Origin: Lineus longissimus
Lineage: Eukaryota; Nemertea; Pilidiophora; Heteronemertea; Lineidae
Direction: 5' to 3'
NCBI RefSeq assembly: GCF_910592395.1
Contig: NC_088310.1
Span: 7,819,501-7,883,500, forward strand
Length of the DNA: 64,000 bases
Shown piece after piece: positions 1 to 64,000 of this stretch (positions within the stretch are counted from its first letter, which is position 1; each line of letters begins with the position of its first letter). The translations under genes and the position numbers were made by a program. The notes beneath the pieces were generated by a model. That model made no database searches, had not been told where the DNA came from, and was given only the letters and a program-made list of their open reading frames with translations.

Positions 1-1289
1 TTACCTCACCTTGCAAGCCTCATCTTGAGATGTCACTGCTGTTATTTTGACCAATTAGAGGGACTCCATCAGTGAGCAGCTGGCACGAAGGCATGGTCAG
101 CGACAAGTTTCCGTCCCTGACGACACGACGGATGGTATGTTGCGAAGGATTTGGCCCTGGGGCGTTACGAAACACTTTCGGGTCGGGTATACTTATTGGT
201 ATAGAGACGGACGGATCCACAATAGGCGGTCAAGCAAGGCTCCCCAAACAGCGAGTTGAACCCCCCCCGGATGTTCAACTTAGTTCAGTTTCTAGCGCAG
301 GGATTTGAGGCAGAGTGCCTGCTTATTGAGAAATTTGAAAAGTATTCCAGAGGTGCTTTCATACCCTCAAGATTGAGAATATGATAGTACATGTACCTCT
401 TGAATGTTTGTTTGATTTCTTGTACTTTTCTTGCATATTTTGCCTCAAATTCCTATGGTTTCTATCACTGACTTTGCCACTACCTCACCTCACGGTAAAG
501 GACACGCCCTGAGCTGTACATGTATTCAAGTTGCTAACGAGGCCATTCACACACCGAGCACCTCAACGGCAGTCAACTAACCCAATCAGTGGGCACAAAT
601 TGGTTCAAAAATCAACCAATAATTGTAAATTTTCCGAAGTATTTCATGATAATGTCGTTAACAGAATCACCACTACGAGTCTACTATTCATAATGTTCTA
701 ATGAAGGAAGGTATTTCTTGTTGGCGCGACTCCAGCTGCGTGTGATGATGCGGTCACCTCTGGGGACGGACTCTTCATACATGACTATATTAGACCTGAA
801 CGGTTTCTGTCAATAATAATTCAAATTCCATTGTTGCCTTAGGCTTCGTCTCGTCACAACCACCCTTCAAGCTCATTGGGTCTTATTTGATATCGGAATC
901 ACTCGGTCAGTAAATGACTGCTGATTGGACAAGTCGCCAGCCGAAGCTAAAAGCATTGAAAATACATTTTAAAGTCATGCAAAATTGGCTCTACCTCTTT
1001 TTAGAATGCACCACAAAGGTACAATATCACAAACAATTCAAGGTACTGCCTACTTCCATCAAACAAGGGTTGTTGTAAACCAAAAGGATTGGAGAGACTG
1101 CATGATCATGACGCATATAGATTATTTGAGAAGACACCCTGTGATCGGACAATGTCAAATAAATTGGGAAAACCAGGAGTTGTGACACTCACCATAAGGG
1201 GTTTTCTGGTTTGCCAAAATATCGTCATCTGACTTTAACCCCAATCTATCCTGAAACCATTCAGCAGAACTCAGAGGAGCTGCTCAAAC

Positions 1290-1440
1290 AGCACGGCCAC
1301 CTGGGCAATTTTCACCAGTAACCACTCGTGCACCTAGATGGAGTATGGCATATAGACCTGCCTCGTGTCTCATGCCGACAGTACGGATCGAACCAAAGAC
1401 CTCATGACTGCTAGTCAGAGACCCCGGCCACTTCACCCCC
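1290..1440 (-). mobile_element. tRNA-derived SINE-like segment
   Basis: On the minus strand the segment carries ggtttgg-like text running into ggttcgatcc, which matches a polymerase III B box. It is preceded by gtctctgactagcagtcatg, as in the D-arm/anticodon half of a degraded tRNA. No cloverleaf closes, so it is read as a SINE remnant and not a tRNA gene. Boundaries are approximate. Confidence 0.4.
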
Positions 1441-1960
1441 ATTGGTCTACATTTCTGAACAGTTGTGTGTGCTCTTTCTCTTATATCAAACAAATTAACC
1501 ACAAGAACATCCGTCAAAGATTAAATCAACTGCAGAGGACAATCTCAGCCAAAGTGCGTATGAAATTTCAAAGATGGTAATTAAAATACATATACCTTGT
1601 TGGATTGTCTGCAGGAACAATGAGAATTTTATTGGAACAGATTGATGTGTGATGGTCTTCTTATCTGAATGTGATCAAGGTGAATGAAAGTTATCTACAT
1701 GCTTCCAACCCAGGTAGCAGGCTAACCAAATGGCTAAAAACATGGGGATTTGCCGGTGATGAAATCCATCAGAAAATTGTAAATGAAAACTGTAATTGAC
1801 CAAATACAAAAGGATTTGCGTTTCATTTGTTTTATTCTCCATCTTAGTCAGATAGCTATTCATGATGACAATAGTACAACTTGAATTTACAGGATTGGAC
1901 ACACCAATGAGACCAACAGCATATGGCCTAAAGGTGAATGTACACAGACAGTACATATAA

Positions 1961-2160
1961 ATACAGTCGTACCTCTCTATTAAGGACATCCTTCAAATTA
2001 ACAAATTCTGTCCTCATTAGAGGGATGTCCTGATTACAGAGGTCTTTTTGAATGTAAAAAACAGCTTTGGAATGAAAATCTGAGTCCTTTATAGAGTTTG
2101 TCCCCAATGGGAGCTTGTCCCTAATAGAGAGGTGTCCGCTAAGAGAGGTTCCACTGTACT
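1961..2160. mobile_element. Foldback/MITE-like element, copy 1
   Basis: The left end reads tacagtcgtacctctctatt and the right end, reverse-complemented, reads tacagtggaacctctcttag, so the element has imperfect terminal inverted repeats. The interior repeats motifs such as aggacat and ctctctattaag. The same ends recur at 23790-24048, showing a dispersed family. There is no coding capacity, so it is probably a non-autonomous DNA transposon. Confidence 0.6.
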
Positions 2161-3005
2161 GTGAAACTGAACAGGAGCATTACGTTTTTCTAGATGGCAG
2201 CAGGACTTCTGTTGTGATGAATTTCACAACAGGACTTCAACTTTTTAACTTGTGACAGCAACTGACCAAGTATACAGGACAGCACCTAACAGGACAGCAC
2301 CTAACCATGTTTACAGCAGGACAGCACCTGACCAAGTTTACAGCAATTGAATTTCTGCATATAAATATTGTTAAGTGTCTATAACACGTAGAAGAACTGA
2401 CACTGCTAACTTTAAAGAAAACCTTTATGTTTAAACAAATCATTCTCCTTACACATGTACATGTTTGATGAAAAGTTAAGTTATCTACCCCTCATAAACT
2501 TCCTTCATGTCCTTTCTTTCTGGACACATTCTCATCAGCTGTCATATTCATGGAAAAATGCTGTCTTTTTTCAAGTTTAACAAACCCTAAAGATGTTCCT
2601 TTGAGATCGGTAGAGTCATTGGCTGAGATTAATTGCGACAATGATCTAAGAATAAAATTCACCACTTTATTTTCCTTTGATGTGACTGACTTTCAAGATG
2701 CATGTCAATAAAGTAAGAAAAAACATCTTTTACATATTTTTCCAAGAGCTACAACATCAATCGGACAAATTAATCCATACTTCTTGAACACTGTCACAGA
2801 GAATCTCCAACCTTAATTCCAAAAAAAATCATCTGACATATCGATGGCAGCATTTTCTGCTGCAAAAATGTACCTTGAGTTAACGTTTGAAGCTCTGCGA
2901 AAAAAGTACTTTTCCTCCACTGACAGTCGTTGATAACATTACTCATCTTTTTATAAAACAAAATGCCTCGTTGACCGTGTAATAGGCAGACGCATGTAGA
3001 AAATA

Positions 3006-3011
3006 TTTATT
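3006..3011 (-). terminator. Candidate polyadenylation signal of POLR2G
   Basis: AATAAA on the minus strand, about 70 nt downstream of the POLR2G stop codon. A short 3' UTR of this size is typical. The cleavage site itself cannot be seen. Confidence 0.5.
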
Positions 3012-3078
3012 GATTTATATACAGATGAACACGATAAGCGAGTCGTTCTGTCTCCGCAATGTGATGCGCCAATCCCCA

Positions 3079-6065
<2,987 letters not shown>

Positions 6066-6379
6066 TGTTTATTTGACAACGATATCTGTGAAAACCGGCA
6101 TGAAACAAAGATGATAGCAACGAATTCTACAATCTCGATGCGTAAATCAGCATTAAAATAAATTTTAACCATAAACCGAGTTTAATAGAATAATATTATC
6201 AATTGATAGCCATTGTACACCTTTATTGATAAAATCTTGATTTTTAATGTATCGCATATCCTCTAGATAATTTTCTTTGCTCATCGTATTTTGTACGAAT
6301 CGAAAAATATGCTAGCTCTGAATGTTCATGTTCCTTTCAGAATTTTTCCAAATTATGCATTGCTAAAAACCCTCACAGC
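6066..6379. promoter_or_regulatory. Putative bidirectional promoter, POLR2G / MRPL4
   Basis: Only 314 bp separate the divergent start codons of POLR2G (minus) and MRPL4 (plus), so this stretch must contain both 5' UTRs and presumably a shared core promoter. I see no convincing TATA box placed for either gene. The region is AT-rich and not an obvious CpG island. Assignment rests on geometry alone. Confidence 0.6.
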
Positions 6380-9300
6380 ATGAATCCCTTTCTTTTGATT
6401 CGACCCACGGAGCGTAGTCTAGCACGCTTGATCAGTTCCTACTGTTTAAAGGTAAATTTAATTTCACTGATTGCTGACAGATGAGTTATATCAGCTGAAA
6501 CTTATTTTTTTATTTAAGGTACTCTTTTTTCGCCAGTACCCCCAACCAACTGATTTTCTCCATTTTCTTCATCATCATTTCCAGTCTAACATGATGGGCA
6601 TTTTGATTCAAAATGTCTGAGACAAGATGTCAAAGCTGTATGAGATCATTTGTGATGGCCTTTCAACCAGAAATAAGGAAAGCGTCCTCTCATTTGATTC
6701 TTGACTAGGCCTACAGACAAGCTGTCAAGGACGAAGGTCAAGAACTAAACATCACTAGGCCTATGCTAGTTGACAATGATGTTGTACTGACACTGACAGC
6801 AATATGGTGTTTCATTATTATTTCATTCCCAGAAAATTGCCCAAGGATTAAACAACTCCAACTATGTACTTACCAAAATCACATCCTGGCTCCAGGTGTA
6901 AAATATTCCTCTCGAAATGTTTTTGTTGATATCTTGGCAAGAGAAGAGCATTCTATCTAATTCTCCTTTCCTTTTTACTTCAGTGCCGTTGTCAAATTTC
7001 GACGGGTGCTACACAGTTCCAAAACATTGATGGTGCTACTCCAGTGGATTCTACTCCTGATGGTGTGTATTAAAAAATCAACAAGTTATATGAAAACATA
7101 GACTAGAGATCAAAATTTATTTCTTGGACAGGAGGTGCCTCATACCACAGTAAAATATGGTTCCTTATGGTACATCATGGTTACCTGTCATGGCTAATTT
7201 CTACATAAAATTTACTTAAAATAAAATCCTGTGAGATTTTGAGAATCCTTTGGAACAGAAATAGCCTGCCCTTTATTGTGTAACTGTAAGAACTGTTCTG
7301 ACTACTGAGCCACTCTGGGGACCAAATTGACTTTATAAATGCCACCAATATTGGAATTTAAATATTGCTTTGAAAATGGTATCGCCTTATATTCCAGTGT
7401 CAGAAATTGCAGCAAGACCGCCACTGCCGATTCTCACATCAAGGAAGCTGAACCACATGCCTGCGAACAGACCTGCCAAACAAGCTTGGTTAGAAACGCT
7501 CGGCACAATAGAGGACGAAAAACTAGGCATTGTTGATCTGCACCCTGATATATTTGCGACATTTCCAAGGTATGGCTTGGTATTTGAATTAAGGAAGAGT
7601 ATTCGTGTCTTGAAATAAAAGACTGCATTCTGGTTTGAAAATATCAAGTCCGAGTCATATTTTCAAATCAAAAGATATTTGTAGGGCCTGTTGAAACAAA
7701 TAAACGTTACGTGAGCTGTTGTAATTTTACAACCATAAACTACAGCAGAAATCAATCTATTAAAGTTAAAACGCAGATGTTACTTTGTAGCTGAGCCTCT
7801 TATCTAAGATTGGCCACTTTTCTTTCAGAACTGATCTGATCCAGCAAAATATAAAATGGCAACAGAGATACCGAAAAGTGGTAAGTAAGACACTATTTGA
7901 TTCACTGGTGCATGAAAGTATCGATCTTCGCCAGTATGGTTATTTTGACTTTAACCCATTTACAAATTCTGGATGCAAGTATTTCTTAGAAGGTTATATT
8001 GTAATATGTAATAAAGCAGCAGAATAATATGTAGCTTGATTGTCTGATCATGGCAGTAACTTTTCTTATTTCAATGAGAATAAGGTGACTTGTCCAAGAT
8101 CACAAACATACAAGCCTTCTCTACATTGGAAATCTTTAAAATCAATCAATTTATGTTCCAGGACTATCGCTTTACACGAAATCGCGCTGAGATGCCTGGG
8201 GGTGGCCGGAAGCCTTGGCCACAGAAGGGAACTGGTCGTGCAAGACACGGCAGTATCAGGTCCCCATTGTGGATTAGAGGTATGCCGCTAATGGTGCATT
8301 TCTTTAACGACACGTTATTCAGGTTTTTGGGAATAAATTGTGCCAGGGAACCTGTGAGCTGTGACCGACTTCGATGTGAAAGACATGTTTCAATCATGAA
8401 ATGATGTCAGTGCATATCATGATACAATGAACTAAGGCATATTTGAGATTAGCCCCAACAGATGGCCAGTGTATATTCCATAAACAAACTTCTCCCCTGT
8501 GAGTTATCATTCAGGCCTGAAGACAAGCTTTACGTATACCATCATTGCCAGGTGCAAAATGGCTCCTTGATGGAGAGGAGCAAGAAAGGATAAGTTCCTT
8601 GCTCGAGGACATTGAACTTCCAAACCATTTTCATCTTCTGTGAACTAAGTGATGTATCTAGTAATTTTCATATTTCAGGTGGAGTATGTCATGGTCCCCG
8701 CGGTCCTATATCTGACTTTTACATGCCGCATAAGAGTGTCCGGGTGTATGGCTTACGAAGCTGCCTCTCTATAAAGCTGGCTCAGGCAAGTATTTCGTAA
8801 AGATTTATGATTTTTTTTGTGTTTTTGGAGTCATTAATTTTGGAAAAGTAATATCAAGTCATTCAGTGTTTCAGCTCGGGGATATGAGTAATTTCATTAA
8901 AAATTTGAAAGAAATTTCTCGTCTGCCTACGACGTTATAATTTTGCTTGTCAATTTCAGGATGATCTCCATATTGTGGACTCCTTAGACATACCAACTGA
9001 GAACCCCAAAGTAAGTTTCAATTTTTGTGTGAGCAGTACTCTATTGCCTTTTGATGATACAAATCACTTGTCCTGACTTGCAGTTCTAATAATCTATTTG
9101 TAATCAAAAAGTTACTCTTTAGTCATCTGAAAAACATGTCAAAGCTATGTGTATCTCAAGTAGTTTTGACCAAGTTTGTCTGTCTCTTCTGTTATGAAAA
9201 TGGTTTAGGTTGCATATTTTGTAACAGTGCATATGCGACCGACTCTCACATTAGAATAGCCTGCAAGAAATAGTTTACCGTCACATCACGTCACGTAAGA

Positions 9301-9770
9301 AATGCCATAACGTTAATTCTTTCCGTGTCTTTTGCAGTATATTGAAGACCTAATAGAATCAAGGAACTGGGGGCTCTCCGTGTTATTCATAGATGAGTAT
9401 GTTAACATTTTTACATCTTTCATCATAAATGCGACGTTTACATTAGTTCTTGACAAATTTATCAGATGGCGAGAAAATTGGCCTTGCCTATTGATCATGT
9501 GATGAAATGGGACGTTATAGATACAGTTTGACTCACATCTCTACGCTTTCTACTTTCAGTACCGACATCATGCCCCGGAGTATCACAGGTGCAACATTAG
9601 ACATCAAACACTTCAACCTAATGCCAGTCTACGGTTTGAATTGCTACAGTATGCTCAAACATCAAACACTGGTCCTAACGCTAGCCGCCCTGGAGAAAAT
9701 CGAAGAGAAACTTTTATATCATATGCATAAGACAGACCTGATGGATGACGTCTGGGTCAGGAAACACTAA
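6380..9770 (+). CDS. MRPL4: Mitochondrial large-subunit ribosomal protein uL4m, nine exons
   Basis: uL4m is a core protein of the mitochondrial large ribosomal subunit; the family's central loop reaches the peptide exit tunnel. Coding exons are 6380-6451, 6984-7062, 7398-7569, 7829-7880, 8162-8279, 8679-8785, 8960-9010, 9338-9396 and 9560-9770, a total of 921 nt (306 aa plus stop), close to the ~311 aa of human MRPL4. Phases close at every junction. Exon 1 encodes [20 protein letters not shown], an Arg/Ser/Leu-rich stretch suited to a mitochondrial presequence; it was chosen because it ends at AAG|GTAAAT in phase 0 and joins RCQIS. Diagnostic motifs are [50 protein letters not shown] and [16 protein letters not shown]. 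The intron after exon 6 uses a GC donor. Exons 3-9 are firm; exons 1-2 are less conserved and slightly less certain. Confidence 0.94.
8786..8787 (+). other. Non-canonical GC 5' splice site
   Basis: Exon 6 of MRPL4 ends ...GCTCAG|GCAAGT, while the next exon starts at 8960 after ...tttcag. Joining them gives KLAQ|DDLH, the conserved uL4 text, in phase 0. The nearby GT at 8798 would add residues and break the frame. A GC-AG intron with a strong CAG|GCAAGT context is the only reading that fits. Confidence 0.85.
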
Positions 9771-9831
9771 AAACTTTGAACACTGCTCAGTTGACTTTTA
9801 TGGAGTGTTCAGAAAAAACCTAGCAAGTTCA

Positions 9832-9837
9832 AATAAA
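9832..9837 (+). terminator. Polyadenylation signal of MRPL4
   Basis: AATAAA 62 nt downstream of the TAA stop of MRPL4, the first such hexamer after the gene. The spacing suits a short 3' UTR. Confidence 0.7.
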
Positions 9838-12800
9838 GAGAATCTTATGCTGAAGTGAAAATATAAAGGAAGTGTTCTCGACTCATATGAAGTATGGTTT
9901 CTTAACATTTTGTAATATGTGATTGAATATCATTTCTGAAATCAATTTTGTTATTAAAGATAGGTTTTGTTTTCAAGGAAATGAAAAGTAATAGTTTTCA
10001 CTTTTGTTCATTCCTGCAAATAAGTCTCTTGATGTGTTTCGTTTTGGAAACAGTCCATAAACATTTTGTTGTAGTGCAGCAGGGGGAAAAAATGTCGGAC
10101 AGAACATGCCACCTGCCAAACCTACAATCCATGAAAAACTAAATTCCTGCATATTTGTTTATGTCGAGACACATTTATCTTGTCTGGCCACCCAGGCATC
10201 TAATTTTTTACCTCTTGCCAATCTCCACAGAGTGTCTTCCTCCCCGACAAAATATCAGAAATTAGTAAAGGTTGTAATGCCACCAGCCAGAATTATTTCC
10301 CCATCTTGAAAAGAACAAAGTACTACTTAAATGCAATATTCCCAAAGGTGTCATTGTAACAGGCCACTAAATGGGAGTACGAATTCTCCATTGGATTGTC
10401 CTTGGACCAATAAAGTCAAGGAAGACCAACCCGCCTTATCAGACCTATAACATAAACATAAAGCACCAGAACCCCTAATGCTGGCGTAAAAGCAACTTAG
10501 TCCTTGCATAGACCCTCATGGTGACAAGATATTCTCTCCAATGCAACCTTAATAGAAAGGCAGGAAGTTGCTTTACCCTTTTCTCATCAAATTCTCGTAC
10601 TAAAATTATCTATTTTTGACGTTTTTTGCCCTCCTACGGGTTGAGTATTAGCGGACAGAATTGGGCTTAAATTTCCTACTTCAGATTTACACTTGAGCTG
10701 CAAGTCCACCCTGAGCAGAAATCTTGAGTCGAACACCATATGTTTGATCCCCTACTGGTGAAATTGAGACCTCGGGGGTCATATTTCTCATCTTGGCATG
10801 TTCTCCAGGCAACACGAGTACCGTAATGGAAATAAGTGTTAGATATGGATTGTACAGTGATGATTGCTGGTGAAAGGGTTAATGCATGTGACGATCTATT
10901 TGTTGATGTAGCCCGATATGACCCTTTGTCGACTCTAGGATTTCATAAGTAGGAGGCATTGAAACCGCACCATGCACTTTACATCTGATTGAACTTTCAC
11001 CTAAAGGAGGTTGGGGATATGTAAACATTCTGAGCTCTATAATTGACAAGGGGAACCCATTGTTTGGGCGGGAACCAAAATCACCAACATGAAGCTTTAG
11101 GGAGCTATTAAAGACCTGCACCAAACGACATATTCTGTTGTGGCGCGTGACCCGAGGACATGATGGTTACAAAAAACTGACGCAAAAGAAGTATAAAGTA
11201 AATGTTACCCGTCGCAGCAATACAAGACCCATGTTTCACAGAAGATGAGCCTAAATATGACACCAGGAGACAATGTTGTCACCCAATGTATGACTTGAGA
11301 TTACGTCACTGCCAGCAAGCTAATTAAGGATACTGACAACGCTTGTGGCAGATAGCCTGCATCACTGTAGCATAGCATTTTTGAGATCCAGTCAAAAAAG
11401 TAACAATCTCAAGAAAACCATGGATCAAGAGTAAAGAATTTTTTGATCAGAGATAATGGAAGAAATTTACGCACTCTGATATCACAAAAAGTAGACAAGT
11501 GAAATGAACAACCAGTCCATCTCATCCTGTAAAGATCAGAGCGACATTCGCCTGGTTTTGCTGCGACAGGTCACAAATGTACTTCACCAACCATGGATTG
11601 TGCATACTTTACTGTGCCCGGAAGGAGAATAAGACTTTACTAACCTCCACCATCCTGAACGTCTTGCCTGTAAGCCTTCACCACACGCAGGTAATATACT
11701 CGGCAGACAAAGCATTTTCTTCTCCGTTTTGAGTCAGACCTCGGAATGCAGAATTAACGCCATCTCGAAGAAGTCTGCAGCCGAGTAATGGCACTGATCG
11801 TTTCCACTTACTTGTCGATTTCAGAATGATCATTGGAATCACGAAAGAAATGTCACAATCATTATTTTTTTAACAAAATGCCACCAGATATTCGATCATA
11901 CGGTCAGTCACTGGTGTAAAGTCTATATGTTCTTGCCTCTATGACTGTCCACACCAATGCCGTGCAGGCCTATGACAAGATAACACCAAGCCACATCACA
12001 GGCCTCTAGGGGTCAATCGTCTCTTTTACAAATGACACTTTCAGTTCTTTGGAAACTGATTCATTTGAAAGATGATCTGATAATGAGGTAATCGAGATTG
12101 TTACCAAGTTGTTATCAGAACATAACCAGAATGACATAACACTTCTAGGCCTATTTCAAATTTGCTAAATTTAACCTTCTTGATTCCAGATGACCCTAGA
12201 CTGAGGTTATGCAACGGGGATGTAACATCTATAAATCATTGCAAAAATAACTAAGAAAAAGCGCTTTTATTTTTAATTGAAAATATTTTATTCTCCACAT
12301 TACGCAATTTGAATTCCACTTTCTTTAAGTGCCCGCTACCGTAAGCCAACAAAATTTTACATGCGTTTTTATTTTTGCGGATTTTTGGGACGGACTTATG
12401 GAGGTTGAACACACAGACAGCGAGATTCAAGAAATATGAGATGCAATGGGCTAAAGTGAGGCAAAACCGGGGTGATGAAGGATATGGAATGGTTCTGGTA
12501 TTACATTTAGACCTACAAGCAAACAAACTTCACTGAAATCAACCCCCATGAGTCAATTTTGCCCCTAATATGGCATTTAATGACATCAAAGACATACAAT
12601 ATATACATAGATGCTAACTTAAAGTGAAGATTCACACTAAGACACAGAAAAACAAAAGCGTGAAATGACATTTTCGTTTCACATTCTCAAACAAATTAAT
12701 GAGTGCCAACTCTGGTTAACTCATGTCATATACTCATTTAAGAGCAACCAACCTAAAGCAGAAATTTTTATAATATTTTCTGATCTTCTTTAACATAACA

Positions 12801-14411
12801 CATGTATCACACCGTTATATCAGTAGTTAAACTACTGGTTATATCAGGCGGGATATCATGATACAATTGCCAACGACATTTTTTCTCAGACGAGCAAGAA
12901 AATAACATAAAATTCAGAAATAGGATTTTTCCATCGCTGATCACTATCAAAGAATATACGATTCAATTGTCCAGACAACGTACGTGAGCTGCATATTCCT
13001 CACAGTATTATATGAAGTTGTAAACGGTCGAACAAAGTGCCCCATAGCGGCAAATGCAATTAGTCTGATCTTATATGGCACATCGGAAATGAAAACAAAC
13101 AAAAACAATTGCTCTTGATAAGCGGCAGTATTCTTTATAAACTTTCGCAGGCATCTTATTTTGTCCTGCAGATTTCAAAGAGTCAACTCATCTCACCATC
13201 GCTAGGCTTAATCTAATTGGTAAACGGAAATATTTTCCACTCCAGCCAACTCGGCATCATGAAACAACAAAATTTATGATGTCAGGACGACATCCCCACA
13301 CCGATCAAACTCCACATAAAAACAAACAAACAAAAGTATTAACTTGCATAAGAGTATGCTGTATTATTTATAAGATTAAAGCTCATTTGCTTTTCAAGAA
13401 AAGTCTCACTATAAACGAACAGAAGCAATAATTCAAACATGTATGAACGAAACGTATACACGTAGCATCATTTTACGAGACATTAGCTTGAAAATCTTAA
13501 TATGAAATTCTTGCAGTCAACTGGTAAAATGAACTTTACACTGGGTTATTTCATCCCCTGTACAACTTTAGCCGTGTTTTGCCTTCAGAAAAATCTTTTT
13601 CGTCATATACATGATATACCAACTACTAACTAAGATTTCAATAATATTTACTTCAATGATATATATATACAGTTTAGCACAGTAACAGTTTAGCGCAGTA
13701 ACATATAATTCACCAAAGTATATTTATACAGATCAGCTGTTTTGCCTTCTAGGCATGGCAATAGATACTCACAAAATATCGATTATTTTGAAATACAGGT
13801 CAACAAAGGTATACGTGTATGTACATTTCATGGCACAAATTTATTATTAATAGACCAAAGAAATGGCAATTTTCGCATGGTCCCTTCAGCTCCTCAAAAC
13901 TTGATTAAAATACAAACTTTCACCAATTTTAAACAAAATCATTCCTGAAGCAAATATCTGCTTTCACTTAGCTACCATGTAACTTTTTATTCCCTTTCAC
14001 CCATATGATTTCAGAAATATGAACCAAATAAACAACAAAAATCCTTCTATCATCACATACATAATAAGCAAAATCCTAGTCGTACCATCCCTTAGTCTCC
14101 ATTTTGTCATTATATGACTGACTACCTCACTAAACATATCACCAAGCAAGAAAGTATACTTTCATTTGGATTCCTTACCCCAAGTACTATAACCTTACTA
14201 AAAGTGATACCACATTTTTTTCAGAAACTGTCAGCGCTGCTAAAATTGTCCAAAGGACAATCAAAATAAACGCTCTGATTATCTTAACACACAATAAGCC
14301 ATCTCTTTTTGACTGAGATTTAAAGTAAGCATTAGTGATGTCCTCACCTGTCAATTAACATGATTAAGTAGTAAATTCTTCGATTAGATATCACGCGCAT
14401 GTAATCAATAG
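9838..14411. other. Intergenic region between convergent MRPL4 and nesprin genes
   Basis: I see no conserved protein, RNA gene or ordered repeat in this 4.6 kb. Open frames are short, lack splice context and resemble nothing I know. Part of the right side may be a longer alternative 3' UTR of the nesprin gene, since TTTATT (AATAAA on the minus strand) also occurs near 13986. Confidence 0.5.
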
Positions 14412-14417
14412 TTTATT
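14412..14417 (-). terminator. Candidate polyadenylation signal of the nesprin gene
   Basis: AATAAA on the minus strand about 310 nt after the KASH stop codon. It is the first perfect hexamer in that direction. Use is inferred and later sites are possible. Confidence 0.4.
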
Positions 14418-14540
14418 GTCAGGATGAATTCCCGTTCCATACATGTAACAAATTCGTCACATTGTATGTCTTGTACCTTTCGTAATACTGAACTCATCTT
14501 CCAGCTTTGAAGTATCATGATATCCGTCTTCGAATACCCT

Positions 14541-14664
14541 TCAAAATAATCCTGATTACAGCATTTGTGAGTTCTGGAACTGACGGTGGTCCATAAGGCC
14601 ACTACAGCATCAGATCCACTGACATTGTTAAGCTCTAAATTGGTGGTTGTCAATAAAGCCAATA
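14541..14664 (-). repeat. Degenerate copies of the KASH-tail sequence in the 3' UTR
   Basis: Read on the minus strand, 14626-14541 aligns along about 80 nt with the end of the KASH exon and its flank (14774-14697). Both contain gatgctg, tggcct..ggaccaccg, cacaaat.ctgt.atcagga in the same order and spacing. In the matching frame the copy reads DLML, a stop, then WPYGPPS, a decayed version of the KASH terminus. A second, shorter copy at 14664-14631 reads ttggctttattgacaaccacc and aatttag. These are tandem duplications of the gene's last coding bases, now non-coding. Confidence 0.75.
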
Positions 14665-14725
14665 TAACACCTTATCCTAACTTCAATCTCCCTCACATTG
14701 TCCTGATAACAGAATTTGTGAAATT

Positions 14726-14945
14726 CTAAATCGGTGGTGGTCCGTGAGGCCAATTCAGCATCGGGTCCAACGACTTCCTGAAGTTGTTCATCAAGACGCA
14801 ACTGTAGTCATCCTCACACATCGGGACGAGGCAGGCGACACCCAGCAGCACCAACATCAGCATCTGGAGAGGCAGCGCGGCTCGGAAGACACGAGATAGG
14901 AAGCGTCGATGGTAGGGGAGAGACTCAAGGCCCACTATGCCGGCA
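14726..14945 (-). CDS. SYNE1: Nesprin exon 39: KASH domain and stop
   Basis: The exon starts after ttcttgcag in phase 2 and ends in TAG at 14728-14726. It encodes [20 protein letters not shown], a transmembrane segment ([20 protein letters not shown]) and a 30-residue lumenal peptide containing EDDYSC, NNF and P at -11, ending GPPPI. Cys lies at -23 from the terminus, the position that forms a disulfide with SUN proteins in vertebrate nesprins. The basic RRFLSRVFR preceding the membrane segment matches the family. This exon alone fixes the gene's identity and its 3' end. Confidence 0.97.
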
Positions 14946-17900
14946 CTGCAAGAAAATATGGGCAATCAATGAAGGGAGGATTGGAACTTGGAACTGAAGC
15001 CAATTCTTCTATAAAGATTGAGCAAGTTTAGTCTCGCTTTAGATCAAACAAGGAAGCAGACGTTTTATAGATCCCTGTAGGTAGCAGTTAGTTGTGTACC
15101 TTTTCAAGGCCCATGTGAACATTAAAACGACAACGCCAACTGCTGATGATGTTGTGTCATCTGTTGTTTAATTTCAAATGACGCCACATGATGTCATGTG
15201 GGACAAGTTAACAGCGCCAGAAAATGACGCCAAATGATGGCAAGGATCTCGCAAGACGCGATTGGTTTATGCAAATTGAAATTTTTGAATTCAGTTACAA
15301 ATTGACAGCTTTAAACAAACTGCATAGGCCTTTGACCAACATGCAAGGGATGCAAAGTTCAGAAGAAGTAACCTTAATGCCATGAAATATGTATCATAGT
15401 TAGCCATCTGTCCTAAGCTGAAGTTGATGGTGCAAAACAGTGTATCATGCAATCATCCGTCACCCCCTCCATTTGCCAGATTAACGGCGAAAGCAATAAG
15501 CAAAATCAGTTATGCATGAGCAATATCACGTATTTGAATAAAAGATGTCTTCTACTGGGCACAGTGTGCACAAGCTTTAGACAATAAGCATGATAAGTAG
15601 GTTAAATGGATGAAGCATAAGCATCAAGCATGATAAGTAGGTTAAATGGATGAAGCATAAGCATCAAGCATGATAAGTAGGTTAAATGGATGAAGCATAA
15701 GTATCATGCATGATAAGCAGGTTAAATGGATGAAGCATTAGTACCAAGCATGATAAGCAGGTTAAATGGATGAAGCATAAGTATCAAGCATGATAAGCAT
15801 GTTAAATGGATGAAGCATAAGCATCAAGCATGATAAGCAGGTTAAATGGATGAAGCATAAGCTTCACGCATGATAAGCAGGTTAAATGGATGAAGCATAA
15901 GCATCACGCATGATAAGCAGGCTAAATGGATGAAGCATAAGCATCAAGCATGATAAGCAGGTTAAATGGATGAAGCATAAGGTTCACGCATGATAAGCAG
16001 GTTAAATGGATGAAGCATAAGCATCAAGCATGATAAGCAGGTTAAATGGATGAAGCATAAGCATCAAGCATGATAAGTAGGTTAAATGGATGAAGCATAA
16101 GCATCAAGCATGATAAGTAGGTTAAATGGATGAAGCATAAGCATCAAGCATGATAAGTAGGTTAAATGGATGAAGCATAAGCACCAAGCATGATAAGTAG
16201 GTTAAATGGATGAAGCATAAGTATCAAGCATTCTTAAGCAGGTTAAATGGATGAAGCATAAGCATCAAGCATGATAAGCAGGTTAAGCATAAGCATCAAG
16301 CATGATAAGCAGGCTAAATGGATGAAGCATAAGCATCAAGCATTGCTAAGCAGGTTAAATGGATGAAGCATGAGCATCAAGCATGATAAGCAGGCTAAAT
16401 GGATGAAGCATAAGCATCAAGCATGATAAGCAGGTTAAATGGATGAAGCATAAGCATCAAGCATTACTAAGCAGGTTAAATGGATGAAGCATAAGCATCA
16501 TGCATGATAAGCAGGTTAAGCATAAGCATCAAGGTGAACTACAAATAGACTATTTACTTCTCCGCTGCTGTAAATCTGTCTCTGGCGATGGCCACGAGGC
16601 CAGCTCTACCATCAACGGTGTCAAGGAGCTATGAGAAGGAAACATATAGATGAGAAAAGGTGAAGAGAATAGGAACTGACCATTACACAGTTATTTTACC
16701 ACAAAGCCGGCCCCAGATGAGCAAATAGACAAATATAGCACTTCTTTTTAATATTCAGTTGAGAGTTGTGCATCAACTAGGACATTATATACAAGCTCTA
16801 TAAACAATATTAGGCAATTGTAATGTTAGTAGGAGGAAACTGACAACCCCGGAGGAAATCTACCCTGTCCAGAGAGTCACCCTCTCTATCACATGAGTGA
16901 ATTGGACTGACCGGGAATCAAACCTGGGTCCTCAGAGGTGACAGGCACCAATGTTCCCATTGCGCCACTCCGACAGCCCTGAACATAGCATTGAAATTCT
17001 GCAAACTGGAGATCATTGTCGCATGTCTCCCATCAACTTTTCAAAAGGTATGATGCAGCAAGGTTACAGGGGATTCTTTTAGGGATTTCTTTTTTTCCCG
17101 AAATTGATAAAAATTGCTCATCTGCGGCTGTTCTGGTCTTAAAACAGAAGGAAACTATTTATACATATGGATGAATACCGAAGGACATCTTCAGGAATTT
17201 CAGCTCCTAGAAACACGTGAAAGCCTAGGCCTGAGTTTGTCCAGAAAGACAATCCTGGATTCTCCCCGGGCCCTATTGCGTGGTAGCCAGCAGTGTGTAT
17301 CTCTAGGCTATGAGGCTCCTCCACATGGTATACTTTGTTAATCATCTTCTTCAGGCTACCTACGCACACACTGAATTTATAAGCTCAAAGGGTCTAATCT
17401 AAAATTGGACTGTATTGTACACAGGGTGACAGAGGATACTATACTTTATACAATTGTTTCATTGACTTGACTGCAATCTAGAATCACAATTTACATTAGT
17501 AAAACATATTCAGTCAGCCTCAGGCATTAATGTTTTAGCGATAAGTATTGCCGCATAAGCCAAAACGTAAGATTTCGTCATCATATTAGGTATCATGGCC
17601 CAGACTTTGGCCTTTGGCAGGAGGTATTGAGAGGTTATGTCAGAATTAGAGTTGAAGCTTCCTACTAACCTGCTTAGTGTACTGCAAGGGCGGTCGTTTC
17701 TTCCCCGTTTTTCTTCTTACTCCCAAACCCACTCCCTCTGCCGCTGCCGCTCCAAGGCCTCCTCCAAGTCCATGGCCATCCCCAGCGAGAGCCTGGCCCT
17801 GAAATGTTAGGACAAAATGATTATCAGAGAAGAGAGAAAGATTATTAAACACGGCTCGACACCAATTAAAATGTCTCAAAATTAATGATCCCGTCAGAGA

Positions 17901-20900
17901 TATGGATCTATTCTGGTGACTCTCACAGCCCCTGACAAATTGTTAATGTAGGGCAAATCCTGGTTGGCAACAGTTACAACCATGCAGGAGACACCAAAAA
18001 GCAATCTCCAAAGCAGAAATAACATTCAGTCCTGTGCAAGGAGCGAGCAACAGATTGGGTATCTGGTCATATTTGTATCTTAGCTTTAAGGATAGTCGCC
18101 TTTTATCAAACATGTCAAAAGATACAAACCAATAGTTTTTCATTTTTGCCCATGTACTTTCATACATCCTACAAGGGACAGAAGACGGTGGAGGAAAGTT
18201 GTTAGCGGCCTCAGCTCACATAGGAGCCAATGGCTTAAGTAGGGCAATGGCTTAAGTAGGGCAATGGCTTAAGTAGGGAAGTATAGAAGGAAATGCTAGG
18301 TGGATTCAGCACCAAACAGTTAGCTGGACTACATGTATCACTAATAGCACCAATGTGACAGAAAGTGCAGCAAACTACTTGTACAGTTGCCTTTGATTTA
18401 ACATGTTTTAAAAAAAATGTATAAATTCTGTTTAAAAAAGGTTATTAAAATAGTGTGCACAAAAAACAACAATTCGAACTTAGCTTACATCCAACTGTCA
18501 TCTCTAAACAAACAAATATCTAATTATTTGATGACTGATGAACAGTCCAACTAAATTACTGTTAACCAATTTTGACATTTATATCACGCATAAGATTGTC
18601 AGAGCAGCATCTGCAGTTGAGGCAGAGTGACTGTCATTTTGAACCGCAACCCCCAACCTAACTCAGATGATAGGAAGCAGTCCCACAACATGGGAGCCTG
18701 GCCATAACCAACAAGCATGAGCTGAACTGCCGACTGATATTTGACGACGAAAATGTTATTTTTGTATTCTACCTCCTGTAGTGTGGAGTGTGAAGATTTG
18801 CAGAATAGTTCCAAAACAGTTTACACCGGCTGTATCTATCCTTAATTACCTCTTTCATGCCCTATTCCTGCTGTAACTGAGCCAAGTAGAGCTAACGTGA
18901 TATCTTTAGTGAGGTATTAATTACCTCTGTATTGCCTGATACCTGCTGTAACTGAGCCAAGTAGAGCTGACATATCTGAGCAAGTAGAGCTGACAAATCT
19001 TCAATGTGTTAATTACCTCTGTCATGCCTAATGCCTGCTGTAACTGAGCCAAGTAGAGCTGACATATCTTCAGTAAAGTGTTAATTACCTCTGTTTTGCC
19101 TGATGCCTGCTGTAACTGAGCCAAGTAGAGCTGACATATCTGAGCAAGTAGAGCTGACATATCTTCAATAAAGTGTTAATTACCTCTGTCATGCCTAATG
19201 CCTGCTGTAACTGAGCCAAGTAGAGCTGACATATCTTCAATAACGTGTTGAGTCTTCCTGCCACCATATGGAGCTTCTCCTTGGACTCGATAGCGCTTGC
19301 CGAGTCAGTATTGACAAGCAGTTGGTCGGCTGTCTCTTTCAAGGACATTACCCTTGGTTGGGATTTTTCTAGGTCATTCTTGAGTTCCTGGAAGCAGAGT
19401 GGTTTTTGATGATGTCTGATCAAGTTGGTAGCCTATGCATCATAATGTCTCTCAAATTTGTTAAACAAGTTTGGTCTTTGAGCCGCATTTAAGGTAAAGG
19501 ATTAATATTCATCATTCCACACAAGAGTAGAACACACAGGCTTGACATGAATATAGAAATGGTAATCCTAGGACGACATCGTAACCATTCAATGCACAGG
19601 ACAAGATGGCGATGCCAGTTCTAGGCCCAATATGGAGTGCCGGAGCACAGCAATGCAACTGCATAATCAAAGGTTGGACAGGACATATCTCGCTCAGTGA
19701 AGGATGTCAAGGGCTTTTCTCTACACTTGCATACCGCTAGGTTATGACAAGCACATTTCAGTCCGAGCAGACATAAATATACTGGTACTTACGACAAATT
19801 TGACATATTTTCTCCTGAGTGTCTCGTGATCGCTGTCCAAGTCCACCGGCTCCTGCATTCGTATCTGTGCCTCAATCGTCTCCAACCACGCCATGAGATC
19901 CCGTATCGTCAGGTCGAAGTCATCACACTGCATCAGCGCCACCTGTAAATCTTTCTGGCGTCCTGACGCCTTGGTGCAGATGCTCTCCCAACGGGTGTTC
20001 ATCGAGGCGAGGTTGTTGCGTAGTTTTCTTCCTTCGTCAACATCTTGCTTCATGAAACGCTTACTACAGAGGTTGATGGAGAGCACAATGGCTTTCTTGT
20101 TGTCAAGCTGGACAAGGAATTCCTGAAAGAAATCGAACATTTTGCAACATTGACGTCTTCATATTCTTCAGCCTATACCCTTGAGAGAGTTGTCCTTTTC
20201 TGTCCATCTCATGTGAACTATAGACGACCTTGTGTTGATTTTAATAGCCACTACAGATCCAAGTAATGATTTTGAACAAAATCATTCATCCAATCTTGTC
20301 CAAATTCCAAACGCAAAATAGAAGAAGACGACCTTGTCCAAGAAGTCTCATACCTTATGTCTCTTGATATCCATCTCCAGGTCTTTGATGTCAGTGCCAA
20401 TCCCACGCTGTCGTCTCTGGAATGCCTCAGCCTCATCTAGCCACGCCAACAGGTGCTGCAGATCCAGTTTAAACTGTCCCCATTCCTGCTGCGATTGATG
20501 TAGCTGCACGTCTTTCTCCAAAGCGTGCGCCTGCAGACGTTCCCATCTTTTAAACACCCCTGAAAACCGATTCAGATTACTATCAGTAAATTTCCGAAGG
20601 GCCCGAAAATCATAGATTTAAGAAAAACCAAATTTGGAAGAAATTGACCTAGTAGTTTTCACACAGCATCCCAAAAGGACGTGGACATTAACTTTTGAAA
20701 AGCCTTAGAATTTATTCCATAAGATTACAAACTTGATTTTATATCAATTTTATAAAAAAATTTATAAGGAAATAACTGCACAGAAGGCAGTTGAAAAGAA
20801 GACTGTTCAGAAGACTGTTTTAAAATGTCAAAAAATTCACAGCGAGTGTCAAGGTGAAAAGTGAAGAATATGGAGTGATAGATGGCATCAGAGGAACTGT

Positions 20901-23900
20901 GAGAAATCATGATAATTCATGGAATAAAAGTGCCTCATACCAATCCTCGAGTCTCTTTGGCCACATAGACCTACAAATATGCAAACCCATCGTATACATC
21001 ACGATTCCGTAAAAAACAAGGCAACGATTTCAAGGGGGAAAGAATTTGCAAGTAGATGTTCAACAATTGCTCATCTAGAGTACATTTTACTTAATTTGGA
21101 TTTTGCCGATTTGATTGGAAACTTAACACGCCCGGTTGCTGACTTACGTCTTATCCTCGAGTCAGTATCCTTGATGTCTCTGGATCCCGCCTCTCGCTTG
21201 AGCTTGCTCTCCATCTGGCGCAAATGGTCGATGTGGCCACGACACGAGGCCATGAGGTGAGTCTGAAAAATTACAAAGAGTCGGTCTATATCATGATAAC
21301 TGGGTAAAACTAAGCACTGCAGTCCAGAATTGATCATAAAACTACTTTAAGTATTGAAACAGCAAATTCTAGGTCAGTGGAAAAGACACCAAACACATCT
21401 AAATTTGATTTGCAGTACAAAACTTGAACTCCGCTCTCTTTACTTTCCACCAATAAAATTGAAGAACGTCAGGCAACGACGCTGTGATGCTACGGTATTA
21501 ATTGTCGGAGCGAAGATGGAACCATTTCCAAGCAAGGTTCAAACTGGGAGGAAGGGTCCTGGGCAACACCACTCAATCCAACACCACTCCCCTTCACCAC
21601 AATAAGAAGGTGGCTTACTGTAACATAGGCCCTGGAAGGCTTTCTGGCTTTTTTCTTTCTTTTCTTCATCTTTAACAGACAAAGTATAAACCTTAGTTTT
21701 AGGTAGTATTTCCTTATGCAAAATTTCTCTCTCTGAAGTTTTAAGTGTCGTGTTGAGCTGTCGAGAAGCATTATCATCGGGGGACTACATGTTGTGACAT
21801 GTAGAGCTAGACAGCTCATTGTATAGTAAAGTGCTCGCGATTAGCCCTCAGGACAGATTTTGACACCAAGGTCACTGCTATTCATCCAAGGAGAGAAGGT
21901 CAACACAAAAATTCTTCGAGTTTCTGGTGTACATGTGTATCTTCTCCAAAAGAGTGGGAAATAGGGCACCGAAGAGCCCATTGTACTGTCACTAATACCA
22001 CAGAGAACTTGATGAGCAACAATGCAACAGAAATCACCATCAGTGAGGCAAAAAAGATGATATTTAACAAAAGCAACATGATGAAATAGCTTACCAGATC
22101 TTCATCTGTTTTTGCAATGCTTGGTCCAACTGGTGGCGTGTCTCGTAAGACCTTTTCAGCCTCTGCCAATTTCTGTTTCGTCTCTGACATGATTCTCTCC
22201 AACTCCTCAAGATCCAACTCGAGTTGAGTCAGCTTGTCTCGACGTCGATCTAAACCGTCGTAAAGCGATCGATCAGTGCCACCTAGTGATGAAATGAGAA
22301 AGGAACGGTCAGAATTTTCAACCCCCAGGTCAAGCAAGGGGCACTCAGTTACACCGAACACTGGATCCGATCGCAGATGCTTCTGGTCTGACTTGATACA
22401 TACTGTAAAGTCCAACATTCCCTTACCCTCTGCTCCCACTAGTGGACTCCTCTCCCTGCTGGGTGGCGTGGAGTTCAACGGTCGCTCCATGCTGTAATTG
22501 ACCTCCCAATCTGGTGACGTCCCACTGATTGGCGAGACGACTGCTTTGTGTTTTGGACTGTTCCCGTGGCTGTTGCTTGGACGATACAAGACTGGCTGCA
22601 AGATGAAAAATAAAACCGTTAACAGGAGGATCATGGAACGCTAATATGGAATGTTGACCTGAGTCAATTGAGCTATGTGTCACCAATTTAAGCTAAGGAG
22701 GCGGGTATCATTATATTTGTTTATTGTCACATATCGAACATAGCATGCACTATATACACCTTCTTCTTCTTCCTCATTCAGAATTGCGCGTGTCTGGATT
22801 CCCGGAAAATCCGCTGATAAACCGGTACTATCTATGACCGAGCTAGCCACACCACTTAAATAGACACCTAAACCATAACCTTCTCGTCACATAGTGTAGT
22901 CGAAAAAATACGACTACATACACCACCTGATTTTTCCCGATAGTTTCAAGGAGGATTGGGAACATGCAATACAGGAAAATCCCCCGATAAAACCGGTACA
23001 TTTGACACCTCACCGGCCACACCACATGATTAAACTTACATGAACTGTCCTGCTCGGAGTAGCAGTAAGTTTGCGCTTTACACGCTGGACCTTTATATAC
23101 ACCTTCAAAAGATTTACAATATCGTAGAGCTGTCAGCTGATATAACAAAGAGATTGAACCTGTTATACCGCACAGTTCATGGACTCCATTTTCGACGGCA
23201 CCAGTACTTCCATTTCACCTGCTCCATCATGATGAGGGGGGTAATCAGGGCCAATCGGAGTTTGAGATTGGGGTACATCACTGGTTTTACTAGCAACCTT
23301 GAAAGGAGTTGTCTCAACAATCTAAGCCCTTTTTTTCAAGGAATGTTTAAAAAAGTAGCTCTTACAACCGAAACACAATGAAATAAAAGCAAGTGATGAT
23401 TGTACTCAGATAATTTCAAATTATATGGAATTTCAATGAGATGTGTTTACTTTTATACTTACAATGTCTGGGTCGTCGTCAACATCTAGGGCACCTGGCA
23501 CAGCCATCCACGGTCCTTCCGAATCAGCAGTCTGCATAGTGAAAAGAACTTCTTAGCAAATCCTTAACTTTGAATAATTTCCGTTAACATTTTTAGTAAG
23601 GACTATCGTCCTGCAACAACCAGTCTAACCTGGCCATTTGAGATGAAATGTACACAACAAACATTGGACCACCTGGAGTTTAGGGAGTAACAATATTCAG
23701 CATAATAACGGGCCTTCTAATTGACATTGACACATTGACCTACTAAAGGGTTCTTTCAGCCATCTGCTGTCATGTAAACATAATTGCATATGCAGTAGGA
23801 CCTCTCTATCAAGGACACCCTTGGGACTGATACAAACTGTCCTTGAATGAAACCTCTGTATTAAGGACACCCTTTCCATTAAGACACTGCATCTGGTCCT

Positions 23901-26900
23901 GAATTTAGTCATTTCCATTGAACTCAACCTCGGCAATCAGGACACCTCTCAACTAATGACAGCATTCCCTTTGTTATAAGGACACCTCTCAATTAAGGAC
24001 AGCATTTCTGTCCCAAGAGTATCCCTTATAAAGAGGTTCCACTGTAGTATCATAACACTTCCAAGCATAATTTTTTACGGCCCTACCTGATGTCTAGTTT
24101 TGAGTTTGTTCATGTAGAAGTCGAGTCTTGCCATGAAGTCATCCAGGCACTGTTTGAACTCCTCATACCTGACCTCAACGTCGACAGCGTCTAGCGGCTC
24201 AGACTTCTGGAGCAGGTAGAGATACGAGTCCTCAACGAATTGGAACCTGGATCTGTTGACCTCGACTGCACCCTGCAGACACTGGAAATACAATGGGTTG
24301 GTTAGAGTAGAGGCAAGATGCGAGATATATATCTCTTGTGACCTTTTTATCTTCTATAACAATTTTCGTTTAAAGAACTATGCCATTCAAAGTTTGAAGT
24401 TTGTAATTAAATTTGAATTACCAGTTGCGTAAATACGCCCTGAATTGCCAAAATATACCCACCTGTATTTGTTTGATCTTGGTGGTAATATTCGAGTCGG
24501 AAATATGTTCAATATCGGTCAATTGAACGTCAATCTCGGAGAGCCACACCAACAGCCTCTCGCGAACTTCCTCGAAATAATCGCACATTTTGATTGAGTA
24601 TTTCATCCTCCTGATAATGGCCGTTACATTCTTCGACAAAGCGTCCCATCTGCGGTTGATGCTATAAATAGTTCCCTTCAATTCGCCGCTGGTATCTGTT
24701 CGACTCTCGCGCGCCAATCTCCGATACTGTTTGTTGAGGAGTTCTAGCTGGGATAGGTTTTCGTGAATTTTTCGCTGGAAGGCCTGAAAATGAAAATTGT
24801 ATTTTGATATTTTTGACAATTGTTTTATACATTTATTGCAACAAGGGGTTTGTAATAAATCTTCTACACCCCCAATATCAACCAGGACTCAGCTTTCTTT
24901 CAAAAGTTATTTACCAGAATGGATTCCCTGTACGCAAATTCGAGATGACGGTTTTTCCCATTGCAAAAGCTTGCAACTATTGAAATACCAAAGAAGACTG
25001 TTTGGTGCATTGCTCAATAACAACAAGAAATACTTGCAACTATAAAGATACTTACTTCAAACTTTTTGATTTCGTTTCGGATGAAGTCGTAGTCCTTATC
25101 AGACGATGTGCAATTACCGGCAACTCTCTCCATCTGATCGAGCCAAGCCTGGAAACGTTTTATGTCGTCCAAGAGCTTCTGCCACAGTCGCCATGACTCC
25201 TCGATCCTGAAATGATAAATTAAAGGTGAACCGACAGTTTCAGAAGTTTTTAAGCTGATGTCGATTATAATGATAAACATTAGCATCAAACAAGTCATTG
25301 TCGATGATATTGAAGATATAGATGCGTAATTAGCTTTATGATCTTGGGGGTACAAGGAATTTTGTTGAAATTTTTTTACCAAAATCTTGGTCAAAACACA
25401 TTTTTGGTGATGTCTGAGGGGCAATTTGCCCTCCCCCCCAGCTACACCCCTGAGATAATTACTCACAAACCTAGGATATCTTGAAACAATCAACCACACC
25501 AACAGAATAGGTTACACCACTTACTTGGTCTTCCTCTCCGCTGACAGGCCACATATTTTCTTCCATCGTTTGTCCAGACTGTTTGTGGCGTGTTGAAGGG
25601 CCGTGCTCTCCGCCTCTGTGGGGCACGCATCAGAATCATGAAGAAGAAGCTCACACAGGTTTAGGACAGAGCCAACACCGGCGCTATGGTGCTCGATATC
25701 CTTTTGGATTTCCTGAAGGAAGGAAGACCAGTCAATCAATAAATCAATCAGTTAATTTGTATTGCATCCAAATCATAAGACTATAGAACTCTTCAATGCA
25801 TCGAAAAGACTGATAAAAAGGTGTGCCTCAAGGAGTTTTCTAGGAAGACCAGTTTCCAAGTGCCTTGCATCTTGTGCATGGCACTACCAAGGTAGGGATG
25901 CTCTCAGATCTCAGGGAGTAGGACAACCCTGGATGTAGACGTGGCCAGCTCCATGGTGCCCAATCGTTTGACCATATTCCATGGGGAATAGATTTTCTCC
26001 AACAACAGACCCGCCCAATCTTTTCTCCAACAGATTTTAGAGGGGTGTAATGCATTCCTCCAACAACTTTGCTTGGAAGTCGAAGCTGGAATTCTTTGGA
26101 CCAGGACCAGCTAATGATTTGATACTTACAAGCTGTTCTCCTAACTTCTTGTCAATCTCGGTTAGGTTGCAGTGCTCGTAATTGATCGGTGTGCTGAGGA
26201 CATGCTCTATGTGAGCAAGCCAGGTGCGTAGGTTGGCCATGTTGAACTCCAGCTGATGAACGGTCACCAAGGTCTCCTGGAGCTTCTTTTGTCTACGTGG
26301 GATGGATGAAAACGACAAGTTACAAAAGTGCAAAAGATGTATGGCCATTTGTAAGCTTTTAGAGTGCCGTTCTGGAGTCTCCATTTTCACCAAATCCAAG
26401 GCTGATGCCTCTCTTTTCTGCCTCTGGTAGTCTTTGGCAGAGCAGTTGCGGATACCAGAGGAAAGCTACACTGCCGAAGAGAGTTGTCCTCTCTATCACC
26501 TCAGTGTACCAGGACCAACCGGGAATCGAACCTGGGACCTCAGATACCTTAGGACAAATATCGTTATCTAAATATCTTAAAACACCATTGCAAGGCAAAC
26601 TCTTCCAAAGACCATTTACGATGTTATTCATTCCCTACCTGCTGACACAAAGGTCCTCCAAATGTTTCCACTTCTCACGCAGATGGATGATCTTCATCTT
26701 GATGTCATTGGCACGAATATCACTACTCGCATTCACCAACCTCGCCCCCTGGTCAATCAAGTCGTCCTTATTCACCCTCATATCATTGATCTCGTCCTGA
26801 TAATCCTTCTGAAGTTTTACGATCAAATCCTCGATGTGGTACTCAGTGTTCGACATCACCTTGGTCTCCATCGATGTCAGCCATTCGATCATCTCCTTAT

Positions 26901-29900
26901 ACCGGGCGCAGAAGGCAACCCATTCGTTCAAGCGGTCTCCGATGCGCTGTTTCCGTAGGATGACTTGGTTATGATGTTCCTGCCACTGCTTCTCGAGAAG
27001 AAGGATACGCTGCCTCAAGATGGTCAGATCTTCCGATGTTATGATTAGCGATAATTCCTTTTGGGCATCTTTTACTTTACACAATTTGTCCAAGTTGTTT
27101 TCGAAGGCAACTTCATATTCCTGAAAGATGAAAATTATAAAATATTTACATCTGAAAATGACCGTTTGAATGATTTGTCTCTGCCATGCTTGATTAGAGG
27201 CTGTGTATACAACTTTTGCTTAAATCATCTGTAATAATTATCACTGCGATGAGGACAAAAGAATTGCTTGTCTGCATGTAAAACTGGGTTTGACATTAGC
27301 AATAACCGATTCGTTTCACAGGCACCTACCACAACCACTGCAAACAAGAGACCTTTGTCACATGCGATAACTATCACAGGTCGCAGTGACAAAAATCTCT
27401 TGTATGCAGATCGCTTTAGCTATCAAGTGGGGCAGACTTTACCTGGCACATCCTGAATTCTACCTGAAGATCATCATAGTTACAGGGCAGATCATTCGAC
27501 AGATGGTTACGGATGTTCTTCAACCAGACGAGGCACTCATCGATGCCATGTTCGCATCCCTCCCACTGTTTCAGAATGCCACCAAGGTGGTCGCGGTGGC
27601 CATCCATTTTACCAATGACCTAAAAAGAAGAATTCATTCAGATAAATAGTATTGCAACAACTCAGCAGAGGGGGCCCAAAGCTTTGGTTTAACTTCCACC
27701 AGATCTTGAACAATAGAACTCCCCAACAAAATCCCCAATGATCAAGTTATTTCCGGATGAAGTCTTGTAGCGTACAGATGAAAATTCCAGTTGGGGTCAG
27801 AGGCCTATAAATTCAAAGTCTTGGGTCAGAAGTTTTCACTACTCCAGTTAAACTGGCATGATCTCTGACTTGGCTGAGCTCCTTCCTTTAATTCAAAATA
27901 TCCCCAGTTTATAGTAAAACAGCACTACTCCACTTACCTGGAACCATCCCTGTTGAATCTTGCAGAGGCAATCCTTTATCTTCTGTCCTGCTGTTGGATC
28001 GGACATATGGACCAGGATGTCGCCAGCCTTGTGGACACGCTGATACATGGTCTGGTGATTGGCTATATCACGTTGAACATCCTTAAGGAAAGAAATTACA
28101 AATGAAGTTTTCTTGATTAAAGGGAAACCACTAGATATTTATTGTAAAGGGTTTTGCTATGTAGCAAATTCACCTCCGTACATCACTCAAATGGCAAACA
28201 CACAATTTAACATGACTCAGGGGCCCTAAACTGACTTTGTTATAAAGTAGTGAGGATAGTGTGACAAATAACTCAAGTACATTTATGACTGGAATGTTGT
28301 CGTCAAAAACTTAAATGGCCATGGTCATCTGACGCCGAGTGTATGGTAGATTAACTGAGGCCAGCCAAAATCAGATTGAGCGAATGTCACAAACGTCTCC
28401 ACCAGGGAGGCGAAAGTGCCTCGGTGAAAAAAAATTCATGTGAAAATGAACTGCCCAAACTTGCAATATGTGCCTCTAAAATGGCTATTTTTTGTCTACG
28501 GAGAGCAGAGGCATTGGTCTTTTTATTTCTCTTGTCAACTTAAGCCCTGTTATGAGAGAAAGAAATGAAAATCCTCTTAAAATCGGAAAGTCTCATCCCT
28601 GCAACACTTACTCCAGTATGCTCAACCAGACTCTTCAACTGCTGCATTGGCGCCACGCTGAACTCAAACACCTGCATCCCATCATTCAAAGTAATCATCC
28701 AATCGCAGAGCTTGTCCGCCAGCGCCTTGTACGTCAGCCATTGCATGATGTTCTGATCGATAAGAAGTTTGCGTTGGCTTGTGCGCTTGACAACACTCTG
28801 CCATTGGTCGTCCAATAGGATGAGTTTGCGCTGGAATTCGTGGCGGTCATCGATGTTTCCTTCTTTGAGCATCTGCATGCCGTCGCTGATGATGGAATGG
28901 AGGACTTGTTGTCGGGTGCAGATCTCAGATTGGAAGATCTGCAAAGGAAATAGAAATACAGTCTGATGTGAAATGAAAATCATTGAACTGTTTGTTTTTG
29001 TAACACCTCAGAAGTTCAATCAAAAATTTATCATGACTCCACAGATATCTAGTCTGATGGAAACGTTAAGCATGGAACACCTTACCGAGATACCCTTGTT
29101 GAGTTTGATGTAAGGCAAAACAAAGGCAAGGGGAAAGTCAAAACACCTTTGACACGAAATGCTTCAGCATCATTTTGATATTATCTCCTTCTACCCCAGA
29201 TTGAGCAGACAAAATCCACAACACAGATTTACTCAAAAACTTAAATGTGGTACGGATAATATTTTTCAGGAAAAGCTGATAATATTAACAGTCTTTAGTT
29301 TACAAAATTTCTTCAATTGTTCCCAAATTGTTCGTTAGTTTGTCAGTTTAGCAACAACACTGAACACGATATTTTGCCAGATCAGAAGACACTACCCAAG
29401 ATCCAAAATGGTGATGATAGGTTTGAACACAGCGTGGTGTCCCGTACTTACATCATAACTGATCTGTTGGTTGAGCAGCTCGTCATAATTGCCAGCAATA
29501 TCAACCGCAAGGTCCTCTTCAGCCTGGGACAAGAATGCCATCCAGTCGTCACATTTCTCATTGAAGCTCTGATGCAACAAGACGAGACCTTGTATCTCCT
29601 TGTACCTCTCCGACGTCCCCGTCATCAACTTTTGCCACTTTTGGTTCAAACCTTTGAGATTTTGCGCGTGAACTTCATCCAACGACAAACGGAAACCCAA
29701 CTCATTCAACGTATCCAGGCGCGACTGGTTGTTCGAGAATTGCGACAGTAGCAATTTCAGCTGCTCCAACTTCATCTTCAAAGTGTCCAAATCTGCTGAT
29801 TTATTTGCGTCGTCATTTGAGATTGCTTGTGTCGCTTCTTCTAAGAAGACCTCAACAAATTGTAAGGAATCGTCGAACCTTGCCGCTTGCGCTAAATCGT

Positions 29901-32900
29901 ACTGTAGCTTCTGCATGTGGCGGTGCAGGTTTTGTTTCGAGTTGGTGAGGCGCTGGTTTAGGACGGTTTCTCTTGACGATATGAAGATGATGGTCGTGTT
30001 GTCCATGTATTTCGTCAGATTGGAACTCAACTGTCCGAGGGCGAGCAGAGTGGCATGGTAGTTCTCCAATTCTTTGATTAGATCCTGAAAGAGGAAGCAT
30101 GTGGTATTTTATCAAGGAAGGCATCGTAACTTGCTCTCAATATCATGAATCATCATCCCTGAATCATACCCTTTGCAGAGAAAACCTTCCAAGAGTTACC
30201 ACAATTAACCAGAAAATCCTGCCAACTGAAAAATAGTTTAGTTCATTAACTGAATCCTAGGTAGCAACACTGAATGGAGCAGGCTTTGGCCACCTAGGAG
30301 CCAGTAGGTTCACTAAAATATCTTGAGTTTGTATGGGGTGCTCTCATGATTGAAGTCTGTATATTCTGTTAAAGTGCTACTTTTGTGGGAACCTTTTTGT
30401 TTTGTGATGTGATCACCTAATTCATCATGATAAAAACATTTTCACTCTGCTCCCCCAAAATGTGGTTGCGCAAGACAGCTTTTGAGATTTGGCCCTAAAA
30501 TAATGAATCTTTACCCTGGCTTGGTTGAGCTGTGCCTTCCTCTCCCCCTGGTCCTTCTGCTGTATCAACTCATTACAGATCCTCTCCTTGTCGTCGACCC
30601 AAGCCTTCACTTCTACATACTCTTCGTCATATTTCTCCCAATGCTCCAACGTCATTTGGAAAGAACTCACTCTGGCATTGAGCTGGTGCAAGATTGTGTT
30701 CCATCTGAAATGGGTATAAAAATATATAGCGTCAACAGTGTTAACAATATTTGGCAACAGCGCAAGGTCCCTCCCCATTACCAGCAATCCCCAACTTTAT
30801 TATGCCGCTGCTAAATGCAGGCGCTACGATCGAGTTTGACACGTGACCCAATTTAGCCAATCAGAGCGTTCATCAATAATAAAATATATTTTTAGTACAA
30901 GAAATCAATGCCTTGTGTCAGTTTTATGCCTTCATTGTGGGTTCACAATTTTGAATGTACAGTGTTCCAGCTCATCAAAAGAACAGGGTTTTGTCTAGAA
31001 TCACGGTTTTCCGAGTTTCTCCTTGTCAACACTGTCAGGAACCCCCCCCCCCCCCCATCCTATCTACCTAGCCAACACCCAGACAGAGGTTACCAAATGA
31101 CAGAGCTGAGAGAGCCCAAACATCTGAGGAATCCATGCAACAGCAAAAGCTTTGGCAAATATGCTGAAGAGAAGGATGCAATATAATATTTCGGGCTTGG
31201 TCACCCGCCTACCCCCCCCCCCCCCGACATGACCCTTCCCAGCCCTAGTGTCCTTAATTGAACCATCCAAAGATAGGGATCTTAGGCCATAAAGTGGACA
31301 AATAAAGCAAGAAGTTATCAAAGGGCAGTCATTCTCATATCTTCAAAGATCACTTGAGGTCCAGCTTTTCATGTATGTTGATGTTTGGACATATATTCTC
31401 TCCTCAAATCCACTTGGGACGCCAATTTGGACCCCCCTGTGGACATGGAAAAATTTTCAATTTTCCCAATGGCATGTGTTTCAGTATACTCAGTATGATG
31501 CTGCCTTCTGCAGGAGCTATCGGCAAACTAAATTTGCAAACTCTATGTGATTCAAAAAGGCCACAGAAGTCGGCCAATTTTCATGTTTTCTTAGAATTTA
31601 CATTAGGAAAAATTGCAATTCACGTGGTATTTTCAACCCATAGGTGGACATGGAAAAATTTTCACCAATCAACTCAAAATTTGGCCTGCAAATGCCTTGA
31701 TAGTCATAGAATCACATACGCTATCGGCAACTAGGCTTTAGTTACACAGAAAGCCGTGAGATGTCTCTCACCTCGATCTGCTATAGAAAACGTATGCTTG
31801 GCCCTGGAAGGGAGTTTGGCGCATGCGCAGTTAAAAGGTTGGGAATTGCTGGTAATGCCTGATGGTTGCGAACAGGATAATGTCAACAATGCAATATCAC
31901 CCCAATGGCTGCAAATTACAGGATAATGCCAACAGTGCAATGTCACCCCAATGGTTGCAAACAGGATAATGTCACCCCAATGGCTGCAAATTACAGGATA
32001 ATGCCAACAGTGCAAGGTCACCCCAATGGTTGCAAACAGGATAATGTCACCCCAATGGCTGCAAATTACAGGATAATGCCAACAATGCAAGGTCACCCCA
32101 ATGGTTGCAAACAGGATAATGTCACCCCAATGGCTGCAAATTACAGGATAATGCCAACAGTGCAAGGTCACCCCAATGGTTGCAAACAGGATAATGTCAC
32201 CCCAATGGCTGCAAATTACAGGATAATGCCAACAGTGCAAGGTCACCCCAATGGTTGCAAACAGGACAATGTCACCCCAATGGTTGCAAACAGGATAATG
32301 TCACCCCAATGGTTGCAAACAGGATAATGTCACCCCCAATGGTTGCAAACAGGATAATGCCACCCCCAATGGTTGCAAACAGGATAATGTCACCCCAATG
32401 GTTGCAAACAGGATAATGTCACCCCAATGGTTGCAAACAGGACAATGATGATAAATTAAGCCTACCTTGTTTTGACATCACTCTCTGTTTTCCTCAGCGA
32501 CTGTCCGACCATGACATCAGACATCTCGAAGAGCCTGTCCGTAGCACTCACATAGGTTGCAAGTTGTTCATGACTGTTCTCAAAGTCAATGCTGATTTGC
32601 TGTAGTGGAAATTGATACACATATTGAACTGACAACAAGTTAAGTGTCTTCATGGGCAGTTACTTGATAAAGGCAAAGAATGTGCCAAAGTACCAGGTCA
32701 AAAAACCCAAGCTGTGAGAGGATGCCCACGAGAGGAAATTGTCAGGTATAACCGAGCACACAATCTTAGAGTTGATCAGGACTGTTGTTTCTCTGCACAC
32801 AGATATTGTCAACTGCACTATTCTTGTATCCTGAAGTCAGGATGCTGAGTGGGAAGATTGATAACAGCTGTTTCAGTGCTTCTGCTGATCCTAATATTGA

Positions 32901-35900
32901 AGCTTTTGTGTTCAATTTCGCAAAACCAAAAACAGCCAATTAGTAAATAATCCCATCCCTTACCAATCAGACCGCCGATCTTTACTCAAAGACAATCTTC
33001 CAACTCACCTGTAGTTTATCCACAACCTGCCTAAACGACTCGACGTCACCCGTCACGACTGTGTACCTGCTCAAGAGGTATTCTGTCTCGGTAATAATCT
33101 GAGTCACATTACTCAGCGCCTTATGGTAGATCTCCCATTGCTTCAGAACATCCTCCAACTTATTCAAAAGGTTGCAGAGCTCCTGTTCTAATTTTGTCCA
33201 CCGCTCGTTGATCTTGTTCATGGTCACCTCGATGCCCTGGACACTGCCCGGTGCAGCCGCATGTCCACCTAATAGACCTGCACTCAACTGCCTGATGTTG
33301 TTCAATTCACTCTCCTTCATCCTCAGCAGTTCTTCGATTGACTGGAATGAAAAGAGCCAACGTTTTCACTTGCATGTTCGAAGAAGAGGGAGAGGGAGGT
33401 TTGTTACTGATGATAGCTGAGTTTACCCTCATTCATAACTATAGGTTTACATGTAAATAGTAAATAATTGGGAGCTGAAAGTGCAGGTTTAAAGTATTTC
33501 AACCTATACAATCTGTTTCGATCTGTAATCGCTAAAAAATAGCATTGCAAAGTGAACATGACAACTAAGATCAGCTGGGCTGGGCTGAGGGACAAAAAGT
33601 GCCTTCTACGTAAAATGTCCAAAGCAGAAAAAAGGTTCCTTGCATTTGTTTTATATCTTTATTCCAACAATTTTACACGCCAAAGATATTCTGGGAATAT
33701 GTCAACATCCTGCTGCCTCACCTTGCACTCCTTGATGGCATGTCGTATGCTGACCTCGTGTCCCATCCTGTGGAACCTCTGCACTCTCATCTCCTGATCC
33801 GCAAACCACTGCAGCAAATTACTCGTGGCGGTATCGTACTCCTCCCACTTGGAGAGATTCTGCTCAAATTTCTTCAGCATTTCCATGATGTCGGATGCCA
33901 GGAGCTGCCAGCGTGAGTTCATGAGGCCAAGGCGCTCTGCTAGGTTTGTGCGATCTTGGGGAGGCTCGCCCTCTCTGAAGCTGGACTGGATGGCCGTCTG
34001 GTTGACAAAGTCAACGATGATCTGTTTGCTTGAGATATCGATCTTGAAGCCCTGGATGTGGAAAAGTTTGAGCAATTTATGATTCAAACACTCATGGTGG
34101 AGACAACGAGTTGAAAGCGTAACAAGAGAATGCCAAGACTTTTATCATGTTTAGTTCGGACAGTGTAGGATATGAACATTTTCAATGGCAAACATCCCAC
34201 GCAATAACGGGAAACAGCCAATGCAATAACGGGAAACAGCCCACGCAATAACGGGAAACATCCCACGCAATAACGGGAAACAGCCCGCGCAATAATGGGA
34301 AACATCCCACGCAATAACAGGAAACATCCCACGCAATAATAGGAAACATCCCACGCAATAATGGGAAACATCCCACGCAATAATGGGAAACATCCCACGC
34401 AATAGCAGGAAACAGCCCACGCAATAACGGGAAACATCCCCGCAATAATGGGAAACATCCCACGCAATAATGGGAAACATCCCACGCAATAACGGGAAAC
34501 ATCCCACGCAATAACCTACCTTATACTTCTGTACCATGCCCTGGACATCTTCAATATTCTGCAGAACCTTCTTATCATCTTCGGCCATGATGCGATTCAA
34601 AGTATCGATCCAGAGGAGGATTTCGTTCAGAGCTTGCACAGACGGCAACAATTCCATTTGTGCCAGCAGCAGTTGCTCCTCATGAACGGGGATCTCGTAC
34701 ATCAGACGTAGCCACTTTTCATCGAGCGTGTTCAGTTGGCGTTGCATGCTGGGACTTGACGATTTCTGGGAACGGAAGACTTGATTGCCGATTGTTGTGA
34801 TTTGGGATTTTATCCCCTGGTGTTTGTCAGCTTCTTTGCGGAATTGCTGGAAAAAGGAAAATCCTTGAAAATCATCATCATCAGGCTATTTTTAGACAGA
34901 CACTGATTGACAGATGCTAACACCTGGCAGCTGGCATTAACATGATGAAGGTCACAGTGCGCAGCTCTGATATTGCATTTGTTGACATGCTGTTTTGAAT
35001 CTGACAATTATACTCACATAATACACAACCATGCAATCTCTTAGATATTTTGCAGACTTGTTAATTATACCCTGAGGTTACTCTGTGAAAATTACTTACC
35101 ACAAATAGGTCAATTTTGTGTTTGATGGCAGAAATGTTTCCAATTTCATCCTCATCCAGAGCACTGATCTCCTGCAGACGTCGGGGAGCAGACGACAGCC
35201 AGTTGTTCAAAATCTCCAAATGTTCATCAAACTTTTTCAGTTGCTCCATGTGGGTCTCAAGCCTGGAAGAAACATTTCACACATAAGATTTGGTGATAGA
35301 ACGCTGTTGGGAGAAATTTAGGTAAGGCTAGTTCAGGTCGTAAACATAGCACGTAGTGGCCACTTGAACTCTAGGTCTGGAACCCTTTAGACTTCTTTAG
35401 AAATCTTTAAAGATATTTAACCCGCAAAATTTCTTGATGATTGTTGTGATTGCAAAGTGACTGACCTCTTGAGCTCTTGGTTTGTCAGGTTTGTAATGTT
35501 AACCCACTGTTCAGCAAAGTCGGCCACCTGGTTCTCGAGGCGAGGGCTGCTAATGCTGTGAAGGATGCTACGCCCTCTATCCATAACCTGGAAAGATAAG
35601 ATCATGTTCATGAGAGCGACGGCTGTTAAGGTGATAGGTTTAGGGATTTCAGTCAAATTAGGGATCCCATATACACACATAAGAAATTTGTGTGTCGCCA
35701 TTGCAACTGGCTTGATGACTTACCTGATACATTGCAGCCTTTTCGTCATTGAGGGCATTCTGGACCTTCTTGTACATCTCTGTCTTACTCCTTATCTGAT
35801 CCCTGGTATTCTCTGGTGCGGAGGCGGGAAGCTGTTTCTCCATGTTATGCAACCACAGTGTGATCACCTGGAAGGGGACATTTGACATTGTGGATGACAG

Positions 35901-38900
35901 GACCTATGGAAATGTTATCAATACCGACATGGACACATCTAATTGGGACCGTGACTGCCTGAAGTCTGACTTCCAAGTCTTCTGAATGAGACGTAAAACC
36001 CTATCAGACAGCAGCTTGTACACTCCTCCCTGGTCACCCTGTGGAATCAGCTGCAACCTCTCCGAATAACTCCCACCTTTCCGAGTCATGGCCTACCACT
36101 ACTTAGAGCAAATCCGGAATCGGAGTGTCAACAGGGTCCTCATATGGACTGTTTCAGGCTGGATTTGCTTGGAAAGGTAGGTTGGCCATAACTCAGAGAG
36201 GTGGGAGATGCTCGAAAAGTTGCAGCCGATTCCACAGGTGCTTGTCGGAAGATTCCGTGCAAATATTTATATATCAAAACACTCCAATTAGTTTCCAACT
36301 GAAGACGCACACAACAAAATGGTTGCAATGAGCCAATACAACATAGAAGTAGCAGACCACAAGGCCTCCTCACCTGGAATCGTTCCTCAAACTCGACCCA
36401 CTGCTGGACAAGTTGCTCCAACTGTTGCCCGCGCATACTGGCTTTATCCTGGATGATGTGCGTGGTGTTGATGAGGCGGGTGTGCGTGGTCAGGTAGTGC
36501 TGCCGCGTGCCGTGGTCCACCTGGTGCGAGAGGGCATCCAACATGCTGTGGTGACTCTCCAAGTCGTTGAAGAAGATCTGGGGAACGAAAACCACACTTT
36601 CAATGCGTGCTGAACCACATCAAACATTTTGGAACAAACTGATGAAGAAACGTGTTTCAATATTGATAAATCAACTTTTCTTTAAGAACATAGAAAGAAT
36701 AAGAGAACAAGATAAACTTTTCTTCAAATACTTTGGAAGAAAGCCCTGAGTTTTTGAGAAAATGCCAAAAATAGAGGTCGTCTGCTCAAATATTTGAAGA
36801 AATGACAACAGAACTTACCTTGTGAGTGTGAAGCTGCTGTTTCAGATGATCGAGGTCACTTGCCGAGACATTGTCTGCCTTCAATTTATTCGTGGCAGTC
36901 TCAAGAAACTCGGCAAACTCTTTCAACATCCTTGCGTACTGACTCTGGAGGGTGATGGCAAGACTGAGCTGGGATCGCTGATCATTTGCCTGAAAATCAA
37001 GGTTTAGAATGTCTGTCAGTTCAAAATATATTTACTGACACCAGCTGATGGCTCAGTGCCTCCTATTTGCATGGAGAGATGAGCTGAGATGTATTTCATG
37101 ATATTTCAGCCTCTGATAAACTAATACACTATGGCAATTCAAATTCAAACAAAATGATAGAACATTACAAGGCATAAACATCTTGAGCACAACAAACTTA
37201 CAATCCTGTAGATCGATCTTGAAGCGAAGAATAGAGAGGAATACAGGCCAAAGGACACCACCCTGATCACAAAGCTCTGGGGCTCTGTGGCTTCAGACCT
37301 GCTCCCTCATGAAGAATAGAGAGGAATACTGGCCAAAGGACACCACCCTGACCACAAAGCTCTGGGGCTCTGTAGTGGAACTCTCCAGGACTGCCTGGCT
37401 AACATTCATCTCAAAAGTTCCGAACAGAGAAGCTACCTTGAGGTGCAGGTCTTGCAAGACAAGCCTGAGCATGTTGATGTCAATGGGCATGATAAGCTGG
37501 GGGTCCTGGACCATCAGGTCTTCACCTCGATCGCACAGGTCCATCAGCTTGTCCTCATAGTCTCGAAGCAAGTCATCAAGGTTCTGAAAAGGAGACAAAC
37601 GCAATCAGGATATCATCTTCCCCGAGCCACATCTCAGAGGAAACTTTCTCTGCCTGTTTTTTCGCCAGTTATTCATCAGGTAGGAGTTTTTGTCAAATGA
37701 TGTAATATGTATTCCATGATACTCATTCCAACCTTACAAAGAGACTTTGCCAACTTGAGCCTATAATCGGAGACAATTATTAGCCCAGGAGAGCCAGAGG
37801 CAGCTTCAAAGCATTCACTTCATCTTGTCACACTACATGTACCTTGAGACAACAGAAAGAACCAGTTGGTTGGAGACCTGGCAAACAAGAGCTGTAAAAC
37901 TGGTAGTCTGGATGCCAAGCGCAAGGGAGTACTATGTGTCTTAAATGTTTTGCTCAGAAGACTAGTGCAATTCCTGGTGTGATATGAAGATACGTGGAAG
38001 AAATATTAAAACCGACCCTACCTTGCTGTCCTGCATCTGTTGCTCCAAGCTAGAAGTAAAGTGCACCGTGAGAGTGAGATAACGCTTCTTGGCCTCCTCC
38101 AGCTTGGTAAAGAACGCCAGGATTTCCTCCTGGTAGAGCTTCCAAAGACTCCTTCTCTCGATCAACTCGGACTCCCTGCACCGTGCCTGCTCCTCCAGAA
38201 CGCGCATCCTCTCCGTCAGGTCGGCGATCGTCTGCTTGATCAGGGCGCGGCTGTCGCAGCTGGCCTCGTCTAGGAGTTTCGGAGATACCTTTGTCATCAT
38301 TTGGATCTCGCTTTGGAGGCCTCGAATCTCTTTCTGCAGAGCCTGGAAGGAACGGGATTTGTATTAACGTCTGCCAAAGAAGCCAAACCAAACCATGGTT
38401 TTTCATGTCCTACACAGACTATGAGCAGTAGTGAAATTTGAGTAAACCTAAGCAGTTACAGTCCTTCCTTTATATTTTGATGCCCAGGGCCCCATACATG
38501 CAACTAAGTCACTGATGCATATATCAGGAAATTCGGAAATGCGGTTTTGTGATTTTAACATCAATGTGACTTATCCTGGTCATTTTATCTGTCACCATCT
38601 GTTAACCGGTAGGTTTTTCCAAATGACACTCAGTTTCAAGACTTCTATATATATATTTCCTAGTAACCAACCTCGTGATCTTTGAGCTGTTCATCTGTAT
38701 CCTTATCAAATGACGTCCCGAACAACTTCAACTCGACCGTGTCCAACCAACTGGAGATCGTCAACAGAGAATCCTGGTACTGCTGCTGGAAGTCGATCGT
38801 CCGCTGTAACCGCGATTCCGCGTCCTCGTGCTGGCGCTCCATCTTGTCCCAGCAGAGTTTCAGCTCCATCAACGACTTCCTGACGTCGTCCATCTTCTCG

Positions 38901-41900
38901 GTTGTGTCGGGGTCGGTAGGTGCTAGGGAGGAGCGGCGACGTTCTAGTGGCTTACCAATGAATTCCTACAAAAGATTTATAGACATGAACGACTCTGAAA
39001 CTGTTCAATTCAACAGCCAACACCATTGGGAACTTTAGAAAGTCATCAAAATACTTGGAACAATTGTCAATTCCACCTACCAAAGGTTTCGTGCTCTCTA
39101 TAGTTTCCTGCAGTAGCTGTTTCTTGTCCGACAGTTGTTTGGACAGCTGCTTCCAGTTGGCGTGTAACTCGCTCATGCTGTACTCCAGATCGCCATCATC
39201 ATCATCATCAAGGTCATCATCTTGTTCCTGAGATAGTTGGGTTTGCAGCAAAGATCCACGTCGATTCACTTGACCAACGAGAACTTGGTGTTCAGCGAGG
39301 TCAGATTCTAGTTTCTGCGACAAGAATTATAGGAAGTACAATAAGATTGAATTTCATATTCTTCCTCAGCATTCACTTGTGTGAGTGCCACTTCAGTTTT
39401 TGGCACCAATTTGAGATACCAGTCCAGCTACTCTGTTTTCATTCAGTGAGGAGGAGTTAATTTCATGGTACTCCTTTTCCGGCATGGATGGGATATTTCT
39501 TTTGCCATGGACCTGGCATAATAAAGGAATCTGCTTTGTTTCTCAATTAATGGAGGTGGCAAGGGAAGTAAACGGTCTTGGGGAGAGGTAACAAGCGATG
39601 TGTCTGTGCCAGGTATCTAACCCACAGCATTCGCGTAACGTGTCTGAATGGATTCGTCTTGAAACTTGACACACTTGGCTAGACCTCCACATCTTCACGC
39701 CCCACTAAAAGATTAAAGTGTTATGGTATAAAATCAGTGTCACCAACCTTTTTCGCATCCTCTTGATCCTGAGTCATCTTGGCCGTGGCTTCGATAGTTT
39801 CGGCCGGGAGGGATTCGAGGGCCTTGGCACCGTCCATCCAAGTCTGCAAGTCCTGAACCTTTTCCCGGTGCTGATTGAGAGCTCGGCTGTTACGCTCACT
39901 TTCGTCGATAGCATTTTTGATGGCTGATTCCTAGAAATAAAAGAGTAATGTGATTAGAAGTTGAAGGGGTATTTCTAGACACATTGATCAATGAGGTTCG
40001 GCCATGAAGGTTTGTGAGTGATTAGTTAATCCATTATTTCAAGCGGAATGGTGGGAGAGGACCATGTGTACACTGGGAGCTTAGGGTTTATTCAAACCTA
40101 CCTGTTCAACTGTCTTAGACTTCAAATTCTCCAACTCCAACTGCAAGCCATCCAACTTTGACTTCATGAGAACAGCTCTGTCTGGAGGCTCCATCTCGCC
40201 GAGGCCCTCACACCACACGTACAGATCTGACAGCCGTCTCTGGCAGTCCCGGATCTCGGTCTGGAGGGACTGGTTCACGGACAAGTCCTGTCGAAGATGG
40301 GAGACCTCCATTGAGGATATCGGGTCACCCGCTTGTTGTAGTTTGGCCTCGGTTAACCAACTCTCGAAGGTTGCTACGTCATTGTTGTATCTCTCTAAGT
40401 CTTGTTGGTGTTGTGACTGCAGGGAGGCCAGGTTCTGGAATTGATCATTTGGGAAACTTGCGTCAGAAATGGATGATGATTAGTGTGAGATTTTCTCATG
40501 CACTTCTACAACAAGCTAAGCATTTGCCAGCCAAATGGTGTCCTCAACAGATAGGTTTTACTAAATATTCGTATGACCGCCATATCAGAGTGACTTCAAT
40601 GCTCTATTTTGAAATATAGTGCAAGCTAGCTTCTTTGATGAGGCATTTCAGCTTTAAATCACTCACATCTAATTCTCTCCTCTTCTGATCAGCCTTGTTC
40701 TCGAGATCTTTCTGTTTTTCCTTCAGGACCATGATGGTGGTCTCCATGGCACGTCTGCCATCTGGGGTGGCATTCCTGCACAGCTGGCTGCACCAGTCGT
40801 CCAGCTGCTTGACGTCAACTTGAAGTGTCTGGATGGCCGTCACGATATCCTGGAGTAAAAACAAATTTCTGGATAGAGTGTGTCCAAGTGCAAGGATGAA
40901 GCAGTTGGGTAAACTAAATCTCTCACTCCTGAAAGGCAGGGCTGACTGATTAGGGTCTGGGTCAGGCTGAAGATATTTTTAAACGGATGAAATACTTTGA
41001 AATGCCTAAGAATGTTATTCTGAGTCTTCTTCTTATCAAAATGCAAAATTCCAACCAGACCATTTGCATTAAGCAAAAGAGTTTCAACCGAAAACTAGCA
41101 CCCTTCAAACCAGGTTAAGGTAGGGCAGCACGTGCAGAAACATCTGAATCAACGTTAGAAGAGAAGGGAGTTTTTGTGACGATCACTAATGAATATCTAC
41201 AGAGCAATAGTTTGATCCTTTTTATAGGTACATTTCCTGCACAAAATAAAGCGTAATTGTGATGAAATACTTGTTGACAACACATTTACAAACATCTTAG
41301 ATATCTAAAAGCAGTTCGGTAGTTGGTCATTAGTCGGGATGAGGTTCACAACATGAGGTATGATATAATTCTACTGAAATAAATTTTTTACAAATTCTTT
41401 AATAACTTGACAACAAATATTGAGGATACCAGTATTTCTGAACGCATAATGGGCCGATACAATTTCATGAAAATCTGAAAGATAATGCAATCAATATTAT
41501 TGAAAGGTATGAGGGTTTAAGAAGATTTTAGATGCATAAGCCACTAAATCCGCTCAAACTTTTTTCGAGTAAAAACACAAAATATTTCTGCTGATTTCTG
41601 CAAACAGCTGTCTGCTTGAGCTAAACTAGCTACAGCCATTCCCAGGGTGACCCTCTGAGCTCACAGTTGAGGAACGCAACAAACAATGAGTCATATACCT
41701 TGTGTTCTTTGAATGCTGGTTCCAGGTTCTCCATCTTGCTGGGTTTAATCGCATCCAACCGTTTGGATTCATTGCTAATCTGCTTCGTCGCTGTCTGCAC
41801 GGCAAGCTGGAACGCCTCCTGCTGCTGTAACACAGCATCAGTCTCCTGAAAAGTTACAACGATCAAAAAACCTTATTGATTTTATCTGTGTTTCCATTCC

Positions 41901-44900
41901 CAGAAAATCAAACAAGGCCATGTAGAGTCCACAGAATGTCGACCAACATTTGACCAAGGAAATCTTCGACCCATCCACAACAGAAAAAGACAGATCAGAA
42001 ATGCCCCAGGGAAGAATTCTGGAATATCATGGCCCACAAATTTTGGACTAGTCAAGTTTGAGCAGTAATTTCAATAAGAATTTAGATTTTCTCACAGAAA
42101 TTTCATTTCACCTTTTAAGAAGATATTGACGGATAAACTACAGAAAGGCATTTCATCACTTTCTGACATGCAAGTCACTTGGACATCCGACAGAGTACAA
42201 ATCAACAGTACAAATGGAGTTAAGAGTGAATACGATAATGGGATTGTGCTGAATCGAAAAATTTGATGTATTCGAGCAAAAAATGGTGCAGAGCATTCAA
42301 AACTATAAATGCAGGAATGAGTGGAAAAAAATTTGACCCATTTACAGGCTGGAATAGAAATTTGATCATTATCAATAATGTGATTATCGACTTTTCACAT
42401 TGCGAACACTTCCACAGTTTCCACTTAGCTTGGAGTGCTTAAAAATTTTGAAGGCTTTCAGGACGACCACAGTATTACCAGAATTGATATGACACATGTA
42501 CGGTATGAAGCCAGCAGGACAGGAACTTGATAATTTCAAAATTATTACCTGTTGTGTGGCTGCAAATTCTGGTCCAGATCCTGCAGCTGTTTCAATTTCA
42601 AATCCTCTTGGTTGACTGGAGACATCTTCGACTTCTTGTTTGTATATCTGGGTGCCGAACCGGGAAAGCTCGTCTGGAGAAAGCCCAGCAACCTGATCCG
42701 ATGAAATATCTGAAGCAGCTAATGTCGACAGCTGCCCCGGTGTCAGTGACGAGGTCTGGTCTGCCGATAGGCCGAGTGATCCTAACCGATACAACTCAGA
42801 TGGTGAGAGCCCATCAATTTGATATTTTGAGAATATCAAGATCATGAAAATTGATGCGTTATTTTCTCGTAAGTATCTGAGTTGTTCTGGAGTCAATCCG
42901 AGAGAAATTAACAAGATTAGCTGCTCTCGTGTCAGTCCTTTGACCTGTTCAGGAGTCAGCTGCATTCCTACCAAGTGTCCAACTTCTTGTGGATTCAGTT
43001 CACAGACTTGTTCAGGTGATAGGCGAAGTCCAACCAGTAACTTCAGTTGTTGGGCAGTCAGTCGACTGACTTGTTCTGGTTTAAGGTTCAGCCTCACCAA
43101 CAATTTCAGTTCCTCTGCTGAGAGGCCTTTCAGTTGGTCTGGAGTAAGGTGTAGTCCAATCAAGAACTTCAGTTCATCTGCTGAGAGGCCTTTCAGTTGG
43201 TCTGGAATAAGGTGTAGTCCAATCAAGAACTTCAGTTCATCTGCTGAGAGGCCTTTCAGTTGGTCTGGAGTAAGGTGTAGTCCAATCAAGAACTTCACTT
43301 CATCTGCTGAGAGGCCTTTCAGTTGGTCTGGAATAAGGTGTAGTCCAATCAAGAACTTCAGTTCATCTGCTGAGAGGCCTTTCAGTTGGTCTGGAGTAAG
43401 ATGTAGTCCAATCAAGAACTTCAGTTCATCTGCTGAGAGGCCTTTCAGTTGGTCTGGAGTAAGGTGTAGTCCAATCAAGAACTTCACTTCATCTGCTGAG
43501 AGGCCTTTCAGTTGGTCTGGAGTAAGGTGTAGTCCAATCAAGAACTTCACTTCATCTGCTGAGAGGCCTTTCAGTTGGTCTGGAGTAAGGTGTAGTCCAA
43601 TCAACAATTTAAGTTGCTCTGCTGAGAGGTTTTCAAGTTGATCTGGAGTAAGGTGTAGGCCAATCAAGAACTTCACTTCATCTGCTGAGAGGCCTTTCAG
43701 TTGGTCTGGAGTAAGGTGTAGTCCAATCGAGAACTTCAGTTCATCTGCTGAGAGGCCTTCCAGTTGGTCTGGAGTAAGATGCAGTCCAATCAACAATTTA
43801 AGTTGCTCTGCTGAGAGGTTTTCAAGTTGATCTGGAGTAAGGTGTAGGCCAATCAACAGTTTCAGTTCCTCTACAGTCAGGTCTTTCAACTGCTCAGGTT
43901 TGAGATTCAGACCTATCAGTAATTTCAGCTGGTCCGATTTGAGATTATGCAACTGTTTTGGATTCAGCAGTAGTTGTGTCAACGAAATCAGTTCCTCAGG
44001 TGACAGTCCTTCAATCTGGTTTGGCTGCAGATACAAACTGGCAAGCAACATCAACTCATCTGATGACAGGCCATGGAACTGTTCAGGCGATAACTGCAGT
44101 GCAATAAGAAGAAGCAGTTGCTCATAAGAAAGATTCTTGAGCTGGTCTTCTGTCGGATTAAGCTGCAGCAACAGACCAATTTGTCCAGCGGACAACTCAC
44201 GATGCTGATCAGGACTGAGGTTCAACTTCAGAAGATTGGAGATCTGATCTGACGTAAGCCCATCAACACTATCCAATTTCAGTCCAAGGCCAATGAGCCT
44301 CTGTAACTCTTCAGGTGTTAAAGATTCAATCTGGTAAGGTGTCAGACGTAGAGCGACCAGTTCCTTGATTTGCTCCGGGGACAGTCCCTCCAGTTGTTCA
44401 GGGCTCCAACCCAGTTTTATGAACACTATTCTCTCCTCTGGGGACAATAAACCAACATGTTTTGGAGTCAGTCTAAGCTTCATCAAGCCGCTCAACTCTT
44501 CCTTCTTGAGATCTTGTACATCATTATTATCAATTCCAAATGTCAGTGACTTCTTTATTTGATCTGCATTCAAGGCTGATAGCTGTTCTGGAGTGAATCC
44601 AATTCTGGTCAAGTAACTTAGCTGATCAGAGGAAAGACCAGCAATCTGATCTGAAGACAATTTGAGATTGGCCAATTTAGATAACTCCTCTGGAGTTAGA
44701 ACCCTCAGCTGATCTGGTGACAGTCCAAGGCTGATCAGTTTAGATAGCTCATCTGGTGTTAGACCCTTCAGCTGATCTGGTGACAGTCCAAGGCTGATCA
44801 GTTTAGATAGCTCATCTGGTGTTAGACCCTTCAGCTGATCTGGTGACAGTCCAAGGCTGATCAGTTTCGATAGCTCATCTGGTGTTAGACCCTTCAGCTG

Positions 44901-47900
44901 ATCTGGTGACAGTCCAAGGCTGATCAATTCAGATAACCCCTCTGGAGTTAGACCCTTCAGCTGATCTGGTGAAAGTCCAAGGCTGATCAGTTTAGATAGC
45001 TCCTCTGGAGTTAGACCCTTCAGCTGATCTGGTGACAGTCCAAGGCTGATCAGTTTAGATAGCTCCTCTGGAGTTAGACCCTTCAGTTGATCTGGTGACA
45101 GTCCAAGGCTGATCAGTTTAGATAACTCCTCTGGAGTTAGACCCTTCAGCTGATCTGGAGACAGTCCAAGGCCAACCAGCTCAGATAACTCCTCTGGTGT
45201 TAGACCATTAACCTGGTCTGGAGTAAGCAAAAGGAGCGTAAGTGATGCCAAGGTCTTTGCATCCAATCCTGTAATCTGGTCAGTGGAAAGACCAAAACCT
45301 GCCAGCAGTCTCAGCTGCTCTGAATCAAGGCCTTTCACTTGTTCTGGAGTCAGCCCAAGAGCAGACAGCTCTGTCAACTCTTCTGGTGTAAGGCCTTTGA
45401 CCTGTCCAGCTGTCAATTCTAATCCGGCTAGGGCAGATAATTGTTCTGATGGCACTCCTTTCACTTGTGCTGTGCTGAAGCCCATCTGCAGCAATTGTTT
45501 TACTGGGTCCAACTGCAGATTCTGCTTCTGTTCCAGAGCGATTTCAACCCCGGCAAGCTTAGCCATCTCCTCTTGAGAGAGTCCAGCAACTTGTTCAGTA
45601 CTTAAATGAAGACTTGCCAAGTTGCTTAGCTGAGCAGACGACAGACCAACGATCTGCTCAGGGTCCAATCCCAGCTGCACCAAGACAGTCAGATGCTCTG
45701 GTGAGAGCTCCTTCAGCTGGGATGGGTGTAGTCTCAGCTTTTCAACTTGTTCAAGTGAATCTGGGCTCAGCTCCATGAGGGACGAAACATTTTCCGGTGT
45801 AAGTGACATCACACAAACAAGATTGATGTTACTCGCAAGTAAGGTGGACATATCCTCTGGTGTCAAGCCAAGCTGTGTCAGGAGAATCAACTGGTCTGGT
45901 GACATGTCGGACACTTCCTCTGGGGTCAAAGGCATAGTGGCGAGAGAGGCAATCTGGGTGGGAGACAGGGCTTCCACTTGTCTGGATGTGAGATCCAAAT
46001 TGAGCAACAATTTGAGTTGATCTGCATTCAGTTCTGAAACTTGTTCCGGTGTGAGCTGCAGGTAAGCAAGCTGTGCTAAGTCAGAAGGTGACATATCAAT
46101 GACTTGTTCAGGGGTCAGATGCAACTCAACAAGAGCCATCAGTTGTAATGCTGGAAGACTACTTATTTGATGAGGATTCAGATTTAACCCAATCAGTACT
46201 TTAAGCTCTTCTGGTGAAAGATCTTTGACCTGTTCTGGAGTCATATGGAGTCTTACCAATGATTGCAGCTCATCTGGTGGAAGATCTTTGACCTGTTCTG
46301 GTGTCAGATGGAGTCCTACTAACAATTGCAGCTCATCTGGTGAAAGATCTTTTACCTGCTCTGGAGTCATATGGAGTCCTACCAATGATTGCAGCTCATC
46401 TGGTGGAAGATCTTTGACCTGTTCTGGTGTCAGATGGAGTCCTACTAACAATTGCAGCTCATCTGGTGAAAGATCTTTTACCTGCTCTGGTGTCAGATGG
46501 AGTCCTACCAACAACTGTAACTCATCTGGTGAAAGATCTTTGATCTGTTCTGGTGTTAGATGGAATCCTACTAACAATTGCAGCTCATCTGGTGCAAGAT
46601 ATTTTACCTGCTCTGGTGTCAGATTGACTAGCGCCTTCAATTGTTCACTGTCAAGTTCCCTGATCTGGTCACTGGTAAGTACCATGTTCAATAAGAACAA
46701 TATCTGCTCTCGAGAAAGACCATCTACCTGATCAGAATGAAGCCCAAGGTCTGCTAACCTTGCCAATTCCTCTGGTGAAAGGCCCTTAGCCTGCTCTGGG
46801 CTCATTTTGAGCTCAACTAATTGCTCAAGTTGGAATGTTGTCAGTTTTTGGATATATTCTGGAGTGTAATCCTGGTCACAGGATAGCTTTGACACAGCTA
46901 TTTTTTGTTCTGGTGTCATGTTCTTCGATTGTTCCTCTGTGAACCAGGTGAGTGTAGTCAGCTGTTCAGGTGGTAATGTTGAAATGTCAGGTGCCTGATC
47001 ACCCAATTTGATGAGCTCTAATATCTCCTCTTTCCTTAGTTTGCTCAGCTCATTAGGAGAAAGATGAAAGTTAACCAAAATACACACCTGTTCTGGTGTA
47101 AGCCCCTCTGTCTGTTCTGGACTGAGATCCATGCTTGACAACTCTATCAGTTGCTCAGGTGTGAATAATTCCATATATTCCTTTGACAAGGCAAGTTTGT
47201 AACACGTGGCACTCACTTGTACTAATTCCTCAGGTGTAAATGCATCAACCTGATCACTGGTGAAGCATGCGACAGTCTCCAACTGGCTGGGAGGTAACAA
47301 AGACAAACATTTAGCCTGGTCTGGGTTTTTGGCTATCTGTGTCAGATGCATCAGTTCCTCGCTGTCCAAGTATCTAATCTGATCAGTTGAGAGTTCCAGA
47401 CTTGACAGTAGCACTATCTGGTCAGGAGTCAGTGAACAATACTGTTCTTTGTCAAACCGCATGAGTTTTGAAACTTGCACTGCTGGAATTGTTGCAATGG
47501 CTGATGCCTGCTCTGGACTGAACTCTAACTTGGAGATCTGTACCACCTCTTCTGGTGACAGGGAGGCACACTGTTCCTGGGTCATCCATGTCAGAGTTGA
47601 GATCTGCTCTGGTGGAAGTGTTGCAACGGCTGATGCCTGTTCTGGGCTGAACTTCAACTTGGAGATCTGTACCACCTCTTCTGGTGACAGGGAGGCACAC
47701 TGTTCCTGAGTCATCCATGTCAAAGTTGTGATCTGCTCTGGTGGAAGTGTTGCAATGGCTGATGCCTGCTCTGGACTGAACTCTAACTTGGAGATCTGTA
47801 CCACCTCTTCTGGTGACAGGGAGGCACACTGTTCCTGAGTCATCCATGTCAAAGTTGTGATCTGCTCTGGTGGAAGTGTTGCAATGGCTGATGCCTGCTC

Positions 47901-50900
47901 TGGACTGAACTCTAACTTGGAGATCTGTACCACCTCTTCTGGTGATAGAGAGGCACACTGTTCCTGAGTCATCCAAGTCAGAGTTGCAATCTGCTCTGGT
48001 GGAAGTGTTGCAATGGCTGATGCCTGCTCTGGACTAAACTTTAACTGGGAGATCTGTACCACCTCTTCTGGTGACAGGGAGGCACACTGTTCCTTGGTCA
48101 TCCATGTCAGAGTTGCGATCTGCTCTGGTGGAAGTGTTGCAACGGCTGATGCCTGTTCTGGACTGAACTCCAACTTGGAGATCTGTACCACATCTTCTGG
48201 CGACAGGGAAGCGCACTGTTCTTGGGTCATCCATGTCAGAGTTGTGATCTGCTCTGGTGGAAGTGTTGCAATGGCTGATGCCTGCTCTGGACTGAACACT
48301 AACTTGGAGATCTGTACCACCTCTTCTGGTGATAGAGAGGCACACTGTTCCTGTGTCATCCAAGTCAGAGTTGCAATCTGCTCTGGTGGAAGTGTTGCAA
48401 TGGCTGAGGCCTGCTCCGGACTGAACTTTAACTGGGAGATCTGTACAACCTCTTCTGGTGACAGGGAGGCACACTGTTCCTGGGTCATCCATGTCAGAGT
48501 TGAGATCTGCTCTGGTGGAAGTGTTGCAACCACTAATGCCTGTTCTGGGCTGAACTCCAACTTGGAGATCTGTACCACCTCTTCTGGTGACAGGGAGGTA
48601 CACTGTTCCTGGGTCATCCATGTCAGAGTTGCGATCTGCTCTGGTGGAAGTGTTGCAATGGCTGATGCCTGTTCTGGGCTGAACTCTAACTTGGAGATAT
48701 GTACCACCTCTTCTGGAGACAGGGAAGCACACTGTTCATGGGTCATCCAAGTCAGAGTTGAGATCCGCTCTGGTGGAAGTGTTGCAACTGCTAATGCCTG
48801 TTCTGGGCTGAACTCCAACTTGGAGATCTGTACCACCTCTTCTGGTGACAGGGAGGCACACTGTTCCTGGGTCATCCATGTCAGAGTTGCGATCTGCTCT
48901 GGTGGAAGTGTTGCAACGGCTGATGCCTGTTCTGGACTGAACTCTAACTTGGAGATTTGTACCACCTCTTCTGGTGACAGGGAGGCACACTGTTCCTGGG
49001 TCATCCATGTCAGAGTTGAGATCTGCTCTGGTGGAAGTGTTGCAACGGCTGATGCCTGTTCTGGGCTGAACTCCAACTTGGAGATCTGTACCACCTCTTC
49101 TGGTGACAGGGAGGCACACTGTTCCTGGGTCATCCATGTCAGAGTTGCGATCTGCTCTGGTGGAAGTGTTGCAATGGCTGATGCCTGCTCTGGACTGAAC
49201 TCTAACTTGGAGATCTGTACCACCTCTTCTGGTGATAGAGAGGCACACTGTTCCTGGGTCATCCAAGTCAGAGTTGCAATCTGCTCTGGTGGAAGTGTTG
49301 TAATGGCTGAGGCCTGCTCTGGACTGAACTTTAACTGGGAGATCTGTACCACCTCTTCTGGTGACAGGGAGGCACACTGTTCCTGGGTCATCCATGTCAG
49401 AGTTGCGATCTGCTCTGGTGGAAGTGTTGCAATCGCTAATGCCTGTTCCGGGCTGAACTCTAACTTGGAGATCTGTACCACCTCTTCTGGTGACAGGGAG
49501 GCACACTGTTCCTGGGTCATCCATGTCAGAGTTGAGATCTGCTCTGGTGGAAGTGTTGCAACGGCTGATGCCTGTTCTGGGCTGAACTCCAACTTGGAGA
49601 TCTGTACCACCTCTTCTGGTGACAGGGAGGCACACTGTTCCTGGGTCATCCATGTCAGAGTTGCGATCTGCTTTGGTGGAAGTGTTGCAACGGCTGATGC
49701 CTGTTCTGGGCTGAACTCTAACTTGGAGATCTGTACTACCTCTTCTGGTGATAGAGAGGCACACTGTTCCTGGGTCATCCAAGTCAGAGTTGAAATCTGC
49801 TCTGGTGGAAGTGTTGCAACGGCTGTTGCCTGTTCTGGACTGAACTCTAACTTGGAGATCTGTACCACCTCTTCTGGTGATAGAGAGGCACACTGTTCCT
49901 GAGTCATCCAAGTCAGAGTTGCAATCTGGTCTGGTGGAAGTGTTGCAATGGCTGAGGCCTGCTCTGGACTGAACTTTAACTGGGAGATCTGTACCACCTC
50001 TTCTGGTGACAGGGAGGCACACTGTTCCTGGGTCATCCATGTCAGAGTTGAGATCTGCTCTGGTGGAAGTGTTGCAACGGCTGATGCCTGTTCAGGGCTG
50101 AACTCCAACTTGGAGATCTGTACCACCTCTTCTGGTGACAGGGAGGCACAATGTTCCTGGGTCATCCATGTCAGAGTTGCGATCTGCTCTGGTGGAAGTG
50201 TTGCAATGGCTGATGCCTGCTCTGGACTGAACTCTAACTTGGAGATCTGTACCACCTCTTCTGGTGATAGAGAGGCACACTGTTCCTGGGTCATCCAAGT
50301 CAGAGTTGCAATCTGCTCTGGTGGAAGTGTTGCAATCGCTAATGCCTGTTCCGGGCTGAACTCTAACTTGGAGATCTGTACCACCTCTTCTGGTGACAGG
50401 GAGGCACACTGTTCCTTGGTTATCCATGTCAGAGTTGAGATCTGATCTGGTGGAAGTTTTGCAACAGCTGATGCCTGTTGTGGGCTGAACTCTAACCTGG
50501 AGATCTGTACTACCTCTTCTGGTGATAGGGAGGCACATTGTTCTTGAGTCATCCAAGTCAGAGTTGCAATCTGCTCTGGTGGAAGTGTTGCAACGGCTGA
50601 TGCCTGTTCTGGACTGAACTCTAACTTGGAGATCTGTACCACCACTTCTGGTGATAGAGAGGAGCAGTGTTCCTGGGTCATCCAAGTCAGAGTTGCGATC
50701 TGCTCTGGTGGAAGTGTTGCAACGGCTGATGCCTGCTCTGGACTGAACTCTAACTTGGAGATCTGTACCACTTCATCTGGTGAGAGGGAGGCACACTGTT
50801 CCTGAGTCATCCAAGTAAGAGTTGCGATCTGCTCTGGTGGAAGTGTTGCAACAGCTGATGCCTGTTCTGGGCTGAACTCTAACTTGGAGATCTGTACCAC

Positions 50901-53900
50901 CTCTTCTGGTGATAGGGAGGCACACTGTTCCTGAGTCATCCAAGTCAGAGTTGCAATCTGCTCTGGTGGAAGTGTAGCAACAGCTGATGCCTGTTCTGAG
51001 CTGAACTCTATCTTGGAGATCTGTACCACCTCTTCTGGCGTCAGGGAAGCACACTGTTCCTGGGTCATCCAAGTCAGAGTTGAGATCTGCTCTGGTGGAA
51101 GTGTTGCAATGGCTAATGCCTGTTCTGGGCTGAACTCTAGCTTGGAGATCTGTACCACCTTTTCTGGCGACAGGGAAGCACACTGTTCCTGGGTCATCCA
51201 AGTCAGAGTTGCGATCTGCTCTGGTGGAAGTGTTGCAACAGCTGTTGCCTGTTCTGGGCTGAACTCTATCTTGGAGATCTGTACCACCTCTTCTGGTGAC
51301 AGGGAGGCACACTGTTCCTGGGTCATCCAAGTCAGAGTTGCGATCTGCTCTGGTGGAAGTGTTGCAACGGCTGATGCCTGTTCTGGGCTGAAATCTATCT
51401 TGGAGATCTGTACCACTTCCTCTGGTGACAGAGAGGAGCACTGTTCCTGGGTCATCCATGTCAAAGTAGCGATCTGATCTGGTGGAATAGTTGCAACGGC
51501 TGATGCCTGCTCTGGACTGAACTCTAACTTGGAGATCTGTACCACTTCATCTGGTGAGAGGGAGGCACACTGTTCCTGAGTCATCCAAGTAAGAGTTGCG
51601 ATCTGCTCTGGTGGAAGTGTTGCAACAGCTGATGCCTGTTCTGGGCTGAACTCTAACTTGGAGATCTGTACCACCTTTTCTGGTGACAGGGAAGCACACT
51701 GTTCCTGGGTCATCCAAGTAAGAGTTGCGATCTGCTCTGGTGGAAGTGTTGCAACGGCTGATGCCTGTTCTGGGCTGAACTCGAGCTTAGAGATCTGTAC
51801 CACCTCTTCTGGTGACAAGGAGGCACACTGTTCTTGAGTCATCCAAGTTAGAGTTGAGATCTGATCTGGTGGAAGCGTTGCAACAGCTGATGCCTGTTCT
51901 GGTGTAAATTTGAGTTCAGAAATACTTATGACTTGCTCAGGTGTGAGGCCAGCCTGTTGATCTTCTGACAACCAAGAAACAGTTGGTACAGTGTCTGGTC
52001 CATCTGTTATGCCAGTTTGTTCCCTTGGTTCCCTTTCCAAAATGTCTGGTGCATTGATAACCATTTGCTGTGTCTCCACTTCTGCAGCTACAGATGCCGT
52101 AACTTGTTCCTGGATGTAAAAAGTTCCCTTCACAACAGAGGAATTCACTTCAACAGATTCTGAAGCTTGCTCAGTGATAGAAGAAACAGGTTTCTCCACA
52201 TAGGGTAAATCTTCAACTGGTTTCTCTGGTTCTTGGGAAACATCACCATCCACTTGATCATTGGAACCCTCAGTTTCAGTTTCTGTGTCTGATTCTTCAG
52301 TTTCTTCACCACTTTCTTCTTGGTCTGGTTCAGCTTTTATCTCTGCCACAGGTTTTCTAACCCACTCATCCCTTACCAGAACTTCAGGTTCAGAAACAGA
52401 AATCTGCTCAGAAGCCACTTCAATGGCGACAGATTCCCGAGCTTGCTCAGTGATGGAAGAAACAGGTTTTTCCCCGGTAGGTAAATCTTTAGGTGGTTCC
52501 TCTGGTTCTTGGGAGGTACCCTCAGCTTCAGTTTCAGATTCTGTCTCTGATTCCTCAGTTTCTTCATCACTTTCTTTCTGCTCTGGCTCAGGGTTTTTCT
52601 CTGGCTCTGGTTCTCTAACCTGTTCATCTCCCTCCAAAACATCAGGTTCCGAAACAGAAATCTGTTCAGAAACCACTTCAACTGCAACAGATTCAGTAGT
52701 TTGCTCGATGAGAGTAACAGAAGGAACAGTTTTCCCTGACGAAGACACATCTTCAAGTGGCTCCTTTAGCGGATTGAAAATTTCATTGTCGACTTGTCCA
52801 GGGGACTCCTCAGCTTCACTTTCAGACTCGGTTATGGACTCGTCAGTTTCTTCATCTGATCCCTCAGTTTTGGTGGTATCTGGCTGTGAGACTTCTTCAG
52901 TGACTTCTCTATCTATCCCTGAATCCTTTTCTAGAACTGCTGGCTCAGTATCAAGCTTCTGAGCAGCAACTTCTTTTGGAACAGGTGGTTCCTGAGCCTC
53001 TTCAACAATAACATTGCCTGAATACTTCTCGACAACATCAGGAATACCTTCTTCGTCTGTTGAGCTATCAAAATCAACCGGCTGTTGATCTTTTCCATCC
53101 CCTACTTCAATTTCTTCAGGGAACTCTTCAATCTCTGAGGACTCTTCATCTCCAATCTCTGAAGACTCTCCCTCGGTTGACTGATCACTGAACGTTTCTG
53201 AGCTTTCTGTGTACACAGTCTCTGTATTATAGGTATCCGTCGTCTCTGTTGACACCGATTTATCTTCATCATCTCCAACACTAACCTTTCGACTTTCATC
53301 TATGACTGCAGGTAGTTTCACATCCGTTTTTACAACAGATTTGTCACTTGTATCTATGATAACAGGAATTTCGTCTTTATCAGGTGTTATTTCTTGTTTT
53401 TGTTCTGGCTCCCTATCCATTTTCCTTGATTCCTGAGGCATTCCACGCAATACCTCAGCTTCTTCAGCCTTTACAAATGGTATCCCACCATTAGCGACCA
53501 TATCCACAACAGAAACCTCTTCAAAGTCCACAGTTTTGGTATCATGAACTGAAGGCACTAAATCAGGTTCTGTCAGTTTCTCACCAGCACTCAGCATGAC
53601 TGCGATATCATCCACAGATATGGCTGCTAACTGTTCTTCAGGTATCAGCAAAGTAGTTGCCAGTTGTTGGGAGGGAAGAGTAGCTATCATTGAAGCCTGT
53701 TCCGCAGGAAGCTGTCTTAGCATTTCTGCCTGCTCTGGTTTCAGCTCAGACACATTTGCTCTTTGCTCAGGAGTCCATGTTAGAAGCTGTTCCTTTGGCA
53801 TCCCCATGGTTGCACTCAGCTCATCAATCGAATAGGTTTTTGGCGTGGCTGTTTCTCTAAATTGCATAGAGGCAGACTGTTCAACCTTTGGCTGTCGCAT

Positions 53901-56900
53901 CTGTTGGACTTGGTCTTGTGACAAACTAGTCAACTGCTCTGGTGACAACCACATGATGGTAGCCAACTGATCAGGCGGGAGGGTTGCAATCAACAAGGCC
54001 TGTTCTGATGGTAACTCCTTGAATTTCTCGATCTGATCTTCTGGTAGTTCTGACATGCAGGCAATTTGTTCTGGTTTCATCTGTATCAACTCCTCCTGTG
54101 GTAATCCACATCTTAGCGATACATGTTCCAAAGTGTAACTCAATGCAGTCAGAGGTTTCAGCTCATCAACAGCAGCAGCCTGCTCAATACCCTGCGGTCT
54201 TTTCATCTGAATGGTTTTTCTACTGGCTTTACACATCATTGAGACCTGATCAACAGATAGCTGTGTTAACTGTTCTTCAGGCAACCACATGACTGTCGCC
54301 AGTTGCTCAGCTGGTAGAGTTGCAATCAAAGATACTTGATCTGGTGGCAGAACCTTTAACTTTTCAACCTGTTCTGGTCTGAGTTCTGCAATAGAGGTTA
54401 TTTGCTCTGGTGTGAGCTCAATTATATGCTCCTCTGGCAACCCTAATTGAACTGTAATTTCTTCAATCTCCATTTCTGTTGGTGTATGCGGCTTGACTTC
54501 TTTAATAACTGGAGACTGACCGACAGGAACTGTATTCTTCGGCCTACTTGGTTCAACTTCTTCCACATTCTCCATCTCTTCTTTTGGCTCGCACACCTCT
54601 TCAGCATCTTCAACAGTAAGGATGGATAGTTTCTCTGGCAGTTCAAGTAAGATGGTGGCAATATGATCTGCAGGCATCGATGCGACAAGAGAAACCTGCT
54701 CTGGTTGTAATTCCTTGAGAGTGGCAAGCTGCACTGGTTCTAACTGTGATATCACAGTCATTTGCTCTTCTGAAAGTTCTGTTACCAGCTCTTTAGGCAG
54801 GCCAGTTTTCAATGTCAGCTCCTCAACTGAGATCTGTGGCTGTTTCACTGTCACTTTATCCTCTCTTGGCTCCTGACAAATGGGTGACTGGATCAGGTCA
54901 GGTCTTTTGAGCATCCTTGGTTCACTTGCTTCGACTTGTATCATCTCATGGACTTGCTCAGGGGTGATATTTGCAATCTGGTCATCAGATAACCACAAGA
55001 TAGTAGCCAGCTGCTGTGGCGGAAGGGTCGTTATCAACGAGAGCTGTTCAGAAGGCAGCTCCTTTAGTTTAGCTATTTGCTCTGGCTGTAGCTCAGCTAC
55101 ATTGGCAACCTGATCTGGAGACAAATCACTGACTTGCTCCTGGCCTAATCCTGTCAAGGCAAGTTTCTCATCTGTCACTTTCGTACCTGGCGGTTGAATC
55201 AACGTCTGACTGTCGGGCTTGCAAATCATGCCAATCTGCTCTGTAGTGACAGTTGTGAGCTGTTCTTGAGACATCCACATAACAGTTGCCAACTTGTCTG
55301 CTGGGAGTGTAGCTATCAATGACACCTGCTCAAATGGCAGGTATTTCAGCTTTGCAAGTTGAGATGGTTTGAGTGCAGTGATATGGTCCACCTGCTCCGG
55401 AGAGAGAATGGAAACATGTTCCTTAGGCAGACCAGTCTTCAGAGACAACTGCTCAACATCAAGTGCCAATGGTCTCTCTAATCTCATCTCCTCAACCTCC
55501 ACAGATTCCTGACTGACTGCTTCTGGTACTAAATGGACTTCTCCCATTTCTGAGGTTTCTGAAGAAATTTCCCTTATCTGTTCGATTGTTATTGACAGTA
55601 AGTACTCCTTTGGCTTTTGCAGAACCCAAGAAAGTTGATCATGAGGTAGTGACACTATGAGAGACAGTTGTTCAGATGGTATACCATGTAACTTGGCCTG
55701 TTGCTCTGGTTTCAACACTTCGATATTTGCAACCTGGTCCGGTGTTAGCATTTCAACACATTCCTTTGGTAACCCTAGTTCTTCAGTAAGAATCGCCTGC
55801 AGATTGTCAAGGACTTCTTCATTTGCAACATCATCCATTTCCTCTGTGTCTTGAAATACTTCCGATTGTATTTCAACCATTGCTTCACTATCAACAAGTC
55901 CAATCCCACCACTCTCTACAGCTTCCTGAGCTAGCATTTCGGTTGCGTATTCCACTTCGTACTCCTTTGCCTTTTCAGTGCAAAGTTCTGTGATTTGCTC
56001 CACAGTGACAGTCAATAAAAACCTCTGTGGCATCTGCATGACCTTTACCCTTTGATCGACAGGTAATGAAGCAATGAGACATAGTTGTTCTGCTGGCACA
56101 TCATGGAGTTTGGATCTTTCTTCTGGTGCCAACTCTGCAACACTTGCCTGCTGTTCTGGAGACAATGACTCTACAATATCCTGTGGAAATCCGAAGTCTG
56201 CAACAAGTTGAGTAGTAAACTGCGGAACGTTGGTTGATGTTGCTTCTGGCACTGTTTCAGTTCCAACAAATGTTGAACGGTGAACCTCCGATATTCGTGT
56301 GACATATTCTGTAGTAATAGACATCAACTGTTCCTGGGTTAACCATGTTACTGTGTACAGTTGTTGAGGAGGTAGAGCGGCTATTGACAAGAACTGTTCA
56401 CGTGGGAGACTGATCAACTTTGCCACTTGCTCTGGTTCTAATGATGCAATACCAGCCAGTTGCTCGGATGAAAGCTGTGACACTAATTCTTCAGACAGTC
56501 CCAAAGACTTTACTTCATCAGGAGAAGCTCTCGGCAGTTCCTCAACTGTTTTAGGTGCAAGGCGCATATGCATGATCTGCGAGTCCGACATGTTAGTAAC
56601 AACCTCCCAAGGTAATATCGTCAGCGTTGCAATTTGTTCCGGCTGAAGAGTTGCAACCATAGAGAACTGTGATGTTGAGAGATCTTTCAACTTTTCCAAC
56701 TGTTCTGAATTAAGTTCCAAAACTCCAGCGACCTGTTCTGGTTTCAACTGTATTACTTGCTCCAGTGAGAGCCCTGTTGCATACGCAATATGTTCCGTTG
56801 TCACAGTTTCACAGGATATAACTGATCGACAGAGGGTTTGTTGTGGAACGGCTTTAAAGATCATCGCCATGCCAGGTGGCACTGGTTTCCTACTGTCGGC

Positions 56901-59900
56901 AACTCTCACTTCATCACCAGTTTCTAAGCTGATGAGGTCACTCTCGGTCACTATCACAGATTCTCCTACAACTCTTACCACTTCCCCGGGTTCAGCAGAC
57001 ACAAATGATACTCCGCCACTTCCCGAGGGAGGCTGGACGAGCACCAGACTCTCACCGAACTCGAGTTTCCTCTCTTCATCATTGACTTTGATGGGACAAC
57101 CCACAGGGACTGTAGTAATTATGGCAGGCAACAGTTCCCTGGGCTCCCCGTGAAGCACTATTAGACCATCTCTTGGAATCACCCTGTTTTCTCCCCCAAT
57201 GTCAATACTGTCGCCTGGGTACAAAATCAAAGACTCCTCCTCCTTCACGTTGATAGGATTCTGTTTCACATCATCAAGTATCTTCATGAGCACAGTCTTA
57301 CCAGAATAACATGTCTTGTCCAGCACATCTTCTTCTGCAGCCTGCTTCGTATCAATATCACGTGTCAGATCCTGAGCATCCTCCTCAGTCAAATTCTGAC
57401 TTTGAGCCATGCTTTCCTCAACAGACACAACACCTGAGGACAAGTGTGGTTCATATTGCAGAGACTTTTCACAGACATCGACAACTACAGTTTCATCATC
57501 CAAGTCCTGTGAGGTAATGGTCTGTTCAGGAGTGTCCACTCCCACAGCTTGGTCCATTTGAACCCCAGTGTCCAATCTGACCGGTGTCATATCTCCAGAC
57601 TCTGTTACATCCATAAAGCACTCCATATCAGGAATATCCTCTTCATCACTGCTAGCACCTTGACTACTGCCATGGGGAGATTCCACACAAATTCTAGAAG
57701 TGATTGTCTTTTTTGTAGTAATTGTTGTGATATGCTTTTTCATGATACTACCGTCCGCCATGGTTTCATCAAATGTTTCAGAGGTTGTTTCTTCCTCTGG
57801 GCTTCCTTCAGTTATGCCAACTTCTACTGCAATGTCAGATTCACTACTTTTTACGTTTGTTTGTATCACAGATCTTTCAAGTTCAGTTTGTTTTTCTAAC
57901 ATCTTAACCGTATGTCTTCTACTGTAATCTTCTAAGTTTTCTACACGCGAATCTACCAAGTCAGAATCAGTATCCCCAGCAATAGTTGCCCTGTTTTCGT
58001 ACACATCACTCGCCTCTTCTACTACTTCCTCAAAAGCGATGGCCTTGGAATACTGAATTGTAGGCCGGCCGCCAACGCATATAAGAGAGTCAGTGTGTTC
58101 AGTCTGCATCTCCTCATGAATAGTATGCCTAGATCTCATTTGCAGTGTTGGTCTTCTGCTTTGCTGAAGCGACGATTCAGAGCGTTCTGTTTCTGGAACA
58201 TCGGTGTCTAACAAATGAGTACTCTCAGAAACAGGCAACACAAAGGCACCAGAATACAAATTCACATTCATTGATTGACGGAATGTTTCGCCATTGGGAT
58301 CAGTTGCGGTCTCATCCATCATGTCCACATCTTGGTCACCATGGGGTATTTTCCATGCGACCATGAATTCCTCAGACTTGTTACTCTGTTCCCCCGTGCT
58401 CCCGACAGATGAACTTCTAAAACTTGACCTTGAACTCCGCATACTCTCATGGCTAATTTTCCTGTCCACGGAGGACTGAGAAGTAAACATCGGCCTTTCA
58501 CCATTCAGATCTACATTGAAACTCACTTCGTCCATACTGCTGTTTTCATCACTTATTTCCATCTCAAACTCTGCTCGAGATATTTCAACTAGCTTATCAT
58601 CAATTCTAACTAACTTCAATCTTCTTGGTTTAAAGATCAACTCCTCTGCGTGTTCGCAAGACGGCATAATACTGGTAGTATCACTCACACAAGTTGCCTC
58701 TACTGATTCAATAGGCATGATCGCTCTCCCCTGGGGCATGGTCAGAGACAGACCAGCATCTCCTAAACGTAAGGAACTCTCACTCTCATGAAGAACCTGT
58801 GTATTGACATAGGTGACGTTATTGCATATAGAATTGATCATAGTTGTTGGCATAATGTCTATCACACCGCATTTTGTTTTGACAAGTCGTCGACGTGATG
58901 TTGTTACCATTGATTCCCAATGTTCAGAGTGAGGTACTTGAACATCTGTCTCGATCAAATGCTTGACTTTCTTGTATGGCACTTCATCAGGACTCTCCCT
59001 ATCATCAGAAATAACCCTAGTTGGCGAGATTCTTGTTTTTCTGTTCAATCTGTCCGATGCAGACGGTATTGGTGACACACCTTCACCAATACTCTCCATA
59101 CCTTCGATAGGCGAACCAGGCGTATCCGAAGATTTTACCCCATGCAACAGCACCATATGACCACGCTGGACCGCCAACACATCTTGACCCATTTTGACGG
59201 TTTCTCCCGGCATTATGACACGTGTCTCCCCCGGGCGAATTCTTTGAGGCCAACCGCTCACAATGACAATTAAGCGTTCATCGACTAACTTTGTTGATGC
59301 TTCAGTGATGAATGATGGCTTGCCGTGTATGACTAACACATGACCATGTCTCGATGTCCTGGTCTTGCCATCAATACAGATACTCTGGTTATTACGCAAA
59401 ACAACAGATTCGCCCGGACGGATACTTATCGGCTGGCCCATCAGGCTGACTGCCTGATCTGGCCCAACTAACACAGTATCGACGCTGGTTGGACTATCCA
59501 TCATATTATAGTTATAATCCATCGCAAGGCTATCCAAGGCAAGACAATCACAATACAATATCACAGAATGATTTGGCTCCACAGCATATAGCTTTTCGTC
59601 TAATACAAACTTCTCTTGAGACTTTACAACAAGTCGTTGCCCGTCGCTCAAAATATGTGTCCTTTCCTGAATAATCACTTCAGTTGGCGGAACAAGCCAA
59701 ATTTCCTGGACTCCAACTGGTTGAGATTCATTCCCTGTCAATTTAACCACCACTACATGCCTTTCAGGTACGACCCAGCACCTTTCTGAGACAGTGACAG
59801 ATTCGCCCCACTTCGCAAGATACAGCCTGTCATTTTCGACAATATACGACTCGTTTTGAATTGAAATCTCCTCTCCTCTCTCAACGTAATTCGTCTCTAG

Positions 59901-60431
59901 CGTGAAAAACAAATACGGGGAAATATCCTTTGTTTTTGATAAAGAACTTCCAAAATCCTGTGAAAATTCTGAAGGCTGAAATCTTTCTTGCTCAAACTGT
60001 AATGGCTGCTGTTTCAACTGTTGGATAGCGTTATCAACTGAAATGGGCCTAAATTTCAACTCTCGTTGCTCAAGATTATCCCTTGTTTCACTGCGCTGTT
60101 CAAATAACTGTAAATTACTCGTCTCCGTGGTAGCAAGACTTGGTGGAAACCCGGCATCCAGCGACTGATAAGATTGCGTATCAGGGCTAGTCAACAAACT
60201 ACCAACACTTTCCGGTGACAGAATGATTCCGCTATCGTGTTTCCAGGCAGGGAGAGATTCCGTACTAAGCGACTGCGGACTTTGAAATGTGCTCCCGTCA
60301 GAACTGTCGTCACTTTGAACCCGTCTACGTTTTAAGGCAGGACTTTCTTTGCTCCGTTCCAATAATTGCTCCTTCTTTTCTTGGAGAGTGACGATCTTCT
60401 GCTCGTATCCTTTAATCTCTGATGCCAAAGC
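14726..60431 (-). CDS. SYNE1: Nesprin (SYNE1/2, MSP-300, ANC-1 family), 3' portion with KASH tail
   Basis: Nesprins anchor in the outer nuclear membrane through a C-terminal KASH peptide that binds SUN proteins, and reach into the cytoplasm with spectrin repeats, coupling nuclei to the cytoskeleton. Thirty-nine coding exons are visible. The first is the giant exon 60431-42549; the other 38 (41845 to 14726) total 8,442 nt, exactly 2,814 codons with stop. Summed, the window encodes about 8,774 aa. Phases are 0 at most junctions, with six compensated phase-2 and two phase-1 junctions, and all introns are GT-AG. The last 38 exons encode roughly two dozen spectrin-like repeats (recurrent RW..L and .W+ helix signatures), a Ser/Pro linker, then KASH. 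The 5' part is outside the window, so N-terminal calponin-homology domains are expected but unseen. Whether the lineage has one or two SYNE genes cannot be told here, so the symbol denotes the family. Confidence 0.93.
15584..16533. repeat. Intronic minisatellite, 40-bp unit, about 24 copies
   Basis: The unit contains gttaaatggatgaagcataa followed by gcatcaagcatgataagcag. Copies vary by a few substitutions (gcaggt/gtaggt, gcatca/gtatca), and two shortened copies lack the aaatggatgaa part. The array begins 24 nt downstream of the donor of exon 38 and fills much of the last intron. Confidence 0.95.
16558..16628 (-). CDS. SYNE1: Nesprin exon 38, pre-KASH linker
   Basis: 71 nt encoding [20 protein letters not shown] and AAE, ending phase 2 at GAGAA|GTAAAT; AA|T restores Asn at the KASH-exon junction. 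It lies between the Gly-rich exon and the membrane anchor. No known domain is visible; it is supported by exact phase fit. Confidence 0.8.
16830..16983 (-). mobile_element. tRNA-derived SINE, copy A
   Basis: On the minus strand an A-box-like tggcgcaatggg is followed about 40 nt later by a B-box-like ggtttgattcccgg, then a tail with gatagagagggtgactctct. The post-B-box tail is shared with the copy at 26404-26560, so this is a dispersed SINE family and not a tRNA gene. It lies in the intron between exons 37 and 38. Confidence 0.75.
17670..17798 (-). CDS. SYNE1: Nesprin exon 37, Gly/Ala-rich basic linker
   Basis: 129 nt, phase 0 both ends, after acatttcag and before CAG|GTTAGT. It encodes a Gly/Ala-rich run ([17 protein letters not shown]) then a basic patch ([10 protein letters not shown]). 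It is low in complexity and has no known domain. It connects the last spectrin half-repeat to the KASH region; being symmetric, it could be skipped. Confidence 0.75.
18227..18278. repeat. Three copies of a 17-bp tandem repeat
   Basis: caatggcttaagtaggg occurs three times head to tail in the intron between exons 36 and 37. No other feature is seen nearby. Confidence 0.85.
18836..19245 (-). repeat. Tandem array duplicating the end of exon 36 with its splice donor
   Basis: Five minus-strand units share gatatgtcagctctacttgg, ctcagttacagcaggc and end in (A/C)AGAG|GTAATT. The donor-like junctions fall at 19184, 19089, 19017, 18925 and 18850, so unit lengths alternate 95, 72, 92 and 75 bp. The longer units carry an extra ~20-bp block (tacttgctcagatatgtcag). 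Only the first donor keeps the frame into exon 37; reading on shifts frame and meets a stop at the second junction. Confidence 0.9.
19184..19387 (-). CDS. SYNE1: Nesprin exon 36, final partial spectrin repeat
   Basis: 204 nt, phase 0, starting [20 protein letters not shown] and ending at the first of several repeated donors (ACAGAG|GTAATT). The pattern QP+V..L...AD.LL followed by IE(S/A)KEK(L/V)H matches the last spectrin segment before the KASH linker in vertebrate nesprins. Its last 60 nt form the first unit of the 18836-19245 tandem array. Confidence 0.85.
19793..20122 (-). CDS. SYNE1: Nesprin exon 35, spectrin repeats
   Basis: 330 nt, phase 0, [20 protein letters not shown] to KYVKFV|GTAAGT. 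It contains the helix-C signature [20 protein letters not shown] and the helix-A signature [15 protein letters not shown], spanning the boundary of two repeats. Confidence 0.93.
20354..20559 (-). CDS. SYNE1: Nesprin exon 34, spectrin repeat
   Basis: 206 nt, entering in phase 1 and leaving in phase 0. It encodes [20 protein letters not shown] and [15 protein letters not shown], typical C and A helices. It can follow exon 33 directly (C|GG gives Arg) or through a candidate 30-nt microexon. Confidence 0.92.
20941..20970 (-). CDS. Candidate 30-nt microexon between nesprin exons 33 and 34
   Basis: Flanked by atatttgtag and G|GTATGA, this 30-nt segment enters and leaves in phase 1, so inclusion would add ten residues ([10 protein letters not shown] with the junction) without a frame change. 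Direct splicing of exon 33 to 34 is also in frame and gives a smoother spectrin helix. Evidence is splice motifs only. Confidence 0.25.
21148..21262 (-). CDS. SYNE1: Nesprin exon 33, spectrin segment
   Basis: 115 nt from [20 protein letters not shown] to DTDSRIR, phase 0 to 1, bounded by ttttcag and GAC|GTAAGT. Amphipathic helix with alternating charge, as in helix B/C of a repeat. Confidence 0.85.
22095..22282 (-). CDS. SYNE1: Nesprin exon 32, coiled segment after linker
   Basis: 188 nt, phase 1 to 0. [20 protein letters not shown] leads into a long helix ([19 protein letters not shown]), so the spectrin-like structure resumes after the Ser/Pro linker. Acceptor catcactag, donor CTG|GTAAGC. 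Confidence 0.87.
22427..22595 (-). CDS. SYNE1: Nesprin exon 31, Ser/Pro-rich linker
   Basis: 169 nt, phase 0 to 1. It encodes [20 protein letters not shown] and [11 protein letters not shown], a disordered, proline-directed Ser/Thr-rich segment. It ends GCAGAGG|GTAAGG; G|GT joins exon 32 in frame. It interrupts the spectrin array near the C-terminus. Confidence 0.8.
23463..23531 (-). CDS. SYNE1: Nesprin exon 30, acidic linker
   Basis: 69 nt, phase 0 both ends, encoding [20 protein letters not shown] and PDI. Short, acidic and non-helical, it opens the linker continued by exon 31. Symmetric phase makes skipping possible. Confidence 0.75.
23790..24048. mobile_element. Foldback/MITE-like element, copy 2
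   Basis: It starts gcagtaggacctctctatca and ends ttataaagaggttccactgta, the same inverted termini as the element at 1961-2160. Its interior has several imperfect repeats of aaggacacc(t/c)ct. It lies in the intron between exons 29 and 30. Confidence 0.6.
24087..24281 (-). CDS. SYNE1: Nesprin exon 29, spectrin segment
   Basis: 195 nt, phase 0, [20 protein letters not shown] to KLKTRHQ|GTAGGG. The aromatic-spaced helix [11 protein letters not shown] and the following [15 protein letters not shown] fit spectrin helices B-C and the next A. Confidence 0.88.
24463..24783 (-). CDS. SYNE1: Nesprin exon 28, spectrin repeats
   Basis: 321 nt, phase 0. Signatures: helix-[20 protein letters not shown] and helix-[21 protein letters not shown]. 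Bounded by cattttcag and CAG|GTGGGT. Confidence 0.93.
25056..25206 (-). CDS. SYNE1: Nesprin exon 27, spectrin helix A
   Basis: 151 nt completing a Lys codon from exon 26 (AA|G). It encodes [20 protein letters not shown] and [10 protein letters not shown]. Such tryptophan-bearing first helices are typical of nesprin repeats. Donor GAA|GTAAGT. Confidence 0.92.
25525..25712 (-). CDS. SYNE1: Nesprin exon 26, spectrin helices B-C
   Basis: 188 nt, phase 0 to 2. [20 protein letters not shown] to [18 protein letters not shown], ending ACCAA|GTAAGT. RW at the start of helix C is the usual spectrin signature. Confidence 0.92.
26130..26292 (-). CDS. SYNE1: Nesprin exon 25, spectrin helix A
   Basis: 163 nt, completing AG|A with exon 24 and ending CTT|GTAAGT in phase 0. 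Encodes [20 protein letters not shown] followed by [12 protein letters not shown]. Confidence 0.92.
26404..26560 (-). mobile_element. tRNA-derived SINE, copy B
   Basis: Minus-strand text contains ccaggttcgattcccgg, a strong B box, then ggtgatagagagg.caactctct, shared with copy A at 16830-16983. It occupies almost all of the 346-bp intron between exons 24 and 25, leaving about 80-110 bp on each side. The A box is not clear. Confidence 0.75.
26639..27120 (-). CDS. SYNE1: Nesprin exon 24, spectrin repeats
   Basis: 482 nt, phase 0 to 2, beginning [20 protein letters not shown]. It carries a complete repeat: [32 protein letters not shown] and [14 protein letters not shown]. Ends GTCAGCAG|GTAGGG. 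Confidence 0.94.
27443..27619 (-). CDS. SYNE1: Nesprin exon 23, spectrin helices
   Basis: 177 nt, phase 0. [20 protein letters not shown] and [18 protein letters not shown]. Two in-frame donors exist; CCAG|GTAAAG at 27443 was preferred to CAG|GTAGAA at 27464 because it preserves helix B into exon 24. The choice changes the protein by seven residues. Confidence 0.85.
27938..28081 (-). CDS. SYNE1: Nesprin exon 22, spectrin helix B
   Basis: 144 nt, phase 0. [20 protein letters not shown] to IQQGWFQ|GTAAGT. Short exon bounded by tccttaag and a consensus donor. Confidence 0.88.
28612..28938 (-). CDS. SYNE1: Nesprin exon 21, spectrin repeats
   Basis: 327 nt, phase 0. [20 protein letters not shown], helix-[21 protein letters not shown] and helix-[17 protein letters not shown]. 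Ends GGA|GTAAGT. Confidence 0.94.
29452..30084 (-). CDS. SYNE1: Nesprin exon 20, nearly two spectrin repeats
   Basis: 633 nt, phase 0, the longest ordinary exon. [20 protein letters not shown], then [34 protein letters not shown] and [18 protein letters not shown]. Donor GAT|GTAAGT. Confidence 0.94.
30515..30704 (-). CDS. SYNE1: Nesprin exon 19, spectrin repeat
   Basis: 190 nt; AG|A with exon 18 restores Arg, giving [36 protein letters not shown] follows. Donor CCAGG|GTAAAG. Confidence 0.92.
31042..31225. repeat. Pair of poly-C tracts
   Basis: Runs of about 14-16 consecutive C lie at about 31042-31056 and 31212-31225, both in the intron between exons 18 and 19. Such runs are prone to sequencing and replication slippage. 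The 155 bp between them shows nothing recognisable. Confidence 0.85.
31861..32447. repeat. Intronic composite minisatellite, 75-bp and 29-bp units
   Basis: Five composite units at 75-bp spacing (tggctgcaaa at 31906, 31981, 32056, 32131, 32206) pair a caaattacaggataatgcc half with an aatggttgcaaacaggat half. They then give way to about seven copies of the 29-bp half alone. The array starts 17 nt inside the intron from the exon 18 donor. Long open frames on both strands here are products of the repeat. Confidence 0.95.
32466..32599 (-). CDS. SYNE1: Nesprin exon 18, spectrin helix
   Basis: 134 nt, phase 0 to 2. [20 protein letters not shown] and [15 protein letters not shown], ending AACAAG|GTAGGC. 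A composite minisatellite follows 17 nt into the intron. Confidence 0.88.
33009..33341 (-). CDS. SYNE1: Nesprin exon 17, spectrin repeats
   Basis: 333 nt, phase 0. [20 protein letters not shown], helix-[21 protein letters not shown] and VVDKLQ|GTGAGT. A Gly/Ala-containing loop ([13 protein letters not shown]) separates helices. Confidence 0.93.
33722..34051 (-). CDS. SYNE1: Nesprin exon 16, spectrin repeats
   Basis: 330 nt, phase 0. [40 protein letters not shown] and [17 protein letters not shown]. Bounded by catccag and AAG|GTGAGG. Confidence 0.94.
34184..34512. repeat. Intronic minisatellite, 22-bp unit, about 15 copies
   Basis: The unit is gcaataacgggaaacatcccac with variants (aatgggaa, aacagg, cagccc for catccc). 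It starts 8 nt inside the intron from the donor of exon 15. It keeps frames open on the minus strand, but those peptides are repeat artefacts. Confidence 0.95.
34520..34846 (-). CDS. SYNE1: Nesprin exon 15, spectrin repeat
   Basis: 327 nt, phase 0. [40 protein letters not shown] and [20 protein letters not shown], ending AAG|GTAGGT. Without that donor the frame would run on into the adjacent 22-bp minisatellite. Confidence 0.93.
35100..35262 (-). CDS. SYNE1: Nesprin exon 14, spectrin helix A
   Basis: 163 nt, completing AG|G with exon 13, ending [29 protein letters not shown] then [12 protein letters not shown] and an acidic DEDE loop. Confidence 0.92.
35466..35587 (-). CDS. SYNE1: Nesprin exon 13, spectrin helix B-C
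   Basis: 122 nt, phase 0 to 2. [20 protein letters not shown] and [17 protein letters not shown]. Confidence 0.9.
35724..35867 (-). CDS. SYNE1: Nesprin exon 12, spectrin helix A-B
   Basis: 144 nt, phase 0. [20 protein letters not shown] to [17 protein letters not shown]. Confidence 0.9.
36374..36577 (-). CDS. SYNE1: Nesprin exon 11, spectrin helices
   Basis: 204 nt, phase 0. [20 protein letters not shown] and [22 protein letters not shown]. Confidence 0.91.
36819..36989 (-). CDS. SYNE1: Nesprin exon 10, spectrin helices
   Basis: 171 nt, phase 0. [37 protein letters not shown] and [15 protein letters not shown]. Confidence 0.91.
37226..37373. repeat. Two-copy direct repeat, 85-bp spacing
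   Basis: About 63 bp starting gaagaatagagaggaatac and including ggccaaaggacaccaccctg recur at 37226 and 37311 with few changes. They lie in the intron between exons 9 and 10. The origin is unclear and no coding role is seen. Confidence 0.85.
37437..37583 (-). CDS. SYNE1: Nesprin exon 9, spectrin helix
   Basis: 147 nt, phase 0. [20 protein letters not shown] to [17 protein letters not shown]. The frame stays open into the intron but loses all family resemblance there, supporting this donor. Confidence 0.85.
38022..38342 (-). CDS. SYNE1: Nesprin exon 8, spectrin repeats
   Basis: 321 nt, phase 0. [40 protein letters not shown] and QQMQDSK|GTAGGG. Confidence 0.92.
38672..38965 (-). CDS. SYNE1: Nesprin exon 7, spectrin repeat
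   Basis: 294 nt, phase 0. [20 protein letters not shown] opens with a basic, possibly phosphorylatable RRRSS loop, then [20 protein letters not shown] and [16 protein letters not shown]. Donor GAG|GTTGGT. Confidence 0.92.
39081..39314 (-). CDS. SYNE1: Nesprin exon 6, spectrin helices with acidic insert
   Basis: 234 nt, phase 0. [20 protein letters not shown], an Asp-rich insert ([13 protein letters not shown], from a GAT-type microsatellite), then [20 protein letters not shown]. The insert falls in a loop between helices. Confidence 0.92.
39748..39930 (-). CDS. SYNE1: Nesprin exon 5, spectrin helix A
   Basis: 183 nt, phase 0. [20 protein letters not shown] and [20 protein letters not shown]; donor AAG|GTTGGT. 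Confidence 0.92.
40102..40434 (-). CDS. SYNE1: Nesprin exon 4, spectrin repeats
   Basis: 333 nt, phase 0. [38 protein letters not shown] and [18 protein letters not shown]: two tryptophan-bearing A helices about 70 residues apart. Bounded by attccag and CAG|GTAGGT. Confidence 0.93.
40667..40849 (-). CDS. SYNE1: Nesprin exon 3, spectrin helix A-B
   Basis: 183 nt, phase 0. [20 protein letters not shown] to [16 protein letters not shown]. Confidence 0.92.
41699..41845 (-). CDS. SYNE1: Nesprin exon 2, first spectrin segment after the giant exon
   Basis: 147 nt, phase 0. [20 protein letters not shown] and [18 protein letters not shown]. Spectrin-type helices resume here directly after 5,961 residues of unrelated repeats. 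The same phase-0 acceptor could receive an upstream exon if the giant exon is skipped. Confidence 0.9.
42549..60431 (-). CDS. SYNE1: Giant nesprin exon, 17,883 bp, 5,961 codons
   Basis: The exon opens after tttacttttccag with [13 protein letters not shown] and closes ...GAATTTGCAGCCACACAACAG|GTAATA. Its length is an exact multiple of three and both ends are phase 0, so it can be included or skipped without a frame change. It has no internal stop. Order from the N-terminus: a short charged helix of spectrin type, a KRRR patch, Ser/Gln-rich text, beta-rich module 1, a Ser/Thr/acidic linker, beta-rich module 2, ten ~75-aa helical units, a second acidic linker with triplicated blocks, thirty-five 43-aa units, then ~4.8 kb of 21-aa units. 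None of this is spectrin. Very long nesprins with nearly identical internal repeats are known (ANC-1 of C. elegans has 903-aa repeats), but I do not recognise this repeat sequence. Membership in the nesprin gene follows from strand, phase fit and position. Confidence 0.92.
43092..43847 (-). repeat. Array C4: twelve 63-bp units
   Basis: Twelve exact units of [11 protein letters not shown] + [10 protein letters not shown] (756 bp, no indel). Two units carry the [11 protein letters not shown] variant and two have Ile for Thr in LHLIPDQ, again showing block-wise copying. Confidence 0.92.
44667..45170 (-). repeat. Array C3: eight 63-bp units
   Basis: Eight exact units of [11 protein letters not shown] + [10 protein letters not shown] (504 bp, no indel). 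Three neighbouring units share PDEL in place of PEEL, marking local spread of one variant. Confidence 0.92.
46188..46565 (-). repeat. Array C2: six 63-bp units with a two-unit alternation
   Basis: Six exact 63-bp units of [21 protein letters not shown] type (378 bp, no indel). Units alternate between [11 protein letters not shown] and [10 protein letters not shown](G/R), and between LHL and LHM, so the DNA repeats best at 126 bp. This higher-order period implies duplication of pairs. Confidence 0.9.
47394..51908 (-). repeat. Array B: 34 perfect-register 129-bp units plus one divergent
   Basis: The unit is 43 aa: [43 protein letters not shown]. The first unit's Phe codon starts at 51908 and the Phe of the divergent last unit ([18 protein letters not shown]) starts at 47522; the difference, 4,386, equals exactly 34 x 129, so no indel has been tolerated or all have been purged. 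Units differ mainly by S/A, I/V, K/Q and D/E swaps, and the DNA is nearly identical even at synonymous sites, which indicates recent homogenisation. Each unit carries one Trp and usually one Cys. A partial unit ([20 protein letters not shown]) precedes it. Confidence 0.95.
52010..53579 (-). other. Acidic linker 2 with triplicated blocks
   Basis: About 520 residues dominated by Glu, Ser, Thr and Asp ([20 protein letters not shown]). Between about 52150 and 52790 a ~90-residue block is repeated three times, each containing VA(V/I)[11 protein letters not shown], then EE(S/T)E(S/T)E(S/T)E and [10 protein letters not shown]. It is probably an extended polyanionic spacer between arrays A and B. Confidence 0.7.
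53580..56800 (-). repeat. Ten ~75-aa helical units (array A)
   Basis: Units begin with an h(G)hP+E.h motif and run through seven short modules: for unit 8, [61 protein letters not shown] and SVDQVSMM. Ten copies are recognisable, with about 45-70% conservation at key positions and 20-50-residue variable spacers rich in Glu, Pro and Ser. The divergence shows an older duplication than the downstream arrays. The Pro and Glu placed after Leu would cap a chain of short helices. Confidence 0.85.
56835..57275 (-). other. Beta-rich module 2 of the giant exon
   Basis: About 145 residues: [58 protein letters not shown] and [12 protein letters not shown]. It shares the PG(D/E)S...hhhLHG pattern of module 1, so the two are likely copies of one fold separated by linker 1. 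It ends where the helical units begin. Confidence 0.6.
57276..59129 (-). other. Ser/Thr/acidic linker 1 of the giant exon
   Basis: About 620 residues rich in Ser, Thr, Glu, Asp and Val with little hydrophobic periodicity, e.g. [19 protein letters not shown] and [12 protein letters not shown]. Probably disordered and open to phosphorylation. No domain seen. Confidence 0.6.
59130..59930 (-). other. Beta-rich module 1 of the giant exon
   Basis: About 265 residues with short alternating hydrophobic strands separated by turns such as [37 protein letters not shown] and [10 protein letters not shown]. The recurrent pattern is (R/Y)PGE(S/T)V-hydrophobic followed 8-12 residues later by hGhhhhHG. The layout recalls small beta-barrel or vault-type repeats, but I cannot assign a family. 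A related block occurs at 56835-57275. Confidence 0.6.
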
Positions 60432-63131
60432 CTGGAAAAGTAAAGAGAGAATTAGAATTTATGAAAACAGTTTTTGTATTTCTGAAAATTGATAAAATCA
60501 ACTAATGTGGCATTGCAGCACTGACTTGCTGGATACAGATACTGTGTGACGGTCACAAAAACCTCGAGGATTCTAAAAGCTTCAGTTATCAATTGAAGTA
60601 TTCGGTTTGTAGAAAAGTCATTTTCTTATTCCCTACTCGAAAATTTTTTATCATGATTTGGCAAGTAGGCCCTAAAAGTTAAGATGAGCAAACTGCGGGC
60701 AGACGATGATGGAATAGGGAGTCAGCATCCCAACAGGCGGCGCTGACTTACACTCCCACATGTGTCAAAATGACGTCAAAACCTGGACATAATTGACATC
60801 ATGTCACAACATGAAATATCCAAGTTACAGTCCGCACCATGTAGCGGTGGCTGCAGTGCTGGTACCCTATTGTTTTTAATATGATAAGCGACAGACTTTT
60901 GGACAGAGCTCAAATATTCACTCACGCTACACTGGAGTTACTGAGACTTGCCAGATCAATTTTTTCCTGAGAGCTGCTGCATATTCCAGCCACTTTTCCT
61001 TCAGGCTATGTTATGTTCAGCGAGAAGCAGAAAAACTCCCAACAGACTCCGCCATAAACAGAAAACGTCCCAACAGACCACAAAGTCTAGACAGGACTTA
61101 TAAGCATGCAGAGAACAAAGCTGACGAACATGCGATTTGTACAGACGTGGCAGGCCAACTTGGCAAACACATGTTGTCAAGTGCCTGCATTTATAGAGAG
61201 ATAGAAAAAAACATGCGTAGGAGAGTACATTGAACAGTGTAGACAAAGCTTAGTAATTTTCATAATCGCCATAATTTTTATAATGAGTGACATATCACTT
61301 TTAGGTACAATTTGTTAACAATTGACTGTGTTAATTATACTGTTGTGTAAGTCGAGAAACTGGTTTGAATACAGCGGCCAGATATAATAGTACTGGTAGA
61401 CTTGGCCAAACATAAAACGGAACTTTTTTAACTCATGACAAAACTTTCTTCAAATACTACTATCAAAATACACAGAAATCTGATAATATTGAGATGGTCA
61501 GCTGTCAGATCATTGAGAAAAGACTTGACCCACAAAACATGAAAGGAAAGTATCACTTCAGGATTGATTTTTCCCAAAATAGATCCGCAAATGTTTTCTT
61601 TTAGTAAAATTGAAGATAGTTCTCAGAATTATAATACGGTTTTAAGTCAATACTAAAAGACGCCTTGCCATGAGGACAGAGAAGTAGATCGGGCCCCACC
61701 ATTCAAAGGAGAAAATAGCTCTGGCCATGCACATCAACTGGCTGTCACTTCATTGAATCCCTTAATCTAGTTTTTTCATTAGCAGCCAAGGCAAGCCGTG
61801 GAACAGTCTTCCAAAATAACTGCAGCAAATCAAGTCCGAGGAATCTCCCAAGGAACATTTGAAAACCTGTTTTTTTAAGAAGTCATCAGGTTTAGAGCAC
61901 TTTAACCAGAATTGCTTTTCACTGGTCACATCCAGGAGCTTCTGGATTTTCGGGCCACAATCCTCTGATAGATGAAATGTTTGCTGATGAGCCCCTCTCG
62001 TACCAGCCAGTTATAAAAGCTTCCACGACTTCCATCAATATTCAATATTTACAATACCATCGCATCACTACACCAGAGTCTAGCCGACACATACATAAAA
62101 CATTTCAAATAGGCTACATTTATTCTCTCTGATAACCCACAATGTCAAAAATACCTAAACACAAGGAAAAAAATTCATACCTACATGTAAGATAAATATC
62201 ATGAAAGAGTTGCAAACAAACTTTTTATAACTTCCTTAACAATCAAGAGAATGAAAAAGAAAATTTATGAAAATAACTGGAGCTGACACAAGAACAATCA
62301 TAGAATGCTTTTGACCCAGTTTTGGATGCAAAAACCTGAATGGCAAGAATGCCCTGAGGGGATGTCAATGGTATGACTTCCTGTGGTCAAGTGCATTTAA
62401 TTTCTCATAATGTTTGTATAAAGTAGTGAGACATGAGCATCATCACCTGATGTCAACCACTTCTAAATGTTAGATGCAAGGTGGTGGAGCATGTGAATGA
62501 CTACAGTATGTCAATCACTGAATACTGGATTCCATATCTTAGCTGCAAAATGCTAAATTGCTTGAAAAGGAATGCTTTGTAAGTCAATATGTAGGTGGTA
62601 TGCCTATTCATTTTTAGATTTCCACTACTGATATTTCATCTATGTTTTCATCTGTTTTTTCATCTCCTTTTTCCTCAGGTGCATATCATAATTTGTCAGT
62701 ATAACTGGTTTACTGAAAGCTACATGATATGTATGATTTAGAAATGAAAACTTCAAACTACCCACTGGATAATCATCCCGAGATTCACCCCATATTTCAG
62801 GGGTGCGCAGCCTCCAGAACCTGCAGAGTGACTGACCTCTTATTCGTCAAGCCTTTCAGGTCAATGAATGAAGCAGTTATTTGGGTCAGTATGGGACGAC
62901 ATACCCATCACATTGTGTCAATGGACAAACTGAGTGACCCCATAAGAAAGTAACTACAACTAAATGATGACAATAATGATCAAACTTGAATCAATAGCGC
63001 TTTTCCTTGGGTTTGACACCTTGCTCAAAGCAGTCATTGCATTTCCACATCATTTCACCAGAAAGAAAGGAAACTAGATCTGTTGCCAGGCAAGTTTTAC
63101 AGCAGCTGACACACAAGGCTACTGGCGCTGG
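60432..63131. other. Upstream intron of the nesprin gene, left part
   Basis: Non-coding AT-rich DNA preceding the giant exon acceptor. I find no further spectrin-like exon on the minus strand before the window ends, so the previous exon is outside. Confidence 0.6.
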
Positions 63132-63132
63132 A
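62994..63132 (-). pseudogene. Cys-rich coding-like fragment of unknown origin
   Basis: The minus strand reads PVALCVSCCKTCLATDLVS then MMWKCNDCFEQGVKPKEKRY and a stop. CxxCCxxC followed by WKCNDC looks like a zinc-binding C-terminus, but I recognise no family. The segment abuts the inverted repeat, whose end supplies cctttccag, a possible splice acceptor. It may be a remnant of a mobile element or a chance frame. Confidence 0.25.
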
Positions 63133-63390
63133 AAGGGTGGATGTCGTCCTGGGTGCCGACAAATGGTACCCAGGTTCGAGATCAACTGGACAATAAGCAC
63201 CCTGGGTGCCATTACACTAGACAAATAGCACCCAGCTTCTTTTTGCCTGCCTTACGGATCTTAGGGACGACGTTTCTGTACTGCCACTGGGTGCTGTTTG
63301 TCTAGTGTAATGGCACCCAGGGTGCTTATTGTCCAGTCGATCTCGAACCTGGGTATCATTTGTCGGCACCCAGGATGACATCCACCCTTT
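63132..63390. mobile_element. Foldback element with 104-bp inverted arms
   Basis: The left arm 63132-63235 and right arm 63287-63390 are near-perfect reverse complements (e.g. caccctgggtgccattacac against gtgtaatggcacccagggtg), separated by a 51-bp spacer. High identity points to a young MITE or foldback transposon. It has no coding capacity. Confidence 0.85.
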
Positions 63391-64000
63391 CAGCTGTACT
63401 GCTCAGGACACGCCAGTCAACAATTGTTAATCTAAGAATGAATAATCACAGAGACAAACTGGGTCTATGACCCAACTCAACGCTTCATCATGTGCATGAT
63501 GGTCTCCTCTTACCGGAAAAGCTGGAAAACCGCCTAGACTCCTCAAGAAGCTGAGACACTTTTTAACTTTTCTGGACTTCATGTTATAAGTTGTAAGTTA
63601 TCCATTTATCGAGAAGTCCAATAATTCCGAGGAGATGTATAAATCTATAAGCCATCTTGTTAGCAAAATGTAGTGAAATGTGGTTTATAGTAAGACCAAA
63701 GTGAGACTAGCATGTCACAGAACGAACAAAATTAGCCTACGTATTTGCACACCCATTCCATATAATACACATGCAGTATCATTCTGTCATCCATAAAAAT
63801 ATTTGTCCACGGCATTTCAAAGCAAATTCTTTTTGAATATTCAATCAGTCAGCAGCAAAAATATTTATTTTGCGCAAAAATCAATCGCTGTTAATTTATG
63901 CAAGTTGGACCTAATAAAACATGATAGAAACCTAATTAGAATAGAAACAATGAGTTGTTAAAACTATAAAGGACTTGTCAGTAGGTGTTACTTGGCTAAT
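63391..64000. other. Right end of window, non-coding
   Basis: AT-rich sequence with no gene, RNA or repeat that I can identify; it presumably continues the nesprin intron. Confidence 0.5.

Follow-up and report, generated by a model that had tools for sequence, protein, structure and literature searches.

A 17.9-kb exon of short repeats in a likely nesprin gene of the nemertean Lineus longissimus

Results

A likely nesprin gene on the minus strand

The window, by which we mean the whole 64,000-nucleotide stretch analysed here (contig NC_088310.1, positions 7819501-7883500), belongs to a 391-Mb assembly of the Lineus longissimus genome in 30 contigs, all of which was searched; to the window we added the 220 kb upstream, with coordinates above 64,000 continuing the window numbering. 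Two features of its minus strand frame the description of the gene:

14729..14902, minus strand: KASH domain (Pfam PF10541, 86.1 bits against a cut-off of 23)
42549..60431, minus strand: giant exon, phase 0 at both ends, 5,961 codons without a stop

The KASH domain, which is the single match in the whole genome and also resembles the nesprin-1 KASH peptide in the PDB (E 8.1e-8), gives the gene the C-terminal KASH of a nesprin. Six CH-like exon frames occur at 172-180 kb (extended coordinates), on the same strand as the giant exon. Scored singly and not as a spliced domain, one of them exceeds the Pfam cut-off of 26 (49.2), one lies just below it (25.9) and two match weakly (16.8 and 14.3); the remaining two, chosen by pattern and by eye, have no CH match. 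With one of the six frames above the Pfam cut-off, we regard the N-terminal CH pair of a nesprin as present.

A small custom splice-aware exon model, run over the window and the upstream DNA, yielded 122 exons encoding ~16,460 residues (10,500 without the giant exon); the KASH exon and most of the CH exons are missing from it, and its two ends are only approximate. Left free, the model split the repeat arrays into false exons, and splicing inside the giant exon was then forbidden; because of that constraint the model is no evidence for the integrity of the giant exon. A spectrin rod is evident as 56 segments of unit length, and one of five exons scanned with Pfam passes both Spectrin (52.6 against 29.9) and Spectrin_SYNE1 (42.2 against 35), the other four comprising three sub-threshold Spectrin matches and one without any. 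With CH, spectrin and KASH exons on one strand, the gene is, as judged from its sequence, likely a nesprin.

Other features accompany the gene in the window. Beyond the KASH exon, at 4506-5394 on the minus strand, frames that by eye resemble RNA polymerase II subunit RPB7 mark a candidate neighbour gene, and a 40-bp minisatellite of 23.5 copies occupies 15586-16519, 5' of the KASH exon on the gene strand. A 22-bp tandem repeat of ~15 copies (34190-34515) immediately follows a spectrin exon, with the frame open into the repeat.

One long open exon with a frame that is very likely used

A first-pass annotation of this DNA had described a single symmetric exon of 17,883 bp, free of stops, that places a non-spectrin insert in a nesprin gene. 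All of these elements are supported here, and the extent proved exact: the exon runs from 60431 to 42549 on the minus strand (17,883 bp, 5,961 codons, 0 stops), within a stop-to-stop ORF at 60458..42384, minus strand, of 6,024 residues. Its acceptor at 60431 (ctctttacttttccag followed by exonic GCT, phase 0) scores 6.7, the 75th and 95th percentiles of the modelled exons being 5.9 and 7.3. The donor at 42549 (ACAACAG followed by gtaataatt, phase 0) is weak, with 12 of the 121 other modelled donors scoring as low or lower, and the reading frame remains open for 54 codons beyond it; the following exon opens at 41845 (tttcag followed by GAG, phase 0).

A search for introns within the giant exon gave no strong candidate. 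No donor site scoring 4.5 or more occurs inside it, where ~2 would be expected from the rate of 0.12 per kb in introns, an absence that lends weak support to an intact exon; weak donors could still serve, as at least 24 internal sites outscore the exon's own donor. At the expected stop rate of 5.8% per codon, a dinucleotide-based estimate for the first 2,800 codons, ahead of the exact arrays, the probability of meeting no stop over those codons is ~1e-73. The five other frames of the exon hold 121 to 441 stops each, and two other ORFs inside the exon (644 residues on the plus strand, 451 on the minus strand) both fall within an array of 129-bp units, a period that is a multiple of three. Given the stop-free length and the low dN/dS among repeat copies (below), the frame of the giant exon is very likely in use and under selection.

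The intron upstream of the giant exon spans 9.2 kb. A long imperfect palindrome lies within it at ~63150-63400 and has, by eye, the look of a hairpin-type mobile element.

An insert built largely of xPEQ repeats

Some 4,000 residues of the insert consist of xPEQ repeats in registers of ~11, 43 and 21 residues. Along the exon, the following parts can be told apart:

59052..59831, minus strand: Val-rich part, ~residues 201-460, beta-like by eye, of no confident family
53742..56777, minus strand: diverged xPEQ repeats of ~11 residues, ~residues 1219-2230, with autocorrelation at 11 and 22 and limits set by eye
52032..53741, minus strand: acidic low-complexity linker, ~residues 2231-2800
47523..51908, minus strand: 34 head-to-tail xPEQ copies of 43 residues (129 bp), residues 2842-4303
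42648..46805, minus strand: ~66 head-to-tail repeats of 21 residues (63 bp), a few irregular, residues 4543-5928

Valine makes up 13% of residues 201-520, and the Val-rich part matched nothing among PDB sequences at E<=1; a G8 domain considered there was set aside at 16.4 bits, below the Pfam cut-off of 22.9. The acidic linker (23% Glu in residues 2401-2800) is likely disordered. Among the 34 copies of the 43-residue unit, substitutions amount to 0.215 per synonymous and 0.041 per non-synonymous site (dN/dS 0.167), and five sets of 21-residue units, which overlap in part, give dN/dS of 0.22-0.40, values that homogenisation between copies can blur; by this pattern of substitution, the repeat copies are under protein-level constraint.

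A structure model of 16 of the 21-residue units, built on an alignment of four rows from the same protein, reached a pLDDT of 90 and predicts that short helices of 4 and 9 residues pair up along one continuous solenoid. The corresponding model of the 43-residue array (pLDDT 44.5) was not used.

In a genome-wide scan for the xPEQ family that gave 148 first-look candidates, 38 of the 39 scored lie in the giant exon, and the 39th lies in an unrelated minisatellite. A protein search with the unique head of the exon found no homologue among 7,991 candidates scored, in a database that may hold few animal proteins and that therefore says little about conservation; another search gave one weak match, to a hypothetical protein. 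The 21-residue array drew 29 matches (7,989 candidates scored), most without names, the named ones being bacterial, and a viral fold library gave nothing at E <= 0.001. Pfam matches of the arrays to Phage_TAC_6, CAAP1 and TAL_effector were taken as composition effects.

The insert appears to interrupt a single spectrin repeat

Where the insert enters the rod can be read against the exon structure of the gene, in which one spectrin unit corresponds either to one exon of ~315-330 bp or to two exons of ~150 and ~165 bp. In exon register the unit begins with helix B: in the Pfam Spectrin profile, which has 105 positions, residue 5 of a full-unit exon falls on position 49. We built a unit profile from 54 units, leaving out the two that touch the giant exon, and used its first 29 positions for a test of the exon's head. 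Three segments are concerned:

60345..60431, minus strand: head of the giant exon, residues 1-29, fitting helix B from model position 1
41699..41845, minus strand: next exon, 49 residues, phase 0 at both ends, fitting the second half of a spectrin unit
40667..40849, minus strand: second exon downstream, 61 residues, fitting the first half of a spectrin unit

The head matches profile positions 1-27 with its residues 1-27, scoring 9.5 bits. Of 2000 shuffles 4 do as well, and none of the 1968 windows elsewhere in the giant exon does (1897 of them scored); 52 of the 104 other exon starts of the gene also reach 9.5 bits, as for a typical start. A profile trained separately, on the 40 units that lie upstream of 75 kb, gives the head 8.3 bits (equalled by 22 of 5000 shuffles). 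For exon 41845-41699 the second half of the unit is a better fit than the first (6.4 against 1.4 bits; 4.4 against 2.6 with the separate set, where the score is reached in 44 of 3000 shuffles and the margin in 152 of 3000). This exon covers model positions ~54-109 only, and the exons after it alternate between first and second halves. The preceding exon, 69913-69599, has no Pfam match, and its first half scores poorly with the separate model, at 1.5 bits.

The unit profile detects no helix C at the end of the giant exon that would close the repeat, and among 257 stop-to-stop pieces of the two flanking introns it picks out no spare first-half spectrin exon, the best gene-strand score being 3.7 bits against 7.2 in the plus-strand control. 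The register scores are weak and come from short segments, and the picture rests on their mutual agreement: the giant exon would occupy the slot of a first-half exon, keep its helix-B start and run on into the insert, and together with exon 41845-41699 it would carry one interrupted spectrin repeat. The non-spectrin character of the insert stands, as first annotated, and its size is corrected from ~5,960 to ~5,930 residues, the first ~27-29 being spectrin-like.

A second non-spectrin exon rich in TQT

Upstream of the giant exon, the same gene model contains another non-spectrin exon, of 2,262 bp and 754 residues, again in phase 0 at both ends:

88857-91118 in window-extended coordinates (contig 7908357-7910618), minus strand: non-spectrin TQT exon

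It holds 11 TQT tripeptides, where 5000 shuffles gave a mean of 0.18 and a maximum of 3. TQT is the anchor of motifs bound by the dynein light chain LC8, although many TQT peptides do not bind, according to the available part of PMC6607443. The exon has the look of a ladder of many LC8 sites within a nesprin; in the open-access literature, no work treating nesprin together with LC8 was among the matches listed.

Discussion

We consider it somewhat more likely than not that the giant exon, which begins like helix B and continues for ~5,930 residues of mostly short repeats, is spliced in and forms a stretchable spacer between the nucleus and the cytoskeleton. An ancestral first-half spectrin exon of ordinary size would have been invaded by xPEQ repeats, or would itself have grown them, and the repeats would then have expanded in tandem inside the exon. 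The product would be one KASH protein of ~16,500 residues (~10,500 without the giant exon), in which the helical solenoid and the acidic linker may act as a spring, giving the tether between actin and nucleus more reach and compliance. Both acidic linkers and solenoids of short helices could plausibly behave as springs, and the mechanical role is one that we infer. The weak donor is compatible with regulated use of the giant exon.

If an insert-free isoform exists, its clean form would drop the 49-residue exon along with the giant one, joining 69599 to 40849. That the two exons form such a two-exon cassette, whose skipping keeps the spectrin register and gives a linker with or without the spring, is a tentative possibility. 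The two jointly hold the one interrupted repeat, and their joint omission (69599->40849) yields higher join scores than omission of the giant exon only, at 233.0 against 228.5 bits and, with the separate training set, 97.4 against 91.5; the differences are small, however, and exon 41845-41699 is an ordinary exon that could be constitutive.

A function other than that of spacer or spring is conceivable, if rather doubtful: the solenoid could serve chiefly as a scaffold at which many copies of a partner dock. Dozens of similar units are under constraint, and another non-spectrin exon of the gene carries the 11 TQT anchors of LC8-type motifs (PMC6607443, in the part available), but the giant exon itself contains neither TQT nor the motif [LMTAFSRI][DE]W[DE], and the scaffold has no known partner.

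The first-pass annotation had gone further and proposed that, by its symmetry, the giant exon could be skipped to leave a conventional nesprin; neither step is supported as argued. Phase 0 at both ends is found in 91 of the 122 modelled exons (lengths divisible by three in 92 of 122) and, being the rule of the gene, says nothing about skipping, and, with exon 41845-41699 matching a second half, joining 69599 to 41845 would leave that half orphaned in a rod missing half a repeat. We therefore judge it improbable that the giant exon alone is the cassette, with inclusion giving the giant form, even though its phases would permit skipping, its donor is weak and human nesprin genes are reported to undergo extensive alternative splicing, cassette exons included (PMC3388047, as far as the accessible text goes).

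It is likewise improbable that the giant exon belongs to isoforms with an alternative start in the 9.2-kb upstream intron or an alternative end in a retained downstream intron, which would be CH-less or KASH-less. CH-less and KASH-less isoforms are described for Drosophila Msp300 and mammalian nesprins (PMC8616381, in the portion available), and the frame does continue past the donor; against this, neither AATAAA nor ATTAAA occurs in the last 300 bp of the exon or in the intron that follows it (0.7 kb), and the acceptor at 60431 is good. Long tandem arrays are difficult to assemble, but an assembly artefact, a pseudogene or a separate same-strand gene is highly implausible in view of the 5,961 open codons, the in-frame splice sites, the constraint between copies and the helix-B head in register.

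The way in which nuclei are held and pulled depends on nesprins, whose length and compliance are usually credited to spectrin repeats. Here, a different material, built of repeats and predicted to be helical, appears to have been added within one repeat, raising the residue count by more than half, which would make the gene a natural experiment on the effects of linker length and elasticity, with testable junctions in 69599->60431, 69599->41845 and 69599->40849. It would also exemplify tandem repeats growing within an exon of a conserved gene with the frame kept, and the very short solenoid unit is of interest to protein design. A bolder picture, which we offer as speculation and think unlikely to hold in full, is of a KASH protein of ~16,500 residues with an optional spring (~66 units of 21 residues and 34 of 43) that enters or leaves as a two-exon block, one splicing choice letting cells set how far the link from nucleus to actin reaches and how stiff it is, and with the TQT exon loading dynein light chain on the same linker.

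The vertebrate giants nesprin-1 and nesprin-2 (SYNE1, SYNE2) share with this gene a CH pair, a spectrin rod, KASH and many exons, and have several isoforms. Their rods, however, are described as virtually uninterrupted series of 74 and 56 spectrin-like repeats (PMC3646009, in the part available), whereas here ~5,930 non-spectrin residues in one exon would break one repeat after helix B, and a second non-spectrin exon, of 754 residues, lies upstream. Caenorhabditis elegans ANC-1 is also a KASH giant with a middle of tandem repeats not recognisable as spectrin, but those are six near-identical repeats of 903 residues, modelled as spectrin-like bundles (PMC8139857; see also PMC4091705; both from the portions accessible); in the nemertean gene the units are of ~11, 43 and 21 residues (129 and 63 bp for the latter two), with no near-identical repeats of ~900 residues, and they stand beside a full spectrin rod. 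Drosophila Msp300, a CH/KASH giant as well, has isoform-specific exons that divide nuclear anchoring from other roles; its isoforms arise from starts, ends and splicing, and the available part of PMC8616381 describes no comparable repeat exon. The paper retrieved with 'nesprin' and 'giant exon' (PMC4924313) concerns, in its accessible part, only exons of nesprin-1-giant.

No report of a comparable nesprin repeat exon was among the open-access matches listed, and on present sequence grounds we would class the gene among the nesprins and the giant exon as a new variation of its rod. Spectraplakins likewise carry a large non-spectrin module, of plectin repeats, beside spectrin repeats, but the repeat is a different one and the classical members, to our knowledge, have no KASH. 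In its predicted short-helix units joined into a continuous solenoid, the 21-residue array may resemble TAL-effector-type superhelices, which ranked first in a Foldseek search (E 1.4e-4, probability 0.99) with a model for which this protein alone supplied the repeats.

At the level of sequence, the 'LTPEQ'-like short repeats recall the ALTTAQ repeat (PF20080) and bacterial repeats of DotG/IcmE type, labels borne by many of the 29 protein matches to the 21-residue array. PF20080 scores 101.9 and 39.8 bits on two pieces of the exon against a cut-off of 26.4, scores possibly caused by composition, since several other, unrelated Pfam families pass their cut-offs too; for the larger piece, 42549-51902, ALTTAQ is not listed at E<=0.01. 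The proteins are different and identity is low (22-46% by BLASTP; 23-25% in those long low-complexity alignments that were inspected), and the likeness is likely convergence. Some of the ALTTAQ-labelled matches also carry G8, through chance or shared history.
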